A stretch of 54,564 bases of DNA. It comes from Candidatus Hinthialibacter antarcticus (GTDB lineage Bacteria > Hinthialibacterota > Hinthialibacteria > Hinthialibacterales > Hinthialibacteraceae). This document shows positions 1-54,564 of the stretch, piece after piece. Location: contig JAVCCE010000074.1 of NCBI GenBank assembly GCA_030765645.1, forward strand, positions 105,551 to 160,114, in the 5' to 3' direction. The translations under genes and the position numbers were made by a program. The first letter of the stretch is position 1, and every line of letters starts with the position of its first letter. The notes beneath the pieces were generated by a model. It was not told the DNA's origin and ran no database searches. It worked only from the letters and a program-made list of their open reading frames with translations.

Positions 1-1
1 C

Positions 2-442
2 GTCCGTTTTGCGCCAGACGGAACCTATCTAGGCGTATTTTTGAACAACGTCGTCCGCGAACCGGTCGGCGTGAAAATCGCAAAAGACGGAACCGTATAT
101 GTTTGCGACGTGGGGGGCAAACGCGTGGTTGAGGTCAACGCCAACGGGCAGTTCATCAAAGACTATACGGTATACGGCTGGTCGCCCACCAGCGAAGTCG
201 CCATGCAATGGATCGAACCCTATATCGACCTCGATCCAGCAGGCAATATCTATGTCACCGACTCGACGGCCAATATGGTCCACGCCTTCTTGAAAACTGG
301 AAACGAAGTGGTTTTAATTGGCGGGACCGGTTCCGCTCCTGGCAATTTGAATCGTCCCAAAGGGATGCTGGTTGATTCAAGATACCAGGTTTATATCGCC
401 GACTCGAAAAACAACCGGGTAATAAGAGGCATTGTTCGTTAG
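2..442 (+). CDS. NHL-repeat beta-propeller protein (C-terminal part, 5' end outside window)
   Basis: The reading frame is open from the window edge, so only the last ~146 residues are seen. They contain repeated NHL-type units: 'APDGTYLGVF' at the edge, then 'EPVGVKIAKDGTVYVCDVGGKRVVEV', 'YIDLDPAGNIYVTDSTANMVHAF' and 'NRPKGMLVDSRYQVYIADSKNNRV'. Each has the P-x-G-hydrophobic / G-x-hydrophobic-Y-hydrophobic-x-D pattern of one propeller blade. NHL propellers usually bind proteins or carbohydrates, often in secreted or surface proteins; the specific role here is unknown. The protein ends in the last blade with no C-terminal extra domain. No terminator hairpin is obvious before the next gene. Confidence 0.8.
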   Translation, partial: VRFAPDGTYLGVFLNNVVREPVGVKIAKDGTVYVCDVGGKRVVEVNANGQFIKDYTVYGWSPTSEVAMQWIEPYIDLDPAGNIYVTDSTANMVHAFLKTGNEVVLIGGTGSAPGNLNRPKGMLVDSRYQVYIADSKNNRVIRGIVR

Positions 443-533
443 TTTTCTGTCACAAAGCATACCAATTTGATCTAGTACAACAGCGCGGGAATTTTTGCAT
501 TTTTCAAAATATTACTTCTATTTGATGAGATAG

Positions 534-554
534 TTACTACAATATCTGTAGTAA
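534..554. promoter_or_regulatory. Perfect 8-bp inverted repeat upstream of the GGDEF gene
   Basis: TTACTACA, five bases, TGTAGTAA, centred about 40 bp before the start codon at 585. The size and spacing fit a dimeric regulator operator, or a weak RNA hairpin without a T-tract. No strong ribosome binding site is seen between it and the start codon. The regulator is unknown. Confidence 0.4.
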
Positions 555-584
555 GGATACTTTTTAGTATGCGAATGTGCGAAT

Positions 585-1595
585 ATGATAACTGGCGTTC
601 ATGAGGCTCCTATTGATATTTCATCATTGAAAGAGTCTCAATCACTCGACAAACCGCGAACATTACTTGCCTTGGGTTTAGATGAATCCGAGACGGAGTC
701 GTTGCAGTATTTGAATGAACTTGGCTACATCATTGAGAATGGCCGTAAGCGAAAAAACCTCTACGAACAAATTCTTTCTCAGATTCCCAATGTGTTAATC
801 CTGGATATAGATGCACTAGACAAAGAAGCGATTGAATTAACCAAACAACTCAAAGAAAACCCGCTCACCTATACTATGCCCATTATTATTGTATTGGGCA
901 GCCACGATCTGTTGTTGGAAATTGCGGTGTTGGAGGCGGGCGCAGAAGATTATGTCGTCAAGCCGTTTTCGCCCAACGTGCTTGCGGCGCGCATCCACAC
1001 CAGTATGCGCCGCAACATTCGCCTGCAAGTGTCAAATCCGCTGACCGGCTTGCCCGGCGCTCTTTATATTGAAGAACAAGTTACCCGCCGCCTGGAAGAC
1101 AAAATCCCCACCGCGATGTGCTACGCCGACTTAGACAACTTCAAGGCGTTTAACGACCACTACGGCTACTCGCGCGGCGATAATCTCATCCGAATTTTGG
1201 CGACCATTCTACACGAAGCGGTCAGTATGCACGGACGCTCCGGCGACTTTGTCGCCCACATCGGCGGCGATGATTTTGTCATGGTCGTCAACTACGCCTG
1301 CATTGATGCGGTCTGCAAATACGTCGTCCTCAGTTTTGACGCCTTGGCGCCATTTCAATATGAAGAAAAAGAAATGAACGATGGTCATATTCTGGCCAAA
1401 AACCGCCAGGGAGAAGAGATGAAACTTCCATTGGCGTCGGTTTCAGTCGGGGTCGTCTCCAACGAACGCCGCGACATCGTAACCTACTTGGAAATGACCG
1501 AACTGGCGGCGGAAATGAAAGAATTTTCTAAATCCGTTGACAAGTATGATTTAAACCGCAAGAGCCTCTACCGGGTTGATAAACGCTCTCGTTAA
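585..1595 (+). CDS. Receiver-like + GGDEF domain protein (probable diguanylate cyclase)
   Basis: 336 residues. Residues ~25-145 form a receiver-like domain: candidate phospho-Asp 74 in 'LILDID', Lys126 in 'VVKPF', and Ser106 at the switch Thr/Ser position. The usual acidic pair after strand 1 is not in its normal place ('LLALGLDES'), so phosphorylation is uncertain. Residues ~150-330 form a GGDEF domain with 'NPLTGLPG', 'YADLDNFKAFNDHYG' and the signature IGGDDF (227-231, a GG[D/E][D/E]F variant), followed by 'SVSVGVVS'. The expected role is synthesis of cyclic di-GMP from two GTP. No transmembrane segment or signal peptide is seen, so it should be cytoplasmic. The start lacks a good Shine-Dalgarno sequence. 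A perfect inverted repeat lies just upstream. Confidence 0.85.
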   Translation: MITGVHEAPIDISSLKESQSLDKPRTLLALGLDESETESLQYLNELGYIIENGRKRKNLYEQILSQIPNVLILDIDALDKEAIELTKQLKENPLTYTMPIIIVLGSHDLLLEIAVLEAGAEDYVVKPFSPNVLAARIHTSMRRNIRLQVSNPLTGLPGALYIEEQVTRRLEDKIPTAMCYADLDNFKAFNDHYGYSRGDNLIRILATILHEAVSMHGRSGDFVAHIGGDDFVMVVNYACIDAVCKYVVLSFDALAPFQYEEKEMNDGHILAKNRQGEEMKLPLASVSVGVVSNERRDIVTYLEMTELAAEMKEFSKSVDKYDLNRKSLYRVDKRSR

Positions 1596-1699
1596 CGGTT
1601 GCCCTCTCCTTTCCCCATTACCTCAAAGTGCTACACTTTAAGATTGACCTTCGCATAGACTTTTTATAAACGCCGTATCCGGTTCAAGGGAGAAATTGC

Positions 1700-2683
1700 A
1701 TGCCAGCACGTGTATTCGTCACTCGCCAGATTCCCCAACCTGCGCTCGACCGCCTCACCAAAGCGGGCATTGATTTTGACGTGTATCCTGAAGACCAGGT
1801 GATCCCGCGCGACGTCTTGCTTGAATCCATCAAAGGCCGTGACGGCGTTTTGTGCATATTGACCGATACCATCGACGCCGAAGTGTTTGACTGCGCCGAC
1901 CAGGCTAAAATTTTTGCCAACTACGCGGTTGGTTATAACAATATTGACCTCGATGAAGCCACCAAACGCGGCGTCGCCATCACCAACACCCCGGGCGTTT
2001 TGACCGACGCCACCGCCGATCTGACCTGGACCCTCATCTTTGGCGCAGCGCGTCGCGTCGCCGAAACCGACGGGTATTTGCGCGAAGGCAAATATACCGG
2101 CTGGGGGCCAATGTTATGGCTGGGACAAGACGTCACCGAGCGCACCCTGGGCATCATCGGCATGGGACGCATCGGGCAGGCCGTCGCCCAACGCGCCGCT
2201 GCGTTCCGCATGAAAATTTTATACACCGACGCCGCCGACAATAAAGAATTTGAATCCAGTTATCCCTTCGAAGCGCGTCGCGTCGGGATGGACGAACTGC
2301 TTCAATCCAGCGATATCGTCAGCGTCCACGTACCCCTCTTGGAATCAACTCATCATTTGATCGGCGAGGCCGAACTCAAAAAAATGCAGCCCCATTCGAT
2401 TTTAATCAACTCCGCGCGCGGCCCCATTGTCGACGAAGCCGCCCTAGTCAAAGCGCTCAAAGAAAATTGGATATTCTCAGCCGGGCTGGATGTCTACGAA
2501 GAAGAACCCAAGGTGCATCCCGAATTGGTCAAGCTGCCCAATTCGCTGCTGTTGCCTCACCTGGGCAGCGCAACCATTGAAACCCGCACCCGCATGGGAG
2601 AAATCGCCGTCGATAACCTGATCGCGTTCTTTGAAGGCAAAAAGCCGCCGACGTTAGTCAATGAATCCGTTTGGACAAAATAG
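1700..2683 (+). CDS. D-isomer specific 2-hydroxyacid dehydrogenase (glyoxylate/hydroxypyruvate reductase type)
   Basis: 327 residues, the usual length for the GyaR/GRHPR group. The Rossmann NAD(P) motif 'GIIGMGRIGQAVA' is near residue 150. The catalytic triad is visible: Arg in 'INSARGPIVDE', Glu in 'DVYEEEP' and His in 'LLPHLGSAT'. The N-terminal 'VFVTRQIPQPALDRL' and 'NYAVGYNNIDLDEA' are typical of D-glycerate dehydrogenases. It would interconvert a 2-oxoacid such as glyoxylate or hydroxypyruvate and the D-2-hydroxyacid in the cytoplasm. The ATG at 1700 is preceded by GGGAG. It appears monocistronic. Family assignment is secure; the exact substrate is not. Confidence 0.9.
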   Translation: MPARVFVTRQIPQPALDRLTKAGIDFDVYPEDQVIPRDVLLESIKGRDGVLCILTDTIDAEVFDCADQAKIFANYAVGYNNIDLDEATKRGVAITNTPGVLTDATADLTWTLIFGAARRVAETDGYLREGKYTGWGPMLWLGQDVTERTLGIIGMGRIGQAVAQRAAAFRMKILYTDAADNKEFESSYPFEARRVGMDELLQSSDIVSVHVPLLESTHHLIGEAELKKMQPHSILINSARGPIVDEAALVKALKENWIFSAGLDVYEEEPKVHPELVKLPNSLLLPHLGSATIETRTRMGEIAVDNLIAFFEGKKPPTLVNESVWTK

Positions 2684-2782
2684 CCTTTTTCATAATATAC
2701 TAGGTAGTATTCACCCAAACGCATGTTCGCCGAACGCTCAATTGACTGGTAGTTCCGATCATTCAAAGGCAGTTGCTTACTC

Positions 2783-3373
2783 ATGGATTTAATGCAAAAA
2801 GGAAAACAACACGCCCAGGCCGGGCGCTTCGAAGAAGCGTTAGACGCTTTTTTATTGGCGCTGGAAAATGACAAAGAAAATCCCGACCTGCACTTTTACC
2901 TAGGCTTGAGTTTCAGTTCGCTTGAGCAATTTGAATACGCCAAACATCATTATGAAACAGCCTTGATGTTGGACCCCAATCACCAAAAGACCAAATTGGT
3001 GTTTGACAGCGTCCAGAACGTTGACGCCAAAACCCCGCCAGAACGCAAAATGCTTCTCAAAGCCGTCGCCAAAACCCGCAAAGAACAAGAAGGCGGCCAA
3101 ACTGAAGACAACGCAAAGCCGCAATCCGTAGAACCAGACAACGCTTCTTACGATGAACCCTCTACGGATGAACCCCGCATCAAACTGACGGACGACAAGT
3201 GGGAGCAGGCCTTTCCCGCAGGCAATTTAAAACCCCGCAGAAAGTCGCCAACTCAGTCATCCGTATGGATGCGCCTTGTCTGGACCCTCATTGGAATCGC
3301 GGCGGTCGGCGCGGCGGTCTACTACGCTCTCAACTATTTTTATCCCCCCATAGTCCAGTCTGTAATCCAGTAG
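2783..3373 (+). CDS. TPR protein with C-terminal membrane anchor
   Basis: 196 residues. At residues ~3-70 are two TPR units ('GKQHAQAGRFEEALDAFLLAL' and 'PDLHFYLGLSFSSLEQFEYAKHHYETALML'). Residues ~90-155 are charged and low complexity. Residues ~165-190 form one hydrophobic helix ('LVWTLIGIAAVGAAVYYAL') that should anchor the protein with the TPR part in the cytoplasm. There is no signal peptide. TPRs are scaffold modules, so only a structural or adaptor role can be stated. A related layout, TPR first and membrane segments late, is seen at 51661-52485. Confidence 0.75.
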   Translation: MDLMQKGKQHAQAGRFEEALDAFLLALENDKENPDLHFYLGLSFSSLEQFEYAKHHYETALMLDPNHQKTKLVFDSVQNVDAKTPPERKMLLKAVAKTRKEQEGGQTEDNAKPQSVEPDNASYDEPSTDEPRIKLTDDKWEQAFPAGNLKPRRKSPTQSSVWMRLVWTLIGIAAVGAAVYYALNYFYPPIVQSVIQ

Positions 3374-3428
3374 TGAGAGATTTTCAAAAATTAACCCAAA
3401 ATTAATGGTCGCTTGCCCCGCTTTTGTG

Positions 3429-3456
3429 ATATTACTCTCTACGTAGTAAGTAATAT
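3429..3456. promoter_or_regulatory. 28-bp near-palindrome (candidate operator)
   Basis: Outer arms ATATTACT and AGTAATAT are perfectly complementary and enclose the self-complementary octamer CTACGTAG. Only the two positions on each side of the octamer (CT and TA) break the symmetry. It lies between the TPR gene end (3373) and the regulator start (3828). It could be an operator for the adjacent GntR/LacI-type regulator, but it is ~370 bp from that start, so the link is inference. Confidence 0.4.
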
Positions 3457-3748
3457 TCGCTCAGAATGTATCCAGACGGAACCAATTGTCTTTGTCGTGC
3501 GACAAATATATCAAAGGCAGTTGTTTTTTCCCGTCCTTCGCAACAAATGCGACATTTACGTAAGATTTTTGCAATTCGTCGCAAGGAGGTATGGTTTTTC
3601 ACCAGGTGAAGCGCATCGCTCAGTACGCTCCTGAATATGAGTAAATGATTGAGCATTTCGCAAACAGAAATTCCAGTCAAAAAAAAGTGAAAAAAGTTGT
3701 AGCCAGCAACCTTTCGTCAACGATCTCCGTTGTGACGGAACTTTTATC

Positions 3749-3783
3749 AAAAATGTTCAGCAAGCGTAAATTCGAACATTTTT
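3749..3783. promoter_or_regulatory. 10-bp perfect inverted repeat just before the regulator gene
   Basis: AAAAATGTTC and GAACATTTTT flank a 15-base spacer, ending 44 bp before the GTG start at 3828. As DNA it could be an autoregulatory operator of the GntR/LacI-type protein. As RNA it would be a stem-loop in the leader; the run of T in the descending arm also allows a weak terminator. Confidence 0.4.
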
Positions 3784-3827
3784 CTGAAAATATTATCGAG
3801 TCGTCATTCTAACCAAGAGGTGATTTT

Positions 3828-4976
3828 GTGAAAAACTTTGACTCTCTGCGCGTTCCAAAATACGTGCGTTTAATGATCCATCTAAAAGACCAAATTGATA
3901 AAGGCGTTCTCAAACCGGGCGACCCGCTCGCCACCCGCGAAAAACTGATGAAAGAACACGAAATCAGTTTAAGCACCGTCACCCGCGCGGTTTCTGAACT
4001 CGAACGCCAAGGCTGGCTGATCTCGCGCCAAGGCAGCGGCACCTTTGTCGCCAAACGAAATCCCCAAGAGCCAAGCGACTCGGATGAACCGCTCTTAGTG
4101 GGTTTGCTGGCGCCCAACAACTGCCGCTTCTCACAAGAAGCCGTGGCCGAACTGATCCATGACGGGTCTCAACAAAACATTCAGTTTCTGGCCATGTTTT
4201 GCTCCGGCGACCAGGAAGACGAACTCAACCAAGGCCGCCTCTTAATGGAAAAAGGCGCACAAGCGCTGGTTTGGAGCCCCATCCAACCCAAGCGCCATGT
4301 CAGCGTCGCGTCCTTATTCGGCAAGAACGAACTGCCCGTCATTTTGTGTGAAAAAACCACCGACCAAATTGTGTCGCCATGGTATTGCGTTCGCAGCGAC
4401 TATTTCGGCGGGATGAATAAAGCGCTCGAACATTTGTTCAGCCTGGGGCATCGCCGCATCGCCTATTTTGGCCCGAAGAACAGCGAAAGCGATTTCGGCC
4501 CGGTTCCCGAACGCTGGAACGCCTATAAAGACGCCATGAAACAACACAACTGTTGGGACCCGGATACATTGACCTTCCACCCGACGGTGTTGCGCGACTG
4601 GACGCAAAACCGCAGCCGCATCGAAGCCATTTTCCGCAGCGACAATGCGCCCACCGCCGTGATTGGCTTTAATGACCTGATTGCACTCGAAACCCTCAAC
4701 GTATTACGCACGCTCAATCTGCCCAACATTAACGACCTCGCCCTCATGGGGCACAGCGATTCAACAACCGGGCAGTATTGCCAACCGCGACTGAGCACCG
4801 TTGCAACGTCGCTCGCGGAATACGTCGACGCCATTCTGCGGATTTTAAAAGCGGAGTTTGCCGGTGAAGCGAAAACAGATGCGGTACAGCGGGAGTACAT
4901 CATCCCCCAGCGCTTAATCCTGCGGGAATCGACCCTCTCCCGCCAAAATAATCACTTGAAACCGCAGGAAGCCTAA
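3828..4976 (+). CDS. GntR-type HTH / LacI-type sensor transcriptional regulator
   Basis: 382 residues. Residues ~10-75 are a GntR winged helix ('VPKYVRLMIHLKDQI', 'LATREKLMKEHEISLSTV', 'ELERQGWLISRQGSGTFV'). Residues ~85-365 are a periplasmic-binding-protein-like LacI/GalR effector domain ('LVGLLAPNN', 'HLFSLGHRRIAYFGP', 'TAVIGFNDLIALETLNVL', 'LALMGHSD', 'LSTVATSL'). This is the AraR-type architecture, normally a repressor released by a sugar. The GTG start is supported by AAGAGGTGA seven bases upstream. The next gene, a GHL10 glycosidase-like protein on the other strand, is convergent, so the target is not obvious from position. The dyads upstream may be its own operators. Confidence 0.9.
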   Translation: MKNFDSLRVPKYVRLMIHLKDQIDKGVLKPGDPLATREKLMKEHEISLSTVTRAVSELERQGWLISRQGSGTFVAKRNPQEPSDSDEPLLVGLLAPNNCRFSQEAVAELIHDGSQQNIQFLAMFCSGDQEDELNQGRLLMEKGAQALVWSPIQPKRHVSVASLFGKNELPVILCEKTTDQIVSPWYCVRSDYFGGMNKALEHLFSLGHRRIAYFGPKNSESDFGPVPERWNAYKDAMKQHNCWDPDTLTFHPTVLRDWTQNRSRIEAIFRSDNAPTAVIGFNDLIALETLNVLRTLNLPNINDLALMGHSDSTTGQYCQPRLSTVATSLAEYVDAILRILKAEFAGEAKTDAVQREYIIPQRLILRESTLSRQNNHLKPQEA

Positions 4977-4997
4977 TCGGACAACAATACGATACGA

Positions 4998-6203
4998 TTA
5001 CGATTCATCATCGCCTGTTGGGGTTTGCGCCTCAGCAGGCGATTTGGTTAAGAGCTCTTGGACCATCTCTTCGCGCCAGATGGTGCGAACGCGACTGGCT
5101 TTTGAATTTGGCTTGTGATTTTTGTATAACGCAGAATACGCAAACAGCGCCGCCCCCCCAAACTTCTCATCTGCAGTCGCCTTTAATTGCGCTTGCAGAA
5201 TGTCCGGCGAGATCGACGTAGCGAGCAACCCGGGAACCATGCGCCAGTTCCATTGCGTCCCCAAGTGTAATTTCAACGCATCCAATGATTCCTGATATTT
5301 CGCCGCGCTGCGTTGGTACACCATCGGGACAGCCCAGTCGATCCATTCATTCTGCAACCACAGCGACGGGTCCTGGCCTTTTTCTTCGGTAGCTTTATTG
5401 ATATCAGCAAAAAACGTCGCGCTCAGTTCGATGTCAGCATTCACCGCTTTGGTTTGCTTTCGGATTAACTGCAACGAGTCGCCCACCTGGTCGCGTTTAA
5501 AACGGCTCCATTCGTCTGAATCATGGCGAGGCGAGCGTTTGTATTGTTGTTTAAAACGCGCCACGCTGGTTTTGTCGAACGAAAAATTGCGATACGCGCC
5601 GAGCTCTTTGTTGCCCGGGTAGCGAATGTAATCCATGTGGATGCCGTCGAGGTCGGGGTAGAGTTCGACCATTTCTTTCATCACGGCAGCGGTGTGTTTT
5701 TGCACCTCTGGAATCCCGGGGGAAAGAAACGAATAAAACGCTTTGGTCGGCCACATAAAACTACCGTGATGATCGACCATAAACCAACTGCGGTGGGTCG
5801 TCCATAACTGGCGGGCTGACTTGGGTGGGGCGTCGCCGCCGCGCCATCCGGGAAACACATTGACCCAGGCGTGAAGCCGCAGCCCGGAGGCGTGCGCGGC
5901 GTCGATGGCGGTCCGCAGCGGGTCCCATCCAGGGTCTTTCCCGGTCGAACGCGCATCGTCGCTGGTGAGTTCCCACGCCCAGGGTTCGAGTTTGGAGGGA
6001 TAAAACACCGTTGCGTTTCCGCGAACTTGAAACAACACGTCCGATGCGTTAAGCGCTTTGGCGTTTTCAATAATGACGCGAATGTCCGCCGCTGTTTTGA
6101 AATCCCAACGGGTGACCCAAATCGCCCGCCGCGAATCTGCGTCCGCCTGCAATGAACTGACAATCACAACGAACGTAATCAGGCAAATTGTTTGTAACTT
6201 CAT
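4998..6203 (-). CDS. Secreted glycosyl-hydrolase-like protein, GHL10 (DUF187/YngK) family
   Basis: 401 residues with a Sec signal peptide (residues 1-22, 'LITFVVIVSSLQADA'). The mature part has GHL10 hallmarks: 'RAIWVTRWDFKTAADI', 'DVLFQVRGNATVFYPS', 'GWDPLRTAIDAAHASGLRLHAWVN', 'LDGIHMDYIRYPG', 'ELSATFFADI' and 'WIDWAVPMVYQRS'. This is a TIM barrel related to glycoside hydrolases, with the acidic 'HMDYIRYP' strand in the active-site region. The substrate is unknown; cell-envelope or polysaccharide glycans are likely. It is convergent with the GntR/LacI regulator. Its promoter side faces the 210-bp repeat array, whose first unit starts 27 bp upstream of its ATG. Confidence 0.85.
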   Translation of the reverse strand: MKLQTICLITFVVIVSSLQADADSRRAIWVTRWDFKTAADIRVIIENAKALNASDVLFQVRGNATVFYPSKLEPWAWELTSDDARSTGKDPGWDPLRTAIDAAHASGLRLHAWVNVFPGWRGGDAPPKSARQLWTTHRSWFMVDHHGSFMWPTKAFYSFLSPGIPEVQKHTAAVMKEMVELYPDLDGIHMDYIRYPGNKELGAYRNFSFDKTSVARFKQQYKRSPRHDSDEWSRFKRDQVGDSLQLIRKQTKAVNADIELSATFFADINKATEEKGQDPSLWLQNEWIDWAVPMVYQRSAAKYQESLDALKLHLGTQWNWRMVPGLLATSISPDILQAQLKATADEKFGGAALFAYSALYKNHKPNSKASRVRTIWREEMVQELLTKSPAEAQTPTGDDES

Positions 6204-6230
6204 ACGTCCCTCAACCTAAAAAGAAATAAA

Positions 6231-6860
6231 AATTCATCTCTTGTGACATCTGCATGACAAAAGAAAACTCGCAGGGAATTGGGTGAAGCGGCTTTCGTAG
6301 TCAGCGGCAATAAGCCGCGACGGAGACAAGCGCAACCCAACCCCGAGGGTTTTCGATAACCATAAAGCATCGCGTGACGCGAATCTCTCCAGCGTCACGC
6401 GATTTTCGCTCACTTAATTGTCTGATTCAATGACCGCATAAATTCATCTCTTGTGACATCTGCATGATGAAAGAAAACTCGCAGGGGATTGGGTGAAGCG
6501 GCTTTCGTAGTCAGCGGCAATAAGCCGCGACGGAGACAAGCGCAACCCAACCCCGAGGGTTTTCGATAACCATAAAGCATCGCGTGACGCGAATCTCTTC
6601 AACGTCACGCGATTTTCGCTCACTTAATTGTCTGGTTCAATGACAACACAAATTCATCTCTTGTGACATCTGCATGACGAAAGAAAACTCGCAGGGGATT
6701 GGGTGAAGCGGCTTTCGTAGTCAGCGGCAATAAGCCGCGACGGAGACAAGCGCAACCCAACCCCGAGGGTTTTCGATAACCATAAGGCATCGCGTGACGC
6801 GAATCTCTCCAGCGTCACGCGATTTTCGCTCACTTAATTGTCTGGTTCAATGACCGCAAC
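6231..6860. repeat. Tandem array: three 210-bp units, each with one family-A element and a copy of the hflC 3' end
   Basis: Units start at 6231, 6441 and 6651 with AATTCATCTC, an exact period of 210 bp. Each unit has, in order, a family-A structured element (6263-6354, 6473-6564, 6683-6774), a hairpin with arms CGCGTGACGC and GCGTCACGCG, and a segment matching the last codons of hflC (reading LNQTIK-stop on the minus strand). The third unit runs directly into the real hflC gene, where AATTCAT occurs again at 6861. The array looks like unequal amplification between two AATTCAT sites, one inside hflC. The units differ at only a few positions, which suggests recent amplification. Confidence 0.9.
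6369..6403. terminator. Hairpin of the hflC 3' region (first of three tandem copies)
   Basis: Arms ATCGCGTGACGC and GCGTCACGCGAT are perfectly complementary. Further copies lie at 6579-6613 (arms interrupted by one changed base) and 6789-6823. The copy at 6789-6823 immediately follows the hflC stop codon on the minus strand and probably ends or stabilises the hflKC mRNA. The T-tract is weak, so an mRNA-stabilising hairpin is as likely as an intrinsic terminator. Confidence 0.5.
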
Positions 6861-7894
6861 AATTCATTTTGCGTATCAAGAATCAGCGTCGTATTGCTGT
6901 CCAGGCTTTTCTCAAGCGCTTCGAGCGAACGCACAAAACGGAAAAACTCCGGATTGTCTTCAAAGCCCTGGATAGTTTGCGACGCCTGTCCTGAGACCTC
7001 TTTCACAAAGCCGTTCGCATAGATGCGGGCCGCTTCAGCGTCAGCCGTGCCCTGAATAACTTGAGCTTCGCGTTCCGCTTCCGCCAACATGTTGTTGACT
7101 GTGAGGTCGGTTTCGGCGCGGATAATAGCAGCGTCGCGCTTGCCTTCTTCTTCATATTTCATGCTGATGCGCGCGCGTTCGGCTTTCATGTTTTCATAAA
7201 TCGCACTCTGGTTTTCAGTAGGCACGTCGGCCCTCTTGATGCGCACGTCAATGATGTACACGCCCAGCGACAACGCTTCGCGGCGGCTGATCTCGGTCAC
7301 TTCTTTCATAATTTGGTCGCGACCGGTTGTGATTTGAATGCGCTTTTGCGCGGGAATGTCGAGATCAAGATCGTTCACCATATCGTTGTTCGAGCGGATA
7401 ATTTCGATGAAGTCATTTTTGCCCAACACATCACGCAGCGCCGAGTAGATGATATCGTCCAAACGGGTGCGAGCATTGGCGATGCTAATAATGCTCTGGC
7501 GAAACAACAACGGATCATAGATATACCAGCGCGCAAAATTATCGACCACTAAGTTCTTTTTATCTTTCGTGACGATCGCTTCCGGCTGGGCGTCGTATTC
7601 GAGTGCGCGGTCGTCAAAATATTCGACCTTTTGAAAATAGGGCAGTTTGAAATACAGCCCTGCGCCTTGGACAACGCGCACGTTCCAGTCATTTTCACCG
7701 TTCAGTTTAACAATATTTTCCTGCAAGAGATCAATTTGGTTAAATGGCGAATCGCCCACAATGACGCGCACCGGGCGCCCCCATTGGGTGATGACCGCCT
7801 GGTCGATTTCGGTAACGATAAACGCTGCCGATAAAACCAGACCCGCCAGCAAGAAGAAAACAATCACGCCAATAACGTAGAGATACTTTTTCAT
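6830..7894 (-). CDS. hflC: HflC, SPFH/prohibitin-family membrane protein
   Basis: 354 residues from the ATG at 7894, chosen because AAGGAGGG lies just before it and the next upstream methionine has no such site. Residues 1-22 are one transmembrane helix ('YVIGVIVFFLLAGLVL'). A band-7/SPFH domain follows ('VTEIDQAVITQWGRPVRV', 'GLYFKLPYFQKVEYFDDRAL', 'ARWYIYDPLLF', 'LGVYIIDVRIKRADVP'). The C-terminal helical part is rich in E/A ('AEREAQVIQGTADAEAARIYA'). With HflK it forms a periplasmic-facing membrane complex that in E. coli modulates FtsH proteolysis. It starts one base after the hflK stop. Its 3' end is included in the tandem 210-bp repeat array. Confidence 0.95.
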   Translation of the reverse strand: MKKYLYVIGVIVFFLLAGLVLSAAFIVTEIDQAVITQWGRPVRVIVGDSPFNQIDLLQENIVKLNGENDWNVRVVQGAGLYFKLPYFQKVEYFDDRALEYDAQPEAIVTKDKKNLVVDNFARWYIYDPLLFRQSIISIANARTRLDDIIYSALRDVLGKNDFIEIIRSNNDMVNDLDLDIPAQKRIQITTGRDQIMKEVTEISRREALSLGVYIIDVRIKRADVPTENQSAIYENMKAERARISMKYEEEGKRDAAIIRAETDLTVNNMLAEAEREAQVIQGTADAEAARIYANGFVKEVSGQASQTIQGFEDNPEFFRFVRSLEALEKSLDSNTTLILDTQNELLRSLNQTIK

Positions 7895-7895
7895 A

Positions 7896-8954
7896 TTATC
7901 GCCCTCCTTGTGGGTCTGGCGCAATCGGCAGCGTAGGCGTAAGTCCCGACGGGGTTACATTCAAAAACTTGAGTACGTCGTTTTGGCTTTGAGTCCCAAT
8001 AATCACTTTCGTTTTGCCTTCGAGGACCTTTTCCATGGTTTCGAGATAGAGACGCGTTTTTGTGACTTCGGGCGCGGCCTCATATTCGCGCAGCACAGCG
8101 GCGAAACGCTCCACCACACCTTGAGATTCCGCGATGCGCTTGACGCGATAGGCTTGCGCTTCCTGCAGCAGTTCCTGCACCTTGCCTTCCGCCTTGGGCA
8201 CTTCGCTGTTGCGGTAGCCTTCGGCTTCATTAACGAACCGCACCTGGTTTTCGCGAGCGCTCACCACTTGGCGAAATGCGGGCTGCACCTCCGGCGGCAC
8301 ATCGACGCCTTGCAGTTGCACCTGTTTGATCGAAACGCCCAGGTTGTAATTCTCACAGAGCGCTTGAATCTCCAATTTGATTTCAGCGGCGATGTCTTCC
8401 CGGCGATCAGTCAATACTGCGTCGATGGGATAATCGCCAACGACTTTACGCATGGCTGATTCAGCGATGTCTTTCACGGTCTCTTCAACATCATCAGCAT
8501 TGAAGAGATATTTGACCGGATCATTGATGAGAAACTGTACCGCAATCTTAACCTCGGCAATGTTTTCGTCGCCAGTCAACATGTAACTCTCGCCCGACAC
8601 TTGCTGCGCAGGCGTGGTTCCAGGCCGGGAGCGAAAGCCGATTTCGATGCGTTTGACCTGCGTAACCTGGGGGGTATAAATCAATTCAACCGGAGGCGGC
8701 AAACGAAAGTGGATGCCCGGCCCCAAGGTGCGGCTGAATTCCCCCAACCGCAACACCACGCCGATCTCGTCGGTGTCAATCGTGACCCACGGACGAAACA
8801 CTAACAAACCAAAAAATACGATCGAGAGAATGATAACGGTGGGAACCCATTTCTTTATCCATGCTGGTGGTTGCATATTCGCCATTTGCTCCTTGCGCCG
8901 CTTTTGTTCTTCGAGCGGCAGCTCTTCAAACCAGTCTTGAAAATTCTTGTCCAT
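7896..8954 (-). CDS. hflK: HflK, SPFH/prohibitin-family membrane protein
   Basis: 352 residues from the ATG at 8954, preceded by AGGAG; an open extension upstream to 9140 has no family similarity and is discarded. A charged N-terminal segment (residues ~1-30) is followed by one transmembrane helix ('VPTVIILSIVFFGLLVF'). The SPFH domain includes 'TIDTDEIGVVLRLGEFSRTLGPGIHFRLPPPVE', 'RSRPGTTPAQQ', 'YMLTGDENIAEVKIAVQF' and 'GVSIKQVQLQGVDVPPEV'. It partners HflC in a large membrane assembly controlling FtsH. The HflC ribosome binding site lies inside the last codons of this gene, which indicates translational coupling. Confidence 0.95.
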   Translation of the reverse strand: MDKNFQDWFEELPLEEQKRRKEQMANMQPPAWIKKWVPTVIILSIVFFGLLVFRPWVTIDTDEIGVVLRLGEFSRTLGPGIHFRLPPPVELIYTPQVTQVKRIEIGFRSRPGTTPAQQVSGESYMLTGDENIAEVKIAVQFLINDPVKYLFNADDVEETVKDIAESAMRKVVGDYPIDAVLTDRREDIAAEIKLEIQALCENYNLGVSIKQVQLQGVDVPPEVQPAFRQVVSARENQVRFVNEAEGYRNSEVPKAEGKVQELLQEAQAYRVKRIAESQGVVERFAAVLREYEAAPEVTKTRLYLETMEKVLEGKTKVIIGTQSQNDVLKFLNVTPSGLTPTLPIAPDPQGGR

Positions 8955-9073
8955 TGAATTTGACTCCTGAGTATACGCCTTGGTGTAGACGCCTATTGTA
9001 GCATTAGCGTATGCTTTCAACATGGAATACGACAAAAACGTCGAAAACTCTACAAAATAAGGAGGCGATTCGC

Positions 9074-10294
9074 ATGAAACTCGACCCAATAGGCAGAACA
9101 TTTCTCTTTTTGGCGGCATTCGCGCTTTTTGTTTTAACAACCTTCGCGATGCCGACGCAAGGCGACGATATAATCCAAACGCCCGAACAAGCGATGGAGT
9201 GGCTCAAACAGAAATCCACCCAAATGGTGCATGAATGCCGCCGCGAAATGGACGACGGGACCGCCGCGTTTCCACCGCAGGTTGGACTTGGATACGAAGC
9301 GTTTTGGCTGCGCGATTACGCCTACATGCTGGAAGGCAACCCCGGCGCATTCACGGCGAAAGAAATGACCGACGCCTGCCGCTTGTTTGCGGGCAAGCTA
9401 AACCCAGACGGCGCGGGCGTTGATTGCATCAAATTTGACGGGACCCCCATCTACAAGCCCGGCTTCGGTAGTTTGGGCGAAAACCCGGTCGCTGACGGCT
9501 CTCAATTCACGGTCGATGTGGCGTGGCATACCTACCAGCAGACAAAAGATCGCGCCCTGATACGCGAAATCATCGACGCGCTGCTCAAAACCATGCGCGC
9601 CTGCCCGCGCCAAGCCAACGGGCTGGTGTATATCGACCCCAACCGCGACTACGACCGCTGCCCTTATGGGTTTACTGACACCGTGCGAAAACAGGGCGCG
9701 GTATTATTCAGCAGCCTATTATATGTGCAAGCAAGTCGGCAATTGTCTGACCTCTTAGGCGCTATTGAACGGGGCGACGAAGCGCAGCAATGGTTGAATC
9801 AAGCCAAATCGCTTACCGACGCAATCCACGAGACGTTTTGGGACGATGAAGTCGGCTTATACCGGGCTGCGACGGTGCGTTGTCGGGAACATGATATCTG
9901 GGGATCGGCTTTCGCCGTCTATCTGGGCGTCGCCGCGAACGATCAAGCGCAGCGAATCTCACAATACTTTGCCGACCACTACCATGAATTGGTCCAAGAC
10001 GGTCAGGTGCGCCACACGCGGGGCGGCGTCTATTGGCAAGATGCGCGCGAGCAGGACGCCTACCAAAACGGCGCTTTCTGGGCGACGCCGTCGGGTTGGT
10101 TCGCCTATGCGCTTAATATCAGCAACCCTGCGATGGCGGACCAGATGATTGTTGACCTGGCCAACGATCTAAAAAAAAGAAACGCGCCGGAATGGATATT
10201 CAAAGAGACTGCGCGATTGCCGGGCTATAACGCCAGCGCGGCCCTGCCCATTGCGGGCATCCAAAAACTCTTGCATCAACGCAAAACCCGTTGA
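9074..10294 (+). CDS. Secreted six-hairpin (alpha/alpha) glycosidase-like protein
   Basis: 406 residues from the ATG at 9074, chosen for the strong AAGGAGG nine bases upstream. A signal peptide covers residues ~1-33 ('FLFLAAFALFVLTTFAMP'). The mature protein has features of (alpha/alpha)6 toroid glycosidases such as the glucoamylase-like or GH63-like group: 'GYEAFWLRDYAYMLEG', 'VADGSQFTVDVAWHTY', 'YGFTDTVRKQGAVLFSSLLY', 'FWDDEVGLYRA', 'DIWGSAFAVYLGVA' and 'YQNGAFWATPSGWFAYAL'. Acidic residues in 'WLRD' and 'YQNGAFW' are candidates for the active site. The exact family and substrate are not determined. It is divergent from hflK. Downstream lies the family-B repeat array. Confidence 0.7.
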   Translation: MKLDPIGRTFLFLAAFALFVLTTFAMPTQGDDIIQTPEQAMEWLKQKSTQMVHECRREMDDGTAAFPPQVGLGYEAFWLRDYAYMLEGNPGAFTAKEMTDACRLFAGKLNPDGAGVDCIKFDGTPIYKPGFGSLGENPVADGSQFTVDVAWHTYQQTKDRALIREIIDALLKTMRACPRQANGLVYIDPNRDYDRCPYGFTDTVRKQGAVLFSSLLYVQASRQLSDLLGAIERGDEAQQWLNQAKSLTDAIHETFWDDEVGLYRAATVRCREHDIWGSAFAVYLGVAANDQAQRISQYFADHYHELVQDGQVRHTRGGVYWQDAREQDAYQNGAFWATPSGWFAYALNISNPAMADQMIVDLANDLKKRNAPEWIFKETARLPGYNASAALPIAGIQKLLHQRKTR

Positions 10295-10394
10295 GGTAAC
10301 TGATTGCCTTGATGGAGGTTTGTTTTCGCACAATTGACAACGGACGCCGCAAGCAGCGGGGTATTATATTGAGTATTTATAGTGGTTGCCAGAT

Positions 10395-10915
10395 CAGGCA
10401 TGGGTGCAACTCTGGGAGCGCCTGTGCATAAGGGCCTGAAAGCCCGCACCAAAGCAAGCAGAGCTGTGCCCATGCCTTTCGCAACGAAAGTGCAAATAAC
10501 TTTGAGGTTCATCCGGTAATTAATTACTTACATTGATGGATGGCCATGATTTTGAGTAAGAAAACATATTCCGGCATATCAAAAATTAGCTGGTCAATTC
10601 AGGCATGGGTGCAACTCTGGGAGCGCCTGTGCATAAGGGCCTGAAAGCCCGCACCGAAGCGAGCAGAGTTGTACCCATACCTTTCGCAACGAAAGTGCAA
10701 ATTTTTTTGAGGTTCATCCGGTAATTGATTACTTACATTGATGGATGGCCATGATTTTGAGTAAGAAAACATATTCCGGAATATCAAAAATTGGACGGCC
10801 AATTCAGGCATGGGTGCAACTCTGGGAGCGCCTGTGCATAAGGGCCTGAAAGCCCGCACCGAAGCAAGCAGAGATGTACCCATGCCTTCCGCAACGAAAG
10901 TAAAAATTATTTTGA
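10395..10915. repeat. Tandem array of a 205-bp unit (about 2.5 copies) carrying family-B hairpins
   Basis: Units start at 10395, 10600 and 10805 (period 205 bp); the third stops near 10915. Each has a hairpin core of about 80 bp (10397-10475, 10602-10680, 10807-10885) with arms like GGCATGGGTGCAACTCTG and CAGAGTTGTACCCATGCC. An AT-rich arm of about 110 bp follows, containing 'TAATTGATTACTTACATTG' and 'ATATTCCGGCATATC'. Inside the hairpin are nested stems GTGC/GCAC and GGGC/GCCC. Just before the first unit, TAGTGGTTGCCAGA (10380-10393) matches the end of family C. A further full copy lies at 53255-53450. Short open frames here are repeat shadows. Confidence 0.9.
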
Positions 10916-10982
10916 GATGGCTTCAAGTATTTCTTGCGCTCCAAGGGGCGGGGAATGAAACCCGAATGAGAATTAAAGCCGC

Positions 10983-11702
10983 TTATTCGGTTTCTTTAAG
11001 GCGCTGCTCTGCCAGCGGGGCTTCAGCGGAACCGGGGTAGGTTTCAATCAATATCCGCAAGGTTGCGCGTCCGCTGACCGTCTGCCCGTCTTGCAATAGC
11101 GAAAAGCCTTTCTTCAACTGCGCGGCGGACGCCAATTTATGTTGCGAGAATTCCGTTTCGAATTTGTTGAAGCATGAAATCGCGCGTTCCCAATCACGCA
11201 GCCGGTAATAACTCTCGCCCAGCCAATAGAGCGAACGCGCCTGCATGTTTTCTTCGCCCGCATAACGATAGGCCAAGACAAATTCTTCGGCGGCGTCTTT
11301 ATAGTCGCCGCGATTGTAAAACGCCTGCGCACGGCGAAAGGCCGTGCCTGCTTGGGTATCGGTTAGAATCGAGGGGGCGTCAATACTTGTCGACAAAACC
11401 GACCCACCGGGCGCCGTGGGCTGCAACGCTGGCGCCGGTTCATACTGTTCGGCTTCTTCGCGCAATTTTGCGTTCATTTCTTCGATCACGCGGCGGCGCT
11501 CTTCGGTCATTTGTTGGCGCTGGGTTTGTTTGCTATTCAGTTCTTGTTGAATGCGGCCCATGTCGGCGTTGATTTCACGCAGCATGTCCGAACGCGTGGT
11601 GATGCACCCGCTCTGAAACGCGGTCAGCATCAAAGCCGCACAACACCCAAACGCGATACGAAAAGAACAGCTCACCAGTTCAACTTTCAGACGCAAAATC
11701 AC
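10983..11702 (-). CDS. TPR lipoprotein resembling YbgF/CpoB
   Basis: 239 residues. The N-terminal 'CCAALMLTAFQSGC' looks like a lipoprotein signal with the lipid-modified Cys at ~33. Residues ~40-85 are a charged helix likely to form a coiled coil ('MGRIQQELNSKQTQRQQMTEERRRVIEEM'). Residues ~118-235 hold three TPR units of the YbgF type ('AFRRAQAFYNRGDYKDAAEEFVLAY', 'ARSLYWLGESYYRLRDWERAISCFNKF', 'ASAAQLKKGFSLLQDGQTV'). YbgF/CpoB coordinates the Tol-Pal system with peptidoglycan synthesis at division, but no tol genes are adjacent, so this is by architecture only. The start is GTG at 11702; an in-frame GTG at 11675 would give a more compact signal peptide. Confidence 0.75.
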   Translation of the reverse strand: MILRLKVELVSCSFRIAFGCCAALMLTAFQSGCITTRSDMLREINADMGRIQQELNSKQTQRQQMTEERRRVIEEMNAKLREEAEQYEPAPALQPTAPGGSVLSTSIDAPSILTDTQAGTAFRRAQAFYNRGDYKDAAEEFVLAYRYAGEENMQARSLYWLGESYYRLRDWERAISCFNKFETEFSQHKLASAAQLKKGFSLLQDGQTVSGRATLRILIETYPGSAEAPLAEQRLKETE

Positions 11703-11761
11703 TTGGAATGGATATCATACGCCGCTTCCGGCGCGGGATCAAAGATTGCGGCGCGTAAGGC

Positions 11762-11789
11762 TTGTGAATTTTAGGGGTTCGGCTATATT
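11762..11789 (+). promoter_or_regulatory. Sigma-70-type promoter for the 29-residue basic protein gene
   Basis: TTGTGA (11762-11767), a 16-bp spacer and TATATT (11784-11789), about 38 bp upstream of the start codon at 11827. With the terminator at 11949 it brackets the small gene as a single-gene transcription unit. Confidence 0.55.
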
Positions 11790-11826
11790 TATTGTCCCTA
11801 AACGAGCAGATTTGGAGGACGGACTG

Positions 11827-11916
11827 ATGGCAAAAGGTAAAAACAAAAAAGCGCATAAACTTCGTTGGCGCAAAAAGAAAGCCAACCATCGCAGCATCCC
11901 CTGCAAAGGTCGCTGA
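11827..11916 (+). CDS. 29-residue highly basic protein
   Basis: Sequence begins MAKGKNKKAHKLRWRKKKAN and ends HRSIPCKGR. About half the residues are Lys, Arg or His; there is one Cys and no acidic residue. It is too short for most gene finders but well supported: GGAGGA before the ATG, a good promoter at 11762 and an intrinsic terminator at 11949. The composition fits an RNA-binding or ribosome-associated peptide like the smallest ribosomal proteins. I do not recognise it as a named ribosomal protein, so a role at the ribosome is inference. Confidence 0.7.
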   Translation: MAKGKNKKAHKLRWRKKKANHRSIPCKGR

Positions 11917-11948
11917 GCCGTATCTTAAGCGAATTCAATCAAATACAC

Positions 11949-11984
11949 ACCCGCTAGCGACTTCAATCCGTCAGCGGGTTTTGT
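11949..11984 (+). terminator. Intrinsic terminator after the 29-residue protein gene
   Basis: Arms ACCCGCT (11949-11955) and AGCGGGT (11973-11979), then TTTTGTATTGT. It ends about 70 bases after the TGA of the small gene, as expected for a monocistronic unit. Confidence 0.8.
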
Positions 11985-12050
11985 ATTGTCTATTTTAATT
12001 ACCCGCCCGAACTTGCGTGTCCGCGTCTATCCATAGACCTCTAGGAATGG

Positions 12051-13163
12051 ATGCGACCGCGAATGTCCTCAAAACCGCAAATACAAATCAAAATTATTTC
12101 ACGCGAAGATCAAACCCCAATTGGCGAAATCAACGCGCCGCGAAAAGCGATCATCAAAAGCGGTTTCGGCGCTCAGCCGCGCCGCGCCTGGCTCGAACTC
12201 TACAACGAACAGATCAACGCGCCGCTGGGTCTTGGCGATGAATTGCATATTCTCATCAACCAAACCGCTTGCTTTCGTGGACGCATCCGGCAAGTGCGCA
12301 TCGACAGCCAGGGCGATTTTTTGACCTTGTTCGCCGAATGGGATCCGTCGCAAGAATTCAATCAGACGGTTTCACAAGAAATTCAGGGATTGACCGCGAC
12401 CGAAACCATCGAAGCGCTGCTAGTCGACAGCGGGATGACGTATGTCCCTCAGCCCGCCCACTGCGTCCCATTCGCCCGGTTGGAGTTTCAAGAGCACCCG
12501 TTGCTGGCCGCCATTGACCTGATGGCCAAACTAGCGGGCAACTGGCGTTGGGACGTTGATGACGACGCGGCCTTGCGCTTGCGTCCGTTTGGGGCGGTTG
12601 CCGACCATATTGTGGACCTGGAACGCGACCAATACAGCATCGACCTCTGGCAGCATGACCAGAGCAACGACGTCCGTATCGAAATCCATGCGGGGCTGGT
12701 CAATGGCGAAGAACTCCACGCCAGCGTCGCGTCACAAGAACTCACCCGTTCCAGCGTCGAACGAATTTACGCCAGGCCGATCGTCACCCAAGACGCGATG
12801 AACGCGCTGTTGGCGGCGATTACAATGCAGCAGAACGCGCCGCATTATTCACACCACATCGACCTGTTTGGGCAAGGCGAGGCCATCCAGCCCGGCGACG
12901 TGGCGCAGTTCACCTTTCAGTCCGCTTTGCCGCTGTTTCCAAGCGGGCAGCGGTTCCGCGTAAAAATGCGCGAGATCACTTACGCTCACGAGGCCATGCG
13001 CACCCGCCTGCATCTCACCAGCGCGTTTGAATCCAGCGACGGCTATTTTGATGAGATGAAAATCCACACGCAACCAACCGCGCAGTATCTCGACGGGCGC
13101 GTAGGCGCGTTTCAGTTGGATGTATCCGCGTTGGATTCTGATTCGCATTTAGACGCGGCGTAA
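12051..13163 (+). CDS. Uncharacterised protein, possibly with a tail-hub-like (late control D-like) fold
   Basis: 370 residues, no signal peptide, no transmembrane segment. I do not recognise the family with certainty. The order of segments resembles baseplate-hub proteins of contractile tails: a barrel-like start ('AWLELYNEQINAPLGLGDELHILINQTACFRGRIRQVR'), a swapped helical segment ('LTATETIEALLVDSGMTYVP'), a second helical part ('HPLLAAIDLMAKLAGNWRWDVDDDAALRL') and a late beta part ('GEAIQPGDVAQFTF', 'RFRVKMREITYAHEAMRTRLHLT'). No other tail or phage gene is near. Start chosen at 12051 with AGGA four bases upstream. The gene ends 80 bp before ubiE on the same strand and might be cotranscribed with it. 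Confidence 0.5.
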   Translation: MRPRMSSKPQIQIKIISREDQTPIGEINAPRKAIIKSGFGAQPRRAWLELYNEQINAPLGLGDELHILINQTACFRGRIRQVRIDSQGDFLTLFAEWDPSQEFNQTVSQEIQGLTATETIEALLVDSGMTYVPQPAHCVPFARLEFQEHPLLAAIDLMAKLAGNWRWDVDDDAALRLRPFGAVADHIVDLERDQYSIDLWQHDQSNDVRIEIHAGLVNGEELHASVASQELTRSSVERIYARPIVTQDAMNALLAAITMQQNAPHYSHHIDLFGQGEAIQPGDVAQFTFQSALPLFPSGQRFRVKMREITYAHEAMRTRLHLTSAFESSDGYFDEMKIHTQPTAQYLDGRVGAFQLDVSALDSDSHLDAA

Positions 13164-13243
13164 TCGTTGGGCGCGGCGCAGGCTGGAGTATAATGCGCGA
13201 AGCGCCAATTTGATTTGGCCGACTCTAGCGTGAATCCGGTTTG

Positions 13244-13975
13244 ATGAATCCAGGCTCCTCACTTCAAAATACCGCTCCCCCATCCGACAAAGCCCGGTTT
13301 GTCCGCCAGGGGTTTGACGCCATCGCGCCCCGCTATGATTTGCTCAACGATATCATGACCTTCGGGCTGCATCGCGCCTGGAAGCGCAAAGCGGTTTCGT
13401 TGTTGCGTTGCCAACCGGGCGCGCGCATTCTCGATCTATGCAGCGGCACAGGCGACCTCGCCCGCGTCGCGGCGCAACGCGTCCCCCAATGCCGAATCGC
13501 GGCGATGGATTTCTCATTGCAGATGATGGCGCAGGGCCGCGCGCGAACGCAAGACGCGCCCATTGATTGGAGCGGCGCCGACGCGACGAACCTGCCGTTT
13601 CAAAATGAATGCTTCGACGGCGCACTGGTCGGTTTCGGCCTGCGCAACGTGACCTCAATCGAGGCGACGCTGCGCGAGACCCTGCGCGTTCTCAAACCCG
13701 GCGCCCGTTTGGTCAACCTCGACACCGCCGGGGCCGAGCTGGGCGCATTACAGCCGTTGCTGCGCTTACACATGAACATCATGGTGCCGGTGTTGGGTAC
13801 CCTGCTGGCAGGCTCTCATTCTATGTACAAATATTTGTCGACGTCCGCTGCGGGCTTTGAAACCCCGCAAGAATTGAAAGCCTTATTTGAACAATGCGGG
13901 TTCCGCGAGGTCGGCTACCGCTATTGTCCACGCGGGGTCGGCGGCGCGGCTTTGGTTTGGGGAGAAAAACCTTGA
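13244..13975 (+). CDS. ubiE: Demethylmenaquinone/ubiquinone methyltransferase UbiE/MenG
   Basis: 243 residues from the ATG at 13244; a TTG directly before it is an alternative start. The class I SAM fold is clear: 'VRQGFDAIAPRYDLLNDIMTFGLHRAWKR' is the UbiE signature, 'ILDLCSGTGDLA' is motif I, and 'GLRNVTSIEATLRETLRVLKPGARL' follows. 'MYKYLSTSAAGFETPQEL' and the 'RGVGGAALVWG' ending are also typical. It C-methylates the quinone ring in menaquinone (or ubiquinone) synthesis. No other quinone genes are visible to decide which. The stop overlaps the next start in TTGA, so the two are translationally coupled. Confidence 0.93.
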   Translation: MNPGSSLQNTAPPSDKARFVRQGFDAIAPRYDLLNDIMTFGLHRAWKRKAVSLLRCQPGARILDLCSGTGDLARVAAQRVPQCRIAAMDFSLQMMAQGRARTQDAPIDWSGADATNLPFQNECFDGALVGFGLRNVTSIEATLRETLRVLKPGARLVNLDTAGAELGALQPLLRLHMNIMVPVLGTLLAGSHSMYKYLSTSAAGFETPQELKALFEQCGFREVGYRYCPRGVGGAALVWGEKP

Positions 13976-15840
13976 AACTCGACAGCAAAATTTTTGACGC
14001 GAACCTGCAAGCGTTGCGGCAACACCGCCCGGCGCTGGCGGCGCAGATCGAACCGGTTGAGATTGACCCGCAGCGCTATCGCCTGGTCGAAACTCAATCG
14101 GGACGCCCCAATCTGGAAATCCATGCGTCCACCTCGCCGGTCTGTTTTTATAGCCAGTATGGCCCGCAGCGTGAATGCGAACGCCAGATCGAAACCTTGC
14201 CCGCCGATTGCGTCTTCTCGCCGGTGCTGTTGGGCATTGGCTTGGGGTATCGCCTACGGCATTTATATGACAAACGCCGCGACCATTTTTTTGACTGCGC
14301 CCTGGTTGAACACGACCCGGCGGTGTTTCGTTTGGCGATGCAAGTCACGCCGCTGCATGACCTCTTTTCCGACTCGCGTTTTCAAATTCAACTCGGCGAG
14401 TCGTGGGACGATTGGAACGCCACCGTTCATACGCTCACCCCGGGCGTTATGAGCAGCCGCTTACAGGTTTTGCCGCATCCGCCGTCGCAATCGCTGGCGC
14501 CCAAGTTTTATCAACAAGCAGTCGCGCTGCTCGAAGCCCGCGTCCAACTGGCTCACGCCGAATTTCACCTGATGATTAATTCCGGCGGACGCATTCAAGA
14601 AAATTTATGGGGCAACCTCTTGCCCTCGATCAACGCCGCCGGGGTCAACCAACTAGCGGATTGCTTAAAGGGAAAACCCGCAATCATCGTCGCCGCCGGG
14701 CCATCGCTCGACCGCAACGTCCACCACCTGGCGGACGCGCAATCGAGGTGCATCATCATTTGCGTAGACACCGCGCTGCGCACTCTACGCGCCAACAACA
14801 TCGCGCCGCACATCGTGGTTTCAAACGACCCGACCGAACTCAACGTCCATCATTTTGAAGGCGTCGAGTTCGCCCGCGACACCATCCTGGCCTATGACCC
14901 CGAACTCTACGCGCCCATCACCCGTTCGTGGCCGGGGCGTCGTTTGTTGATGAATTTAGAAAAAAGCGCATTCACCCGCTGGATGGAACGCGCCGTCGCC
15001 CCGTTTGGGTATGTGCCCAAAGGCGTGTCGGTCGGCAACGCCGCTTTCTTTTTGGCGCGGGCGTTGGGTGCGGGCCCGATTGTTTTTGTCGGCTTGGATT
15101 TGGCTTTCGACCCAAAAGGCGGACGCACTCACACCCAAGGCAGCGCCTTGCACCGCGAACACCAAGAGATTCAACCCGGCTCGACCAATGCGCAACTCGG
15201 CCCGCGGTCTGAATCAAACGCCATGCAAGAAAAAATTGTCTGGGTGGACGGCGTCCACGGCGAGCCGGTCCCGACTTCGCAGATCATGTCGATGTACTTA
15301 CGCCAATTTGTCGAAGAGATCGCCCACACCGACGCCCGCGTAATCGACGCCACCGAAGGCGGCGCCTTAATCGCCGGCACGGAACTCCATACGTTAAAAG
15401 AAGCGCTCGACGACATCGAGCCGCAAGGCAACCCCGCGCAATGGATCGCCTTCACACAACCAAAATGCGACATCGCCCGCTTGCAGCATGATTTGAGCGA
15501 AATTTCCAAGGCGCTGGAATCAGCGATGCAAGTTGCGAAGCAAGGCTTGCGGTTATGTGATTTGCTGGCGCCGCAACTTTCGCAGGGCGCTGAAATCCGC
15601 AAGACGCAAGAATGGCAACAAATGGAAGACGGCTTCAATGCGCTCCATCAAAACGAAGCGATTAAGGTCGCGCTTGAGCAGGCGATGTTCGGCGCGTTAT
15701 ATCAATTCATCCAGAAGGAACTCAGCCATCAGGTGGAGTTGCGGCTCAACAAGTACCGCCAATATTTCGCGGCCTTTCTTCAAATCGCCCCCCAGTTCCC
15801 GCCGATCATTCGCGAAACCGCATCGTATTTAGAGAAGTAA
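13972..15840 (+). CDS. MptE-like / motility accessory factor (Maf, DUF115) family protein
   Basis: 622 residues from the TTG at 13972, chosen because GGGGAG lies upstream and the codon overlaps the ubiE stop in TTGA. The central part (residues ~220-400) is the MptE-like Rossmann domain with 'GKPAIIVAAGPSLDRNV', 'IIICVDTALRTL', 'PHIVVSNDPTELN', 'GVSVGNAAFFLARALGAGPIVFVGLDLAF' and 'GRTHTQGSAL'. Full-length proteins of this size are the flagellin-glycosylating Maf enzymes, which transfer nonulosonic acids; the same fold does 6-hydroxymethylpterin diphosphokinase chemistry in archaea. No flagellar or pseudaminic-acid genes are in view, so the acceptor is unknown. The C-terminal ~200 residues are helical. 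Confidence 0.8.
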   Translation: MKLDSKIFDANLQALRQHRPALAAQIEPVEIDPQRYRLVETQSGRPNLEIHASTSPVCFYSQYGPQRECERQIETLPADCVFSPVLLGIGLGYRLRHLYDKRRDHFFDCALVEHDPAVFRLAMQVTPLHDLFSDSRFQIQLGESWDDWNATVHTLTPGVMSSRLQVLPHPPSQSLAPKFYQQAVALLEARVQLAHAEFHLMINSGGRIQENLWGNLLPSINAAGVNQLADCLKGKPAIIVAAGPSLDRNVHHLADAQSRCIIICVDTALRTLRANNIAPHIVVSNDPTELNVHHFEGVEFARDTILAYDPELYAPITRSWPGRRLLMNLEKSAFTRWMERAVAPFGYVPKGVSVGNAAFFLARALGAGPIVFVGLDLAFDPKGGRTHTQGSALHREHQEIQPGSTNAQLGPRSESNAMQEKIVWVDGVHGEPVPTSQIMSMYLRQFVEEIAHTDARVIDATEGGALIAGTELHTLKEALDDIEPQGNPAQWIAFTQPKCDIARLQHDLSEISKALESAMQVAKQGLRLCDLLAPQLSQGAEIRKTQEWQQMEDGFNALHQNEAIKVALEQAMFGALYQFIQKELSHQVELRLNKYRQYFAAFLQIAPQFPPIIRETASYLEK

Positions 15841-15865
15841 ACTGCTGTTTTTACAGCGAGCGGTA

Positions 15866-15912
15866 TGGGCACAACTCTGCTCGCTTCAGTGCGGGCTTTC
15901 AGGCCCTTATAA
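15866..15912 (-). repeat. Half copy of family B, joined to a family-C element
   Basis: On the minus strand this reads AAGGGCCTGAAAGCCCGCAC, then the descending arm CAGAGTTGTGCCCATACC. The ascending half of the hairpin is missing and family C starts at 15913 instead. Either C inserted next to B, or the two recombined. Confidence 0.75.
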
Positions 15913-16038
15913 TAGTGGTTGCCAAAATTATGTGCGGATTGAGCTTTCATAACTGTATCTATCGCTGAGCCCCTGCCTGCGGCAGCCTGCTAGCCGTAGG
16001 CGTTGCAGGTGGCGCACATTATTTTGACAAACGCTCTA
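15913..16038. repeat. Family-C element (copy 1), with imperfect terminal inverted repeats
   Basis: Starts TAGTGGTTGCCAAAATTATG and, read from the other end, TAGAGCGTTTGTCAAAATAATG. The inner part contains CTGTATCTATCGCTGAGC, seen in every copy, and a locus-specific GC-rich palindromic middle. The terminal CTA (16036-16038) is the TAG stop codon of the FGE-like gene on the minus strand. Other full copies lie at 30953-31051 and 53480-53591. The form resembles a non-autonomous mobile element; no transposase is visible. Confidence 0.75.
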
Positions 16039-16989
16039 ACGTGCAATTCTAAATCCGATATAATCGCTATCCCCGGGGCCGACGCCGCTACTGCTTGAAG
16101 GCAAATACCAACCCCGATACCCACACCGGACGCTAGAAGGGCCATCGTCCCAACAACCGCCTCTCACAAAATGAAAGCCCTGATGCAAGAACGGCTCAGG
16201 GTTGCCGGGGTAAGATTTTGCATCATCGGCAACCCATTCATACGCATTGCCCACCATGTCCATACAACCATAAGGGCTTGCGCCCTCTGGGTAACTGCCA
16301 ACAGGCGCGCTCTGATTGACTAAGTAACCACCGCCGGCCAGATTGTGGTCTTTTGGATTATTGCATTTTTCCGCATCCCACTCGTCACCCCAAGGCCAGA
16401 TATTGGCATGTTGCATTTGGTCATCCCAACGCGCCGCTTTTTCCCATTCCGCTTCAGTGGGCAATCTACCACCAGCCCATTTACAATAGGCTTCCGCTTC
16501 ATAGTAAGTGACGCCGATGACAGGATGGTTATCGGTTTGAGTGAAAATGGGGTGTTTGTATCCGTGCCCAATCCATTCCTGCTCAGATGCCCAATGCTCA
16601 GGCTCTCTGCGTTTTTGCTCTTTATTGGGGCGCTCGACTTGTTGAGATTTACCGTGCAAACCTCCATAAACGATGAAGTCGCTTTCTTTCCATGCCCAAC
16701 CGTCTTTTGACCAATATTGTGGATCGTCATAGCCGCCAAACTCAATAAATTTTCTGAATTCGCCGCGTGTTACTTCATGCTTGCTTATCTCAAAGGACGG
16801 CAAATTGACAGTATGCTGCGGGAATTCTGCAGGATCGCCAAAACCTTCTTTGCCACTATTTCCCATTAAGAAATCACCTGCAGGGATCGTTATCATTTCA
16901 CGAAGTCGATTGTTCGTTGTCTCAGATGCAGGACAGTCAAAAGACAGAAATGCAGATAAAATGAGGGCAATTTTGGCGCTGATTTTCAT
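16036..16989 (-). CDS. Secreted FGE-sulfatase-like domain protein lacking the FGE cysteine pair
   Basis: 317 residues from the ATG at 16989 (AGGGA upstream). Signal peptide at ~1-24. The remainder is a formylglycine-generating-enzyme-like (C-type-lectin fold) domain: 'MITIPAGDFLMGNSGKEG', 'EISKHEVTRGEFRKFIE', 'HPVIGVTYYEAEAYCKWAGGRLPTEAEWEKAAR', 'PYGCMDMVGNAYEWVAD', 'HFVRGGCWDD' and final 'IGFRIAR'. True FGE has a C-x4-C active-site pair and usually ends GFRCA. Here neither the pair nor the final Cys is present, so sulfatase activation is unlikely. Such proteins often have structural, binding or other oxidase-like roles. The stop codon falls in the end of a family-C element. Confidence 0.85.
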   Translation of the reverse strand: MKISAKIALILSAFLSFDCPASETTNNRLREMITIPAGDFLMGNSGKEGFGDPAEFPQHTVNLPSFEISKHEVTRGEFRKFIEFGGYDDPQYWSKDGWAWKESDFIVYGGLHGKSQQVERPNKEQKRREPEHWASEQEWIGHGYKHPIFTQTDNHPVIGVTYYEAEAYCKWAGGRLPTEAEWEKAARWDDQMQHANIWPWGDEWDAEKCNNPKDHNLAGGGYLVNQSAPVGSYPEGASPYGCMDMVGNAYEWVADDAKSYPGNPEPFLHQGFHFVRGGCWDDGPSSVRCGYRGWYLPSSSSGVGPGDSDYIGFRIAR

Positions 16990-17112
16990 ACTATTTTCCC
17001 TGACCTCGCATGTTGTATTGTGAGTTACTATTATCAATTATCCTTATACTGAAGCAAGGCCTATTTAGACCCTACGGCTTATCCCACCAACAGCAGTTTG
17101 CATCACCCAAGA

Positions 17113-17150
17113 TCTAATAAAACCGGGGCGGTCGATTGACCATCCCGGTT
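17113..17150 (-). terminator. Intrinsic terminator, minus strand (probably for mnmE)
   Basis: On the minus strand: AACCGGG, an inner stem GGTC/GACC, CCCGGTT, then TTTATTAG. Strong nested hairpin with a T-rich tail. It is about 350 bases past the mnmE stop; the gap is filled with repeat fragments, so it may be the original mnmE terminator pushed away by insertions. Confidence 0.65.
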
Positions 17151-17315
17151 CGTGTTTCTAAATAAGTAATATTGCTGCCAGTAGGTAAAACCCACCTTGC
17201 TCTTCAATCCTCTCCCCTAAGATGGGGGCGCCTCCGAAGCCTGCTCCAGGCAAGGGCTCAGCGATAGATGCAGAGATGAATGAAAGCAGAAATGATTGCT
17301 AAGTAAAAAACAAAT

Positions 17316-17365
17316 GGCGGCGAGGCCGCCCCCTCACCCCAGCCCTCTCCCAGTGGGAGAGGGAG
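17316..17365. repeat. Palindromic interspersed repeat (CCCTCACCCC / GGGAGAGGG type), copy 1
   Basis: GGCGGC-GAG-GCCGCC followed by CCCTCACCCCAGCCCTCTCC and GGGAGAGGG. A related copy lies at 22263-22296 in inverted orientation. Repeats of this composition are widespread in bacterial genomes. Confidence 0.7.
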
Positions 17366-17501
17366 TAACGCTTGCGATAGATGCCGAATTCGCACAACCT
17401 AAATATTTTTGATTCGCAAAGTGCCAGCGCGCCGGAACGGCTCAGCGATAGGTACAGAAGTGGAGTGATTTAGATTCACTAATCTTAATACCACACGAAA
17501 T

Positions 17502-18887
17502 TTATTTGCCGATGCAGAAGCGGGAGAAAATGGTGGTCATGATGTCGGGGGCGAGGCCGCTGCCGTCGAGCTCGGCGATGTCGTTCAACACCGCGCGTAG
17601 TTCTTCAGCGACGGCTTCGAGCGGAACCTGGTCTTCGATGAGGCGCTGGCTCTCATGCAACCGCGAGGCGATCTGCGCCAGCAAACGCGCCTGACGCTCG
17701 CCGACTAAGAAAGCGCTGTCGGCGTCCGCCGGGACCAGCGCTTCGACTTCCCGCTGCAACCGCGCCAGCAAGGCATCCACGCCGTCGTCTTGCAGCGCCG
17801 ATGCGCAAATCATGGGGACGCCCGCTTCGACTGGCGCGGCGCCGAGGTCGCTCTTGTTGGCGACCAGCAAGACCTGCGCTTCGTCGTCGCGCTGGCGAAG
17901 GTCGTCGAGCAGGCGCTTGTCTTCGGGCTGCAACCCCTGCGAAGCGTCGAAGACCAAAAGCACGATATGCGATGTGGTGAGCAACTCGCGCGAGCGCTCG
18001 ACGCCGATGGCTTCGATTTCTTCGTGGGTTTCGCGCAGCCCGGCGGTGTCGATCAGCGTCACCGGGCGGCCTTGCAGTTCGATGGCGCCTTCGATGCTGT
18101 CGCGGGTGGTGCCGGCGTGGGGGGTGACGATAGCGCGGTCGCGGCCCAGCAGGCGGTTGAACAGGCTCGATTTGCCTACGTTGGGCTGCCCGGCGAGCAC
18201 GACAATGACGCCCTGCTCGAAGCGTTGTTCGCGCACGGCGCGTTGTTGCAATGCGTCGGCCTCTTTGACGATGCCGTCGACCTGCGCTTTGAGTTCGCGC
18301 CCCAGGTCTGCTTCCATGGCTTCGTCGGGGAACTCCAACTGGGTTTCGAGCTCGACCATAGCCTGGGTGACGTGCTCTCGCAGTTCAGCCAGCGCGATTG
18401 AAAACGCGCCTTCGAGCATACGCAGCGAAAGCGAACGCGCCAGTTGCGAGCGCGACTCGATCAGCGTGCCTACGGCTTCGGCCTGGGAGAGGTCCATCTT
18501 GCCGTTACACACCGCGCGAAAGGTGAACTCGCCCGGTTCGGCGGGGCGCGCGCCCTCGCGGTAGAGCAGTTCGAGTACGCGGCGCACGACGGCTTCGCCG
18601 CCGTGGCATTGAATTTCGGTTAGATTTTCGCCGGTGTAAGAACGCGGCGCGTGAAAGGCGACGCACAGCGCTTCGTCGATGGTTTCGTTGGTTTGCGGAT
18701 CAACTAAACGCCCGAACACCATCAGGCGCGGCTGGTCGAGCGACCCGCTTTTGGGCTGGAACACGCGCCGGGTGAGATCAATGGCGCTGCGTCCAGTGAC
18801 GCGCACCACGGCCACGGCCCCGCGTCCGGGAGCGGTGGAAAGCGCTGCGATTACGTCTTCTTTGAGATAAAGCCCCGCGTCAACCAT
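17502..18887 (-). CDS. mnmE: tRNA modification GTPase MnmE (TrmE)
   Basis: 461 residues, full length. N-terminal tetrahydrofolate-binding domain ('DVIAALSTAPGRGAVAVVRVTG', 'SYTGENLTEIQCHGGEAV', 'PGEFTFRAVCNGKMDLSQAEAV'). The G domain is inserted in a helical domain: G1 'GQPNVGKSS' (233-241), G3 'DTAG' (280-283), G4 'NKSD' (344-347). The protein ends in the invariant 'FCIGK', whose Cys is needed for activity. With MnmG it installs the 5-carboxymethylaminomethyl group on U34 of certain tRNAs. mnmG is not in the window. The ATG at 18887 has only a weak ribosome binding site. Confidence 0.97.
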   Translation of the reverse strand: MVDAGLYLKEDVIAALSTAPGRGAVAVVRVTGRSAIDLTRRVFQPKSGSLDQPRLMVFGRLVDPQTNETIDEALCVAFHAPRSYTGENLTEIQCHGGEAVVRRVLELLYREGARPAEPGEFTFRAVCNGKMDLSQAEAVGTLIESRSQLARSLSLRMLEGAFSIALAELREHVTQAMVELETQLEFPDEAMEADLGRELKAQVDGIVKEADALQQRAVREQRFEQGVIVVLAGQPNVGKSSLFNRLLGRDRAIVTPHAGTTRDSIEGAIELQGRPVTLIDTAGLRETHEEIEAIGVERSRELLTTSHIVLLVFDASQGLQPEDKRLLDDLRQRDDEAQVLLVANKSDLGAAPVEAGVPMICASALQDDGVDALLARLQREVEALVPADADSAFLVGERQARLLAQIASRLHESQRLIEDQVPLEAVAEELRAVLNDIAELDGSGLAPDIMTTIFSRFCIGK

Positions 18888-18992
18888 GATGGAAGTATCG
18901 TAGAGACAACGTGTGCGGTATCAAGGCGGCGGCGGAAAGGCCGTTGCGATTGAAGGATTGTGGCGAGGATGAGCGGTTTGAAGGTCGAACGC

Positions 18993-19217
18993 TTACTCTT
19001 TGCGCTCGCAGCCTTCTTCCCACTCGATCATAAACTGTTCGACTTCGCGCCAGTTTGACTTGGGTTCGTCCAAGATGGCGATGTCAACGCACTCGCCGCT
19101 CTCGTTGAATTCCCGCACAGTGGAACCGCCGTCCCAGGTCGAGAGTACACCCAAACTTTCATCATAAAACACATGCTTTGAGCCATTCAACATACGATAA
19201 AACGACTTCATTGACAT
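18993..19217 (-). CDS. 74-residue uncharacterised acidic protein
   Basis: Not recognised. The ATG at 19217 is preceded by TTGGAGAA at good spacing; a second in-frame ATG is at 19211. The protein has aromatic residues early ('KSFYRMLNGSKHVFYDESLGVLSTWDGG') and an acidic C-terminal helix ('NWREVEQFMIEWEEGCERKE'). It has no signal peptide or membrane segment. It lies upstream of mnmE on the same strand with a ~105-base gap and could be cotranscribed with it. Confidence 0.6.
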   Translation of the reverse strand: MSMKSFYRMLNGSKHVFYDESLGVLSTWDGGSTVREFNESGECVDIAILDEPKSNWREVEQFMIEWEEGCERKE

Positions 19218-19342
19218 TGTGATTCTCCAAAAAAATGGTCATTAGTTTTATTATATATCGATCCGGTTTTTTCGTACAAAAAAAATGAAAAAAGGCGAGG
19301 CAAACATGCCGCGTTCTGAGCGCTTCGCATTAGTTGCCGTTA

Positions 19343-19461
19343 CTATTTTCCGGCGCGTCCGCCCAAATGTTTAGCGAGAAAGCCTTCCATGTGGGATTAG
19401 AAGCGCAGGCGGTTTTCTCTTTGGGCAAACCACGGCCTTCGTCTTGCTGTAATAAAATCAC
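19343..19461 (-). pseudogene. Decayed C-terminal fragment of an S9-family (prolyl oligopeptidase-like) peptidase
   Basis: On the minus strand the pieces LLQQDEGRG, then FAQRENRLRF, then SHMEGFLAKHLGGRAGK-stop line up with the usual end of S9 peptidases (...DEGHGF..PENRLRFY...EAFLAKHLGGR). Joining them needs a one-base frameshift near 19427-19431 and reading through a TAA (19397-19399) at a normally Tyr position. The catalytic His region is 'DEGRG', where the normal His is already Arg. Nothing recognisable remains upstream. It is a 3' remnant of a lost gene. Confidence 0.55.
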
Positions 19462-19492
19462 GATGAAATTATTTTGCGTATTTGTCAGCCAA

Positions 19493-19521
19493 TTGGAATC
19501 TGACCGGGTTTTTAGTACACT
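19493..19521 (+). promoter_or_regulatory. Sigma-70-type promoter for the DUSP23-like phosphatase
   Basis: TTGGAA (19493-19498), a 17-bp spacer and TACACT (19516-19521), 29 bp before the ATG at 19551. It sits just beyond the decayed peptidase fragment. Confidence 0.5.
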
Positions 19522-19550
19522 ATGGTTAAATACAAACGGGATGGGATTGA

Positions 19551-20054
19551 ATGCTGTCAAATTTTTATTGGGTGATTGAGAAAGAAATCGCGGGCATGGG
19601 CCTGCCGACTGGATCGCGGGCGTATCTGTATCTGGAAGACGCCGACAACGCAGCGGGCGAAGAGCTGCTGCGCGAGATTCAGGAACTGCACGACAACGGC
19701 GTTGGAGCATTGGTCAGCCTGACCGAAGTTCCCATCGCGCATGACCGCCTCGAAGAAGCGGATATTCGCTGTATTCATCTTCCGGTTCCTGACATGACCG
19801 CGCCCACGCCGAGCCAGATCGACGAGTTCATCGCGTTCGCCAAAGAGATGATCGACGATGAGCGCCCGCTGGTGTTGCACTGCCTGGGCGGTTCGGGGCG
19901 CACGGGAACCATGATCGCCTGTTACCTGGTCACCAAAGGGCGCTCTGCGGATGACGCGATTGACGAGGTGCGGCGTTATCGCCCCAGCGCGATTGAAACC
20001 CATTGGCAGGAAGACGCCGTTCATCAATTTGCGGAGACGTTTTCAAAGACATAA
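19551..20054 (+). CDS. Dual-specificity/tyrosine protein phosphatase, DUSP23 (VHZ)-like
   Basis: 167 residues. The start 'NFYWVIEKEIAGMGLP' matches the conserved opening of DUSP23-type atypical phosphatases. The active-site P-loop is 'HCLGGSGRTG' (C-x5-R with the following Thr), and the general acid is the Asp in 'PVPDMTAPT'. The 'VTKGRSADDAIDEVRRYRPSAIET' helix pair after the P-loop is also typical. It should hydrolyse phosphotyrosine or related phosphate esters in the cytoplasm; the natural substrate is unknown. Single-gene unit with its own promoter. Confidence 0.85.
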   Translation: MLSNFYWVIEKEIAGMGLPTGSRAYLYLEDADNAAGEELLREIQELHDNGVGALVSLTEVPIAHDRLEEADIRCIHLPVPDMTAPTPSQIDEFIAFAKEMIDDERPLVLHCLGGSGRTGTMIACYLVTKGRSADDAIDEVRRYRPSAIETHWQEDAVHQFAETFSKT

Positions 20055-20154
20055 TAGCAGCGATCATGGACGTGATTGAAATGATCAGATTAACTGGGGA
20101 GGGCGTCAATCAACCATTGGCGGCTCATATTTTTTTGTTCAAAAGGGGAGAACG

Positions 20155-21357
20155 ATGAAACGACGAACCGTACTACAAACCGGCGCGTTGTCAGCGCTGG
20201 CGTTTCAGGTTCCACGCGCCCAGAGTGCAAATGACGCCATTCGCATTGCCGTCTTGGGATGCGGCGTGCGGGGAATGCAGCACATTAACGAGATTCACGC
20301 CTGCCAGGATTTAAACGCCGAAGTCGCCGCTGTCTGCGATGTGTGGGCGCCCGCGTTGGAAGCCGCCGCTGAGAAAGTGCACGACAACCAGGATTCGCGC
20401 CCCAAAACCTTTACCAACTACCGCGAAGTGCTTGATGACGCTTCAATCGACGCTGTCGTCATCGCCACGCCTGACTTTGGCCATGCAAAAATTCTGAAAG
20501 AAGCCGCCGAAGCGGGCAAAGACGCCTATTGCGAAAAACCGATGGCGGTCGATTTCAGCGAAGCCATCGCCGCAGTTGACGCGGTGCGCGAACAGAAGCG
20601 CGTCGTCCAAGTTGGCACCCAATGGCGCAGCGACGGCAACTTTATCGCCTGCGCACAGGCGGCGCAATCGGGCGAACTGGGAAAGATCACCCGCGTCTCC
20701 ATCTCACAAAACTTCAACCAGCCGCGTTGGCGAAAACCCTACGGCGATGTGAAACAAGATGATGTACATTGGGACGAGTTTCAAATGCACCGCCCCAAAA
20801 AACCGTTCGACCCCAAGCGGTTCAAGCGCTGGTATCTCTACCGCGACTACACCAACGGGCTGCCCGGCTTGTGGATGTCGCACTACTACAACTTTGTCGC
20901 CTGGGCGATGCAGGACCCGTTTCCGCATACGCTTTGCGGCAGCGGCGACGTCTATTATTGGGGCGACGACGGGCGCGAGACCTTTGACACCATCGGCATT
21001 ATCGCCCAATATCCGTCCGGGTTCCAACTCAACTTCACCATGAGCCTGTGCAACGAGGCCGATACCCATTGCATCTTTTATGGAACCAACGGCAAACTGG
21101 ACGCATGGAAAACAACCGTCTCCGGCGACGGCGGCGCCGGGCTAGATCAAATCGCTGCCGCCCGTACGTTGGAGCCAGTGAAAACCACCAGCCATCATTG
21201 GGACTGGATCGAGTGCATCCGCTCGCGCAAAGACCCGCGCACCCCGATCGAGATGGGGCTGGCGCATTCGGTCGCGGGCATCATGACCGCGCAATCAATC
21301 CGCCAGGGTAAAGTAATGAAATACGACGCCGAACGGCGCAAACTTGGGGAGGCGTAA
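20155..21357 (+). CDS. Gfo/Idh/MocA-family oxidoreductase with a Tat-type signal
   Basis: 400 residues, ATG with GGGGAG upstream. The N-terminus 'MKRRTVLQTGALSALAF' has a twin-arginine motif (RRTVL), so export in folded form is likely. The Rossmann domain follows ('IRIAVLGCGVRGMQHINEI', 'AVCDVW', 'IDAVVIATPDFGHA', 'GKDAYCEKPMAVDFSEA', with the conserved EKP Lys). The C-terminal part has 'SISQNFNQPRWRKPYGDVKQDDVHWDEF' and 'GLWMSHYYNFVAWAMQDPFP', common to secreted Gfo/Idh proteins of glycan-degrading lineages. It would oxidise or reduce a sugar or sugar derivative with NAD(P). It forms an operon with the DUF6807 gene three bases downstream. Confidence 0.9.
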   Translation: MKRRTVLQTGALSALAFQVPRAQSANDAIRIAVLGCGVRGMQHINEIHACQDLNAEVAAVCDVWAPALEAAAEKVHDNQDSRPKTFTNYREVLDDASIDAVVIATPDFGHAKILKEAAEAGKDAYCEKPMAVDFSEAIAAVDAVREQKRVVQVGTQWRSDGNFIACAQAAQSGELGKITRVSISQNFNQPRWRKPYGDVKQDDVHWDEFQMHRPKKPFDPKRFKRWYLYRDYTNGLPGLWMSHYYNFVAWAMQDPFPHTLCGSGDVYYWGDDGRETFDTIGIIAQYPSGFQLNFTMSLCNEADTHCIFYGTNGKLDAWKTTVSGDGGAGLDQIAAARTLEPVKTTSHHWDWIECIRSRKDPRTPIEMGLAHSVAGIMTAQSIRQGKVMKYDAERRKLGEA

Positions 21358-21360
21358 GAT

Positions 21361-22248
21361 ATGCGATTCGTAATTCTGACTTTGGTTCTATCGTGTCTTG
21401 TTGTTTCGACGGCCAACGCCGGGCCGCAATCCGTCAGCGCAGTGATATTAGATGACGTGGTTCGGGTGACGGTCGACGGCGAGTTGTTCACCGATTACCG
21501 CTATGAAACGAACGAAAAGTATCCCTACTTTTACCCCGTCAACGGCCCGTCGTCAGGCATCAGCGTCACCACCCAAACCACCGAGCCTTACCCGCACCAC
21601 CATTCGCTTTTCTTTGGCTGCGACCGGGTCAACGGCGGCAACTACTGGCAGGATACGCTCGAACGCGGGCGCATTGTGAATGACCGGATCGAGGTTGGAG
21701 AAGACGGCGACAAGGTCGTCATCGAACAGCGCTGCGAGTGGGTTCGGCCCGATGCGCCCACGCCGTTCATTGATGAGCGCCGCATCGTCATCGCCGCGCC
21801 GAGCGAAAGCCTGCGCGTGATTGATTTTGAAATCACCTTGGTCGCGCAGATGGACGTTCAAATCGAGAAGACCAACCACTCGCTGTTTTCGGCGCGTATG
21901 GCGCCTGAACTGAGCGTAAAATCCGGCGGGACGCTCATCAACGCGCAGGGAGACAGCGGCGAACAAGCCACGCTGGGCGTCGAGTCAAAATGGATGGCCT
22001 ACGCAGGCGAACGCCTGGGCGAGACCGAAGGCCTGGCGATTTTCGACCATCCCAAAAACCCGTGGTTCCCAGCCAAATGGTTTACGCGGGATTATGGCTT
22101 CTTCTCACCGACAAATATGAATTTTCTTGAGAAGCCCTGGACGTTCAAAAAAGGCGATACCATTTCGATGAAATACCGCACCGTCGTCTTCGCTGATACA
22201 CCTGAACCCGAAATGCTCAATCAATTATTTGATGACTGGGTGAAATAA
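21361..22248 (+). CDS. DUF6807 ('PmoA-like') secreted protein
   Basis: 295 residues with a signal peptide (~1-20, 'LTLVLSCLVVSTANA'). DUF6807 landmarks are clear: 'ELFTDYRYETNEKYPYFYPVNGPSSG', 'YPHHHSLFFGCDRVNGGNYWQD', 'NHSLFSARMAPELSV', 'WMAYAGER', 'GLAIFDHPKNPWFPAKWFTRDYGFFSP'. The 'PHHHSLFFG' histidines may bind metal. The family is often annotated as methane oxygenase PmoA from a loose name match, but it is not particulate methane monooxygenase. It starts three bases after the Gfo/Idh stop; this pairing supports a joint role in carbohydrate metabolism. The biochemical function is unknown. Confidence 0.88.
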   Translation: MRFVILTLVLSCLVVSTANAGPQSVSAVILDDVVRVTVDGELFTDYRYETNEKYPYFYPVNGPSSGISVTTQTTEPYPHHHSLFFGCDRVNGGNYWQDTLERGRIVNDRIEVGEDGDKVVIEQRCEWVRPDAPTPFIDERRIVIAAPSESLRVIDFEITLVAQMDVQIEKTNHSLFSARMAPELSVKSGGTLINAQGDSGEQATLGVESKWMAYAGERLGETEGLAIFDHPKNPWFPAKWFTRDYGFFSPTNMNFLEKPWTFKKGDTISMKYRTVVFADTPEPEMLNQLFDDWVK

Positions 22249-22262
22249 AAACCAGTGTTTAC

Positions 22263-22296
22263 TCCCTCTCCCGCCGGGAGAGGGTTGGGGTGAGGG
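22263..22296. repeat. Palindromic interspersed repeat, copy 2
   Basis: CCCTCTCCCGCCGGGAGAGGG followed by TTGGGGTGAGGG (all within 22263-22296); related in inverted form to 17316-17365. Located just after the DUF6807 stop. Confidence 0.65.
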
Positions 22297-22318
22297 CTTG
22301 AATTTGATAATCTAGGTT

Positions 22319-22402
22319 GTGTCATCGCGAGCGTAGCGAAGCGATCTCGCTTTTTGAACCATGAGATTGCTTCGGTCGCTATTGCTTCCTCTCAATGACA
22401 CA
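22319..22402. repeat. Long palindromic repeat (GTCATCGCGAGCG... type)
   Basis: Opens TGTCATCGCGAGCGTAGCGA and closes with GAGATTGCTTCGG and TCTCAATGACACA, so the ends and the GCGATCTCG/GAGATTGC parts are inverted. Similar 'GTCATTGCGAG' palindromes occur in many bacteria as dispersed intergenic repeats. Confidence 0.65.
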
Positions 22403-22460
22403 GATTTCAGGAAAAAGCAGACGATGTTCGAATGAGCGAGTCTTAAGGCGGGACGGCTCC

Positions 22461-23219
22461 TTACGCCGTCCCCCACACGATCATTCTCGGTTGGCTCGCG
22501 TCAAACGCCGCGCCCGAAAAATCGCCGAACACGCCTTGCGGCGCCAGATCGGCGGACGCCAGCATATCGCAGATTTCAGGGTAGGAATACAGCCGCACCG
22601 ACTCATGGTAAGTGCGCACCTCGCCGCCCCAGTTTTCGATGACAATCTCTTTCTCCACCCGCTCGCCGTCGTCGGTGAATGAACGCGTCTCACGGATGCA
22701 ATACTCGCCGTGCTTGCGTTCGGACTCTGGCTCGAAATGGGCGCGGACATGGTCGGGATTGAGATAATCAATCAGAAAACGCCCGCCGGGTTTTAATATC
22801 CGCCGGGTTTCTTGAAAGACTTTAAGATTTTCAATGTTGGTTTTGAAATACCCGAACGAAGTGAAGAACGTGACCAGCGCGTCGAAGCTGGCGTCGCGCA
22901 ACGGCAATAGCCGCATGTCGCCGCGAACGTAGCGCGCACGTGGTTTCTCGGACTGACCAAAGCGCAACAATGGATACGAATAATCGACCCCGGCGACGTG
23001 TTCAAAGCCAAGGCGTTTGAGTGCGCGGCAGTGGCGCCCGTTTCCACAACACAAGTCGAGAATTTGTTCGTGCGCTTGCAACGCGAGCGTTTTCGCCGCC
23101 GCTTGGGCTTCGCGTTCGGCGCTGGCATCGTCGCGGTGGGCGTACACGTCAAGGTAGATATCGTTGAACCAATCGCGCCACCAGACGCCGGATTGGTCAT
23201 CTTGAGGCTGTGTTGTCAT
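22461..23219 (-). CDS. Class I SAM-dependent methyltransferase
   Basis: 252 residues from the ATG at 23219 (an in-frame GTG at 23225 is the alternative; neither has a good ribosome binding site). Motif I is 'ILDLCCGNGRHCRAL', followed by 'VAGVDYSYPLLRF', 'VRGDMRLLPLRDASFDALVTFFTSFGYF' and 'RRILKPGGRFLIDYLN'. The 'DLCCGNGRH' and 'FFTSFGYF' combination is typical of a widespread small-molecule methyltransferase group of unknown substrate. No neighbour indicates the acceptor. The upstream side faces a family-A element. Confidence 0.85.
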   Translation of the reverse strand: MTTQPQDDQSGVWWRDWFNDIYLDVYAHRDDASAEREAQAAAKTLALQAHEQILDLCCGNGRHCRALKRLGFEHVAGVDYSYPLLRFGQSEKPRARYVRGDMRLLPLRDASFDALVTFFTSFGYFKTNIENLKVFQETRRILKPGGRFLIDYLNPDHVRAHFEPESERKHGEYCIRETRSFTDDGERVEKEIVIENWGGEVRTYHESVRLYSYPEICDMLASADLAPQGVFGDFSGAAFDASQPRMIVWGTA

Positions 23220-23257
23220 CAGCACGATGCGCTTTCATTTGAAGTTGTTTCTACGTA

Positions 23258-23351
23258 TGAAAAGTCGCAGGGGATTGGGTGAAGCGGCTTTCGTAGTCAG
23301 CAGCAATAAGCCGCGACGGAGACAAGCGTAACCCAACCCCGAGGCTTTTCA
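23258..23351. repeat. Family-A structured element (locus 2)
   Basis: About 94 bp. Basal arms TGAAAAG (23258-23264) and CTTTTCA (23345-23351) are complementary. Then TCGCAGGGGATTGGGT pairs with ACCCAACCCCGAGG, and inner GCGGCTT with AAGCCGC. The core is almost identical to the copies at 6263 and 32507 (inverted), but the basal stem differs in a compensating way. It lies between two divergent genes. Confidence 0.85.
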
Positions 23352-23407
23352 ACGACCTGTATAGTCAGTATACCGGACGATATGTGATATGCCGACATCT
23401 GACGCAT

Positions 23408-23446
23408 CCCCCAAGGTTTCCTTGAAGAATGGGGCGGTTTCTTTTA
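23408..23446 (+). terminator. Hairpin with T-rich tail between divergent genes
   Basis: CCCC-CAAGG-TTT-CCTTG-GAAT-GGGG pattern, then GGTTTCTTTTATT. It lies 47 bases before the Gfo/Idh start at 23493, so it may be a relic of an older gene order or a leader attenuator. Confidence 0.35.
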
Positions 23447-23492
23447 TTGTTAGCATTCATTAGAAAACGTGATCCCGATCAAGTGAGGCGAA

Positions 23493-24746
23493 ATGATGAA
23501 TAGGATGAAACTAGGCGTTATCGGCGGCGGATTTATCGCCAACTTTATGTCAGTCGCAATGGAAAGCGTTCGCACAGTAGAACTGGCGGGCGTCTACGCG
23601 CCCCAAGGCGCCGAGGCGCTGTCAAAATCCGCACAACAACGCGGACTGGGCGATGCGGTGGTTTACCCCAACATCGCTGAACTGTGTAAGAATGTGGATG
23701 CGGTGGCGGTGTTCTGCCCCAATTTCACCCGTATCGAAGTGCTCGAACAAATTCGCGACGCAGTCAAAGCCGGGGCGCAACTCAAAGGCCTGATCTGCGA
23801 GAAGCCGCTGGCGCGTAACCTGCCCGAAGCCAAAAAGGTTCTTGCCATCGCCAAAGAAATCGGCGTACCGACATCGTATTTTGAAAACCAACTGCACATG
23901 AAACCGATTGTCCGCCAGATGGAGCAACTGCGCCCCCAACAAGAAACCATGGGGCCGCTGTCGCTCACGCGATGCAGCGAAGAACACGCCGGGCCGCACA
24001 GCGGCTGGTTTTGGGACCCGACCCAACAGGGCGGCGGCGTTCTCAGCGACATGGGCTGCCACTCCATCGCGGTGGGCTGGTATGTGCTCAACCCCATCGA
24101 CAAGCCGCTGACATTCATGGAGCCCGTCAGCGTGTCATGCGACGTGGGCCTGCTCAAATGGGGGCTGCCCAAATGGCGCGGCGTCTTGAAAGACCGCTTC
24201 GGCCTCGATTATGAAAAATGCCCTGCTGAGGATTTCGTCAGCGGAATGATTACTTACCGCAACCCCGAAACCGGGCAGCTGGCGAAATCGCAATTTACCA
24301 ATTCATGGATGTTTGAAAAACAGGGCCTGCGCCTGTTCATGGACGGCATGGGGCCGGGCTATGCGTTTGAAGTCAATACGCTGGTGGCGCCGCTGACCAT
24401 CTTCATCGGCGACGAGGCCGCGAACGCCGCCGCTGACGCCGAGACCGCGCTGGAAAAATCGACCTCCAGCCGCGGGCTGTTGGCGGTGCATCACAACGAG
24501 GCCGATGTGTATGGCTACAACGATGAGTTGCTCGACGCGTCGAATTGCTTCATGGCGGGCCAAAGCGGAAAACTCACGCTCGACTACGGCTATGAGATTG
24601 TCAAATTGTGTATGGCGGCGTACATGGCGGCGGAAAAAGGCGTCACCCTCGATCTGACCGACCCGAAGGTGCAGGCGGAGTTGGAAACCTACATCCCCGC
24701 GATTCAACAAGGCAACGGCGCCGACCAGTTATACGGTAAGAAATAA
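23493..24746 (+). CDS. Gfo/Idh/MocA-family oxidoreductase (cytoplasmic)
   Basis: 417 residues, no signal peptide, TGAGGCGA upstream of the ATG. Rossmann domain 'MKLGVIGGGFIANFMSVAM', 'VDAVAVFCPNFTRIEVLEQI', 'LKGLICEKPLARNLPEAKKVL' with the conserved EKP lysine. The C-terminal substrate domain includes 'SEEHAGPHSGWFWDPTQQGGGVLSDMGCHSIAVGWYVL', a typical catalytic DMGCH-type His segment. It would be an NAD(P)-dependent sugar or polyol dehydrogenase. It is distinct from the Tat-exported homologue at 20155 and is followed by a strong terminator, so it is transcribed alone. Confidence 0.9.
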   Translation: MMNRMKLGVIGGGFIANFMSVAMESVRTVELAGVYAPQGAEALSKSAQQRGLGDAVVYPNIAELCKNVDAVAVFCPNFTRIEVLEQIRDAVKAGAQLKGLICEKPLARNLPEAKKVLAIAKEIGVPTSYFENQLHMKPIVRQMEQLRPQQETMGPLSLTRCSEEHAGPHSGWFWDPTQQGGGVLSDMGCHSIAVGWYVLNPIDKPLTFMEPVSVSCDVGLLKWGLPKWRGVLKDRFGLDYEKCPAEDFVSGMITYRNPETGQLAKSQFTNSWMFEKQGLRLFMDGMGPGYAFEVNTLVAPLTIFIGDEAANAAADAETALEKSTSSRGLLAVHHNEADVYGYNDELLDASNCFMAGQSGKLTLDYGYEIVKLCMAAYMAAEKGVTLDLTDPKVQAELETYIPAIQQGNGADQLYGKK

Positions 24747-24774
24747 TTCTGCAGCAATCAGTCGTGAGACAAAC

Positions 24775-24804
24775 AAGAGGGGCGCGTATTGCGCCCCTCT
24801 TTTC
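24775..24804. terminator. Strong intrinsic terminator (bidirectional)
   Basis: AAGAGGGGCGC (24775-24785), loop GTATT, GCGCCCCTCTT (24791-24801), then TTCATT. It ends the Gfo/Idh gene on the plus strand. The minus-strand acyltransferase gene ends ~125 bases away and could also use it. Confidence 0.9.
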
Positions 24805-24848
24805 ATTGTGTGACGAGTAACAACGAAACATCATACTAAAACATAAGT

Positions 24849-24924
24849 CTTGGGCGGGTCTCTGTGAGCGCTTGTGCAAAAAGGGCATTAAGCCCGCACC
24901 GAAGCGAAGAGAGACCCACCCCAG
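24849..24924. repeat. Diverged family-B element with a different basal stem
   Basis: The core (GAGCGCTTGTGCA, AAGGGCATTAAGCCCGCACC, GAAGCGA) matches the other family-B copies. The arms are GGGCGGGTCTCT and AGAGACCCACCCC instead of GGGTGCAACTCTG and CAGAGTTGTACCC. Both arms changed together and still pair. The element ends two bases before the acyltransferase stop codon. Confidence 0.8.
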
Positions 24925-24926
24925 CC

Positions 24927-26591
24927 TTATTCAGCGGGTTGCGCGATTGCTGCGCCGCCGCGTTTTTTGCGTCCATTCAACAACGCGCCCACCCAGGTGT
25001 AGCGCACCATCGTCTCATAAATGACCAACAAAAATCCCGTCACCAATACCGTAACCAAAACAAACTTGGCCAGCGCAGGCATTTGCCAGTCGCGAATATA
25101 TGCCTGCACAAAAAAGATCAACGGCAGGTGGGCGATGTAGAGCCAATAGGATGAATCCGAAATATAACGCATCCACTTGCTTTCGCGGCTGAGCAGTCGG
25201 CGAAACAGCCCCATGCAGCCGAAGGTCATCAGCCAGACGTAAGCGACTTGCAAAAGATTATTGATGAATTGTCTCGCGCTTGGAATCAGCGGAATCGCCT
25301 CATTGGGGGCGTGAGTGAATATCATACCAATGGGGAAAATCACCAATATCGCAACCGGCAGCGTCAGCCAGTAGCGCTTGCCTAAGGCGCCTGCCTCGTC
25401 TTTGGCGTCAAAATATAAGGCGCCGAATCCAAAGAAAACCGCGTAATACAACAACACATGCGGCATGGGCAGCAACCCCGCCGAGGTGTCAGAGCCAAAA
25501 GTCGGTTCAATCATAAACAACTGCGGAACCATCGTGAGCGGGACCAGCCACATATACCGTAGCGGCGATAAAATCAGTTTGCTGGATTGGACGTTCCAAT
25601 TCAGCGCGTCTGCGATGAGCGCATAAACCGCGAAGCCAACCACCAGCCAAATGAGAAACCACAAAAACCAGAGGTGTTGAAGCACAGGCGTTGAAAACAG
25701 CAGTCCATACAGGATGCTGAGCACAGGATTTGAGCGTTCTTGTCCGGTGGAGACGCCCAATATTTCGGAAATCTGGCTGCGGCCTTCGTTGATTTTTTGG
25801 GGATCAAATTTTACGTTGACCAGTCCAGCGATGAATTGGGTTGTCCCCATGTCGGCGGTTAACGACTGATGAGACGTTTGTCCATAACTGTTTTTGATGT
25901 CCGCGTCTGCGCCATTTTGCAACAAGACTTTTGCGACTTCGGCCTCGCCGAAAAAAGCGGCGGTGTGCAGCGGGGTTGAACCGTCGCGCACGGGCATGTT
26001 CACGTCTGCGCCCAGTTCAAGTAACAGTTCAACCGCTTCGAGTTGGCCGGTCATCGTCGCCGTCGATAGCGGCGTGATTCCATAAATTTGATCTTGTTGG
26101 TTGATCCCGGCGCCGTCTTCGACAAATGCTCGAATTTTTTCTAAATCGCCGACTCTCGCCGCCGACCAGAGATCAGCGCTTGCTTGCGTAGATACGGCGG
26201 CCTCTTCATCAACGCTCTGGGCGGTCCCCGTTGTCATGGCCCAGCCAATAATCAAATATGACGCGGGAATGATGGTGATAAGACACAACGCGAACGGGAT
26301 AAAAATCCGCCGGAAGCGGTGCCGCAGTAGCGACTTCAGCCCGCGCTTGCGCCATAACATTGCAGTAAAAAATCCGCTGATGAGAAAAAACAGCGGCATG
26401 CGAAAACCATGCAAAAACGCGGGGATCAATCCCAATATATGCGCTTGCTGATTGTCTTGCACCGGCCAAAGCCCCGGGATAAACGATAGCGACGCATGAA
26501 GCGCGATGCCCGACAGCATGGCGATGGCGCGTAGCGCGTCGAGGTCGTGGCGGCGGTCGATGGCGGTAGTTTGCGTGGTCGCGTTATTCAT
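24927..26591 (-). CDS. Acyltransferase-3 (OpgC/MdoC-like) membrane protein with an inserted ankyrin domain
   Basis: 554 residues. The N-terminus is a classic acyltransferase-3 start: 'RRHDLDALRAIAMLSGIALHASLSF' with the active-site-type His32, then 'FRMPLFFLISGFFTAML' and 'RRIFIPFALC'. Between membrane helix 3 (~98-117) and the next helix (~300) lies a soluble insert (~138-285) with three to four ankyrin repeats ('GITPLSTATMTGQLEAVELLLELGADVN', 'DGSTPLHTAAFFGEAEVAKVLLQNGADADIKN'). The remaining ~8 membrane helices follow and end in 'YWLYIAHLPLIFF'. The enzyme should O-acylate a periplasmic or surface glycan; the ankyrin part may bind a protein or glycan partner. It overlaps the ankyrin lipoprotein gene by 8 bp. 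Confidence 0.88.
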   Translation of the reverse strand: MNNATTQTTAIDRRHDLDALRAIAMLSGIALHASLSFIPGLWPVQDNQQAHILGLIPAFLHGFRMPLFFLISGFFTAMLWRKRGLKSLLRHRFRRIFIPFALCLITIIPASYLIIGWAMTTGTAQSVDEEAAVSTQASADLWSAARVGDLEKIRAFVEDGAGINQQDQIYGITPLSTATMTGQLEAVELLLELGADVNMPVRDGSTPLHTAAFFGEAEVAKVLLQNGADADIKNSYGQTSHQSLTADMGTTQFIAGLVNVKFDPQKINEGRSQISEILGVSTGQERSNPVLSILYGLLFSTPVLQHLWFLWFLIWLVVGFAVYALIADALNWNVQSSKLILSPLRYMWLVPLTMVPQLFMIEPTFGSDTSAGLLPMPHVLLYYAVFFGFGALYFDAKDEAGALGKRYWLTLPVAILVIFPIGMIFTHAPNEAIPLIPSARQFINNLLQVAYVWLMTFGCMGLFRRLLSRESKWMRYISDSSYWLYIAHLPLIFFVQAYIRDWQMPALAKFVLVTVLVTGFLLVIYETMVRYTWVGALLNGRKKRGGAAIAQPAE

Positions 26592-27120
26592 TGCCGAACT
26601 TCGCGCCGTGTTCCTTCAAAATATCGGCGACAGACCCCCGGGTGCGTTTGATGCGATCTAGGTCAATCTCCATTTGCAATATGCCGCCGACCATGGCGTA
26701 AACATCTTCTAATTCCTGGCTCCATTCGGCGCCGACCGCATCAAGCGGGGTCGTGCCGATGTTGTCTTTCGGGTTCGGTTCGGCGCCGTTTTCTAACAGC
26801 AACTTCACGATATTCGGATGGCAAAACAGCGCGGCGAGGTGTAAAGCGGTTGAACCATTATTGTTCTTTTGGTCTAACGCTGCGCCCTTTAAAATTAACA
26901 CTTCGGCTGCATCGGGCTGACCAAACAAGGCTGCCACAATCAAAGGCGTCGAGCCGCCGGTTGGCTCGAGGGCGTTGATGTCTGTTCCCGCTTTGACGTG
27001 TTGTTGAATGGCGGCGATGTTTCCTTCTCCCGCCGCTTGCCAGATGTCGATTTCCGGCGGTTGTTCGGCGCATCCAACGGCAAAAATCATTACGGTGAGA
27101 TATAGCAATGCCTTTTTCAT
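26584..27120 (-). CDS. Ankyrin-repeat lipoprotein
   Basis: 178 residues. 'MKKALLYLTVMIFAVGC' is a lipoprotein signal with the modified Cys at 17. Three ankyrin repeats follow: 'DIWQAAGEGNIAAIQQHVKAGTDIN', 'GSTPLIVAALFGQPDAAEVLILKGAALDQKN', 'GSTALHLAALFCHPNIVKLLLENGAEPNPKD'. The tail 'MEIDLDRIKRTRGSVADILKEHG' is also found, diverged, at the end of the ankyrin insert in the next gene. The two proteins align along this whole module. Translation is probably coupled (8-bp overlap), so the lipoprotein and the acyltransferase insert may work together in the periplasm. Confidence 0.85.
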   Translation of the reverse strand: MKKALLYLTVMIFAVGCAEQPPEIDIWQAAGEGNIAAIQQHVKAGTDINALEPTGGSTPLIVAALFGQPDAAEVLILKGAALDQKNNNGSTALHLAALFCHPNIVKLLLENGAEPNPKDNIGTTPLDAVGAEWSQELEDVYAMVGGILQMEIDLDRIKRTRGSVADILKEHGAKFGNE

Positions 27121-27240
27121 CTTTTCTCCAATTATAAACTATATTTTATGATGAGTTTTACTAGAGCAATCCAAAGCGTCTCATATACTATACGTTGAGG
27201 ATGTAGTGATCTTTCATTTATTTATTTTTTACACCCTACC

Positions 27241-28086
27241 ATGAATACGATTGGATTGGAAATGCAAAGAATATTCATACTTTTCACATTACTTACCGTT
27301 GCATTGGCGCCATGCGGCTTTGCCGTAGACGCGCCGCGCGCGGCGCGGTCGGTGCATCTGTGGTATCCGGCGCCGGAAAGCGAATGGTTCTATAACGAGA
27401 TGATCGTCGATGAGTCGCACCCCGGCAGCTACTTCATGGCGTGCGGCTTCAGCCACGGTTATTTTGGCATTCAAGAAATACGCGGACCTGAAGACAAGGT
27501 CGCGATTTTCTCAGTCTGGGAGCCCGGCGAACAAGACGACCCCAACATTGTCAAAGACGACCTGCGCGTCAAGCCATTGTTTGAAGGCGAGGGCGTCAAC
27601 GTCAGCCGCTTTGGAAACGAAGGCACCGGCGGCAAGAGCATGTTCCCCTATCAATGGAACATCGGCGAGACCTATAAGTTTTTGCTGAACGCGAAACTCG
27701 AGGGCAAGCGCAGCGTCTATACCGCGTATTTTTATCTCAATGAAGAATCGCGATGGAAGAAGCTGGCGACCTTCTCAACCCTCGCCAAAGGCGACCGCCT
27801 CAAGGGCTACTACTCATTCGTTGAAGATTTCTGGCGCAACGGCGAAAGCGCACAACAGGTGCGCCGCGCCCGCTACGGCAACGGCTGGGTCAAGACGCTC
27901 GACGGCGATTGGGTCGATCTCACCCGCGCGCGTTTCACCGCCGACCGCACACCGACGATGAACATCAACGCGGGCTTGCTTGATGGATTGTTCTTCTTAC
28001 AGACGGGCGGCGAAACCGTCAACGAGTTGCCGCTGCGCGACGAGATGTCGCGGCCTCCACGCGGGTTGGAGTTACCAAAGGAATAA
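27241..28086 (+). CDS. DUF3472 secreted protein
   Basis: 281 residues with a signal peptide ('FILFTLLTVALAPCGFAVDA'). An alternative ATG at 27262 would give a shorter signal. The DUF3472 pattern is clear: 'SVHLWYPAPESEWFYNEMIVDESHPGSYFMACGFSHGYFGIQEI', 'IFSVWEPG', 'FPYQWNIGETYKFLLNA' and 'GYYSFVEDFWRNGES'. The family is found in secreted proteins of carbohydrate-using bacteria and is thought to be beta-sandwich; its function is unknown. It is divergent from the ankyrin lipoprotein gene and followed by a repeat. Confidence 0.85.
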   Translation: MNTIGLEMQRIFILFTLLTVALAPCGFAVDAPRAARSVHLWYPAPESEWFYNEMIVDESHPGSYFMACGFSHGYFGIQEIRGPEDKVAIFSVWEPGEQDDPNIVKDDLRVKPLFEGEGVNVSRFGNEGTGGKSMFPYQWNIGETYKFLLNAKLEGKRSVYTAYFYLNEESRWKKLATFSTLAKGDRLKGYYSFVEDFWRNGESAQQVRRARYGNGWVKTLDGDWVDLTRARFTADRTPTMNINAGLLDGLFFLQTGGETVNELPLRDEMSRPPRGLELPKE

Positions 28087-28143
28087 AAGTTGAACTTTTA
28101 TTGATAGAATTTCGTATTCTTTTTGAGGCCTGTTTTTAATGCA

Positions 28144-28198
28144 GATCCCCCCTGCCCCCCTTACAAAAGGGGGGTGGCGTCGAAGACGACGGGGGGAT
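28144..28198. repeat. Palindromic repeat rich in C6/G6 tracts, copy 1
   Basis: ATCCCCCCTGCCCCCCTTAC, AAAGGGGGG, then GGCGTCGAAGACGAC and GGGGGGAT. A second copy is at 53593-53640. This is a widespread dispersed-repeat type in bacteria. It lies between the DUF3472 and hydrolase genes. Confidence 0.75.
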
Positions 28199-28307
28199 TT
28201 CGGTATAATGAATTTTCCCATCAAGATTTCACACATTGAATAGAAACCCTCCCCCAATCTGGGGAGAAGATTTCCTACTAAAGATTATGATTTTCTTGGA
28301 GAACTGT

Positions 28308-29873
28308 ATGTTTCAGCCGTATAGATTTATATTCACGCTTCTCTTATTTGCCGTCACAGCGAGCGGGGTTTCTGCCTTAACCTGGCAGGAGAAAACCGAC
28401 CGCCAGTTTCGTAAATGGGACCGCACCGACTCGCCCGGCTGCGCCATCATCGTCGTCAAAGACGGAGAGGTCATCCATCAAAACGGCTATGGCATGGCCA
28501 ACTTGCGCTACGATATCCCGATTGACCCTGAGACGACCATCTTTCGCACCGCGTCTAATTCAAAGCAATATGTCGCGTTCGCAATTTTGCTGCTGCATGA
28601 CGAAGGGCTGCTTACGCTGGATGACGATATTCGCGACTACATTCCAGAATCGCCTGACTTTGGCGAAACCATCACCATCCGCCATTTGCTTCACCACGTC
28701 AGTGGGATACGCGACTATTTGAGTTTGGCTTCAATGTCAGGCTTGGTTTTGATGAATGATTATATTGATAAGACGTATGCGCTTGAAATGTTTGAAAACC
28801 AACAACGCCTCAATTTCGCGCCCGGCGACCAAACCATGTACTCAAACACCGGCTTTACTCTGCTGGGCGAAATTGTGGCGCGGGTGAGTGGACAGTCGCT
28901 ATCAGAATTTTGCCGCGAACGCATCTTTGAACCGCTGGGCATGACCAATACGTTTTTTATTGACAACTTTCAGACGGTTTATGACAATTTCGCTGATGCG
29001 TATATTCCCGATCCAGAGGGTAACACCTGGCATTCAACCATCGGCTTCTCAAGCGTGGGCGCGGCGGGCATGGCCAGCACGGTGGTCGATCTCGCCAAGT
29101 GGGATGAAAACTTCTACAACCCCGTTGTCGGCAATTCAACGATCATAAAAATGATGGAGCAAAAATTCAGGCTCAATGACCGAACCCTTGGAACGATGTC
29201 GATGGGGCTGATTGTCGAAGAAGCGCTCGGCATCAAAGTGGTTTATCACGGCGGCGATTTAAACGGCTTTCATTGCCAGACCATGCGGTTTCCGAATGAA
29301 CATTTTTCGATGATTTTTTTGTCGAACACCGCTGAACTCAATTCCGGTGAATTGGCAACCATGTCGATACAGATTCGCAGTTTCTATTTGCAGGAACCGG
29401 ATACGTCAGTGACAGACTTTCAGTTGCACGAACCCACGCCGCCGATGCCCGCGTTTCTCTCGGGTTTTATTCACCCTGATTTAGATATGATGCCTTATTT
29501 GAATCCGCCTGCGTATGCGCCGAAGGCTCGCGCGGCAAGGCCCAGCCAAGCCAAACCTCAACTCACCGAGCCGCAGGTTCGGCGTTATGTGGGGCGTTAT
29601 TACAGCGAAGAGTTAGACGTGTTTTATGAACTCGCGCTCGAAGACGGCTATCTGATGTTCAAGACGCCGCGCATTCGCCCTGGAATCTTTGGCGTCGACC
29701 AGGTTGACTCAGACGGCTCGTTCGTGACTGAAGTGATTCCATTCATTGGCCTGCCTGCGTTTTGGGGAACATTCACCGAAGACGGCTCTGGCAACATAGA
29801 CGGATTTCTGCTCAGCAACTTCCGAGTCATTGACCTCAAATTCATCAAAGTCACCACGGCTCCGTTTGACTGA
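28308..29873 (+). CDS. Secreted serine hydrolase of the beta-lactamase / PBP fold (class C-like)
   Basis: 521 residues from the ATG at 28308, chosen for TTGGAG eight bases upstream and because the signal peptide (~1-25, 'FIFTLLLFAVTASGVSA') then starts properly. The active-site motifs are present: S-x-x-K in 'TASNSKQY', Y-x-N in 'MYSNTGF', and 'YHGGDLNGF' as the KTG equivalent. 'GLLTLDDDIRDYIPE', 'TIRHLLHHVSGIRDY' and 'RIFEPLGMTNTFF' are family hallmarks. The C-terminal ~130 residues are a lipocalin-like extension ('YVGRYYSEELDVFYELALEDGYLMFKTPR'). It probably acts as an esterase or D-aminopeptidase, and not necessarily on beta-lactams. Confidence 0.92.
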   Translation: MFQPYRFIFTLLLFAVTASGVSALTWQEKTDRQFRKWDRTDSPGCAIIVVKDGEVIHQNGYGMANLRYDIPIDPETTIFRTASNSKQYVAFAILLLHDEGLLTLDDDIRDYIPESPDFGETITIRHLLHHVSGIRDYLSLASMSGLVLMNDYIDKTYALEMFENQQRLNFAPGDQTMYSNTGFTLLGEIVARVSGQSLSEFCRERIFEPLGMTNTFFIDNFQTVYDNFADAYIPDPEGNTWHSTIGFSSVGAAGMASTVVDLAKWDENFYNPVVGNSTIIKMMEQKFRLNDRTLGTMSMGLIVEEALGIKVVYHGGDLNGFHCQTMRFPNEHFSMIFLSNTAELNSGELATMSIQIRSFYLQEPDTSVTDFQLHEPTPPMPAFLSGFIHPDLDMMPYLNPPAYAPKARAARPSQAKPQLTEPQVRRYVGRYYSEELDVFYELALEDGYLMFKTPRIRPGIFGVDQVDSDGSFVTEVIPFIGLPAFWGTFTEDGSGNIDGFLLSNFRVIDLKFIKVTTAPFD

Positions 29874-29908
29874 GCCGACAATAAATTAATACGCGAATAG
29901 AAACGTAA

Positions 29909-29936
29909 GAGGGGCTTCGTTTTCACGAAACCCCTC
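29909..29936 (+). terminator. Terminator-like hairpin after the serine hydrolase
   Basis: GAGGGG-CTTCGT-TTTC-ACGAA-A-CCCCTC followed by GCTGTTTAT. Starts 36 bases after the stop codon at 29873. On the minus strand it would also follow the truncated gene ending at 29958. Confidence 0.7.
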
Positions 29937-29957
29937 GCTGTTTATACAAGAACGAAA

Positions 29958-30143
29958 CTACAGGTCTTCTAAACGGAGCGCGTTGAAGCCCGCCACGTTG
30001 ACGCTGCTGCTGCTGGGTTCAAACGACCCCTGGAAGGCCGAGAAGCCTTCGGCGCGTCCAGTCAAAATCAGGTTGGATGCGCCATTGATACTCGAGGCGT
30101 CATCCGAATTGGTAAAATCTGTTAAGAAAAGTTCTAAAGAACC
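29958..30143 (-). pseudogene. C-terminal remnant (~61 codons) of an unknown protein, no start codon
   Basis: On the minus strand an open stretch reads '...LELFLTDFTNSDDASSING', 'ASNLILTGRAEGFSAFQGSF' and 'EPSSSSVNVAGFNALRLEDL' then stop. Base and codon use are like the neighbouring genes, while the DNA just upstream is AT-rich and has two in-frame stops (TGA, TAG at 30144-30149). There is no ATG, GTG or TTG in a position to start it. The rest of the gene seems to have been lost or replaced. The family is not recognised; the composition suggests a secreted beta-rich protein. Confidence 0.5.
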
Positions 30144-30328
30144 CTATCAAATGCGTTTGCGCTTAATGAATTTCGTTATCCCCTTGTTAATGACAGGCCA
30201 AGGATCGAGTGAACAATGTGAAGAAAAAGTAATTTTTTATGTGTAATTTATAGCCATATAAAACCTTAATATACAGATAGTTAAACAAAGAATAACATAA
30301 TTTTAGATTCATTTTATGAATTTTCCTG

Positions 30329-30357
30329 TTGACAAGTTCCTGAAGATTGGATATTCT
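30329..30357 (+). promoter_or_regulatory. Near-consensus sigma-70 promoter for the NusG paralogue
   Basis: TTGACA (30329-30334), exactly 17 bp, TATTCT (30352-30357). It is the best-looking promoter in the window together with that of nrdJ. The start codon is ~40 bases downstream, so the leader is short and continuous with the GAAAGGAA ribosome binding site. Confidence 0.8.
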
Positions 30358-30397
30358 TTATTCATAATTTGAATTTAAAAGAAAGGAACCCCCTCCT

Positions 30398-30955
30398 ATG
30401 TTGTCTGGCCGCCTCGAAGATTACGCAGACCGTTGGCCTCACGACCGCCCCATCGAAGATGACCGGGGCAAGTGGCGAGTCGCTTACGTCAAGCCGCGCA
30501 ACGAAAAAGCGCTGGCGATTGATTGCCAACAAGCGGGCGTTCCTTACTATTTACCGTTATACGTCAAACGCAAACGCCGCAATGACAACAATAAGTATCG
30601 CAAAAGCGTGATGCCGTTGTTTCCGGGGTATTTTCCGTTCGTTGACACAGAAGACGGCAAAAGCAAATTACAACAAACCAACCGCGTCGTTCACATTCTT
30701 GATATTAACGATCAGGAAGCGTTTGTACGCGATCTCGAGCAAATTCGCCACGCGGTGAACTCCGGCATGGCGGTCGACGCCGTCCCGTATATGGAAGAAG
30801 GCCAAAAGGTCCGCGTAAAAGAAGGCCCGTTACAGGGACTTTGCGGAATCGTTAATCGGGTGGACGCGAACCACGCCCGGTTGGTCATCACGGTTGACGC
30901 GTTAAAAATGGCGGTTGAAGTTGAACTCGAAAGCGAGTCAGTCGAAGCACTTTAG
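30398..30955 (+). CDS. NusG-family transcription factor paralogue (RfaH/UpxY/LoaP-like)
   Basis: 185 residues. Residues ~25-115 are a NusG N-terminal domain ('GKWRVAYVKPRNEKALAIDCQQAGVPYYLPLY', 'KSVMPLFPGYFPFV', 'VHILDI'). Residues ~130-180 are a KOW domain ('YMEEGQKVRVKEGPLQGLCGIV'). Housekeeping NusG sits next to secE and rplK; this one does not, and the loop 'KRKRRNDNNKYRKS' is typical of specialised paralogues that act as antiterminators on one or a few long operons, often polysaccharide ones. The gene is alone between a promoter and a terminator, so its target is elsewhere or one of the envelope clusters nearby. Its TAG stop coincides with the end of a family-C element. Confidence 0.85.
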   Translation: MLSGRLEDYADRWPHDRPIEDDRGKWRVAYVKPRNEKALAIDCQQAGVPYYLPLYVKRKRRNDNNKYRKSVMPLFPGYFPFVDTEDGKSKLQQTNRVVHILDINDQEAFVRDLEQIRHAVNSGMAVDAVPYMEEGQKVRVKEGPLQGLCGIVNRVDANHARLVITVDALKMAVEVELESESVEAL

Positions 30956-31051
30956 CGTTGGTTAAATACTGTGCGTTAAGCGCGCCCGTAGGGCTCAGCG
31001 ATAGATGCCGATTAAGAAACCTTAATCTGCACGGTTTTCTAGCAAACACTA
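30953..31051. repeat. Family-C element (copy 2)
   Basis: Starts TAGCGTTGGTTAAATACTGTG at the NusG-paralogue stop codon and ends AGCAAACACTA. Read on the minus strand it aligns with copy 1: TAGTGTTTGCTAGAAAACCG, ATCTATCGCTGAGCCC, GCGCGCTTAACGCACAGTA. The first three bases are the TAG stop of the gene at 30398. Confidence 0.7.
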
Positions 31052-31135
31052 TAAAAAGGAAGTTCAAGGTTTATTCGTCCAAGATAAACCCTTTACCTGA
31101 TACAAAAACTGTCTAATCCCTCGTCCAAGGGAACC

Positions 31136-31167
31136 CGGTGGAAGCGAACCTTCCACCGTTTTTTTTG
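31136..31167 (+). terminator. Strong intrinsic terminator
   Basis: CGGTGGAAG (31136-31144), loop CGAAC, CTTCCACCG (31150-31158), then eight T. It is ~180 bases after the NusG-paralogue stop, with the family-C element in between. It probably ends that transcript and insulates the minus-strand gene ending at 31186. Confidence 0.92.
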
Positions 31168-31185
31168 TCTGGGCATGGAGAAAAT

Positions 31186-31545
31186 CTACACGGAGGGCTT
31201 TGCGCTTTCCATCTTCTTGCGTTCGACATAGGCGTCGTAGATCGAGTAAACATAGAGCACGACGCTGGCGACCGCTAATACGCAGAAGGTATAAAACTCA
31301 TCGCTGAGAAATTGCAGCGAATCGGCGGCTTGCTCTACATTGCCCTGGCCAATCTCCAAAAAATACATCGCGAGAAAATACCCGATCGGAATCAACAACG
31401 CCAACGAAGCAATCAAAAACACGATGCCGACAAACACCGCTTTGGCCCACTGGCGGTTATACAACTGGCCCGCGCCGGGAACCACCAGGGCGGACAACAA
31501 GGCGGCTTTCATGGCTTCGCTGCGGGCGGTCGCGGCGTTGTTCAT
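31186..31545 (-). CDS. Small membrane protein of the TM2 / 'PGAGQLYN' type
   Basis: 119 residues from the ATG at 31545 (AGGAG upstream). It overlaps the kdsB stop in ATGA, so it is coupled to kdsB. 'LLSALVVPGAGQLYNRQWAKAVF' is the TM2-like motif, followed by hydrophobic segments 'GIVFLIASLALLIPIGYFLAMYF' and 'FCVLAVASVVLYVYSIYDAYVER'. Such proteins are small integral membrane proteins of unknown role. The operon link suggests a connection with envelope synthesis, but this is inference. Confidence 0.75.
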   Translation of the reverse strand: MNNAATARSEAMKAALLSALVVPGAGQLYNRQWAKAVFVGIVFLIASLALLIPIGYFLAMYFLEIGQGNVEQAADSLQFLSDEFYTFCVLAVASVVLYVYSIYDAYVERKKMESAKPSV

Positions 31546-32306
31546 TCGGGGTTCTCCTGTAGTTTGTACGCATTGCGTACGCGCTCCACGTCTTCGGGCG
31601 TGTTGACGCCCGGCCACGGGTGGCTGGTGGAGATCATTTTAATGCGTACGCCGTGTTCGATGGCGCGCAGTTGTTCGAGGCTTTCTGACTTTTCCAACAT
31701 GCTGCGCGGCCAACAGGCGTAGCGCTGCAGGGTGGGGCGGCTGAATGCGTAGGCGCCCAGATGCAGCCAATAGTTGGCGGGGCGCTGCGCCCATTCGATG
31801 TCTTCTTTGCGGCGCCAAAATGGAATCGGGGCGCGCGAAAAATACAGCGCAAAATCTTCGTGGTCGATGACGACTTTCACCTGGTTGATGTCTTCCACAT
31901 CGGCGCGTTCGTGCAGCGGCGCCATCAGCGAGGCCATCTGTACGCCGGGCGCCTCTTCAAAACACTCGACCAGCCGGTCGAGGTCGGTGGGGTCGATCAA
32001 CGGCTCGTCGCCTTGCAGGTTCATAATGACGTCGTGGTCGAGATTGAGGTCTTCAAGCACCCGCGCCACCCGGTCGGAACCGGTGGGCAACGAGGGCGGC
32101 GACATCACCGCTTCACCGCCGAAACTGTCGACCGCTTGTTTGATGCGCTCGTCATCGGTGGCGACGATCACCCGATCGAGGCGCCGGGCGCGCGCGGCTT
32201 TTTCGTAGACGCGCTGAATCAGCGGGCGTCCGCAAATGTCGATCAACGGCTTGCCGGGCAGGCGCACCGACGCATAACGGGCGGGAATCACGCAGACAGT
32301 CTTCAG
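31542..32306 (-). CDS. kdsB: 3-deoxy-manno-octulosonate cytidylyltransferase (CMP-Kdo synthetase)
   Basis: 254 residues if begun at the CTG at 32306, which gives 'KTVCVIPARYASVRLPGKPL', the standard family N-terminus. GGAGGA lies five bases before the CTG, whereas the first canonical start (GTG at 32291) is 20 bases from it and would remove the first beta strand. Family motifs: 'RVIVATDD', 'LPTGSDRVARVL', 'VIMNLQGDEPLIDP', 'YFSRAPIPFWR' and 'HLGAYAFSRPTLQRY'. It activates Kdo with CTP for the inner core of LPS, which indicates a Gram-negative outer membrane. The stop overlaps the next start in ATGA. Confidence 0.93.
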   Translation of the reverse strand: MKTVCVIPARYASVRLPGKPLIDICGRPLIQRVYEKAARARRLDRVIVATDDERIKQAVDSFGGEAVMSPPSLPTGSDRVARVLEDLNLDHDVIMNLQGDEPLIDPTDLDRLVECFEEAPGVQMASLMAPLHERADVEDINQVKVVIDHEDFALYFSRAPIPFWRRKEDIEWAQRPANYWLHLGAYAFSRPTLQRYACWPRSMLEKSESLEQLRAIEHGVRIKMISTSHPWPGVNTPEDVERVRNAYKLQENPE

Positions 32307-32506
32307 GATGCTCCTCCAAAACGGCGAATCAATTCCACTACAGCATAATATATAGTAATCAAATCGCCCGCCATTGAAAGGCGAAGCGCCCTCTGATTCT
32401 GTGCAGGCTGCTCCAATTGTGATATTGTTTCGCTTCAGAATAACAACGATACATAAGCAGTGCAGTAATCGTAATAAAAATGACGCAATTCTATTTACGC
32501 GTTAAC

Positions 32507-32596
32507 GAACGCCTCGGGGTTGGGTTCTGCTTGTCTCCGTCGCGGCTTATTGCCGCTGACTACGAAAGCCGCTCCACCCAATCCCCTGCGACGTTC
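32507..32596. repeat. Family-A structured element (locus 3, inverted)
   Basis: Basal arms GAACG (32507-32511) and CGTTC (32592-32596) pair. The rest is the reverse complement of the family-A core (ACCCAATCCCC pairs with GGGGTTGGGT; GCGGCTT with AAGCCGC). It ends nine bases before the AAGGAT ribosome binding site of the next gene, so it would lie in that gene's leader. Confidence 0.85.
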
Positions 32597-32614
32597 TTAT
32601 AGGCAAGGATATTG

Positions 32615-35131
32615 ATGATGACCAATTGTTTTCGCTTAACATGGAACACCCTCACGGCGGCATTGCTGCTGATTGGCGCCGTGAACGCATTCGCCCAAGA
32701 GTCGGCAACGCCGGAGGCGGCGGCCCCCATGCTGGCGGGGTCGGTTTATCGCGCTTCGGATATCGAAGCCATCCGCGCACTCGCGGCGCAGGTGAATTGG
32801 AAAGAAGGGACCATCGACGAAGCCGTTCAAGAAGGCGCCGACGAGTTTGACGCAGCCTGGACCGCATCGCTGAAAGCCGCCGTCTTGGGCAAAACCGAGC
32901 GCCTGCAAAACGCGCTTCAATCGTTTGACGCCGTCCTCAATGATGAGAGCGTCGACCAACCGCGTCCAATCCAGGTCGCCCGCCTCATCGAAAGTTTTGA
33001 CCTGCTGCAAGCGACCTTCGAATGGAAAGCCCTGCCCCAAGACAACCGCGAAGCATTTGAAGCAAGGGTAAATAAGTATCTTGACGAAGTATTTGACCGC
33101 GCTGACTCCATCACGATTCAATCCAGTTTTATCGCGTATGAATTGCGTGAAATGGCTTCCTGGAAAGCCTTGCAATCTTATTGGGGCGCGTTGGCGCAGA
33201 ATGAAAAATGGTTCCAAAAAGGATTAACTTATGAGCTGGTTGGACTTAATGACAGCCTAGTCAATCACGTTAAATCTCATATCACCAGCGAAGGCTTTTT
33301 TGGTCAAAGCGCTGGCGAACATACAACCACCGCGTCGATCTGCCTGGCCGCAGGCGCAGCCTTGCGCAGCGCCTCGCCCGACGCCTATATTGAATTGAAG
33401 CCCTACCTGCAAGCCATGCTCAACGCCGCGACCGAACTCACCCTGCCCAACGGCGAATGGCCCGTATTTATGAACAAAGAACGCCCCGGCGTCATGCAAA
33501 ACGCGGAACTGTTCGAGCGCGGTTACCGCCTGTTCGGCGACCAGCGCAGCGCGTTGTTGCTCGATCGGATTTATAAAAACTCGCCGCGCTCGGTTGAACA
33601 CGCCGTCATCGGCGGGCCGACGCTTTTCAGCGCGATTGACCATTCGCTGTCCAGCACGCTGCTGCCGCAAACCGGCGCGGCCTTGCTGCGCGGCAAAAAC
33701 TCGCCCCTCTCGGTGTTGTTGGATACGGGCGCCTCTCGCTTCGGCGAACAGGCCGGGTTGTTATCGCTTTCCGTTCTTCATACTGACAAGCAATGGACAA
33801 ATGATAACGCTGGATTGAGCGGGGTGGTGATCGACGGCGCCCAGCAAACGCAGCCGCTCAAAGACGACGGTCTCATCGCCGATCCAAAAAACGCCCTGGT
33901 GATGAACATGCGCGAGACGCCCGACGGCGACGTGTATGTCTCATCCACCGCCGCCGGACAATTCACCGAGCGCCCGGCCTATCGCGACGAACAAGTCGCG
34001 GGCTTTAAGCAAGGGACGTATCAACGCGCGTTGTATCTGAGCGGCAATCTATTGATTGATCTGTTTTGGGTGCGCGGCGGCAGCCAGCAGGATTACTCCT
34101 ACCGCGTCAACGGCGCCTGGCAGGCGGGCGATGCGCCAAACGCTTTCGTCGCGACCCAGGCTGATACGACCGAGCGCCTGTGGAGCGTGAACCCCGACGG
34201 CTTGCAACTCAGCGCGGGTTCTGACGATGACCCTGGACTCATGAAGGCGCACTACGTCGGCGAGGGCAATCTGTTTGCATTCGCCCATGAATTTATCGAG
34301 GGCGAACGACAGCCCACGGCGGTCAAACTGTTGCCGCTCGACCCTGCGCCCAATGCGCGCGACTTCCAGGCGATTGCGTTCGCGATTGAACGCGGTCAGC
34401 GCACCGACTTGTTTTTCGCCGCGCTGAGCCGTGAAATCGAATACAAGGGCAAGTACAAAGACATCCCGTTTACCTTCCAGGGCGACTTTGGCCACATGCG
34501 CTTTGAAGGCCCCGATTTAGAATCGCTGTTTCTCACTGGCGGCAGCACGCTTGAATATGACCAATACGGAATCGCGCTCAACCACGCCATGCAATACGGC
34601 GGCCTCAACGCAATCGCGCCGGGCGAAACCCTGGCGCGCACCATTATGGACGAGTCGATTCCCGTGCATGGGTTGTACTCAATTTTAGCGCTGGATATGG
34701 ACGCGCCGACGGTGATGTATCAGCCGTTTTGGGCCAAAGCGGCGGGCTATGAATATGAACCCAACCAGCCGCAGCGGTTGCAATTGTTGCAGCCCGGCCT
34801 GGTCGATAACCAGGCGGCCTCGTTGGGCGTCAGCCTGCGCCCCGGCTGCAAGACGGTCTTTCATCACACTGTTCACATGAAGCGCTATTCCCACAAAAAC
34901 CGCCTCCCGTTGCCCGTGTTTGGCGGCCAAAACGTCCCCGGGTATCAATTGACGACCAGTGCGCCGGTGCGGGTGCGCATTCCCGTTTGGAACAACTTTA
35001 AAGCCATCCAGTTTAGCGAATCAACCATCATCGACCGCCGTCGCGGCGCCGAACTCAACGGCGTGATCGAGTTCGGCGTCTTGCCGACCGAAACCAAAGA
35101 CGGACGCGCTTCGTTTGCTTATTCGCCTTGA
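32615..35131 (+). CDS. Large secreted protein, heparinase II/III-like / polysaccharide-lyase-like architecture
   Basis: 838 residues from the ATG at 32615 (AAGGAT upstream; adjacent TTG and ATG are alternatives). Signal peptide ~1-28 ('LTAALLLIGAVNAFAQ'). The first ~400 residues are helical, with toroid-like segments ('ASICLAAGAALRSASPDAYIELKPYLQAMLNAATELTLPNGEWPVF', 'RGYRLFGDQRSALLLDRIY'). The second half is beta-rich ('LYLSGNLLIDLFWVRGGSQQDYSYRVNGAW', 'TVFHHTVHMKRY'), as in lyases with an (alpha/alpha) toroid plus beta-sandwich. 'FWVRGGSQQDYSYRVNGAW' resembles the heparinase-II beta-sandwich start. Function is probable glycan cleavage; the exact family is unresolved. Confidence 0.6.
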   Translation: MMTNCFRLTWNTLTAALLLIGAVNAFAQESATPEAAAPMLAGSVYRASDIEAIRALAAQVNWKEGTIDEAVQEGADEFDAAWTASLKAAVLGKTERLQNALQSFDAVLNDESVDQPRPIQVARLIESFDLLQATFEWKALPQDNREAFEARVNKYLDEVFDRADSITIQSSFIAYELREMASWKALQSYWGALAQNEKWFQKGLTYELVGLNDSLVNHVKSHITSEGFFGQSAGEHTTTASICLAAGAALRSASPDAYIELKPYLQAMLNAATELTLPNGEWPVFMNKERPGVMQNAELFERGYRLFGDQRSALLLDRIYKNSPRSVEHAVIGGPTLFSAIDHSLSSTLLPQTGAALLRGKNSPLSVLLDTGASRFGEQAGLLSLSVLHTDKQWTNDNAGLSGVVIDGAQQTQPLKDDGLIADPKNALVMNMRETPDGDVYVSSTAAGQFTERPAYRDEQVAGFKQGTYQRALYLSGNLLIDLFWVRGGSQQDYSYRVNGAWQAGDAPNAFVATQADTTERLWSVNPDGLQLSAGSDDDPGLMKAHYVGEGNLFAFAHEFIEGERQPTAVKLLPLDPAPNARDFQAIAFAIERGQRTDLFFAALSREIEYKGKYKDIPFTFQGDFGHMRFEGPDLESLFLTGGSTLEYDQYGIALNHAMQYGGLNAIAPGETLARTIMDESIPVHGLYSILALDMDAPTVMYQPFWAKAAGYEYEPNQPQRLQLLQPGLVDNQAASLGVSLRPGCKTVFHHTVHMKRYSHKNRLPLPVFGGQNVPGYQLTTSAPVRVRIPVWNNFKAIQFSESTIIDRRRGAELNGVIEFGVLPTETKDGRASFAYSP

Positions 35132-35192
35132 TGCGCACTGGTGGGCGCCGTCATACTGGTAGCGTTGTGAAACGCAGCCATGAGGTGACGGC

Positions 35193-35486
35193 ATGAACGT
35201 AAAGCCATTCGTCAGTACGTTGGTTTTTGTAATTCTGGTATGCAGCGCGCAAGCCGGTTTGGCGCAACCGGGCGTCAGTGATGCGACCAGCGCCAAACAT
35301 TCACAATCCAGCGACGTTGGAAAACTGCGCAGCGACGACTCTTCGCAATACGCCTTCGACGACAACCTCGGCGCCTTGATGGTCACGCTGGTGTTTTTCG
35401 GGTTGTTCGCCATCTTTTATATTGTCATTCGCAACAAGCCGTCTGAAGGCGAATTGAAAAAGATACGCAAGAAGCGCAAACTCTGA
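35193..35486 (+). CDS. 97-residue membrane protein with signal peptide
   Basis: GAGGTGA precedes the ATG. Residues 1-24 are a signal peptide ('TLVFVILVCSAQAGLA'), followed by a short polar stretch, one membrane helix ('LGALMVTLVFFGLFAIFYIVI') and a basic tail ('EGELKKIRKKRKL'). The tail would be cytoplasmic. Not recognised. It lies 13 bases before the TPR gene on the same strand and is probably cotranscribed with the flippase cluster. Confidence 0.7.
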   Translation: MNVKPFVSTLVFVILVCSAQAGLAQPGVSDATSAKHSQSSDVGKLRSDDSSQYAFDDNLGALMVTLVFFGLFAIFYIVIRNKPSEGELKKIRKKRKL

Positions 35487-35499
35487 GCAGGCGGGTTTT

Positions 35500-36687
35500 A
35501 TGACGTCGCGAATTTTGGTCCCATGCATTATCGCCGCCGCGCTGGCGGTCGTCGCGCTGTTCGCGTTACAAACGGCGCCGCCCGCCGACCCGTTCCCCAA
35601 CTGGCTGGCGACCATCGAATCACAGGAAGCCTCGCTCGACGCCTATCAAGAGGCCGGGCGCTATCTGGCCTTTTTGGGCGAAGCGCTTAACGGGCAATCG
35701 GACCCTGATGTACGCCGCCAACTCGCCGACCGCCATTTTTTGTTGGGACAGGCGATGTTCAATCACAAAACGCCTGCGCATTTAGATTACGCCAATCAGC
35801 AGTTCTTACGCGCAGTGACGATTTTTCCATCGCTGCGGCACGGCTGGCCGTTTTTTCTTGGCGCCGAAGCCTTCGAGCGGCGCGACCAGGACGAGCGCGC
35901 GATTGAGTGGTACCAACAAGCGGCGCAACATGACTACGGACAACTGGCGCTGGATGCGCGCTATCGCATCGCCCTGGTGGAGATCCGCCAACCCACGCCG
36001 CCGCAGATCGACCCCCGCCCGGTCTATGATTTTCTGCGCTTTGTTTCGACTGACCCATTCAACGAAATCACCACCTTTCGAGGCGCGTCATGGGGCGAGC
36101 GCCCCGAGGCGTTGTATCTGCATTCACTCGCGGCGCTGCGCAACGGCGACCCAGACGCCGCCGCGCGTATGATGCAAGGCTATCTGCGTTTGCGGCCCGA
36201 CGACCCCAGCGCAGCGTATCATCTCGACGCGATGTCGGGTTGGAAGCGCGAGGGCGCGTATCCCGCCGACGGAAACCTGCTGCGTTCGTTTATCGCGCCG
36301 CGCGCGTTTGACGACAACGGCCCGCTGTTAACCAACAACGCCGAGTTATTTTCCGACGCCTATTTTCATGCGCCGCCCCAACACGTCGCGCTGGATATTG
36401 AGTTTATTGCGCCGAATGATGGAACCCTCAATTGGACGGTCTGCTTCAACGGAGAATGCCAGACGCTTTCACTGCCCGCGCGGGAGCCTAACCGGTCTAC
36501 GCTTGCGGGAAAACAGGTCATCGTCAGCGCCGTCTTCAACAACGTGCTACAACGCAACCACATTCTCATTCAGCCCACGCTGACGCAGGCCGCACAAGAT
36601 GAATCTCAAAACCGGGTGCGGCTATTGAAACTCACATTGCTTGAACCCGCCTCCACCTCATCTGACACGGTGGAGACGCCCCGTTGA
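35500..36687 (+). CDS. TPR-containing membrane-anchored or exported protein
   Basis: 395 residues. An N-terminal hydrophobic segment ('ILVPCIIAAALAVVALFAL', residues 4-22) is an anchor or signal. Several TPR-like helices follow ('YQEAGRYLAFLGEALN', 'LDYANQQFLRAVTIFPSLRHGWPFFLGAEAFERRDQDERAIEWYQQAAQ', 'LHSLAALRNGDPDAAARMMQGYLRLRPDDPSAAYHL'). The last ~120 residues are beta-rich ('GTLNWTVCFNGECQTLSL', 'HILIQPTLTQ'). The stop overlaps the flippase TTG start in TTGA. This suggests a role with the flippase in exporting an envelope polysaccharide. Confidence 0.7.
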   Translation: MTSRILVPCIIAAALAVVALFALQTAPPADPFPNWLATIESQEASLDAYQEAGRYLAFLGEALNGQSDPDVRRQLADRHFLLGQAMFNHKTPAHLDYANQQFLRAVTIFPSLRHGWPFFLGAEAFERRDQDERAIEWYQQAAQHDYGQLALDARYRIALVEIRQPTPPQIDPRPVYDFLRFVSTDPFNEITTFRGASWGERPEALYLHSLAALRNGDPDAAARMMQGYLRLRPDDPSAAYHLDAMSGWKREGAYPADGNLLRSFIAPRAFDDNGPLLTNNAELFSDAYFHAPPQHVALDIEFIAPNDGTLNWTVCFNGECQTLSLPAREPNRSTLAGKQVIVSAVFNNVLQRNHILIQPTLTQAAQDESQNRVRLLKLTLLEPASTSSDTVETPR

Positions 36688-38102
36688 AAACCATTATCCG
36701 CAACACCCTTTTTATGAACCTCTTCAATGTATTTGGCCGGGGTTCAGGATTGATTCGTTATGTCTTGCTGGTGTATTTTCTGACCGACCCCGACTATGCG
36801 CTCATCACCTTCGGCTTCAGTTTTGGCCGTCTCTGCCGCCACTTTATGGACTGGGGCCTCGATAATCTCATCACCCGCGAAGGCGCGCGCGATCCGGCGC
36901 TCATTCCGTCATTTCTCTTACACGGTTTTCTTTTCAAACTGGCGTGGGGCAGTCTGTTTTTTCTCGCGGGGTTTTTCTATCTCTACGGCGCCCGCTCGCT
37001 CAGTCCGTCTGAACTCGTCGTGGTGTATATCTCGATGTGCGGATCGGCGCTGCTGTCGCTGACGGGGGTATTGCGCAGCGGCTATAGCGCGGTCGAGCGC
37101 ATGGAATACATCTTTTATACCAACGCCCCGGTGCGCACCATTTCGCTGGCGCTGTTGGTCTTTGCGCTGCTCGCCAAATTGCCGGTCGCGTATGCGGCGG
37201 CGGCGGTCGCGGTTGAACCGTTGTTGTGGCTGGCGCTGTTGGGGTGGTTCGCCAAGGGCGCGTTTCCATTGCGCGGCGCGGCGTTTTCATGGAAGACCAC
37301 CGTCTTCTTGTTTCGCGAATCCTGGGCGCTGGCGGTTTATGGTTTCTTCAATATTTTTTACCTGAGCCTCGACGTGATTATGATCGAAGCGCTGATGGGC
37401 GGACGCGATGCGGTGGGGCCGTACACCATCGCCAGTTTGTTGGTGGAGGGCGTCACTCTCTTGTTGACGGGATACCTGATGGCGGCGTTCCCGGTTTTTT
37501 CGCGGCTCTACCAGACCGATGAAGACGCCTTTCGTCGGTTGTTCCGGCGCTCGGTGACGGTGTTGTTTGCGATGTCGTTTCCGCTGTCGGTGTTGCTATG
37601 CGTATGGCCGCACGAATGGATCAACCTGATCCGCCCCGCCAACCCCATCAGCGGGCAGGTGCTGGCCATTCTTGCGCTGAACCTCAATTTCGCCCTGTTA
37701 AATACGCTGATGATCGTCGTCTTCACTGCGCGTAACCGCCAGCGCTGGCTGGTGAGTTTTACTGCGATCGCGGTGGTGGTTTCGTTTGGCGCCAACTGGT
37801 TGTTGATTCCTCTTTATCATCAGGTCGGCGCCGCGATGGCGACGCTGTTCTCTCAAGCGTTGTTGTTTTTCATTATGGGCGGCGTCGGCTTGCCGCTGTT
37901 CGGGCTGCATGTCCCGGTCGCGCGGGTTGCCGGGCTAGCGGCGATTACGTTGACTTCCGCAGCGGCGGCGTATTGCGTCCCGGGTTTGCCGGTCTTGCTG
38001 GTTCCATTTATTTTTGGTGGATTTTGGCTCGTGCAAGCCAAACTCTTCAACGTCATTTCCATTGATGAAATCCGCCGATTGACGCAGGCCGCCCAGCCAT
38101 AA
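36684..38102 (+). CDS. Polysaccharide/lipid-linked oligosaccharide flippase (MOP superfamily, Wzx-like)
   Basis: 472 residues with 12-14 membrane helices. N-terminal 'FMNLFNVFGRGSGLIRYVLLVYFL' is typical of polysaccharide_synt/MviN-type flippases. 'YGFFNIFYLSLDVIMIEALMGGRDAVGPYTIASLLVEG' and 'LMAAFPVFSRLYQTDEDAFRRLFRRSV' follow the standard repeat pattern. It starts with TTG overlapping the TPR gene stop. It would move a lipid-linked glycan across the inner membrane for O-antigen, capsule or a related polymer. No polymerase gene is adjacent, but an epimerase follows. Confidence 0.9.
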   Translation: MKTIIRNTLFMNLFNVFGRGSGLIRYVLLVYFLTDPDYALITFGFSFGRLCRHFMDWGLDNLITREGARDPALIPSFLLHGFLFKLAWGSLFFLAGFFYLYGARSLSPSELVVVYISMCGSALLSLTGVLRSGYSAVERMEYIFYTNAPVRTISLALLVFALLAKLPVAYAAAAVAVEPLLWLALLGWFAKGAFPLRGAAFSWKTTVFLFRESWALAVYGFFNIFYLSLDVIMIEALMGGRDAVGPYTIASLLVEGVTLLLTGYLMAAFPVFSRLYQTDEDAFRRLFRRSVTVLFAMSFPLSVLLCVWPHEWINLIRPANPISGQVLAILALNLNFALLNTLMIVVFTARNRQRWLVSFTAIAVVVSFGANWLLIPLYHQVGAAMATLFSQALLFFIMGGVGLPLFGLHVPVARVAGLAAITLTSAAAAYCVPGLPVLLVPFIFGGFWLVQAKLFNVISIDEIRRLTQAAQP

Positions 38103-38170
38103 ACGCCAAGGCTCTTGCCCAAATCGAAGCGGGCGGTCAATCTGTTTCTATTCCATTTAAAAGGCGAGCG

Positions 38171-39178
38171 ATGAAAGTATTACTGACAGGCGTGACCGGA
38201 TATCTCGGCGAAGCGATTGCGCGTGAAGGCGCGTCGCGGGGCTATGACCTGCGTGGATTGTGCCGCGTCATGCCTCCCCCCGAACAGCGCATTGCTAATG
38301 TTGAATACGTCGTCGGCGATCTGCTTGAGCCAGACAGTTTACGCGCCGCCTGCGCGGGCTGTGATGCGCTCATTCACAGCGCGGGGCTGGTTTCGATCTG
38401 GCGGCGCGACCCCGGCGATTTTTATCGCGTCAACGTCGATGCGACCCGCGAGTTATTTCAAATCGCGTATGAGCAGGGCGTCGAGCGGGCGTTGTATACC
38501 TCGTCGTTTTTCGCGCTCGGCCCCACCGATGCGGCCCTGGCGGATGAGACCTGGCTCAACGACCGCGTTGAACCGCCCACCCATTACGCCCGTAGCAAAA
38601 CCGCCGCCGACCGGCTGGCGCGCTCGTTGATGGACGAAGGCCGCGACCTGACGACGGTGTATCCAGGGGTGATTTACGGCCCCGGGCGCCGCACCCAAGG
38701 CAATCATGTTTCCACGCTGGTTGAAGATTTCTGCAAACGAAAAATCCCCGGCGTGATCGGCCCTGACGACCGCCGCTGGACGTTTTCGTATATCGACGAC
38801 GTTGCTCAAGGCCACTGGTTGGCGCTTGAAACAGGCAAGGCGGGCGGGCGCTACATCCTCGGCGGGCAAGACGCGACCCAGGCGGAACTTTACGAAATGC
38901 TCGCCGAACTCACCGGGCAATCCGCGCCGCAGCGGCGCATTCCAGCGGCGTTGGCGTACCTGGTCGCGTTGTTAGAAGAAGGCAAAGCGCGTTTTTTGGG
39001 CGCGGCCCCGCGGCTAACGCGCGAGTCGCTGCGGGCGTATTCGTATCACTGGCGTTTCACCAGCCACAAGGCGGTGACCGAACTGGGCTACACGCGCACG
39101 CCGCTCAAAATCGGCCTGCAAAAAACCCTCGACGCGCTGGGTTACGCCCCGCCCGAAGACCGCTCGACGCTGTTGTGA
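38171..39178 (+). CDS. NAD(P)-dependent epimerase/reductase of the extended SDR family
   Basis: 335 residues. Glycine-rich 'MKVLLTGVTGYLGEAIARE' (GxxGxxG), 'VEYVVGDLLEPDSLRAACAGCDALIHSAG', the active-site Tyr-Lys in 'HYARSKTAADRLAR', and 'VTVYPGVIYGPGRRTQG'-type motifs (here 'TVYPGVIYGPG'). It is closest in pattern to dihydroflavonol-4-reductase-like or hopanoid-associated sugar epimerases. It acts on a nucleotide sugar or similar; the substrate is unknown. AAAAGGCGAG precedes the ATG. The location downstream of the flippase supports an envelope-polysaccharide role. Confidence 0.88.
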   Translation: MKVLLTGVTGYLGEAIAREGASRGYDLRGLCRVMPPPEQRIANVEYVVGDLLEPDSLRAACAGCDALIHSAGLVSIWRRDPGDFYRVNVDATRELFQIAYEQGVERALYTSSFFALGPTDAALADETWLNDRVEPPTHYARSKTAADRLARSLMDEGRDLTTVYPGVIYGPGRRTQGNHVSTLVEDFCKRKIPGVIGPDDRRWTFSYIDDVAQGHWLALETGKAGGRYILGGQDATQAELYEMLAELTGQSAPQRRIPAALAYLVALLEEGKARFLGAAPRLTRESLRAYSYHWRFTSHKAVTELGYTRTPLKIGLQKTLDALGYAPPEDRSTLL

Positions 39179-39329
39179 ATTTTTGTTCCCCGACGGCGTT
39201 CTTTCGAGCGCTTTCTCCACACGCTGGTTGAGTCCATCCCGAAATTTTTGATTGCTAGTATACTATATGTCGTTTTGACGTTTGCTGGCGCTGTGTAGCA
39301 GTGCGCCCGCAAGAAAGGACACAAATTCA

Positions 39330-40430
39330 GTGGGACTCTTTTCAGAAAATTCACCCAGTAACCAACCAACCGCCGACGCAGTCGTCGAAGCATTGCGTCA
39401 TGTACAAGACCCCGACTTACATAAAGACCTGGTCTCGCTCGGAATGGTCAAAGACGTAAAGGTAGAAGGCGCGACCGCGTCGTTTACCGTTGAACTGACC
39501 ACCCCGGCGTGCCCCATGAAAGCCAAGATCGAACAAGACTGCAAAGAAGCGGTCTCTCAAATCGAAGGCATCGACGAAATCGTGGTCAACATGACGGCCA
39601 ACACCAGCGCGCGCGGCGCCATGCCGGAGACGCAGGCTATCCCCGGCGTGAAAAACGTGTTCGCGGTTTCGAGCGGCAAGGGCGGCGTGGGCAAATCGAC
39701 TGTCGCCACCAACCTTGCGCTGTCGATTGCAAAAACCGGCGCCAAAGTCGGGCTGATGGACGCCGACCCCTATGGGCCGAATATCCCCCAGATGTTGGAT
39801 TGCGAAGCCCCGCCAGTGGTCGAGAACAACCGCATTCAACCGCCGGTCGCGCATGGCATTAAAATGGTCTCGGTCGGGCTGATTGCGCCGGGCGACACGC
39901 CGATTGTGTGGCGCGGGCCGATGGTTCACAGTTTAATTCAACAATTTCTGCGCGACGTCGATTGGGGCGAGCTCGATTATCTGGTGGTTGACATGCCGCC
40001 GGGCACGGGCGACGCACAATTGAGCCTCTCAAAACTCGCGCCGCTGTCGGGCGTCGTCATGGTCACCACGCCGCAAGAAATTTCACTCGCGGACGTAAAA
40101 CGCGCCATTCAGATGTTCCGTAAGGTCGAGGTCCCGGTGTTGGGCGTTGTGGAAAACATGGCCTATTTTGCCTGCCCGGATTGCGGCAAGCAACACAACA
40201 TCTTCGGGTCGGGCGGCGGTGAAGCCATCGCTCGCGACTATGACACCGAGTTCCTGGCGCGTATTCCAATTGACGTGCGGGTCTCGCAAGGCGGCGACTC
40301 TGGCAAGCCCATCGTCTTGTCTGATCCCGACGGCGCCATCGCCCAAGAATTCGACAAACTGGCCGGGTCGGTCGCCCAACAAATCAGTATCGCCAATTCT
40401 CGAAACACGCCGCTGCCGATTATTCAATAG
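39330..40430 (+). CDS. mrp: Mrp/NBP35-family Fe-S cluster carrier ATPase
   Basis: 366 residues from the GTG at 39330, chosen because AAAGGA is ten bases upstream and the first conserved residues (MIP18/DUF59 domain, 'ALRHVQDPDLHKDLVSLGMVKDVKVEG') then begin normally. The ParA-like ATPase follows: deviant Walker A 'SSGKGGVGKSTVATNLAL', 'GLMDADPYGPNIPQML', 'YLVVDMPPGTGDAQLSL'. A CxxC ('FACPDCGKQHNIFG') binds the bridging cluster. It loads and transfers [4Fe-4S] clusters in the cytoplasm. The nth product downstream is an Fe-S protein, though a specific link is not shown. Confidence 0.95.
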   Translation: MGLFSENSPSNQPTADAVVEALRHVQDPDLHKDLVSLGMVKDVKVEGATASFTVELTTPACPMKAKIEQDCKEAVSQIEGIDEIVVNMTANTSARGAMPETQAIPGVKNVFAVSSGKGGVGKSTVATNLALSIAKTGAKVGLMDADPYGPNIPQMLDCEAPPVVENNRIQPPVAHGIKMVSVGLIAPGDTPIVWRGPMVHSLIQQFLRDVDWGELDYLVVDMPPGTGDAQLSLSKLAPLSGVVMVTTPQEISLADVKRAIQMFRKVEVPVLGVVENMAYFACPDCGKQHNIFGSGGGEAIARDYDTEFLARIPIDVRVSQGGDSGKPIVLSDPDGAIAQEFDKLAGSVAQQISIANSRNTPLPIIQ

Positions 40431-40462
40431 CAGCGCGAAATTGAACGCCTTGGAGTTGATTC

Positions 40463-40891
40463 ATGCCAATTGAAATTACCCGCCGCGCGTATTTTTGCGC
40501 GGCGCATCGTTTGCATAGCCCGCATTTGAGTGAAGACGAAAACCGCGAGACCTACGGCGCCTGCAATAACCCTCACGGTCACGGTCACAACTATTGCTTC
40601 GATGTGACCGTGATGGGCGAGGTCGATCCTAAAACCGGCATGTTGATTAACCTCGATGTGTTAGACGAACTGATCGAACGGGAAATTATCGTCCCCGTTG
40701 ACCACCACAATCTCAACGTCGACGTTGAGATCATGCGCGGCGTGATTCCCACCATGGAAAACATGCTGATGGTTTTTTGGAAGCAGTTAGAGCCGCACAT
40801 GCCCGCCAACGTCTCATTGAAGCAAGTGGCGCTGCGCGAGTCGGAGAAAAATTCCGCCGTCTATACCGGCCCGCGCTCTGTTACAGGATAA
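40463..40891 (+). CDS. 6-pyruvoyl-tetrahydropterin synthase family protein (PTPS/QueD)
   Basis: 142 residues. Zinc ligands His15 ('AAHRL'), His40 and His42 ('HGHGHNY'); catalytic Cys34 in 'YGACNNPHGHGHNY'; catalytic Asp-His in 'PVDHHNLN' (80-81). The context 'LSEDENRETYGACNNPHGHGHNY' and 'GEVDPKTGMLINL' is closer to eukaryotic-type PTPS than to classic QueD ('CxRLHGH'). It acts on 7,8-dihydroneopterin triphosphate to give 6-pyruvoyl- or 6-carboxy-tetrahydropterin, for tetrahydrobiopterin or queuosine-type pathways. No other pathway gene is present, so the branch is open. It is in a run of same-strand genes with tight spacing. Confidence 0.88.
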   Translation: MPIEITRRAYFCAAHRLHSPHLSEDENRETYGACNNPHGHGHNYCFDVTVMGEVDPKTGMLINLDVLDELIEREIIVPVDHHNLNVDVEIMRGVIPTMENMLMVFWKQLEPHMPANVSLKQVALRESEKNSAVYTGPRSVTG

Positions 40892-40897
40892 ATAACG

Positions 40898-42520
40898 ATG
40901 GCTTCTCCGCATACGACGGAAGCGTTATTGGGGCAGGTTCACGAAGAGAGCCAGGCAGACCAGTCGGCGGTCTATTTTTTCGGCTATCCCACCTTTAATA
41001 GCCTGATTTTTTGCGCCAAGGCCGAACGCCGCCAAAGCCCCGAGCGCTATTGGCGCTCGCATTGCACCGACTCTGACGCCATCCAGCAAGTGCGCCAGTC
41101 GCCGAAGCCGATCATTTTGTCAGGCGAAACCATTTCCGAAAGCCGCGAACGCATGGTGGGTGTGCCCATCGCCAACGGCGTCAATGTCATTGGCGTGGTG
41201 GTGCACTGCTACATGCAAGACCGCGCGTTTGATTTTGATCATCTACAAAACATCGTCAATAAACGGGCGGATTCATTCTTCAACAGTTGGGTCGAATTTC
41301 TGGTCGCCGAACAATCGCGTCCGTTGTCTGCGCTATTTGATATTGCCGGGTCGGTTTCGTCGTCGCTTGACCTCGACCGGGTGTTAATCAACGTCGTCGA
41401 ACAGGCGACCATTTTGTTCCGCGCCAAGATGAGTTCGCTGATGTTGGTCGACGCCAAACGCAACGAACTCGAAATGGTGACCGCGTATGGCTGCAGCCTG
41501 GAGTATCTCGACAAACCCAACCTGCCCATCGACGGCACCGTGTTGGGCCGCGCCGTCAAAGAAAAAAGTATGCAGATCGTCGAAAATCTTTTTGAGGAGC
41601 CTCATTATCTGCATAAAGAACTGGCCGCGCGCGAGGGCGTTTGCGCGTTGTTGGCCGCGCCCATCATTTTTCAAGAACGGGTTTTGGGCGTCTTGAATAT
41701 ATACACCTCAATGCCGCGCCGCTGGCAGCGCTCTGAACGCGACCTGTTGTTGACCTTCGCCAACCATACCGCGATCGCCATCACCAACGCGCGAGTGCAC
41801 GAGCAGGTGCTTTCGATGGAAGAACAGCTTCACGTCTCGGCCAAACTGGCGACGGTCGGCGAAATCGCCGCTGGACTCGCGCATGAAATTCGCAACCCGC
41901 TAGCGGTCATTAACATGCTGATCCATTCCTGGAAAGGCGCGACGCCGACCGGGGCGGATTTTGAACATGACATCAACGTCATCATTCAAAAGATCAGCGA
42001 TATGAATTCGCTGGTTACTGATTTGCTCAATCTGGCCATTACCCGCCCACTCGAACGCACCCCGGTGAATATGAATGAAGTGATTGACCGCGTGTTGCGC
42101 CTGCTGCGCCACCGCATCAGCCAACAGCGGGTTTTGTTGCGCATCAATCTCGACCGCGAGGCGCCAGAAATCCGGGCGGACCGCGAACGCATTGAGCAGG
42201 CGGTTCTCAACCTCTTGCTCAACGCGCTCGACGTCACGCCCGAAGCGGGTACGATTACCGTCGCGCTGTGGACGATAGACGATACGCTCAAAATCAGCGT
42301 CGCTGACTCAGGCCCCGGCATCCCCGAAGACCGCTTTGCGGGATTGTTTAAACCCTTTAATTCGACCAAAAAAAACGGCTTCGGCTTGGGGCTGCCCATC
42401 TCAAAACGCATTGTCGAAGAGCATAAAGGCGATATCACCGTCTCTTCGGCCCCGCCAGACGGCGCCACGTTTTTAATCACGCTTCCCTATGATGAAGCGG
42501 ACGACGAACCCCCGGGTTGA
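40898..42520 (+). CDS. GAF-domain sensor histidine kinase (NtrB-like)
   Basis: 540 residues, no membrane segment. Residues ~140-300 are a GAF domain ('LFDIAGSVSSSLDLDRVLINVVEQATILFRAKMSSLMLVD', 'AAPIIFQERVLGVLNIYTSMPRRWQRSERDLLLTFANHTAIAI'); residues 1-130 may be another sensor part. The HisKA segment 'GEIAAGLAHEIRNPLAVI' contains the phospho-acceptor His329. The ATPase motifs are 'ERIEQAVLNLLLNALD' (N box), 'DSGPGIP' (G1) and 'GFGLGLPI' (G2). It would autophosphorylate and pass the phosphate to an unseen response regulator. It begins six bases after the PTPS stop, so it may be coregulated with pterin synthesis. Confidence 0.92.
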   Translation: MASPHTTEALLGQVHEESQADQSAVYFFGYPTFNSLIFCAKAERRQSPERYWRSHCTDSDAIQQVRQSPKPIILSGETISESRERMVGVPIANGVNVIGVVVHCYMQDRAFDFDHLQNIVNKRADSFFNSWVEFLVAEQSRPLSALFDIAGSVSSSLDLDRVLINVVEQATILFRAKMSSLMLVDAKRNELEMVTAYGCSLEYLDKPNLPIDGTVLGRAVKEKSMQIVENLFEEPHYLHKELAAREGVCALLAAPIIFQERVLGVLNIYTSMPRRWQRSERDLLLTFANHTAIAITNARVHEQVLSMEEQLHVSAKLATVGEIAAGLAHEIRNPLAVINMLIHSWKGATPTGADFEHDINVIIQKISDMNSLVTDLLNLAITRPLERTPVNMNEVIDRVLRLLRHRISQQRVLLRINLDREAPEIRADRERIEQAVLNLLLNALDVTPEAGTITVALWTIDDTLKISVADSGPGIPEDRFAGLFKPFNSTKKNGFGLGLPISKRIVEEHKGDITVSSAPPDGATFLITLPYDEADDEPPG

Positions 42521-42637
42521 ATAAAGCGCCGCGTCAATCTTTTATGAACGCCGCAGGGTCTCTATAATCCACACATCTTTCTCAATGAGAACAACGTCTT
42601 AAAAACCGTTTTTTATTTTTTTGTAGGAATAATCCGT

Positions 42638-43318
42638 ATGCTTTTGTCCGTCATCATGCCCGTCTATAACGAATGCGAGACCATCGGTGAAATCATCGAC
42701 ATGGTCATGGCTGAAAAAACGCCGAAAGAGCTCATCATCGTTGATGATTGCTCGGAAGACGGCACCCGCGATTTTCTTAACAACTATTCGCGCGAAGGCG
42801 TGCGCATTTATTTCCATGAAGTCAATCAGGGAAAAGGCGCCGCCATCCGCACCGGCCAGCAACACGTCAACGGCGACATGGTCATCATTCAAGACGCCGA
42901 CCTCGAATATGACCCCAATGAATACCCGCGCTTGATTCGGCCCATTCAACATAACAACGCCGATGTGGTGTACGGCTCGCGCTTTATTGGCGAAGAAAAG
43001 CGCGTACTGTATTTCTGGCACTCGCTGGGCAATAAATTTTTAACGCTGCTGTCGAACATGTTGACCAATCTGAACCTGTCAGATATGGAAACCTGTTACA
43101 AAGCGTTCCGCACCGAAGTATTCAAACGAATCACCATCGAATCCGACCGCTTTGGCATGGAGCCGGAACTCACCGCCAAAGTCGCCAAGATGGGCTGCCG
43201 CGTCTATGAGGTGCCGATTTCATATCATGGCCGCTCGTATTCGGAAGGCAAAAAAATCACCTGGCGCGATGGGGTTTCGGCGATCTGGTGCATCATCAAA
43301 TTCAACTTGCTGCAATAG
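42638..43318 (+). CDS. Family 2 glycosyltransferase (dolichol-phosphate mannosyltransferase-like)
   Basis: 226 residues. The GT2 core is complete: 'LLSVIMPVYNECETI', 'ELIIVDDCSEDGT', 'NQGKGAAIRTG', 'DMVIIQDADLEYDP' (DAD metal site), 'VVYGSRF', and 'LSDMETCYKAFRTEVFKRI'. 'GCRVYEVPISYHGRSYSEGKKI' and the short length match DPM1-type enzymes without membrane anchors. It would transfer a sugar from a nucleotide donor to polyprenyl phosphate at the inner membrane. Seven bases separate it from the acylphosphatase gene. Confidence 0.92.
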   Translation: MLLSVIMPVYNECETIGEIIDMVMAEKTPKELIIVDDCSEDGTRDFLNNYSREGVRIYFHEVNQGKGAAIRTGQQHVNGDMVIIQDADLEYDPNEYPRLIRPIQHNNADVVYGSRFIGEEKRVLYFWHSLGNKFLTLLSNMLTNLNLSDMETCYKAFRTEVFKRITIESDRFGMEPELTAKVAKMGCRVYEVPISYHGRSYSEGKKITWRDGVSAIWCIIKFNLLQ

Positions 43319-43324
43319 AATTCC

Positions 43325-43606
43325 ATGAGCGACGCAAAACAAGTGCATGTAATCATCAATGGCCGGGTGCAGGGCGTGGGCTACCGTTATTTCGCCCAAA
43401 ACGCCGCGCAGTCGCTGGGCCTGACGGGCGAGGTGCGCAACCTCGCCGACCGCCGGGTCGAGCTGGTCGCCGAAGGCCCGGAGAGCGATTTAAAACAATT
43501 GCTCAAACGCCTGCAAGCAGGCCCCGCATTATCTCACGTCTCATCGTTAGACGTTAACTGGCGTCCCGCGCGCGGCGAGTTTCGCGGGTTTGATATCACC
43601 TATTAA
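43325..43606 (+). CDS. Acylphosphatase
   Basis: 93 residues, typical length. The N-terminal 'VHVIINGRVQGVGYRYFAQNAAQSLGLTGEVRNLADRRVELVAEG' contains the phosphate-binding GRVQGVGYR loop with the catalytic Arg, and the catalytic Asn in 'VRNL'. It hydrolyses acyl phosphates such as acetyl phosphate or carbamoyl phosphate. It is cotranscribed with the GT2 gene and the YjbQ-type gene. Confidence 0.95.
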   Translation: MSDAKQVHVIINGRVQGVGYRYFAQNAAQSLGLTGEVRNLADRRVELVAEGPESDLKQLLKRLQAGPALSHVSSLDVNWRPARGEFRGFDITY

Positions 43607-43632
43607 CCTCACCAATGGATGGATAACCGACC

Positions 43633-44052
43633 ATGAAAATTATTACCGACCGCGTTCATGTTGAAACCAGGGGCGACGCCGACATCATCGACCTGACCCC
43701 GAAGTTGGTCGCCGCGTTGAACCAAAGCGGCCTGCGCGAAGGCCAAATGACGGTGTTCGCGCCCGGCGCCACGGCGGGAATCAGCACCATCGAATACGAG
43801 CCGGGCCTGCTCAAAGACGTGCCCGCCGCGATGGAAAAAATCGCCCCGTCAAACGCGACCTACCAACACGACCTCACCTGGCACGACGGCAACGGACACT
43901 CGCACGTCCGCGCCACCCTGATCGGCCCTTCGATGACCGTACCCTTCGTCGACGGACAACTCACGCTGGGCACATGGCAGCAGGTCATCTTGTTGGATTT
44001 CGACAACCGCCCGCGCAGCCGCAGCATCGTTGTCCAACTCATGGGAGAGTAA
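43633..44052 (+). CDS. UPF0047/YjbQ family protein (secondary thiamine-phosphate synthase type)
   Basis: 139 residues, the normal family size. Landmarks: 'GDADIIDLTPKLVAALNQSGLREGQMTVFAPGATAGISTIEYEPGLLKDV', 'YQHDLTWHDGNGHSHVRATLIGPSMTVPFVDGQLTLGTWQQVILLDFDNRPRSR'. The histidines and Asp around 'WHDGNGHSH' are probable metal or active-site residues. Some members replace thiamine-phosphate synthase in E. coli genetics, but the physiological role is not settled. The nth gene starts five bases downstream. Confidence 0.92.
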   Translation: MKIITDRVHVETRGDADIIDLTPKLVAALNQSGLREGQMTVFAPGATAGISTIEYEPGLLKDVPAAMEKIAPSNATYQHDLTWHDGNGHSHVRATLIGPSMTVPFVDGQLTLGTWQQVILLDFDNRPRSRSIVVQLMGE

Positions 44053-44057
44053 GGCGT

Positions 44058-44717
44058 ATGCCGCTGAAGAACGGTTGGAAGAGCCGCCCCGCCCGTGAAC
44101 GCATCAGCAAGATCGTCGAGATTCTCAAGGCCGAACACGACGACGAATGCGGGCTGCGCTTTCAGTCCCCGTTTGAATTATTAATCGCCACCATCCTGTC
44201 CGCGCAATGCACCGACGAGCGCGTTAACAAAGTGACGCCCGCCTTGTTCAAAAAATACCCGACGCCCCAAACAATGGCGAACGCTGAGATCGAAGACTTA
44301 GAAGCGTTGGTTCGCTCCACCGGGTTCTTTCGACAAAAATCAAAGTCGATCCAAGCCGTCGCCGAAGCGCTGCATGAGCAATACAACGATGAGGTTCCAA
44401 ACGACATGGTGGCGCTGACCGCCCTACCGGGCATTGGCCGCAAGACCGCCAACGTCGTTCTTGGCACTGCCTACGGAGAGGCCGCCATGCCGGTCGACAC
44501 CCACGTCAAGCGGCTTTCTAACCTGTTGGGGCTGACCAAACATTCGGACCCGGTGAAAATTGAGATGGACTTACTGAAACTGGTTGATGAAGATGAGCAG
44601 ACCGGCTTCTCGCATCGCTTGATCTGGCATGGACGCCGCGTGTGTTTCGCCCGCAGGCCCAATTGCCCCGAATGCGCCCTCGCGCCCTACTGCCCGTCCG
44701 AAAAGAACGGCGCATAG
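44058..44717 (+). CDS. nth: Endonuclease III (DNA glycosylase/AP lyase)
   Basis: 219 residues from the ATG at 44058, five bases after the YjbQ-type gene; an open extension upstream overlaps that gene and is discarded. The helix-hairpin-helix 'LTALPGIGRKTANVVLGTAYGEAAMPVDTHVKRLSNLLGL' has the catalytic Lys (GRKTA) and Asp (VDTHV). The Fe-S cluster pattern C-x6-C-x2-C-x5-C is intact at the C-terminus ('CFARRPNCPECALAPYC'). It removes oxidised pyrimidines from DNA and cuts the backbone. Its [4Fe-4S] cluster would need a carrier such as the Mrp protein encoded upstream. Confidence 0.96.
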   Translation: MPLKNGWKSRPARERISKIVEILKAEHDDECGLRFQSPFELLIATILSAQCTDERVNKVTPALFKKYPTPQTMANAEIEDLEALVRSTGFFRQKSKSIQAVAEALHEQYNDEVPNDMVALTALPGIGRKTANVVLGTAYGEAAMPVDTHVKRLSNLLGLTKHSDPVKIEMDLLKLVDEDEQTGFSHRLIWHGRRVCFARRPNCPECALAPYCPSEKNGA

Positions 44718-44833
44718 TCAAGTTTGCGATAAGCATTTCTACGGTTTTCTCTCTCACCGTTCAATTGATATTTTGCGCAATCATTGTTATGCTCGCTTAG
44801 AATTAACAAAGACAAAATTCATCCAAAGGCAAA

Positions 44834-47182
44834 ATGACGATGGCTTCTACAAAATTCCGCATTGTGGTTCATGGATTTCTCATTGCTGCATGTATGGCGC
44901 TTTTTATGATCTCTCAACAAGCGTTTGCGGCTGCGCCTGCATGGAGTACGCAATTCCCCCGGCTGTTTTTTACGCAAGCGAAGGTTGAGGCGCTTCAACA
45001 AAAATTACCAAACGACGAAGCGCTCCAAGCCGCGTGGAAGCAGATTCTTGGGCGGGCTGACAGATATCTCAACGACGAATTGGTCTCGCTGGATTACGCT
45101 GAATCGGGCAGCGGTCAACACGGAAACTATGGGCGCCCCAGCAACCAGGTTCGGGGCATGGCCGCCATGCTAGGTCTGGCCTATCAAATGACGGGCGAAG
45201 AAAAATACGCCGAGAAACTTAGGCTGGCGTTGCTGCATTTCATTCAATTAAAACGCTGGGCGGGCGACGCCCAACGCGATCCGCCCTGGCACTCAGAACT
45301 CAACACTGCGCGTTTTTGTTTTGGCTACGCGGTTGGCTATGACAGCATTCACGATTATCTTTCTGAAGCCGACCGCGAGCGCATCCGCGACGGCATGGCG
45401 CGATTGGGAATCGTCCCAACGATGAATGACTGGGTGTTGCCAGCGCAGCGCATTCACGCGCTTGATTCGATGGGGCATAACTGGTGGAGCGTCTGCGTGG
45501 GGATGGCGGGGGTCGCATCGCTGTCTGTTCTGGGTGAACACCCGGACGCCGAAATGTGGGTGCAGGAAATTCGCGACGGGTTCCCGGAATTTTTTGTCTA
45601 TCAAGGCAACGTGCTGCAAAACAAAAGCGTCAACTTCGACCGCAAAGGCGCGTTTTATGAAAGCGTCAACTACGCCAATTATGCGCTTTCCGAATACCTG
45701 TTATATCACCTGGCTTACACAAATGTGTTTAGTCAGCCGCCGCCTGAAATTCCCTTGTTGAATTCAGTAGGCGACTTTTTTATTCATACCGCTTATCCCG
45801 CAAACGACTCGCTTTACACCGTCAACTTTGGCGATAGCAGCCAGCACGCCTCCGGCGAGAAGACGCTGCAATTGCTCAAAGCCTGCGGGTTTGATTCACC
45901 AATGTATTCATGGTATCTGGCCCGCACCGACTGGGGGCTGAATGACCCAATCGGCTTGCTCAATCAAAATCCCATACCAATGAACCAGCCGCCCGATGAT
46001 TTAGAAACCTCTATGCTTTACCCTGACATTGGCTGGTGCATGATGCGCGACTCATGGCAGGACGATGCGTCCCTGCTTGCTATCAAATCAGGATTCGCAT
46101 GGAACCACGCCCACCCCGACGCTGGATCATTTATTTTATTTCACGGCGGCAAACCGCTAATTATCGACTCGGGCAATTGCTCTTATAGCCGTCGCGAATA
46201 TTCAGCCTACTATCGCCAAAGCAAGGCGCACAATGTGGTGTTGTTTGACGGCGAAGCGCAAAACCCCGAAGACGTTTCGCGCGGCGACCGCGGCGTGGTC
46301 GAACCGGGGCGGGTGTTGCATCTGATGGATTCGTCAGGGATCAAATATGCGCTCGCAGACGCAACCGGGCCGACCTCGTGGAAGACGTCGCGCAATTACC
46401 GCAGCTTTTTATGGATCGACGACGCCATCCTGATTTTCGATGATATCCGCACCCATGACGAACACCAGATGGAGTGGCTGTTGCATTACGAAGGCGCGGC
46501 TGAAGATTCCGGCGACACGGTGCTGTTATCGAACGGGGATGAATCCCGCGCGGCGGTGCATTTTCTTTACCCCGAAGACAAAGCGTTCGTCAGAAAAAAA
46601 GGCCTGAAAGATCACGACCCGGATACCGAAGTCGAATACATCGCTGTCACGCCTGACCAGAAAACCCGCGAGCAGAAGTTTATTACCGCTGTGTTGCCTT
46701 ATGGCGCAAACGGCGAGCGCCCCGATTATTCATTCAAACTGTTGCAAGGCGACGAGATGCTGGGCGTCCAAATCGAACATAACGGCAAGGTGACAAACGT
46801 CTATCTCAATTTGCGCGCAGACGGCAGGCGCATGCACCGCAACAGCAATAAAGTCATCGACGGTTGGGAGACAGACGCCTACTTGTTCGGGTTCACTCGC
46901 GCAAAAAATGCGGATGACAGTTTGAACGTAATCGAGCGTGGGTTTGTGATGAGCGGAAGTTATCTTCGCAAAGACCAACAAGTCATGTTGAGCTCATTGT
47001 CAAAAGTCTATTCGGTATTTTCATACAGCGATCAAGGCATGGACGTCGTCTTACAGGGGCAACCGCTGGTCAATTGCAGCATCCATTCTCCAGATCGTTC
47101 ATTACCAACCCGGCTCAATGGAGAAACCGTCAACCCGCAATGGAACGCCGTTGGCGCTCGCTTTCAACTCAAACAAGAATAA
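44834..47182 (+). CDS. Heparinase II/III family secreted polysaccharide lyase
   Basis: 782 residues. Signal peptide ~1-32 ('GFLIAACMALFMISQQAFAA'). A toroid domain (~35-370) has 'RLFFTQAKVEALQQKLP', 'GYAVGYDSIHDYLSEADRERI' and 'DSMGHNWWSVCVGMAGVASLSVLGE'. The beta-sandwich start has the conserved 'FAWNHAHPDAGSFILFHGGKPLIIDSGNCSY' with the His-Asp motif of the family, then 'SKAHNVVLFDGEAQ' and 'RSFLWIDDAILIFDDI'. It would cleave an acidic or sulfated glycan by beta-elimination. The propeller protein gene follows nine bases downstream, so the pair is probably one operon. AAAGG precedes the ATG. Confidence 0.9.
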   Translation: MTMASTKFRIVVHGFLIAACMALFMISQQAFAAAPAWSTQFPRLFFTQAKVEALQQKLPNDEALQAAWKQILGRADRYLNDELVSLDYAESGSGQHGNYGRPSNQVRGMAAMLGLAYQMTGEEKYAEKLRLALLHFIQLKRWAGDAQRDPPWHSELNTARFCFGYAVGYDSIHDYLSEADRERIRDGMARLGIVPTMNDWVLPAQRIHALDSMGHNWWSVCVGMAGVASLSVLGEHPDAEMWVQEIRDGFPEFFVYQGNVLQNKSVNFDRKGAFYESVNYANYALSEYLLYHLAYTNVFSQPPPEIPLLNSVGDFFIHTAYPANDSLYTVNFGDSSQHASGEKTLQLLKACGFDSPMYSWYLARTDWGLNDPIGLLNQNPIPMNQPPDDLETSMLYPDIGWCMMRDSWQDDASLLAIKSGFAWNHAHPDAGSFILFHGGKPLIIDSGNCSYSRREYSAYYRQSKAHNVVLFDGEAQNPEDVSRGDRGVVEPGRVLHLMDSSGIKYALADATGPTSWKTSRNYRSFLWIDDAILIFDDIRTHDEHQMEWLLHYEGAAEDSGDTVLLSNGDESRAAVHFLYPEDKAFVRKKGLKDHDPDTEVEYIAVTPDQKTREQKFITAVLPYGANGERPDYSFKLLQGDEMLGVQIEHNGKVTNVYLNLRADGRRMHRNSNKVIDGWETDAYLFGFTRAKNADDSLNVIERGFVMSGSYLRKDQQVMLSSLSKVYSVFSYSDQGMDVVLQGQPLVNCSIHSPDRSLPTRLNGETVNPQWNAVGARFQLKQE

Positions 47183-47191
47183 GGAAAAACC

Positions 47192-48139
47192 ATGATGCTT
47201 CGATATGCTTTGTTGCTGATGTTCGCTGTTCAATTTGTTTATGTCAGTTATGGAGAAAAACCGCTGATCGTGAAACACGGGACCATTGATCTTGATTTGG
47301 TTGAATGCACGCCCGTTGTGTTTAGAGACCGCCTCTTCCGGTTTGAGTACGTCCGCCCGGGATACAAGCCCAACAAAACCGACGATTCTTATTTCCGCTT
47401 CATCGACGTTGAAACCAACACGCCGACGAAGAGTTTTGCGCATGGCTATGACTTGGGCAGTGCGTTCGTCGACGGCGATACGGTTTACGTGACCGCCGTG
47501 AACCCGTGGGGAGACGAACAGATTGATCTGTTTTATTCAACCGACCTGATTGAATGGAAGACGCGCCCTGTGTTGAAGGATACGAAATTTGAAATCTTCA
47601 ACACGTCGATCTGCAAAGACGACAAAGGCTATGTGTTGATGTTTGAAATCGGCGGCCCTGCGGAAGAAGCCGGATCAAGATTCACCGCCCGTTTCGCGAC
47701 CTCGAAAGATTTGAAAACCTGGACGCTCACGCCGAACGAATGCGTGTATGCCAAAGACCGCTACACCGCGCCGCACTGTCTGCGTTATCTCGACGGCTTT
47801 TATTACAACTTCTACCTCGAAGCCCACGATGGATATGAGATGCGCGTGGTTCGCTCGAAAGATTTGATCCAGTGGGAACCAAGCCCGCTCAATCCCGTGT
47901 TGCGTCATTCAGAAGATGATAAGAAAATCGCCAACCCTAATCTGACCGATGAGCAGCGCAAAGAGATTGCCGAAGCAACCAACCTGAACAACTCCGACAT
48001 CGACTTTTGCGAGTATCAGGGTCGCTTGGTGATTTCGTATTCGTGGGGCAATCAGCAAGGCAAGGAGTTCCTCGCCGAAGCGCATTATGAAGGCTCTGAA
48101 GAATCATTCCTGCGCGGTTGGTTCCCCGAGAAGGAATAG
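47192..48139 (+). CDS. Secreted five-bladed beta-propeller protein, GH43-like
   Basis: 315 residues. Signal peptide ~1-21 ('ALLLMFAVQFVYVSYG'). The rest has propeller blades of the GH43/GH32-type fold ('PVVFRDRLFRFEYVRPG', 'AVNPWGDEQIDLFYSTDLIEWKTRPV', 'FTARFATSKDLKTWTL', 'APHCLRYLDGFYYNFYLEAHDGYEMRVVRSKDLIQWEPSP', 'NNSDIDFCEYQGRLVISYSWGNQQG'). The Asp and Glu in the blades may be catalytic, but the exact GH family is not assigned. Cotranscription with the heparinase-like gene suggests both act on the same glycan, the lyase on the backbone and this one on side chains or ends. Confidence 0.75.
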   Translation: MMLRYALLLMFAVQFVYVSYGEKPLIVKHGTIDLDLVECTPVVFRDRLFRFEYVRPGYKPNKTDDSYFRFIDVETNTPTKSFAHGYDLGSAFVDGDTVYVTAVNPWGDEQIDLFYSTDLIEWKTRPVLKDTKFEIFNTSICKDDKGYVLMFEIGGPAEEAGSRFTARFATSKDLKTWTLTPNECVYAKDRYTAPHCLRYLDGFYYNFYLEAHDGYEMRVVRSKDLIQWEPSPLNPVLRHSEDDKKIANPNLTDEQRKEIAEATNLNNSDIDFCEYQGRLVISYSWGNQQGKEFLAEAHYEGSEESFLRGWFPEKE

Positions 48140-48162
48140 CAATAAAATATGGGTAAGTTTTG

Positions 48163-48366
48163 TCGGGTGGGTTCGCGAAGCCGCCCTACCGTTATGGCGT
48201 TTTAATCAATCAGGTGGGTCAAAAATGATCCACCCTACGATATACATTGGGGAGGGCGAACCTCCTGGTGAGCCGCATGAAAAGGAAAATGCTTCGCGAC
48301 TGCGCGGCTCGGCGGGAGCCTCGCCCTCCCAAAAATCATCTCAGTTTTGTAGGGTGGATAAAGACC
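48163..48366. repeat. Cluster of three nested palindromic repeats
   Basis: In order: a GGGTGGGTTCGCGAAGCCGCC segment (48163-48186), GGTGGGTC/GATCCACC with six bases between (48213-48234), and a long palindrome opening GGGGAGGGCGAACC and closing GGGAGCCTCGCCCTCCC (48249-48330), then GTAGGGTGGAT at 48350. Each belongs to a common dispersed-repeat type. They fill most of the space between the GH43-like gene and the terminator. Confidence 0.75.
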
Positions 48367-48406
48367 CCACCATTTTCAATTGTGTGAATCGTTTTATTGT
48401 AAAAAG

Positions 48407-48445
48407 AAAAACCCCGCTTCAATTTTATTGAAGCGGGGTTTTGTT
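48407..48445. terminator. Strong bidirectional intrinsic terminator
   Basis: ACCCCGCTTCAAT (48411-48423) pairs perfectly with ATTGAAGCGGGGT (48427-48439), loop TTT. A-rich on the left and TTTTGTTTG on the right, so it works in both directions. It separates the convergent GH43-like and nrdJ genes. Confidence 0.92.
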
Positions 48446-48480
48446 TGTACGATCAGTGTTTCTTCAGAAGGCGAGGCTGC

Positions 48481-51288
48481 CTACGAGCAGCCGCTGGTTG
48501 AGCCGCAGTTCAGGCATTTATAACAGGCGCCGTTGCGAACCATGATCGCGCCGCATTCATGGCACGGAGGCGCGTCGGCCTGCACCTCAAACGTAAAGTT
48601 CCCTTTGCCGCCGGAACCGTTTCCATTGGCTTGCGGGGTGAGGCCGTTGTCTTCGCTCAAATCGCTGTGGTCATCGGCAACGGCTTTCTTGCTGCGGTCG
48701 ATGATGCCCAGCGATAGTTTTTCTTCCGCCGAGAGAAATTTCGACGCCATCCAACGGAAGATGTAATCGGTAATCGACTTGGCGATGGGAATCTCAGGAT
48801 TGCCCGTGAAACCCGCCGGCTCAAAGCGCGTATGCGAAAATTTGTTGACCAGAACTTCCAACGGAACGCCGTATTGCAGCGTCAACGAAATCGTGGTCGC
48901 GAAGGCGTCCATCAGGCCTGAAACCACGCTGCCTTCTTTCGCCATAGTCAAGAAAATCTCGCCCGGCTTTCCGTCCGGGAACAACCCGACGGTGATATAG
49001 CCCTCGTGTCCGGCGATGCTGAATTTGTGGGTAATCGCCTGACGTTCGTCCGACAAACGGCGACGGTAGGGCTTTGGCGAACCGTTGCTGCCTGTGCTTG
49101 CCTGCGGAGCGGCCGCCTTGGGAGCGTCTTTGGCCCTGGTCTTCAGCGGTTGGACTTTCTTGCAGCCGTCGCGATAGACCGCGACCGCTTTGAGCCCGAG
49201 TTCCCACGCGGCCATGTAGGCTTTTTGGATCTCGTGGGAGGTGGCTTCTTCGGGCAAGTTGACCGTCTTTGAAATTGCGCCCGACAAAAACGGCTGCACC
49301 GCGCCCATCATGCGGATGTGTCCCATGTATTGAATGGAGCGCTCGCCGTTGCCGGGTTTAAACGCGCAATCGAAGACTGGCAGATGGTCCTGAATTAAAG
49401 CCGGGGCGCCCTCGATGGTGTCGTGTTCATCGACGTAACCGACGATCTTCAACACTTGGTCGCGTGAGTAGCCCAGGTTTTTTAATGCGCGGGGGACGGT
49501 GTTGTTGACAATCTTCAACATGCCGCCGCCGACCAGGCTTTTGTATTTCACCAGCGCGATGTCCGGCTCGATGCCGGTGGTGTCGCAATCCATCATAAAG
49601 GCGATGGTGCCAGTGGGCGCGAGTACGGTAACCTGCGCATTACGGAAGCCGTGCTGCTTGCCGTGGTCGAGCGCAACGTCCCACGAATGGTTGGCTGCTT
49701 GATGCAGCGCGGTCGGCGCCAGGTCGGCGTCAATTTTATACGACTCGTCGCGGTGCATCCCAATGACGTTTAACATCGGTTCGCGGTTGCGGCTATAGGC
49801 TTCAAACGGTTCCATCGCTTCGGCGATGCGAGAACTTTGCGCATACGATTCGCCGCACATCAGCGAAGTGATCGCCGCCGCATAGGCGCGGCCTTCGTCG
49901 CTGTCATAGGGCAAGCCGTTCGCCATCAACAACGCGCCCAGGTTGGCGTATCCCAAGCCGAGAGTGCGGAAAATGTGGCTCATCTTATCAATCTTCGGGG
50001 TTGGATAGCTGGCGTTATCGACCAGCATTTCCTGCGCGGAGATCATTATATCCACCGTATGACGGAAGGTTTCAACATGAAACGAGCCGTCTTCTTTGAC
50101 GTACTTCATCAGGTTGATCGAGGCCAGGTTGCAGGCGGTGTTGTCAAGGAACATATATTCGGAACACGGGTTTGAAGCGTTGATGGCGCCGTCAGCGGGG
50201 CAGGTGTGCCACTTATTGATGACCGTGTCAAACTGCATGCCAGGGTCGCCGCAATCGTAGGTGCAATCCGACACCATTTGCATCATATCGCGCGCTTTGA
50301 AGGTTTCGCAATCAGCGCCGTCCTGGACGAACTTGGTCGACCAGTTGGCGTCATTTTTGACCGCGTGCATAAAATCGTCGGTCACGCGCACGCTGTGGTT
50401 GGCGTTTTGAAAGAAGATGGAGCCATAGGCTTCGCCGTTAAACGAGCCGTCATACCCGGCTTCGATCAGCGCCCAGGCTTTTTTTTCTTCACGCGCTTTG
50501 CTGCGAATAAAATCGACAATATCAGGGTGGTCCATGTTGAGGATCACCATTTTAGCGGCGCGCCGGGTTTTGCCGCCCGATTTAATCACGCCAGCAAACG
50601 CATCATAGCCCTTCATAAACGAGACCGGGCCGGAGGCTTCGCCGCCACCGCGTAATTTTTCTTTCGACGAGCGGATCGGCGACAGGTTCGAGCCAGTGCC
50701 AGACCCAAACTTGAACAACATGCCTTCGGTTTTGGCGAGTTCTAAAATCGAGGTCATGGTGTCGTCGACCGAGTTGATGAAACAGGCCGAGCATTGCGGT
50801 TCTTTTTCAACGCCGACGTTAAACCACACAGGGCTGTTGAACGCCGTGTGTTGGTGTAACAACAGATAGGTCAGTTCGTCGCCAAATGTTTGCTGGTCTT
50901 CAAACGACTCAAAATAACTTTGGCGTTGGCCCCATGAAACGATGGTGCTCACCACCCGGCCAATCAGCTGGCGTACGCTGGTTTCGCGTTCCGGGGTGTC
51001 CATGGTTCCACGAAAATATTTTGACACGACGACATTGGTCGCCAGCTGCGACCAGAATTTAGGGAACTCGACGCCGCGTTGTTCAAACACAACATCGCCC
51101 TTTTCGCCGCTGATGACGGCGTCGCGTACTTCCCACTCAATTTGGTCAAATGGGTCTTGGCCTTTCTTGGTGTAAACGCGCTGAAATTTCAATTTTGTTT
51201 TTGCGGCAGTGTTCGGCATTTCTTTTTTTGCGTCCCTCATCCCTGCGTCAGTTTTGGCTTGTAGCCTGTTAGAATCAACAATCGCCAT
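48481..51288 (-). CDS. nrdJ: Vitamin B12-dependent (class II) ribonucleoside-diphosphate reductase
   Basis: 935 residues, ATG at 51288 with AAGGAG nine bases upstream. The N-terminal part 'DPFDQIEWEVRDAVISGEKGDVVFEQRGVEFPKFWSQ' and 'FKFGSGTGSNLSPIRSS' are standard for the long NrdJ type. Active-site residues lie in 'NASNPCSEYMFLDNTACNLASINLMKY' (finger-loop Cys and Glu) and 'VTVLAPTGTIAFMMDCDTTGIEP'. The C-terminus has a zinc-finger-like Cys cluster ('CHECGAIMVRNGACYKCLNCGSTSGCS'). It reduces ribonucleotides to deoxyribonucleotides using adenosylcobalamin and thiol reductants, with or without oxygen. No cobalamin riboswitch is evident upstream; a NrdR box is. Confidence 0.97.
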   Translation of the reverse strand: MAIVDSNRLQAKTDAGMRDAKKEMPNTAAKTKLKFQRVYTKKGQDPFDQIEWEVRDAVISGEKGDVVFEQRGVEFPKFWSQLATNVVVSKYFRGTMDTPERETSVRQLIGRVVSTIVSWGQRQSYFESFEDQQTFGDELTYLLLHQHTAFNSPVWFNVGVEKEPQCSACFINSVDDTMTSILELAKTEGMLFKFGSGTGSNLSPIRSSKEKLRGGGEASGPVSFMKGYDAFAGVIKSGGKTRRAAKMVILNMDHPDIVDFIRSKAREEKKAWALIEAGYDGSFNGEAYGSIFFQNANHSVRVTDDFMHAVKNDANWSTKFVQDGADCETFKARDMMQMVSDCTYDCGDPGMQFDTVINKWHTCPADGAINASNPCSEYMFLDNTACNLASINLMKYVKEDGSFHVETFRHTVDIMISAQEMLVDNASYPTPKIDKMSHIFRTLGLGYANLGALLMANGLPYDSDEGRAYAAAITSLMCGESYAQSSRIAEAMEPFEAYSRNREPMLNVIGMHRDESYKIDADLAPTALHQAANHSWDVALDHGKQHGFRNAQVTVLAPTGTIAFMMDCDTTGIEPDIALVKYKSLVGGGMLKIVNNTVPRALKNLGYSRDQVLKIVGYVDEHDTIEGAPALIQDHLPVFDCAFKPGNGERSIQYMGHIRMMGAVQPFLSGAISKTVNLPEEATSHEIQKAYMAAWELGLKAVAVYRDGCKKVQPLKTRAKDAPKAAAPQASTGSNGSPKPYRRRLSDERQAITHKFSIAGHEGYITVGLFPDGKPGEIFLTMAKEGSVVSGLMDAFATTISLTLQYGVPLEVLVNKFSHTRFEPAGFTGNPEIPIAKSITDYIFRWMASKFLSAEEKLSLGIIDRSKKAVADDHSDLSEDNGLTPQANGNGSGGKGNFTFEVQADAPPCHECGAIMVRNGACYKCLNCGSTSGCS

Positions 51289-51408
51289 TATTACTGTACT
51301 CCTTATCTTTAAAGTCTAGGCAGTTAAATGTGGATTAAATCAATGAATGAAATAACATTTCACAACTCAAATAAATTCGATGAAAATCTATCTATTGAGG
51401 CGAAAAAG

Positions 51409-51437
51409 AATTTAGACCCAATATATAGTGGTGTCAA
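51409..51437 (-). promoter_or_regulatory. Near-consensus sigma-70 promoter of nrdJ
   Basis: On the minus strand TTGACA (51437-51432), exactly 17 bp, TAAATT (51414-51409). The leader to the ATG at 51288 is about 115 bases. The spacer is occupied by a NrdR-like box. Confidence 0.85.
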
Positions 51438-51462
51438 GCTGTTTTTTTACAATTTAATTATA
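51416..51462. promoter_or_regulatory. NrdR-type operator (one strong box, one weak box)
   Basis: Box 1 ACCCAATATATAGTGG (51416-51431) matches the NrdR consensus ACACWATATATWGTGT at 14 of 16 positions and lies in the promoter spacer. A weaker, half-conserved box TTACAATTTAATTATA begins at 51447, exactly 31 bp away, the spacing seen in known NrdR box pairs. Binding of the dATP/ATP-sensing repressor here would block nrdJ. The nrdR gene itself is not in the window. Confidence 0.75.
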
Positions 51463-51660
51463 TACAATGTAATTATGACTAAAGATTAAAAGATTTTTCT
51501 TCGATAACTGCTTACAGACTCTATAGTTAGAAACCCGGGTGGGCAGAACTCCTGGCAAAATCAAAAAAAACGCGAAAAAAGAATGATTTTAAATTAAAAT
51601 TACCTAAACTCTAAAATACAAAATAACAACGAAATTAAGAAACAAGGTTTAACTGCTTTT

Positions 51661-52485
51661 ATGCCACCAGAAACGAAGAGCGGAAATAAAGGGCGCCTGC
51701 TTTTGGAAAAAGGTCTAACCTTCTTCCACAAGGGAGAGTATGACGCGGCTTCTGAGATTCTGCTCGAAGCGGTCATGGAAGACGCCCATTCCTATGAGGC
51801 GATGTATAACCTCGCCTGTTGTTACTCAATGTTGGGGCAAAAAGACAGCGCCTTAAGTTATCTCCATCGCTCCGCCCAAATGGCCCCGCAATGCGTCGAT
51901 TGGGCGAAAGAAGACCGCGAGTTTGACCCCATCCGCGAAGACGCGGTTTTTCAAGAATTGCTCGAAGCCCACAACATTGATAAACACGAACAGAAAGAAG
52001 CGCCTCATGAAGAGCCGGTTGAAGAAGCCGTTGTTGAAGATGACGAGCCGGATGAAATTGATGCAGAAGAGGCGTACGAAGAAATAGAAGATATCGGACT
52101 CGAAGAGCCCGAAGAGTATCAACCCGTGGGAGGGGCAGTAGCGCCAACGCAACAGCCCATCGCAGACCCTGCTCCAATACCGATTAGAAAAGCGGCCAAA
52201 AAAGAGCCTGAGAAGCCTAAGTTTCCGCCATGCGCTTCTTGCGGCGGCATCGTCACGATGGAGCGCCGTAACGTACACAGCGTCGTAATGATTCTAATTT
52301 TGCTGTGGATCGGTACCATGTTTTGCATCAGCATGTTCCTCAATTTATGGGGCGCGGTTGGTTTTCCCATCATCATGTTCGCCTTTTACCTGTTAATGCA
52401 AAACCGTGAAATGTGGGTCTGTCAAAACTGCGGCGCGTCGGGGACTGACTGCGGCCAGCCCCCGGATGAATTAAAAAAGAAATAA
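51661..52485 (+). CDS. TPR protein with a zinc-ribbon split by a membrane hairpin
   Basis: 274 residues. Residues ~10-85 hold TPR units ('GRLLLEKGLTFFHKGEYDAASEILLEAV', 'EAMYNLACCYSMLGQKDSALSYLHRSAQ'). Residues ~105-155 are very acidic low complexity. Then C191-x2-C194 ('PPCASCGG'), two membrane helices (~208-245, 'VVMILILLWIGTMFCISMFLNLWGAVGFPIIMFAFYLLM'), and C254-x2-C257 ('WVCQNCGASG'). The two CxxC knuckles lie on the same side of the membrane and can form one zinc ribbon held together by the hairpin. The function is unknown. Confidence 0.72.
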   Translation: MPPETKSGNKGRLLLEKGLTFFHKGEYDAASEILLEAVMEDAHSYEAMYNLACCYSMLGQKDSALSYLHRSAQMAPQCVDWAKEDREFDPIREDAVFQELLEAHNIDKHEQKEAPHEEPVEEAVVEDDEPDEIDAEEAYEEIEDIGLEEPEEYQPVGGAVAPTQQPIADPAPIPIRKAAKKEPEKPKFPPCASCGGIVTMERRNVHSVVMILILLWIGTMFCISMFLNLWGAVGFPIIMFAFYLLMQNREMWVCQNCGASGTDCGQPPDELKKK

Positions 52486-52499
52486 GGATTCGCCGCCCG

Positions 52500-53117
52500 T
52501 TATTTCTCCAACGCATGGCGTGAGCCTGGCTTTCCCACCAGATACACCACCAACGCTTCCCGAAACAAATCGTCGCCGCGCAGCGAAACATGAATGATCG
52601 TGCGCTGATTGAGAAACGTCTGAAACTGTTCGCGCTCATTCACACTGTCGAGCGGAAACAACGCCGAACGCACCGTAGGGCGTTTGCCTTTTCCGCTTGG
52701 GAACTCGCCCCACTCAAAATCATTTAAACATTCACGAACCACCGCGACGCCGCGCTCAATCGAACGGCGGATGGTGTCTTCAGACACCCGCAGCATCGCG
52801 GCGATCCGTTTCGGCCCGGCGCCGCACGACAGCATCAATAACATGGTTTGCTGGCTGACTCCCCGTAGTTTGCGTCGCGCCACCCGCCGGATCGCCTCAA
52901 TCTGCTTCTCTGTTTCTGGCGACGGAACGTCGTCAATGCGTTGTTCATGGAGCGTTTCTAAGCCGCTTTGTTCGCAGATCGAGGCCAGGACGCCCGGGTC
53001 CCAGGGCGCTTCGTGATAATCGCGCTCAACGGTAATGTCTTTGAGTTTTTCTTCCCAGGCGGGCGGTTGTCCGTGGTCGGAATCGAATGTTGGAATGGTT
53101 CTGGTAAAGTTCGACAT
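52500..53117 (-). CDS. Uncharacterised helix-turn-helix protein
   Basis: 205 residues; AAGGAG precedes the ATG at 53117. Residues ~72-130 contain a helical DNA-binding-like region: 'IEAIRRVARRKLRGVSQQTMLLMLSCGAGPKRIAAMLRVSEDTIRRSIERGVAVVREC', where 'GPKRIAAMLRVSEDTIRRSIERG' has the spacing of a sigma-70 region 4-like or resolvase-like HTH. The flanking regions are not recognised. No membrane segment. It is convergent with the TPR/zinc-ribbon gene. A transcription-regulator role is inference. Confidence 0.55.
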   Translation of the reverse strand: MSNFTRTIPTFDSDHGQPPAWEEKLKDITVERDYHEAPWDPGVLASICEQSGLETLHEQRIDDVPSPETEKQIEAIRRVARRKLRGVSQQTMLLMLSCGAGPKRIAAMLRVSEDTIRRSIERGVAVVRECLNDFEWGEFPSGKGKRPTVRSALFPLDSVNEREQFQTFLNQRTIIHVSLRGDDLFREALVVYLVGKPGSRHALEK

Positions 53118-53254
53118 CGTATTACGAATCTCCTTTGATTAAAAAAATGGCAAGAGCGGTTCGTAATAGGTGCAAATTTCGCGCCATAAAATTATACAAA
53201 TGTTCACTATCTTGATTTGACTTGAGATACTTATGGAGGGTTAAGCAAATTTAG

Positions 53255-53450
53255 AAGGTTCAATCGGTAATTGAATACTTACATTGATGGATGACCATAA
53301 TATTGATTCCCAAAACGTATTCCGGCCTATCAAAAATCACCAAACAAAAGCAGGCATGGGTGCAACTCTGGGAGCGCCTGTGCATAGGGGCCTGAAAGCC
53401 CGCACTGAAGCAAGCAGAGTTGTACCCATGCCGCGCACAACGAAAGACCA
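53255..53450. repeat. Full single family-B unit
   Basis: AT-rich arm (GGTTCAATCGGTAATTGAATAC through TATTCCGGCCTATC), then the hairpin core 53353-53432 with perfectly matching arm ends GGCATGGGT and ACCCATGCC. This is the same unit as in the 10395-10915 array, here in one copy and in the order arm then hairpin. It shows that the natural unit is about 180-200 bp. Confidence 0.85.
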
Positions 53451-53479
53451 AGTATCTATTTTCGGAAGAACCATTTTAA

Positions 53480-53591
53480 TAGTGATTGCCAGAATACCGT
53501 GCGGATTGAACTTTCATCACTGTATCTATCACTGTATCTATCACTGAGCGCTACGGGTGCGCTTTACGCACATATTTTGATAAACGCTCTA
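53480..53591. repeat. Family-C element (copy 3)
   Basis: Starts TAGTGATTGCCAGAATACCG and ends CGCACATATTTTGATAAACG then CTCTA. It contains ACTGTATCTATCACTG twice, a short internal duplication. Not next to a gene; its end joins the C/G-tract repeat at 53593. Confidence 0.7.
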
Positions 53592-53592
53592 G

Positions 53593-53666
53593 CCCCCCTT
53601 TTTAAGGGGGGACGGCGCTAAAAGCGCCAGGGGGGATTCGGACGCAACGCGTTGCGCCCCTACATG
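53593..53666. repeat. C6/G6 palindromic repeat (copy 2) plus a GCAACGCGTTGC palindrome
   Basis: CCCCCCTTTTTAAGGGGGG, GGCGCTAAAAGCGCC, GGGGGGATT (to 53638), then ACGCAACGCGTTGCGCCCCT, a second palindromic motif. Related to 28144-28198. Confidence 0.7.
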
Positions 53667-53712
53667 GCTGATATATTTTTGTTTCGTTGTATCAAGGGCT
53701 GCCGTCGCTCCC

Positions 53713-53782
53713 CCGTATTCCGGCCTAACAAAAATCACCAAACAAAAGCAAGCAGAGTTGTACCCATGCCGCGCACAACGAA
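53713..53782. repeat. Internally deleted family-B copy
   Basis: Identical in kind to 53315-53440 (GTATTCCGGCCTAACAAAAATC, ACCAAACAAAAGCA, AGCAGAGTTGTACCCATGCC, GCGCACAACG) but lacking the ascending hairpin arm and loop. The junction falls at AAGCA, which occurs at both ends of the missing part in the full copy, so deletion between short direct repeats explains it. Confidence 0.8.
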
Positions 53783-53830
53783 AAACCATTTAGAAAGAGA
53801 AAAAGTTTGGCGTTAGAAAGCAGGAGGCGA

Positions 53831-54564
53831 TTAAGAAGCCCAGATTGAATACGCGGCGAGCGCGGGGCCGATCCATAAAAAGCCGTCGATCATATCCAGA
53901 CAGCCGCCGTGGCCGGTGTTGCTTGCGCCAGAATCTTTGGCGCCGCTGTCGCGCTTGATGGCGGATTCAAACAAATCGCCAATCTGACCGATGACCGATA
54001 ACACAACCGTCACGCTCAACAGTTCGGCGAACGCATACGGTTGTTCGATCCAAAAGGTTTTGCCCCAAAAATGGCTGTGGATATACCCCGAGAGCGCAAC
54101 CAGCGCGACGGTCAACGCGATGCCGCTCACTGCGCCTTCCCAGGTTTTGTTGGGGCTGAGGACGGGGGCGAGTTTGGTGCGTCCCATTAGTTTGCCGCCA
54201 AAGTACGCGCCGGTATCGGTGAAACACGCGACCGATAATAAGAAGAAGAGAAACGCAGGGCCGTGTTCTAAACTGCGCACATAGGGCAGCGTCGCCAGGG
54301 GGCCGAGTAAGTAGATCAACGCCAAACCGTGAACGGCGAACTCATTGCGCGAACCGGTGAGTGAATGGCGGATGGTCAAAATGCAGGAGCCCCAAAAAAA
54401 CAGCAGCCCGCAGGGAATCACCCAGATGGGTTGAACGATGGACGAAGCCATAAAGAGGAGCCCGACGGCGATTTGCCAGATCGAGATATTGGGACAGAGT
54501 TTTACGTTATAAAGCGCGTAGAGTTCAACGCGGCCTACGAGAAAAAATACAAATACAGCCACAG
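53831..54564 (-). CDS. cdsA: Phosphatidate cytidylyltransferase CdsA (5' end outside window)
   Basis: At least 243 residues, with six or more membrane helices; the frame is open to the window edge. Family landmarks: 'GPLATLPYVR', 'FTDTGAYFGGKLMGRTKLAPVLSPNKTWEG' and the CdsA signature region 'ESAIKRDSGAKDSGASNTGHGGCLDMIDGFL'. The enzyme makes CDP-diacylglycerol from phosphatidate and CTP, the branch point of phospholipid synthesis. In the signature the residue normally Arg after HGGxxD is Met (LDMID), although the K-D and H-G-G-x-x-D residues are kept, so activity is likely but worth checking. Confidence 0.93.
   Translation of the reverse strand, partial: VAVFVFFLVGRVELYALYNVKLCPNISIWQIAVGLLFMASSIVQPIWVIPCGLLFFWGSCILTIRHSLTGSRNEFAVHGLALIYLLGPLATLPYVRSLEHGPAFLFFLLSVACFTDTGAYFGGKLMGRTKLAPVLSPNKTWEGAVSGIALTVALVALSGYIHSHFWGKTFWIEQPYAFAELLSVTVVLSVIGQIGDLFESAIKRDSGAKDSGASNTGHGGCLDMIDGFLWIGPALAAYSIWAS

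Follow-up and report, generated by a model that had tools for sequence, protein, structure and literature searches.

Dispersed hairpin elements with locus-specific paired flanks in Candidatus Hinthialibacter antarcticus

Hairpin families in the window and in the genome

The window, a stretch of 54,564 nucleotides of Candidatus Hinthialibacter antarcticus DNA, carries copies of three families of hairpin elements, A, B and C, which follow the same hairpin plan. The initial annotation had described five family-A copies with the outer pairs GAAAAC/GTTTTC, TGAAAAG/CTTTTCA and GAACG/CGTTC, and we verified all of their coordinates and pairs. The features of the window are as follows.

6225..6867: tandem array of three units with a 210-bp period; each unit is one A element plus ~120 bp of common flank
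6263..6354, + strand: family-A hairpin element, tandem copy 1, with locus-specific paired ends GAAAAC/GTTTTC
6473..6564, + strand: family-A hairpin element, tandem copy 2
6683..6774, + strand: family-A hairpin element, tandem copy 3
10396..10478, + strand: family-B hairpin (related plan), tandem copy 1, 205-bp period
10601..10683, + strand: family-B hairpin, tandem copy 2
10806..10888, + strand: family-B hairpin, tandem copy 3
15856..15910, - strand: family-B hairpin, partial
23258..23351, + strand: family-A hairpin element, paired ends TGAAAAG/CTTTTCA
24846..24928, + strand: family-C hairpin, with a core in common with B and a variable basal stem
32507..32596, - strand: family-A hairpin element, paired ends GAACG/CGTTC
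53352..53434, + strand: family-B hairpin
53746..53788, + strand: family-B fragment

The array at 6225..6867 is an ordinary tandem duplication of the element together with its flank, and its three A copies (6263-6774) were counted as one locus. Each 210-bp unit also contains a second hairpin with T residues after it (GCGTGACGC...GCGTCACGCGATTTT; window 6390-6420, 6600-6630 and 6810-6840), which resembles a terminator on the + strand. A 33-nt A core, searched with up to three mismatches, matched exactly five sites in the window (chance expectation: 0). Genome-wide (5.15 Mb in 78 contigs), family A amounts to about 26 full-length copies and, in addition, a few fragments; some copies are fragmentary or decayed.

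Families B and C have the core CTCTGTGAGCGCCTGTGCA...GCCCGCACYGAAGCGAAGAGAG in common, and a first look at the genome gave 372 candidates for B and 128 for C. A covariance model for B/C, built from 35 C copies, recovered 26 strong copies in 440 kb of sampled sequence and scored at least 150 copies in the whole genome; extrapolation from the density in the sample suggests ~300 B/C copies per genome. The same model gave no matches in 13 class relatives. Family B lies inside a dispersed repeat about 215 bp long (10300-11008, 53256-53451 and genome-wide; 63 copies aligned), in which GGTTCATCCGGTAAGTGAGTACCTACATTGATGGATGG... precedes the hairpin and CGCAGCGAAAGATCAAG... comes after it. The ends of several contigs fall in a copy of this long repeat, which therefore probably broke the assembly.

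The elements appear to be restricted to this lineage. No convincing copy of family A was found among 60 related genomes, all from outside the genus, and exact core patterns matched neither any of 84,980 species genomes nor any viral contigs. DNA and covariance searches of class relatives yielded no matches for the elements, and neither did searches of plasmids and phages. Rfam returned no match at gathering cut-offs over the window and none up to E = 1 for A and C. In two family-level relatives (~390 kb each), a de novo repeat search detected no comparable dispersed hairpin family. The view that the sequence belongs to no named family was upheld by the pattern, Rfam, plasmid and phage searches; the kind of element, REP/REPIN-like, is already known.

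Hairpin anatomy and pairing of the flanks

Every copy that we folded forms one long hairpin, with RNA-fold z-scores between -4.8 and -6.9 (five folded) and between -5.3 and -6.9 for the three family-A loci of the window. From the outside inwards, an A element consists of the locus-specific paired flank, a foot (GYCGCA/GAGGY), a stem [GGGG(A)TTGGGT/AACCCAACCCC], an internal loop, one side of which carries GTAG or GGAG, and an apical hairpin [GTC(A)GCGGC-AATAA-GCCGCGAC]. Purine-rich internal loops are conserved in the elements, and the element ends are the least conserved part. In four A copies (L012, L013, L018 and L020) the 3' foot is longer by one or two bases and pairs more fully. An inner stem GCGGCTT/AAGCCGC had been proposed earlier; it is possible as an alternative pairing, but the fold prefers the local apical hairpin. 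Five A copies lend the proposed stem no support: they retain GCGGCTT but carry another hairpin, also largely self-paired, at the apex. The substitute reads ACGGCC...GGCCGT or close to it in L021, L022 and L025, and GCGGCC or GCGACC...GGCCGC in L024 and L026.

Pairing of the flanks was scored at 23 independent A loci over the ten positions outside the foot, and 126 of 230 positions were paired. Permutation of flanks between loci gave a mean of 85.8 (sd 6.5), and the observed value was reached in 0 of 100,000 permutations; other registers gave background levels. In an alignment of 17 A copies, 72% of the cells of the flank helix were paired (shuffles: 54%), which fell to 39-45% when the partner was slid by one column, and the covariation score of the flank was 0.517 compared with 0.196±0.038 in shuffles. 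Perfect runs of at least 6 bp occurred at 30% of A loci but at 0.8% in mixed flanks. The earlier statement that the outermost bases always pair holds as a locus-specific, register-specific and highly significant effect throughout the genome, but not as a universal rule: a run of at least 4 bp was present at about 57% of the 23 loci, and L024, L025 and L026 had almost no flank pairing. Where present, the pairing is flush with the element edge, continues unbroken for up to 8 bp and then drops to background; with the first pair skipped, the four positions beyond the first mismatch paired at 0.39 (background: 0.375).

Family C is an independent replicate of this effect. We used 61 C copies chosen for different flanks, some of them B-like with part of the B flank in common, which diluted the effect. 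The paired fractions at the five positions outside the stem were 0.70, 0.69, 0.64, 0.46 and 0.36, against 0.42, 0.29, 0.34, 0.32 and 0.24, respectively, and a perfect run of at least 4 bp was found at 26% of the 61 loci as opposed to 2% after mixing.

In families B/C the inner stem of the element also covaries, strongly so in C, and the structural requirement in these families is therefore real. At the most variable C stem pair, 35 copies carried UA (19), GC (12), CG (2), AU (1) or UG (1), and none was broken. Over 23 stem and flank pairs of C, the covariation score was 0.337 (shuffles: 0.146±0.012). Tandem-duplicated copies (the pairs L077/L082 and L069/L085) carry single, uncorrected stem changes. 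The most economical view is that folding is needed for mobility, so that source lineages would stay paired while resident copies decay.

Origin of the flank pairing

Four A copies (L001, L004, L005 and L006) are very close to the consensus, with one or two changed bases among 72 core positions. Their paired flanks, GAAAAC/GTTTTC, GCAAAATG/CAATTTGC (with one mismatch), TTGAAATG/TATTTCAA and TGAAAAG/CTTTTCA, respectively, are mutually unrelated. Because near-identical cores carry four unrelated flank pairs, we infer that the flank pairing of A came with insertion and not through compensatory point mutation; successive mutation is rejected, because the cores would then have diverged far more. Flank pairing showed no clear decay with core divergence in A, with the four copies of longer 3' foot lying out of register, and this leaves some room for upkeep by selection. 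According to the initial annotation, either the hairpin is selected or the element inserts into dyads that were there before. Where the outermost bases of A are concerned, our results favour an origin at insertion, of which insertion into dyads is one fitting version and fold-back copying another, whereas selection of an RNA hairpin gains no support from the wobble statistics given below.

On balance, we consider it probable that A, B and C are REP/REPIN-like hairpin elements that are mobile but non-autonomous and that acquire their flank pairing at insertion. The copies are dispersed, with unrelated flanks around near-identical cores. Each folds into a long, imperfect hairpin in which the apical part is conserved, and this apex, as folded single-stranded DNA, would probably be recognised by a strand-specific enzyme (HUH-type or similar). 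The elements would move through a single-stranded intermediate, be recognised by structure and have spread within this one lineage. The internal stem of C would stay paired across source lineages because movement needs folding. Flank pairing could be made at insertion in two ways. One is entry of the element into the middle of a short palindrome; the other is extension of the hairpin's 3' end by copying of the adjoining flank (fold-back synthesis). The inner mismatch of L004 leans slightly towards palindrome targeting, and the flush perfect runs lean towards fold-back extension. Joined flanks, searched as empty sites against the available sequence, returned only longer family-B homology and nothing usable.

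We tentatively suggest, as something that may well turn out otherwise, that each insertion writes an inverted copy of a few target bases beside the element, or that the enzyme picks palindrome centres of any sequence. If true, integration would leave a signature that differs from the direct target duplications of ordinary transposition. For the question of how REP-like elements move and choose their targets, near-identical copies with locus-specific paired flanks provide a sharp, testable insertion footprint.

An alternative, which we regard as unlikely, is that the elements are structured 3'-UTR RNA elements or terminators, i.e. hairpins in the mRNA that serve termination or 3'-end protection and whose pairing is kept by compensatory evolution. 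The placement of C is consistent with this explanation. C copies follow closely on the 3' ends of genes and keep a fixed orientation. By simple ORF calling, in which individual assignments may be wrong, 41 of 48 copies have a right-hand gene that points at them (p = 6e-7), often with the stop codon of that gene 10-60 bp away. By the same gene calls, C lies between convergent pairs in 24 of 48 cases (background: 21%) and between divergent pairs in 3 of 48 (background: 33%), and its orientations between tandem gene pairs divide 17 to 4 (p = 0.007). The folds are very stable, and the A flanks, which over four to five bases are rich in A on the left side and in T on the right, resemble a bidirectional terminator. 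Short A/T tracts of this kind occur within the paired flanks of A copies, and there are none in C copies. The orientation bias of A, however, was not significant (p = 0.38), unrelated paired flanks are present already in young A copies, and no Rfam family was found even at E = 1.

Mismatches in the stem of C also bear on this alternative. Stem positions 6-13 contained G.T nine times and A.C nine times; the numbers are small. At one further position G.T is the consensus (45 of 61 copies), and it reads A.C on the strand transcribed from the adjacent gene. Wobble tolerance as expected of an RNA was thus not seen on either strand. Selection of an RNA hairpin is unsupported because one strand should then tolerate G.U, yet G.T and A.C were equally frequent. 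Apparent covariation in a dispersed hairpin can stem from insertion instead of RNA selection, and covariance-based RNA discovery could well call A and C structured RNAs.

It is also conceivable, though improbable in our judgement, that the pairing was produced after insertion by template-switch (quasi-palindrome) correction, in which replication errors copy one arm onto the other and create complementarity without selection. Equal numbers of G.T and A.C mismatches, flush perfect runs with abrupt ends and the transversion-type double changes at the variable C pair are all consistent with such a process, but the tandem duplicates retain their single stem changes uncorrected and the youngest A copies are flank-paired already. 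It is very improbable that the elements are kept by selection at the 3' ends of genes, as cruciforms or hairpins, because a nucleoid protein or a DNA-processing protein binds them: they are palindromic, intergenic and present in hundreds of copies with conserved purine-rich loops, but they are lineage-restricted, some are fragmentary or decayed, and a dispersed family with near-identical cores fits a mobile repeat better.

Comparison with known mobile repeats

We compared A, B and C with several known systems. In REPIN hairpins compensatory changes are common (PMC3116915). Like REPINs, the REP doublets moved by RAYTs (Bertels and Rainey, PMC3116915), the elements are hairpins of about 100 nt with hundreds of intergenic copies, dispersed and long, whose paired arms show compensatory stem changes; REPINs are thought to travel as single-stranded hairpins. 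Unlike REPINs, whose ends are conserved and whose middle is variable, A, B and C are conserved at the apex and variable at the base of the stem. REPINs also adjoin their cognate RAYT, whereas here no RAYT is bordered by A or B.

REPs adjoin ORF 3' ends, form tandem arrays together with flanking DNA, include CGTC families without a transposase and in some cases sit inside palindromes that have a family consensus (PMC3733652). GTAG- and CGTC-tagged REPs (PMC3733652) thus share with our elements the location at ORF 3' ends, the tandem arrays with flank and, for some, the position inside palindromes; the host palindromes there follow a family consensus, whereas the dyads here differ at every locus. 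The CGTC families that lack a transposase are a further parallel. Folded single-stranded REPs are the substrate of the E. coli enzyme TnpA-REP, whose activity depends crucially on GTAG (PMC8266576). A GTAG/GGAG (or CGTC) tag is absent from the palindrome foot of our elements; A has GTAG/GGAG in the internal loop only, next to the apical hairpin.

The initial annotation had noted that no RAYT gene is in view. While this holds for the window, three RAYT (Y1_Tnp) genes exist elsewhere in the genome, of which one lies on the same contig, 45 kb upstream. Two are apparently intact (NCBIfam REP_Tyr_transpos: 189 and 110 bits), in keeping with the REP/REPIN reading, and one is broken. No A or B copies were found at the borders of the three RAYT neighbourhoods. 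The three genes (L124, L125 and L126) each have a different type of repeat at their borders; these types are GTAGGGTGGGTTCTTAACCCACC, a GGTGGCAAGGGC repeat and a GGGGAGGGCGAACC repeat. The broken gene, at C1:146816, has a frame that ends early and two C elements downstream, on one side only; a link between C and RAYT through this gene was dropped, its own repeat having been found on both sides. A RAYT as the obvious mobiliser was likewise set aside: the genes are present, but none is bordered by A or B. The mobiliser may act in trans. A, B and C work like REP/REPIN elements, but we do not class them with the REPs of any known REPtron, because neither the tag nor the RAYT association was found. 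The new aspect is the flush, locus-specific flank pairing in near-identical copies.

Tiny mobile hairpins of cyanobacteria, the small dispersed repeats SDR4-6, were reportedly described by Elhai et al. in 2008 as showing compensatory changes, with one family inserted in a palindromic octamer. They are said to measure 21-27 nt, in contrast to ~90 here, and to use a fixed target octamer where the palindromes here vary.

Integron attC sites are likewise structure-recognised hairpins of variable sequence that lie 3' of genes in fixed orientation. Here there are no cassette arrays, however, and A, B and C are conserved at the apex and not at the ends. We rejected attC as a candidate: instead of RYYYAAC ... 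GTTRRRY boxes at its outer ends, A reads ATTGGGT ... ACCCAAC, the reverse arrangement. Assignment to MITEs was also rejected, as the elements have neither conserved terminal inverted repeats nor a direct target-site duplication, and their flanks are inverted, not direct, repeats.

Other repeats were seen in the course of this work. A dispersed repeat unrelated to A, B and C, TTTATAGTG.TTGC.AGAAAAC..TGC.GATT.AG.TTTC...CATCTATCGCTGAG, occurs at window 30947-31040 and beside elements in L037, L040 and L231. Positions 17331-17368 and 22259-22296 form an inverted pair of CCCTCACCCCAGCCCTCTCCC...GGGAGAGGG repeats, and a similar sequence is present in the sample of a relative (L257-L276). This relative (G002) also carries a very large, CRISPR-like array of GCTTCAATGGGGCCACCGATTTACATCGGTGGAAAC repeats, with 166 copies in the sample.

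What the first reader, a model, noticed from the sequence alone, without database searches (positions are those of the whole stretch)
24927..27120. Acyltransferase-3 with an ankyrin domain inserted between membrane helices, next to a paralogous ankyrin lipoprotein
The enzyme at 24927-26591 has ~150 extra residues with ankyrin repeats in a loop after the third helix. The neighbouring lipoprotein (26584-27120) aligns with the whole insert from 'DIWQAAGEGNIAAI'/'DLWSAARVGDLEKI' to 'RGSVADIL'/'RSQISEIL', including the non-ankyrin tail. The genes overlap by 8 bp. This suggests duplication and capture of a neighbour module, and possibly a periplasmic complex in which two related ankyrin surfaces hold a substrate or each other.
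Basis: partly seen in the sequence, partly recalled or inferred. Interest (0 to 1): 0.72.

Follow-up and report, generated by a model that had tools for sequence, protein, structure and literature searches.

The report
Ankyrin module in membrane acyltransferase loop
A bacterial membrane enzyme thought to decorate surface sugars carries a protein-binding ankyrin module in the loop over its pore, next to a gene for the same module as a separate lipoprotein, and this module turns up in many unrelated exported enzymes, so it looks like a reusable docking part that had not been noticed.

Summary
The enzyme is an OpgC/MdoC-like acyltransferase-3 with intact RX10H and RXXR motifs. Its insert is a complete module of three ankyrin repeats plus a three-helix cap (the "non-ankyrin tail"), in the TMH3-4 loop, which charge distribution places in the periplasm. 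It is not an oddity: I found 29 such proteins in 28 genomes (Planctomycetota, Poribacteria, Verrucomicrobiota, the window's family), some with two modules in tandem. Full-length copies also end secreted CotH-kinase proteins (71 of 85 Poribacteria genomes have modules; nearly all non-acyltransferase loci read there are CotH), a sulfatase, cytochromes and an anti-sigma-like protein. Other ankyrins score far lower and lack the cap. The lipoprotein is a true relative, but not a recent copy of its neighbour: its cap is the other subtype, and its closest relative is a free-standing module beside an insert-less acyltransferase in a Planctomycetota genome. So the module is fused, free, or (window and one relative) both. 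Most likely it docks partners or acceptors at the pore mouth. A direct insert-lipoprotein complex and pore gating are untested. New variant of a known kind.

The parts
26584..27120 (-). Lipoprotein gene (178 aa): signal peptide with lipobox cysteine C17, then one ankyrin module (residues about 25-172) with the long-type cap
   Evidence: ORF; Pfam Ank_2 66.8 bits; AF2 pLDDT 93.4; GGAG about 8 nt before the ATG
24927..26591 (-). OpgC/MdoC-like acyltransferase-3 (554 aa) with an ankyrin module in the TMH3-4 loop; R21-X10-H32 and R92-X2-R95 intact
   Evidence: ORF; PF01757 129 bits; NF003014 155 bits, below its cut-off of 338; AF2 pLDDT 86.6, pTM 0.82
25752..26177 (-). Ankyrin module inside the enzyme: three repeats plus three-helix cap (protein residues about 139-280)
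   Evidence: module coordinates; 192 bits to the module profile, 168 bits to a profile without window sequences
25752..25886 (-). Cap ('tail') of the insert, short type
   Evidence: 46 bits to the short-type cap profile, 6 bits to the long-type
26611..26760 (-). Cap of the lipoprotein, long type
   Evidence: 41 bits to the long-type cap profile, 7 bits to the short-type
26584..26591 (-). 8-bp overlap ATGAATAA: start of the enzyme gene inside the end of the lipoprotein gene
   Evidence: sequence
24775..24801 (-). Hairpin about 125 nt after the enzyme's stop codon, possible end of the two-gene operon (also readable on the + strand for the facing gene)
   Evidence: consensus scan; the number of such sites in the region is not above chance

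Best explanation
The two genes form an operon for an inner-membrane acyltransferase and an exported partner. The 10-helix core takes an acyl group from cytoplasmic acyl-CoA through its pore and passes it to an acceptor, probably a glycan, on the periplasmic side. An independently folding extracytoplasmic ankyrin module (three repeats plus a three-helix cap) has been inserted in the TMH3-4 loop above the pore, where it serves as a docking surface that holds the acceptor or an acceptor-presenting protein at the active site. The lipoprotein is the same module in free form, a second docking subunit for the same enzyme. Shown: anatomy, homology, conservation, operon-like layout, and the free module beside an acyltransferase in a second phylum. 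Well-founded inference: periplasmic location. Inference only: transferase activity, nature of the acceptor, docking role.
For: Catalytic and acyl-CoA motifs are conserved in the 28-row family alignment. The insert sits where AT3 proteins have their long TMH3-4 loop (PMC9833829). Loop 2 carries 5-8 K+R against 0-2 in loop 1, so TMH3 runs outwards and the insert is outside. Every other setting of the module that I read is predicted to be exported: after CotH kinase domains, sulfatase and c-type cytochromes, and after the TM segment of an anti-sigma-like protein. The insert occurs in 28 genomes of several phyla. The three free-standing full-length modules found all lie next to an AT3 gene: window, G002 and, in Planctomycetota G076, about 20 nt after an insert-less AT3. 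In the window's phylum the two genes are present together in 2 genomes and both absent from 12. Precedent: periplasmic ankyrin AnkB, needed for optimal catalase KatB activity, and the ank-katE operon of Leptospira (cited in PMC7567364 and PMC3534063).
Against: No substrate, activity or binding datum exists. 26 of 28 genomes with the fused enzyme have no free module beside it and none was recognised elsewhere in them, so the lipoprotein is not needed by the family in general. If the lipoprotein is sorted to the outer membrane (+2 residue Ala), its short tether could not reach the inner membrane. Gene neighbours give no common pathway.
Confidence: 0.55

Rival explanations
1. Gate: the module acts on the pore plug. 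In OafB the TMH3-4 segment is a re-entrant loop that blocks the acyl-CoA pore; here the module is tethered directly to that segment, so binding of a ligand or of the lipoprotein would pull or hold the plug and switch acyl transfer on.
For: The module lies inside the loop that plugs the pore in the published OafB model; the model keeps a helix at 289-300 between module and TMH4; the site is the same in all members.
Against: The low-confidence linkers at 129-138 and 283-288 suggest loose mechanical coupling; insert size varies from one to two modules without change of the core; no coordinates or domain-domain error were available to test contact.
Confidence: 0.2
2. Mutual binding: insert and lipoprotein bind each other, forming the two-surface complex that the first reader proposed.
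For: Same module, overlapping genes, joint presence and absence in the phylum.
Against: Most fused enzymes have no free partner; in G076 the free module accompanies an enzyme without an insert, so insert-lipoprotein contact cannot be the general mode. Not modelled.
Confidence: 0.12
3. Spacer or accretion: the module spreads between exported genes as a stable, neutral domain and has no specific role in this enzyme.
For: It occurs in many unrelated enzymes and in tandem arrays, and one family member (L051) does without it.
Against: W142, F213 and the cap Trp are mostly conserved across phyla; the modules keep a complete fold over large distances; free modules sit beside AT3 genes three times.
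Confidence: 0.13

Closest known systems
OpgC/MdoC succinyltransferase of osmoregulated periplasmic glucans (E. coli b1047)
   Same: Best curated match of the enzyme core (NF003014, 155 bits); same AT3 layout, RX10H, RXXR and HLWFL motifs.
   Different: Score below the curated cut-off of 338; OpgC has about 23 residues where this family has about 177 with an ankyrin module; no MdoG (PF04349) in any of 14 genomes of the phylum, so the acceptor is not a known OPG.
AT3-SGNH fusions such as OafB and OatA
   Same: An extracytoplasmic domain is added to an AT3 core and works at the periplasmic mouth of the pore (PMC9833829, PMC9558356).
   Different: SGNH is catalytic, C-terminal and needs an 11th helix; here a non-enzymatic ankyrin module sits inside the TMH3-4 loop.
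AnkB with catalase KatB (P. aeruginosa) and ank-katE (Leptospira)
   Same: Exported ankyrin protein linked to a periplasmic enzyme whose activity needs it (literature cited).
   Different: Different enzyme; no fused form described; membership of AnkB in this capped module family was not tested.
CotH-kinase proteins of Poribacteria with C-terminal ankyrin arrays
   Same: Same capped module, mostly 155-193 bits, up to three tandem copies.
   Different: Module is at the C terminus of a secreted kinase-fold protein, not in a membrane loop. I found no paper that describes it.

Membership tests
Acyltransferase-3 (PF01757) | Pfam match above curated cut-off | tested here: met
   129.2 bits against 31
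Acyltransferase-3 (PF01757) | RX10H in TMH1 and RXXR at TMH3 | tested here: met
   R21/H32, R92/R95; invariant or nearly so in the family alignment
Acyltransferase-3 (PF01757) | Ten transmembrane helices | tested here: met
   AF2 model: helices in an order that fits ten TM segments around the insert; assignment by eye
Acyltransferase-3 (PF01757) | Acyl transfer to an extracytoplasmic acceptor | not testable with these tools
   needs biochemistry
OpgC/MdoC equivalog (NF003014) | Score above the curated cut-off | tested here: not met
   155 bits against 338
OpgC/MdoC equivalog (NF003014) | OPG synthesis genes in the genome | tested here: not met
   PF04349 absent in 14 of 14 genomes; control E. 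coli positive
Ankyrin repeat domain | Curated repeat models and fold | tested here: met
   Ank_2 63.5 and 66.8 bits; Foldseek of the lipoprotein model to DARPins, rmsd about 1.5 A over 150 columns
Capped extracytoplasmic ankyrin module (defined here) | Full-length match including the cap, above generic ankyrins | tested here: met
   143-168 bits against at most 94 for others, with a profile free of window sequences
Bacterial lipoprotein | Signal peptide with lipobox cysteine | tested here: met
   FAVGC17 in the window, LALGC in G002, judged by eye; acylation not testable
AnkB-type enzyme partner | Needed for activity of the neighbouring enzyme | not testable with these tools
   adjacency only

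The most novel reading that the evidence does not exclude
A general extracytoplasmic docking module, widespread in Poribacteria and Planctomycetota, has been built into the pore-plug loop of a transmembrane acyltransferase so that binding of an external partner opens or closes acyl-CoA access: a ligand-gated transmembrane acyl transfer system, supplied with fused and free versions of the same sensor.
Probability: 0.15. Interest if true: 0.8.

Novelty: new variant of a known kind. Interest (0 to 1): 0.52.

Why it matters
How AT3 proteins without an SGNH domain recognise acceptors, and whether they need partner proteins, are open questions in the field (stated in PMC9558356). This family offers a natural experiment: the same module fused into the pore loop, free beside the enzyme, or both. 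The module also links AT3 enzymes with CotH kinases, sulfatases and cytochromes in little-studied phyla, so one structure with a bound ligand could explain many exported proteins now annotated only as ankyrin repeat proteins.

Tried and rejected
Recent local duplication of the neighbour insert: opposed by cap subtype and nearest relative, though AU tests never reject it (p 0.13 to 0.41). The first module tree, with few taxa, placed the lipoprotein weakly with the G002 insert; better sampling changed that. Membership in OpgC: cut-off and OPG genes not met. No AT3-like solved structure was found by sequence with an insert-less relative, and the listed Foldseek hits of the whole enzyme were ankyrins only. 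Gene neighbourhoods gave no shared pathway. Plasmid search for lipoprotein relatives found only partial ankyrin matches that stop before the end of the cap. Literature: no paper joining AT3 and ankyrin in the open-access library.

Full report
Observation. The lipoprotein has a ribosome-binding-like GGAG and no promoter-like site was found by consensus. The enzyme is an AT3 protein (129 bits) with an ankyrin match at residues 140-233, and the lipoprotein is mostly ankyrin. They align over 154 residues, E 5e-23, tail included.

What the insert is. AlphaFold2 with a 28-row alignment gives pLDDT 86.6 and pTM 0.82. The insert folds as three helix pairs and a cap of three helices (240-243, 248-257, 264-278), then a helix at 289-300 before TMH4. 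The lipoprotein model (pLDDT 93.4) shows the same plan, with cap helices at 125-130, 135-148 and 154-170, and superposes on DARPins over 150 columns at about 1.5 A. I therefore read the 'non-ankyrin tail' as a fourth repeat with an added helix; this is inference from secondary structure and alignment length, as I did not have coordinates.

Specificity. A profile of the module trained on 31 copies from other genomes scores the two inserts at 168 bits and the two lipoproteins at 143-150 bits over the full length, while other ankyrin proteins in the phylum reach at most 94 bits and do not match the whole cap. A cap-only profile finds the inserts and lipoproteins and no other ankyrin protein with E below 1 among 1031 targets.

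Distribution. The fused enzyme occurs in the window, in G002 (same family; deposited as Candidatus Omnitrophota, L017), and in Planctomycetota, Poribacteria and Verrucomicrobiota: 29 proteins from 28 genomes were read with the insert at the same place. Four have two modules in tandem (L053, L054, L055, L068), L052 has an extra repeat, and G002 keeps what looks like a remnant of a second copy. One relative within the family tree lacks the insert (L051), and more distant ones never had it or lost it (L023, L024, L012, E. coli OpgC). Whether L051 is a loss is not settled (AU p 0.26).

Other homes of the module. Searching with the module rather than the enzyme changed the picture. In the Poribacteria phylum set, 71 of 85 genomes have strong module matches; the loci read there that are not AT3 are CotH-kinase proteins with one to three modules at the C terminus, apart from one with four modules and a SnoaL-like end and one truncated case with a weak CotH match. 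In Planctomycetota it also ends a sulfatase (L158), two c-type cytochrome proteins (L160, L166; CXXCH motifs by eye) and a single-pass anti-sigma-like protein after a sigma factor gene (L136). All these settings are exported by signal peptide, domain type or topology, which supports a periplasmic insert independently of the charge rule (5-8 K+R in loop 2, 0-2 in loop 1).

Origin of the lipoprotein. Caps come in two subtypes that differ by five residues. The neighbour insert is short (46 bits against 6), the lipoprotein long (41 against 7). The closest relative found is the free-standing 184-residue module of G076 (Planctomycetota): 39% identity and 120 bits, against 32% and 82 bits for the neighbour insert, with 97/89 support in a 63-row tree. 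In G076 it follows, by about 20 nt, an AT3 gene without an insert. Thus the free module accompanies AT3 genes in two phyla, and the window and G002 hold both forms. The AU test of a local clade gives p 0.13, so a local origin is disfavoured, not excluded. With three free loci in all, the pairing is suggestive; by rough reasoning a chance same-strand neighbour of an AT3 gene would be rare (a few AT3 genes among several thousand), but I did not compute this.

Mechanism. Published work models AT3 as a pore in which acyl-CoA reaches through the membrane, with the TMH3-4 segment re-entrant and blocking the pore in OafB (PMC9833829). Motifs for this are intact here. Ankyrin modules are binding surfaces, so the simplest reading is a docking platform at the pore mouth, fused or free. 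Gating through the plug is possible because of the place of insertion, but the low-confidence linkers speak for a loose tether. OPGs are unlikely acceptors, since MdoG is missing from the phylum. Nearby polysaccharide genes exist (flippase-like 36684-38099, CTP transferase 31545-32291) but not in the operon.

Verdict. A real, conserved and apparently undescribed domain architecture of a known enzyme family, built from a module that is far more widespread than the finding suggested.

Noticed in passing
L131-L135, L137-L157 (Poribacteria genomes): Secreted CotH-kinase (PF08757) proteins with one to three C-terminal copies of the same capped ankyrin module; 71 of 85 genomes in the phylum set have strong module matches. 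G417 has two such genes side by side (L132).
   Followed up: partly
L136:1989-2879 and 2998-5001 (Pirellulaceae G018): Sigma-70 gene, then a single-pass anti-sigma-like protein ending in a capped ankyrin module, then a PSCyt1/DUF1592 protein whose N terminus RRHDIDALRVILFGLPIWLHY resembles AT3 TMH1 with R-X10-H, as if the anchor had been taken from an AT3.
   Followed up: partly
L177:3244-4985 (G076, Planctomycetota): Insert-less AT3 plus free module between an alpha-L-fucosidase-like gene and two sulfatase-like genes (both named by eye); G002 also has an alpha-L-fucosidase beside its pair (L017:3148-4782, Pfam).
   Followed up: no
L158:949-3420: Sulfatase (PF00884) with C-terminal capped ankyrin modules.
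   Followed up: no
L160:1133-3067 and L166:1-1968: CXXCH cytochrome / MauG-like proteins with a C-terminal capped ankyrin module.
   Followed up: no
L138:934-3180 (G433): Secreted protein with four tandem modules and a SnoaL-like C-terminal domain.
   Followed up: no
L022:4962-6667: The AT3-ankyrin gene of G018 is split by a frameshift inside the ankyrin part; sequencing error or decay.
   Followed up: no
window 30398-30952: Looks by eye like a NusG/RfaH-type antiterminator as found ahead of surface-polysaccharide operons; no Pfam hit at E 1e-8.
   Followed up: no
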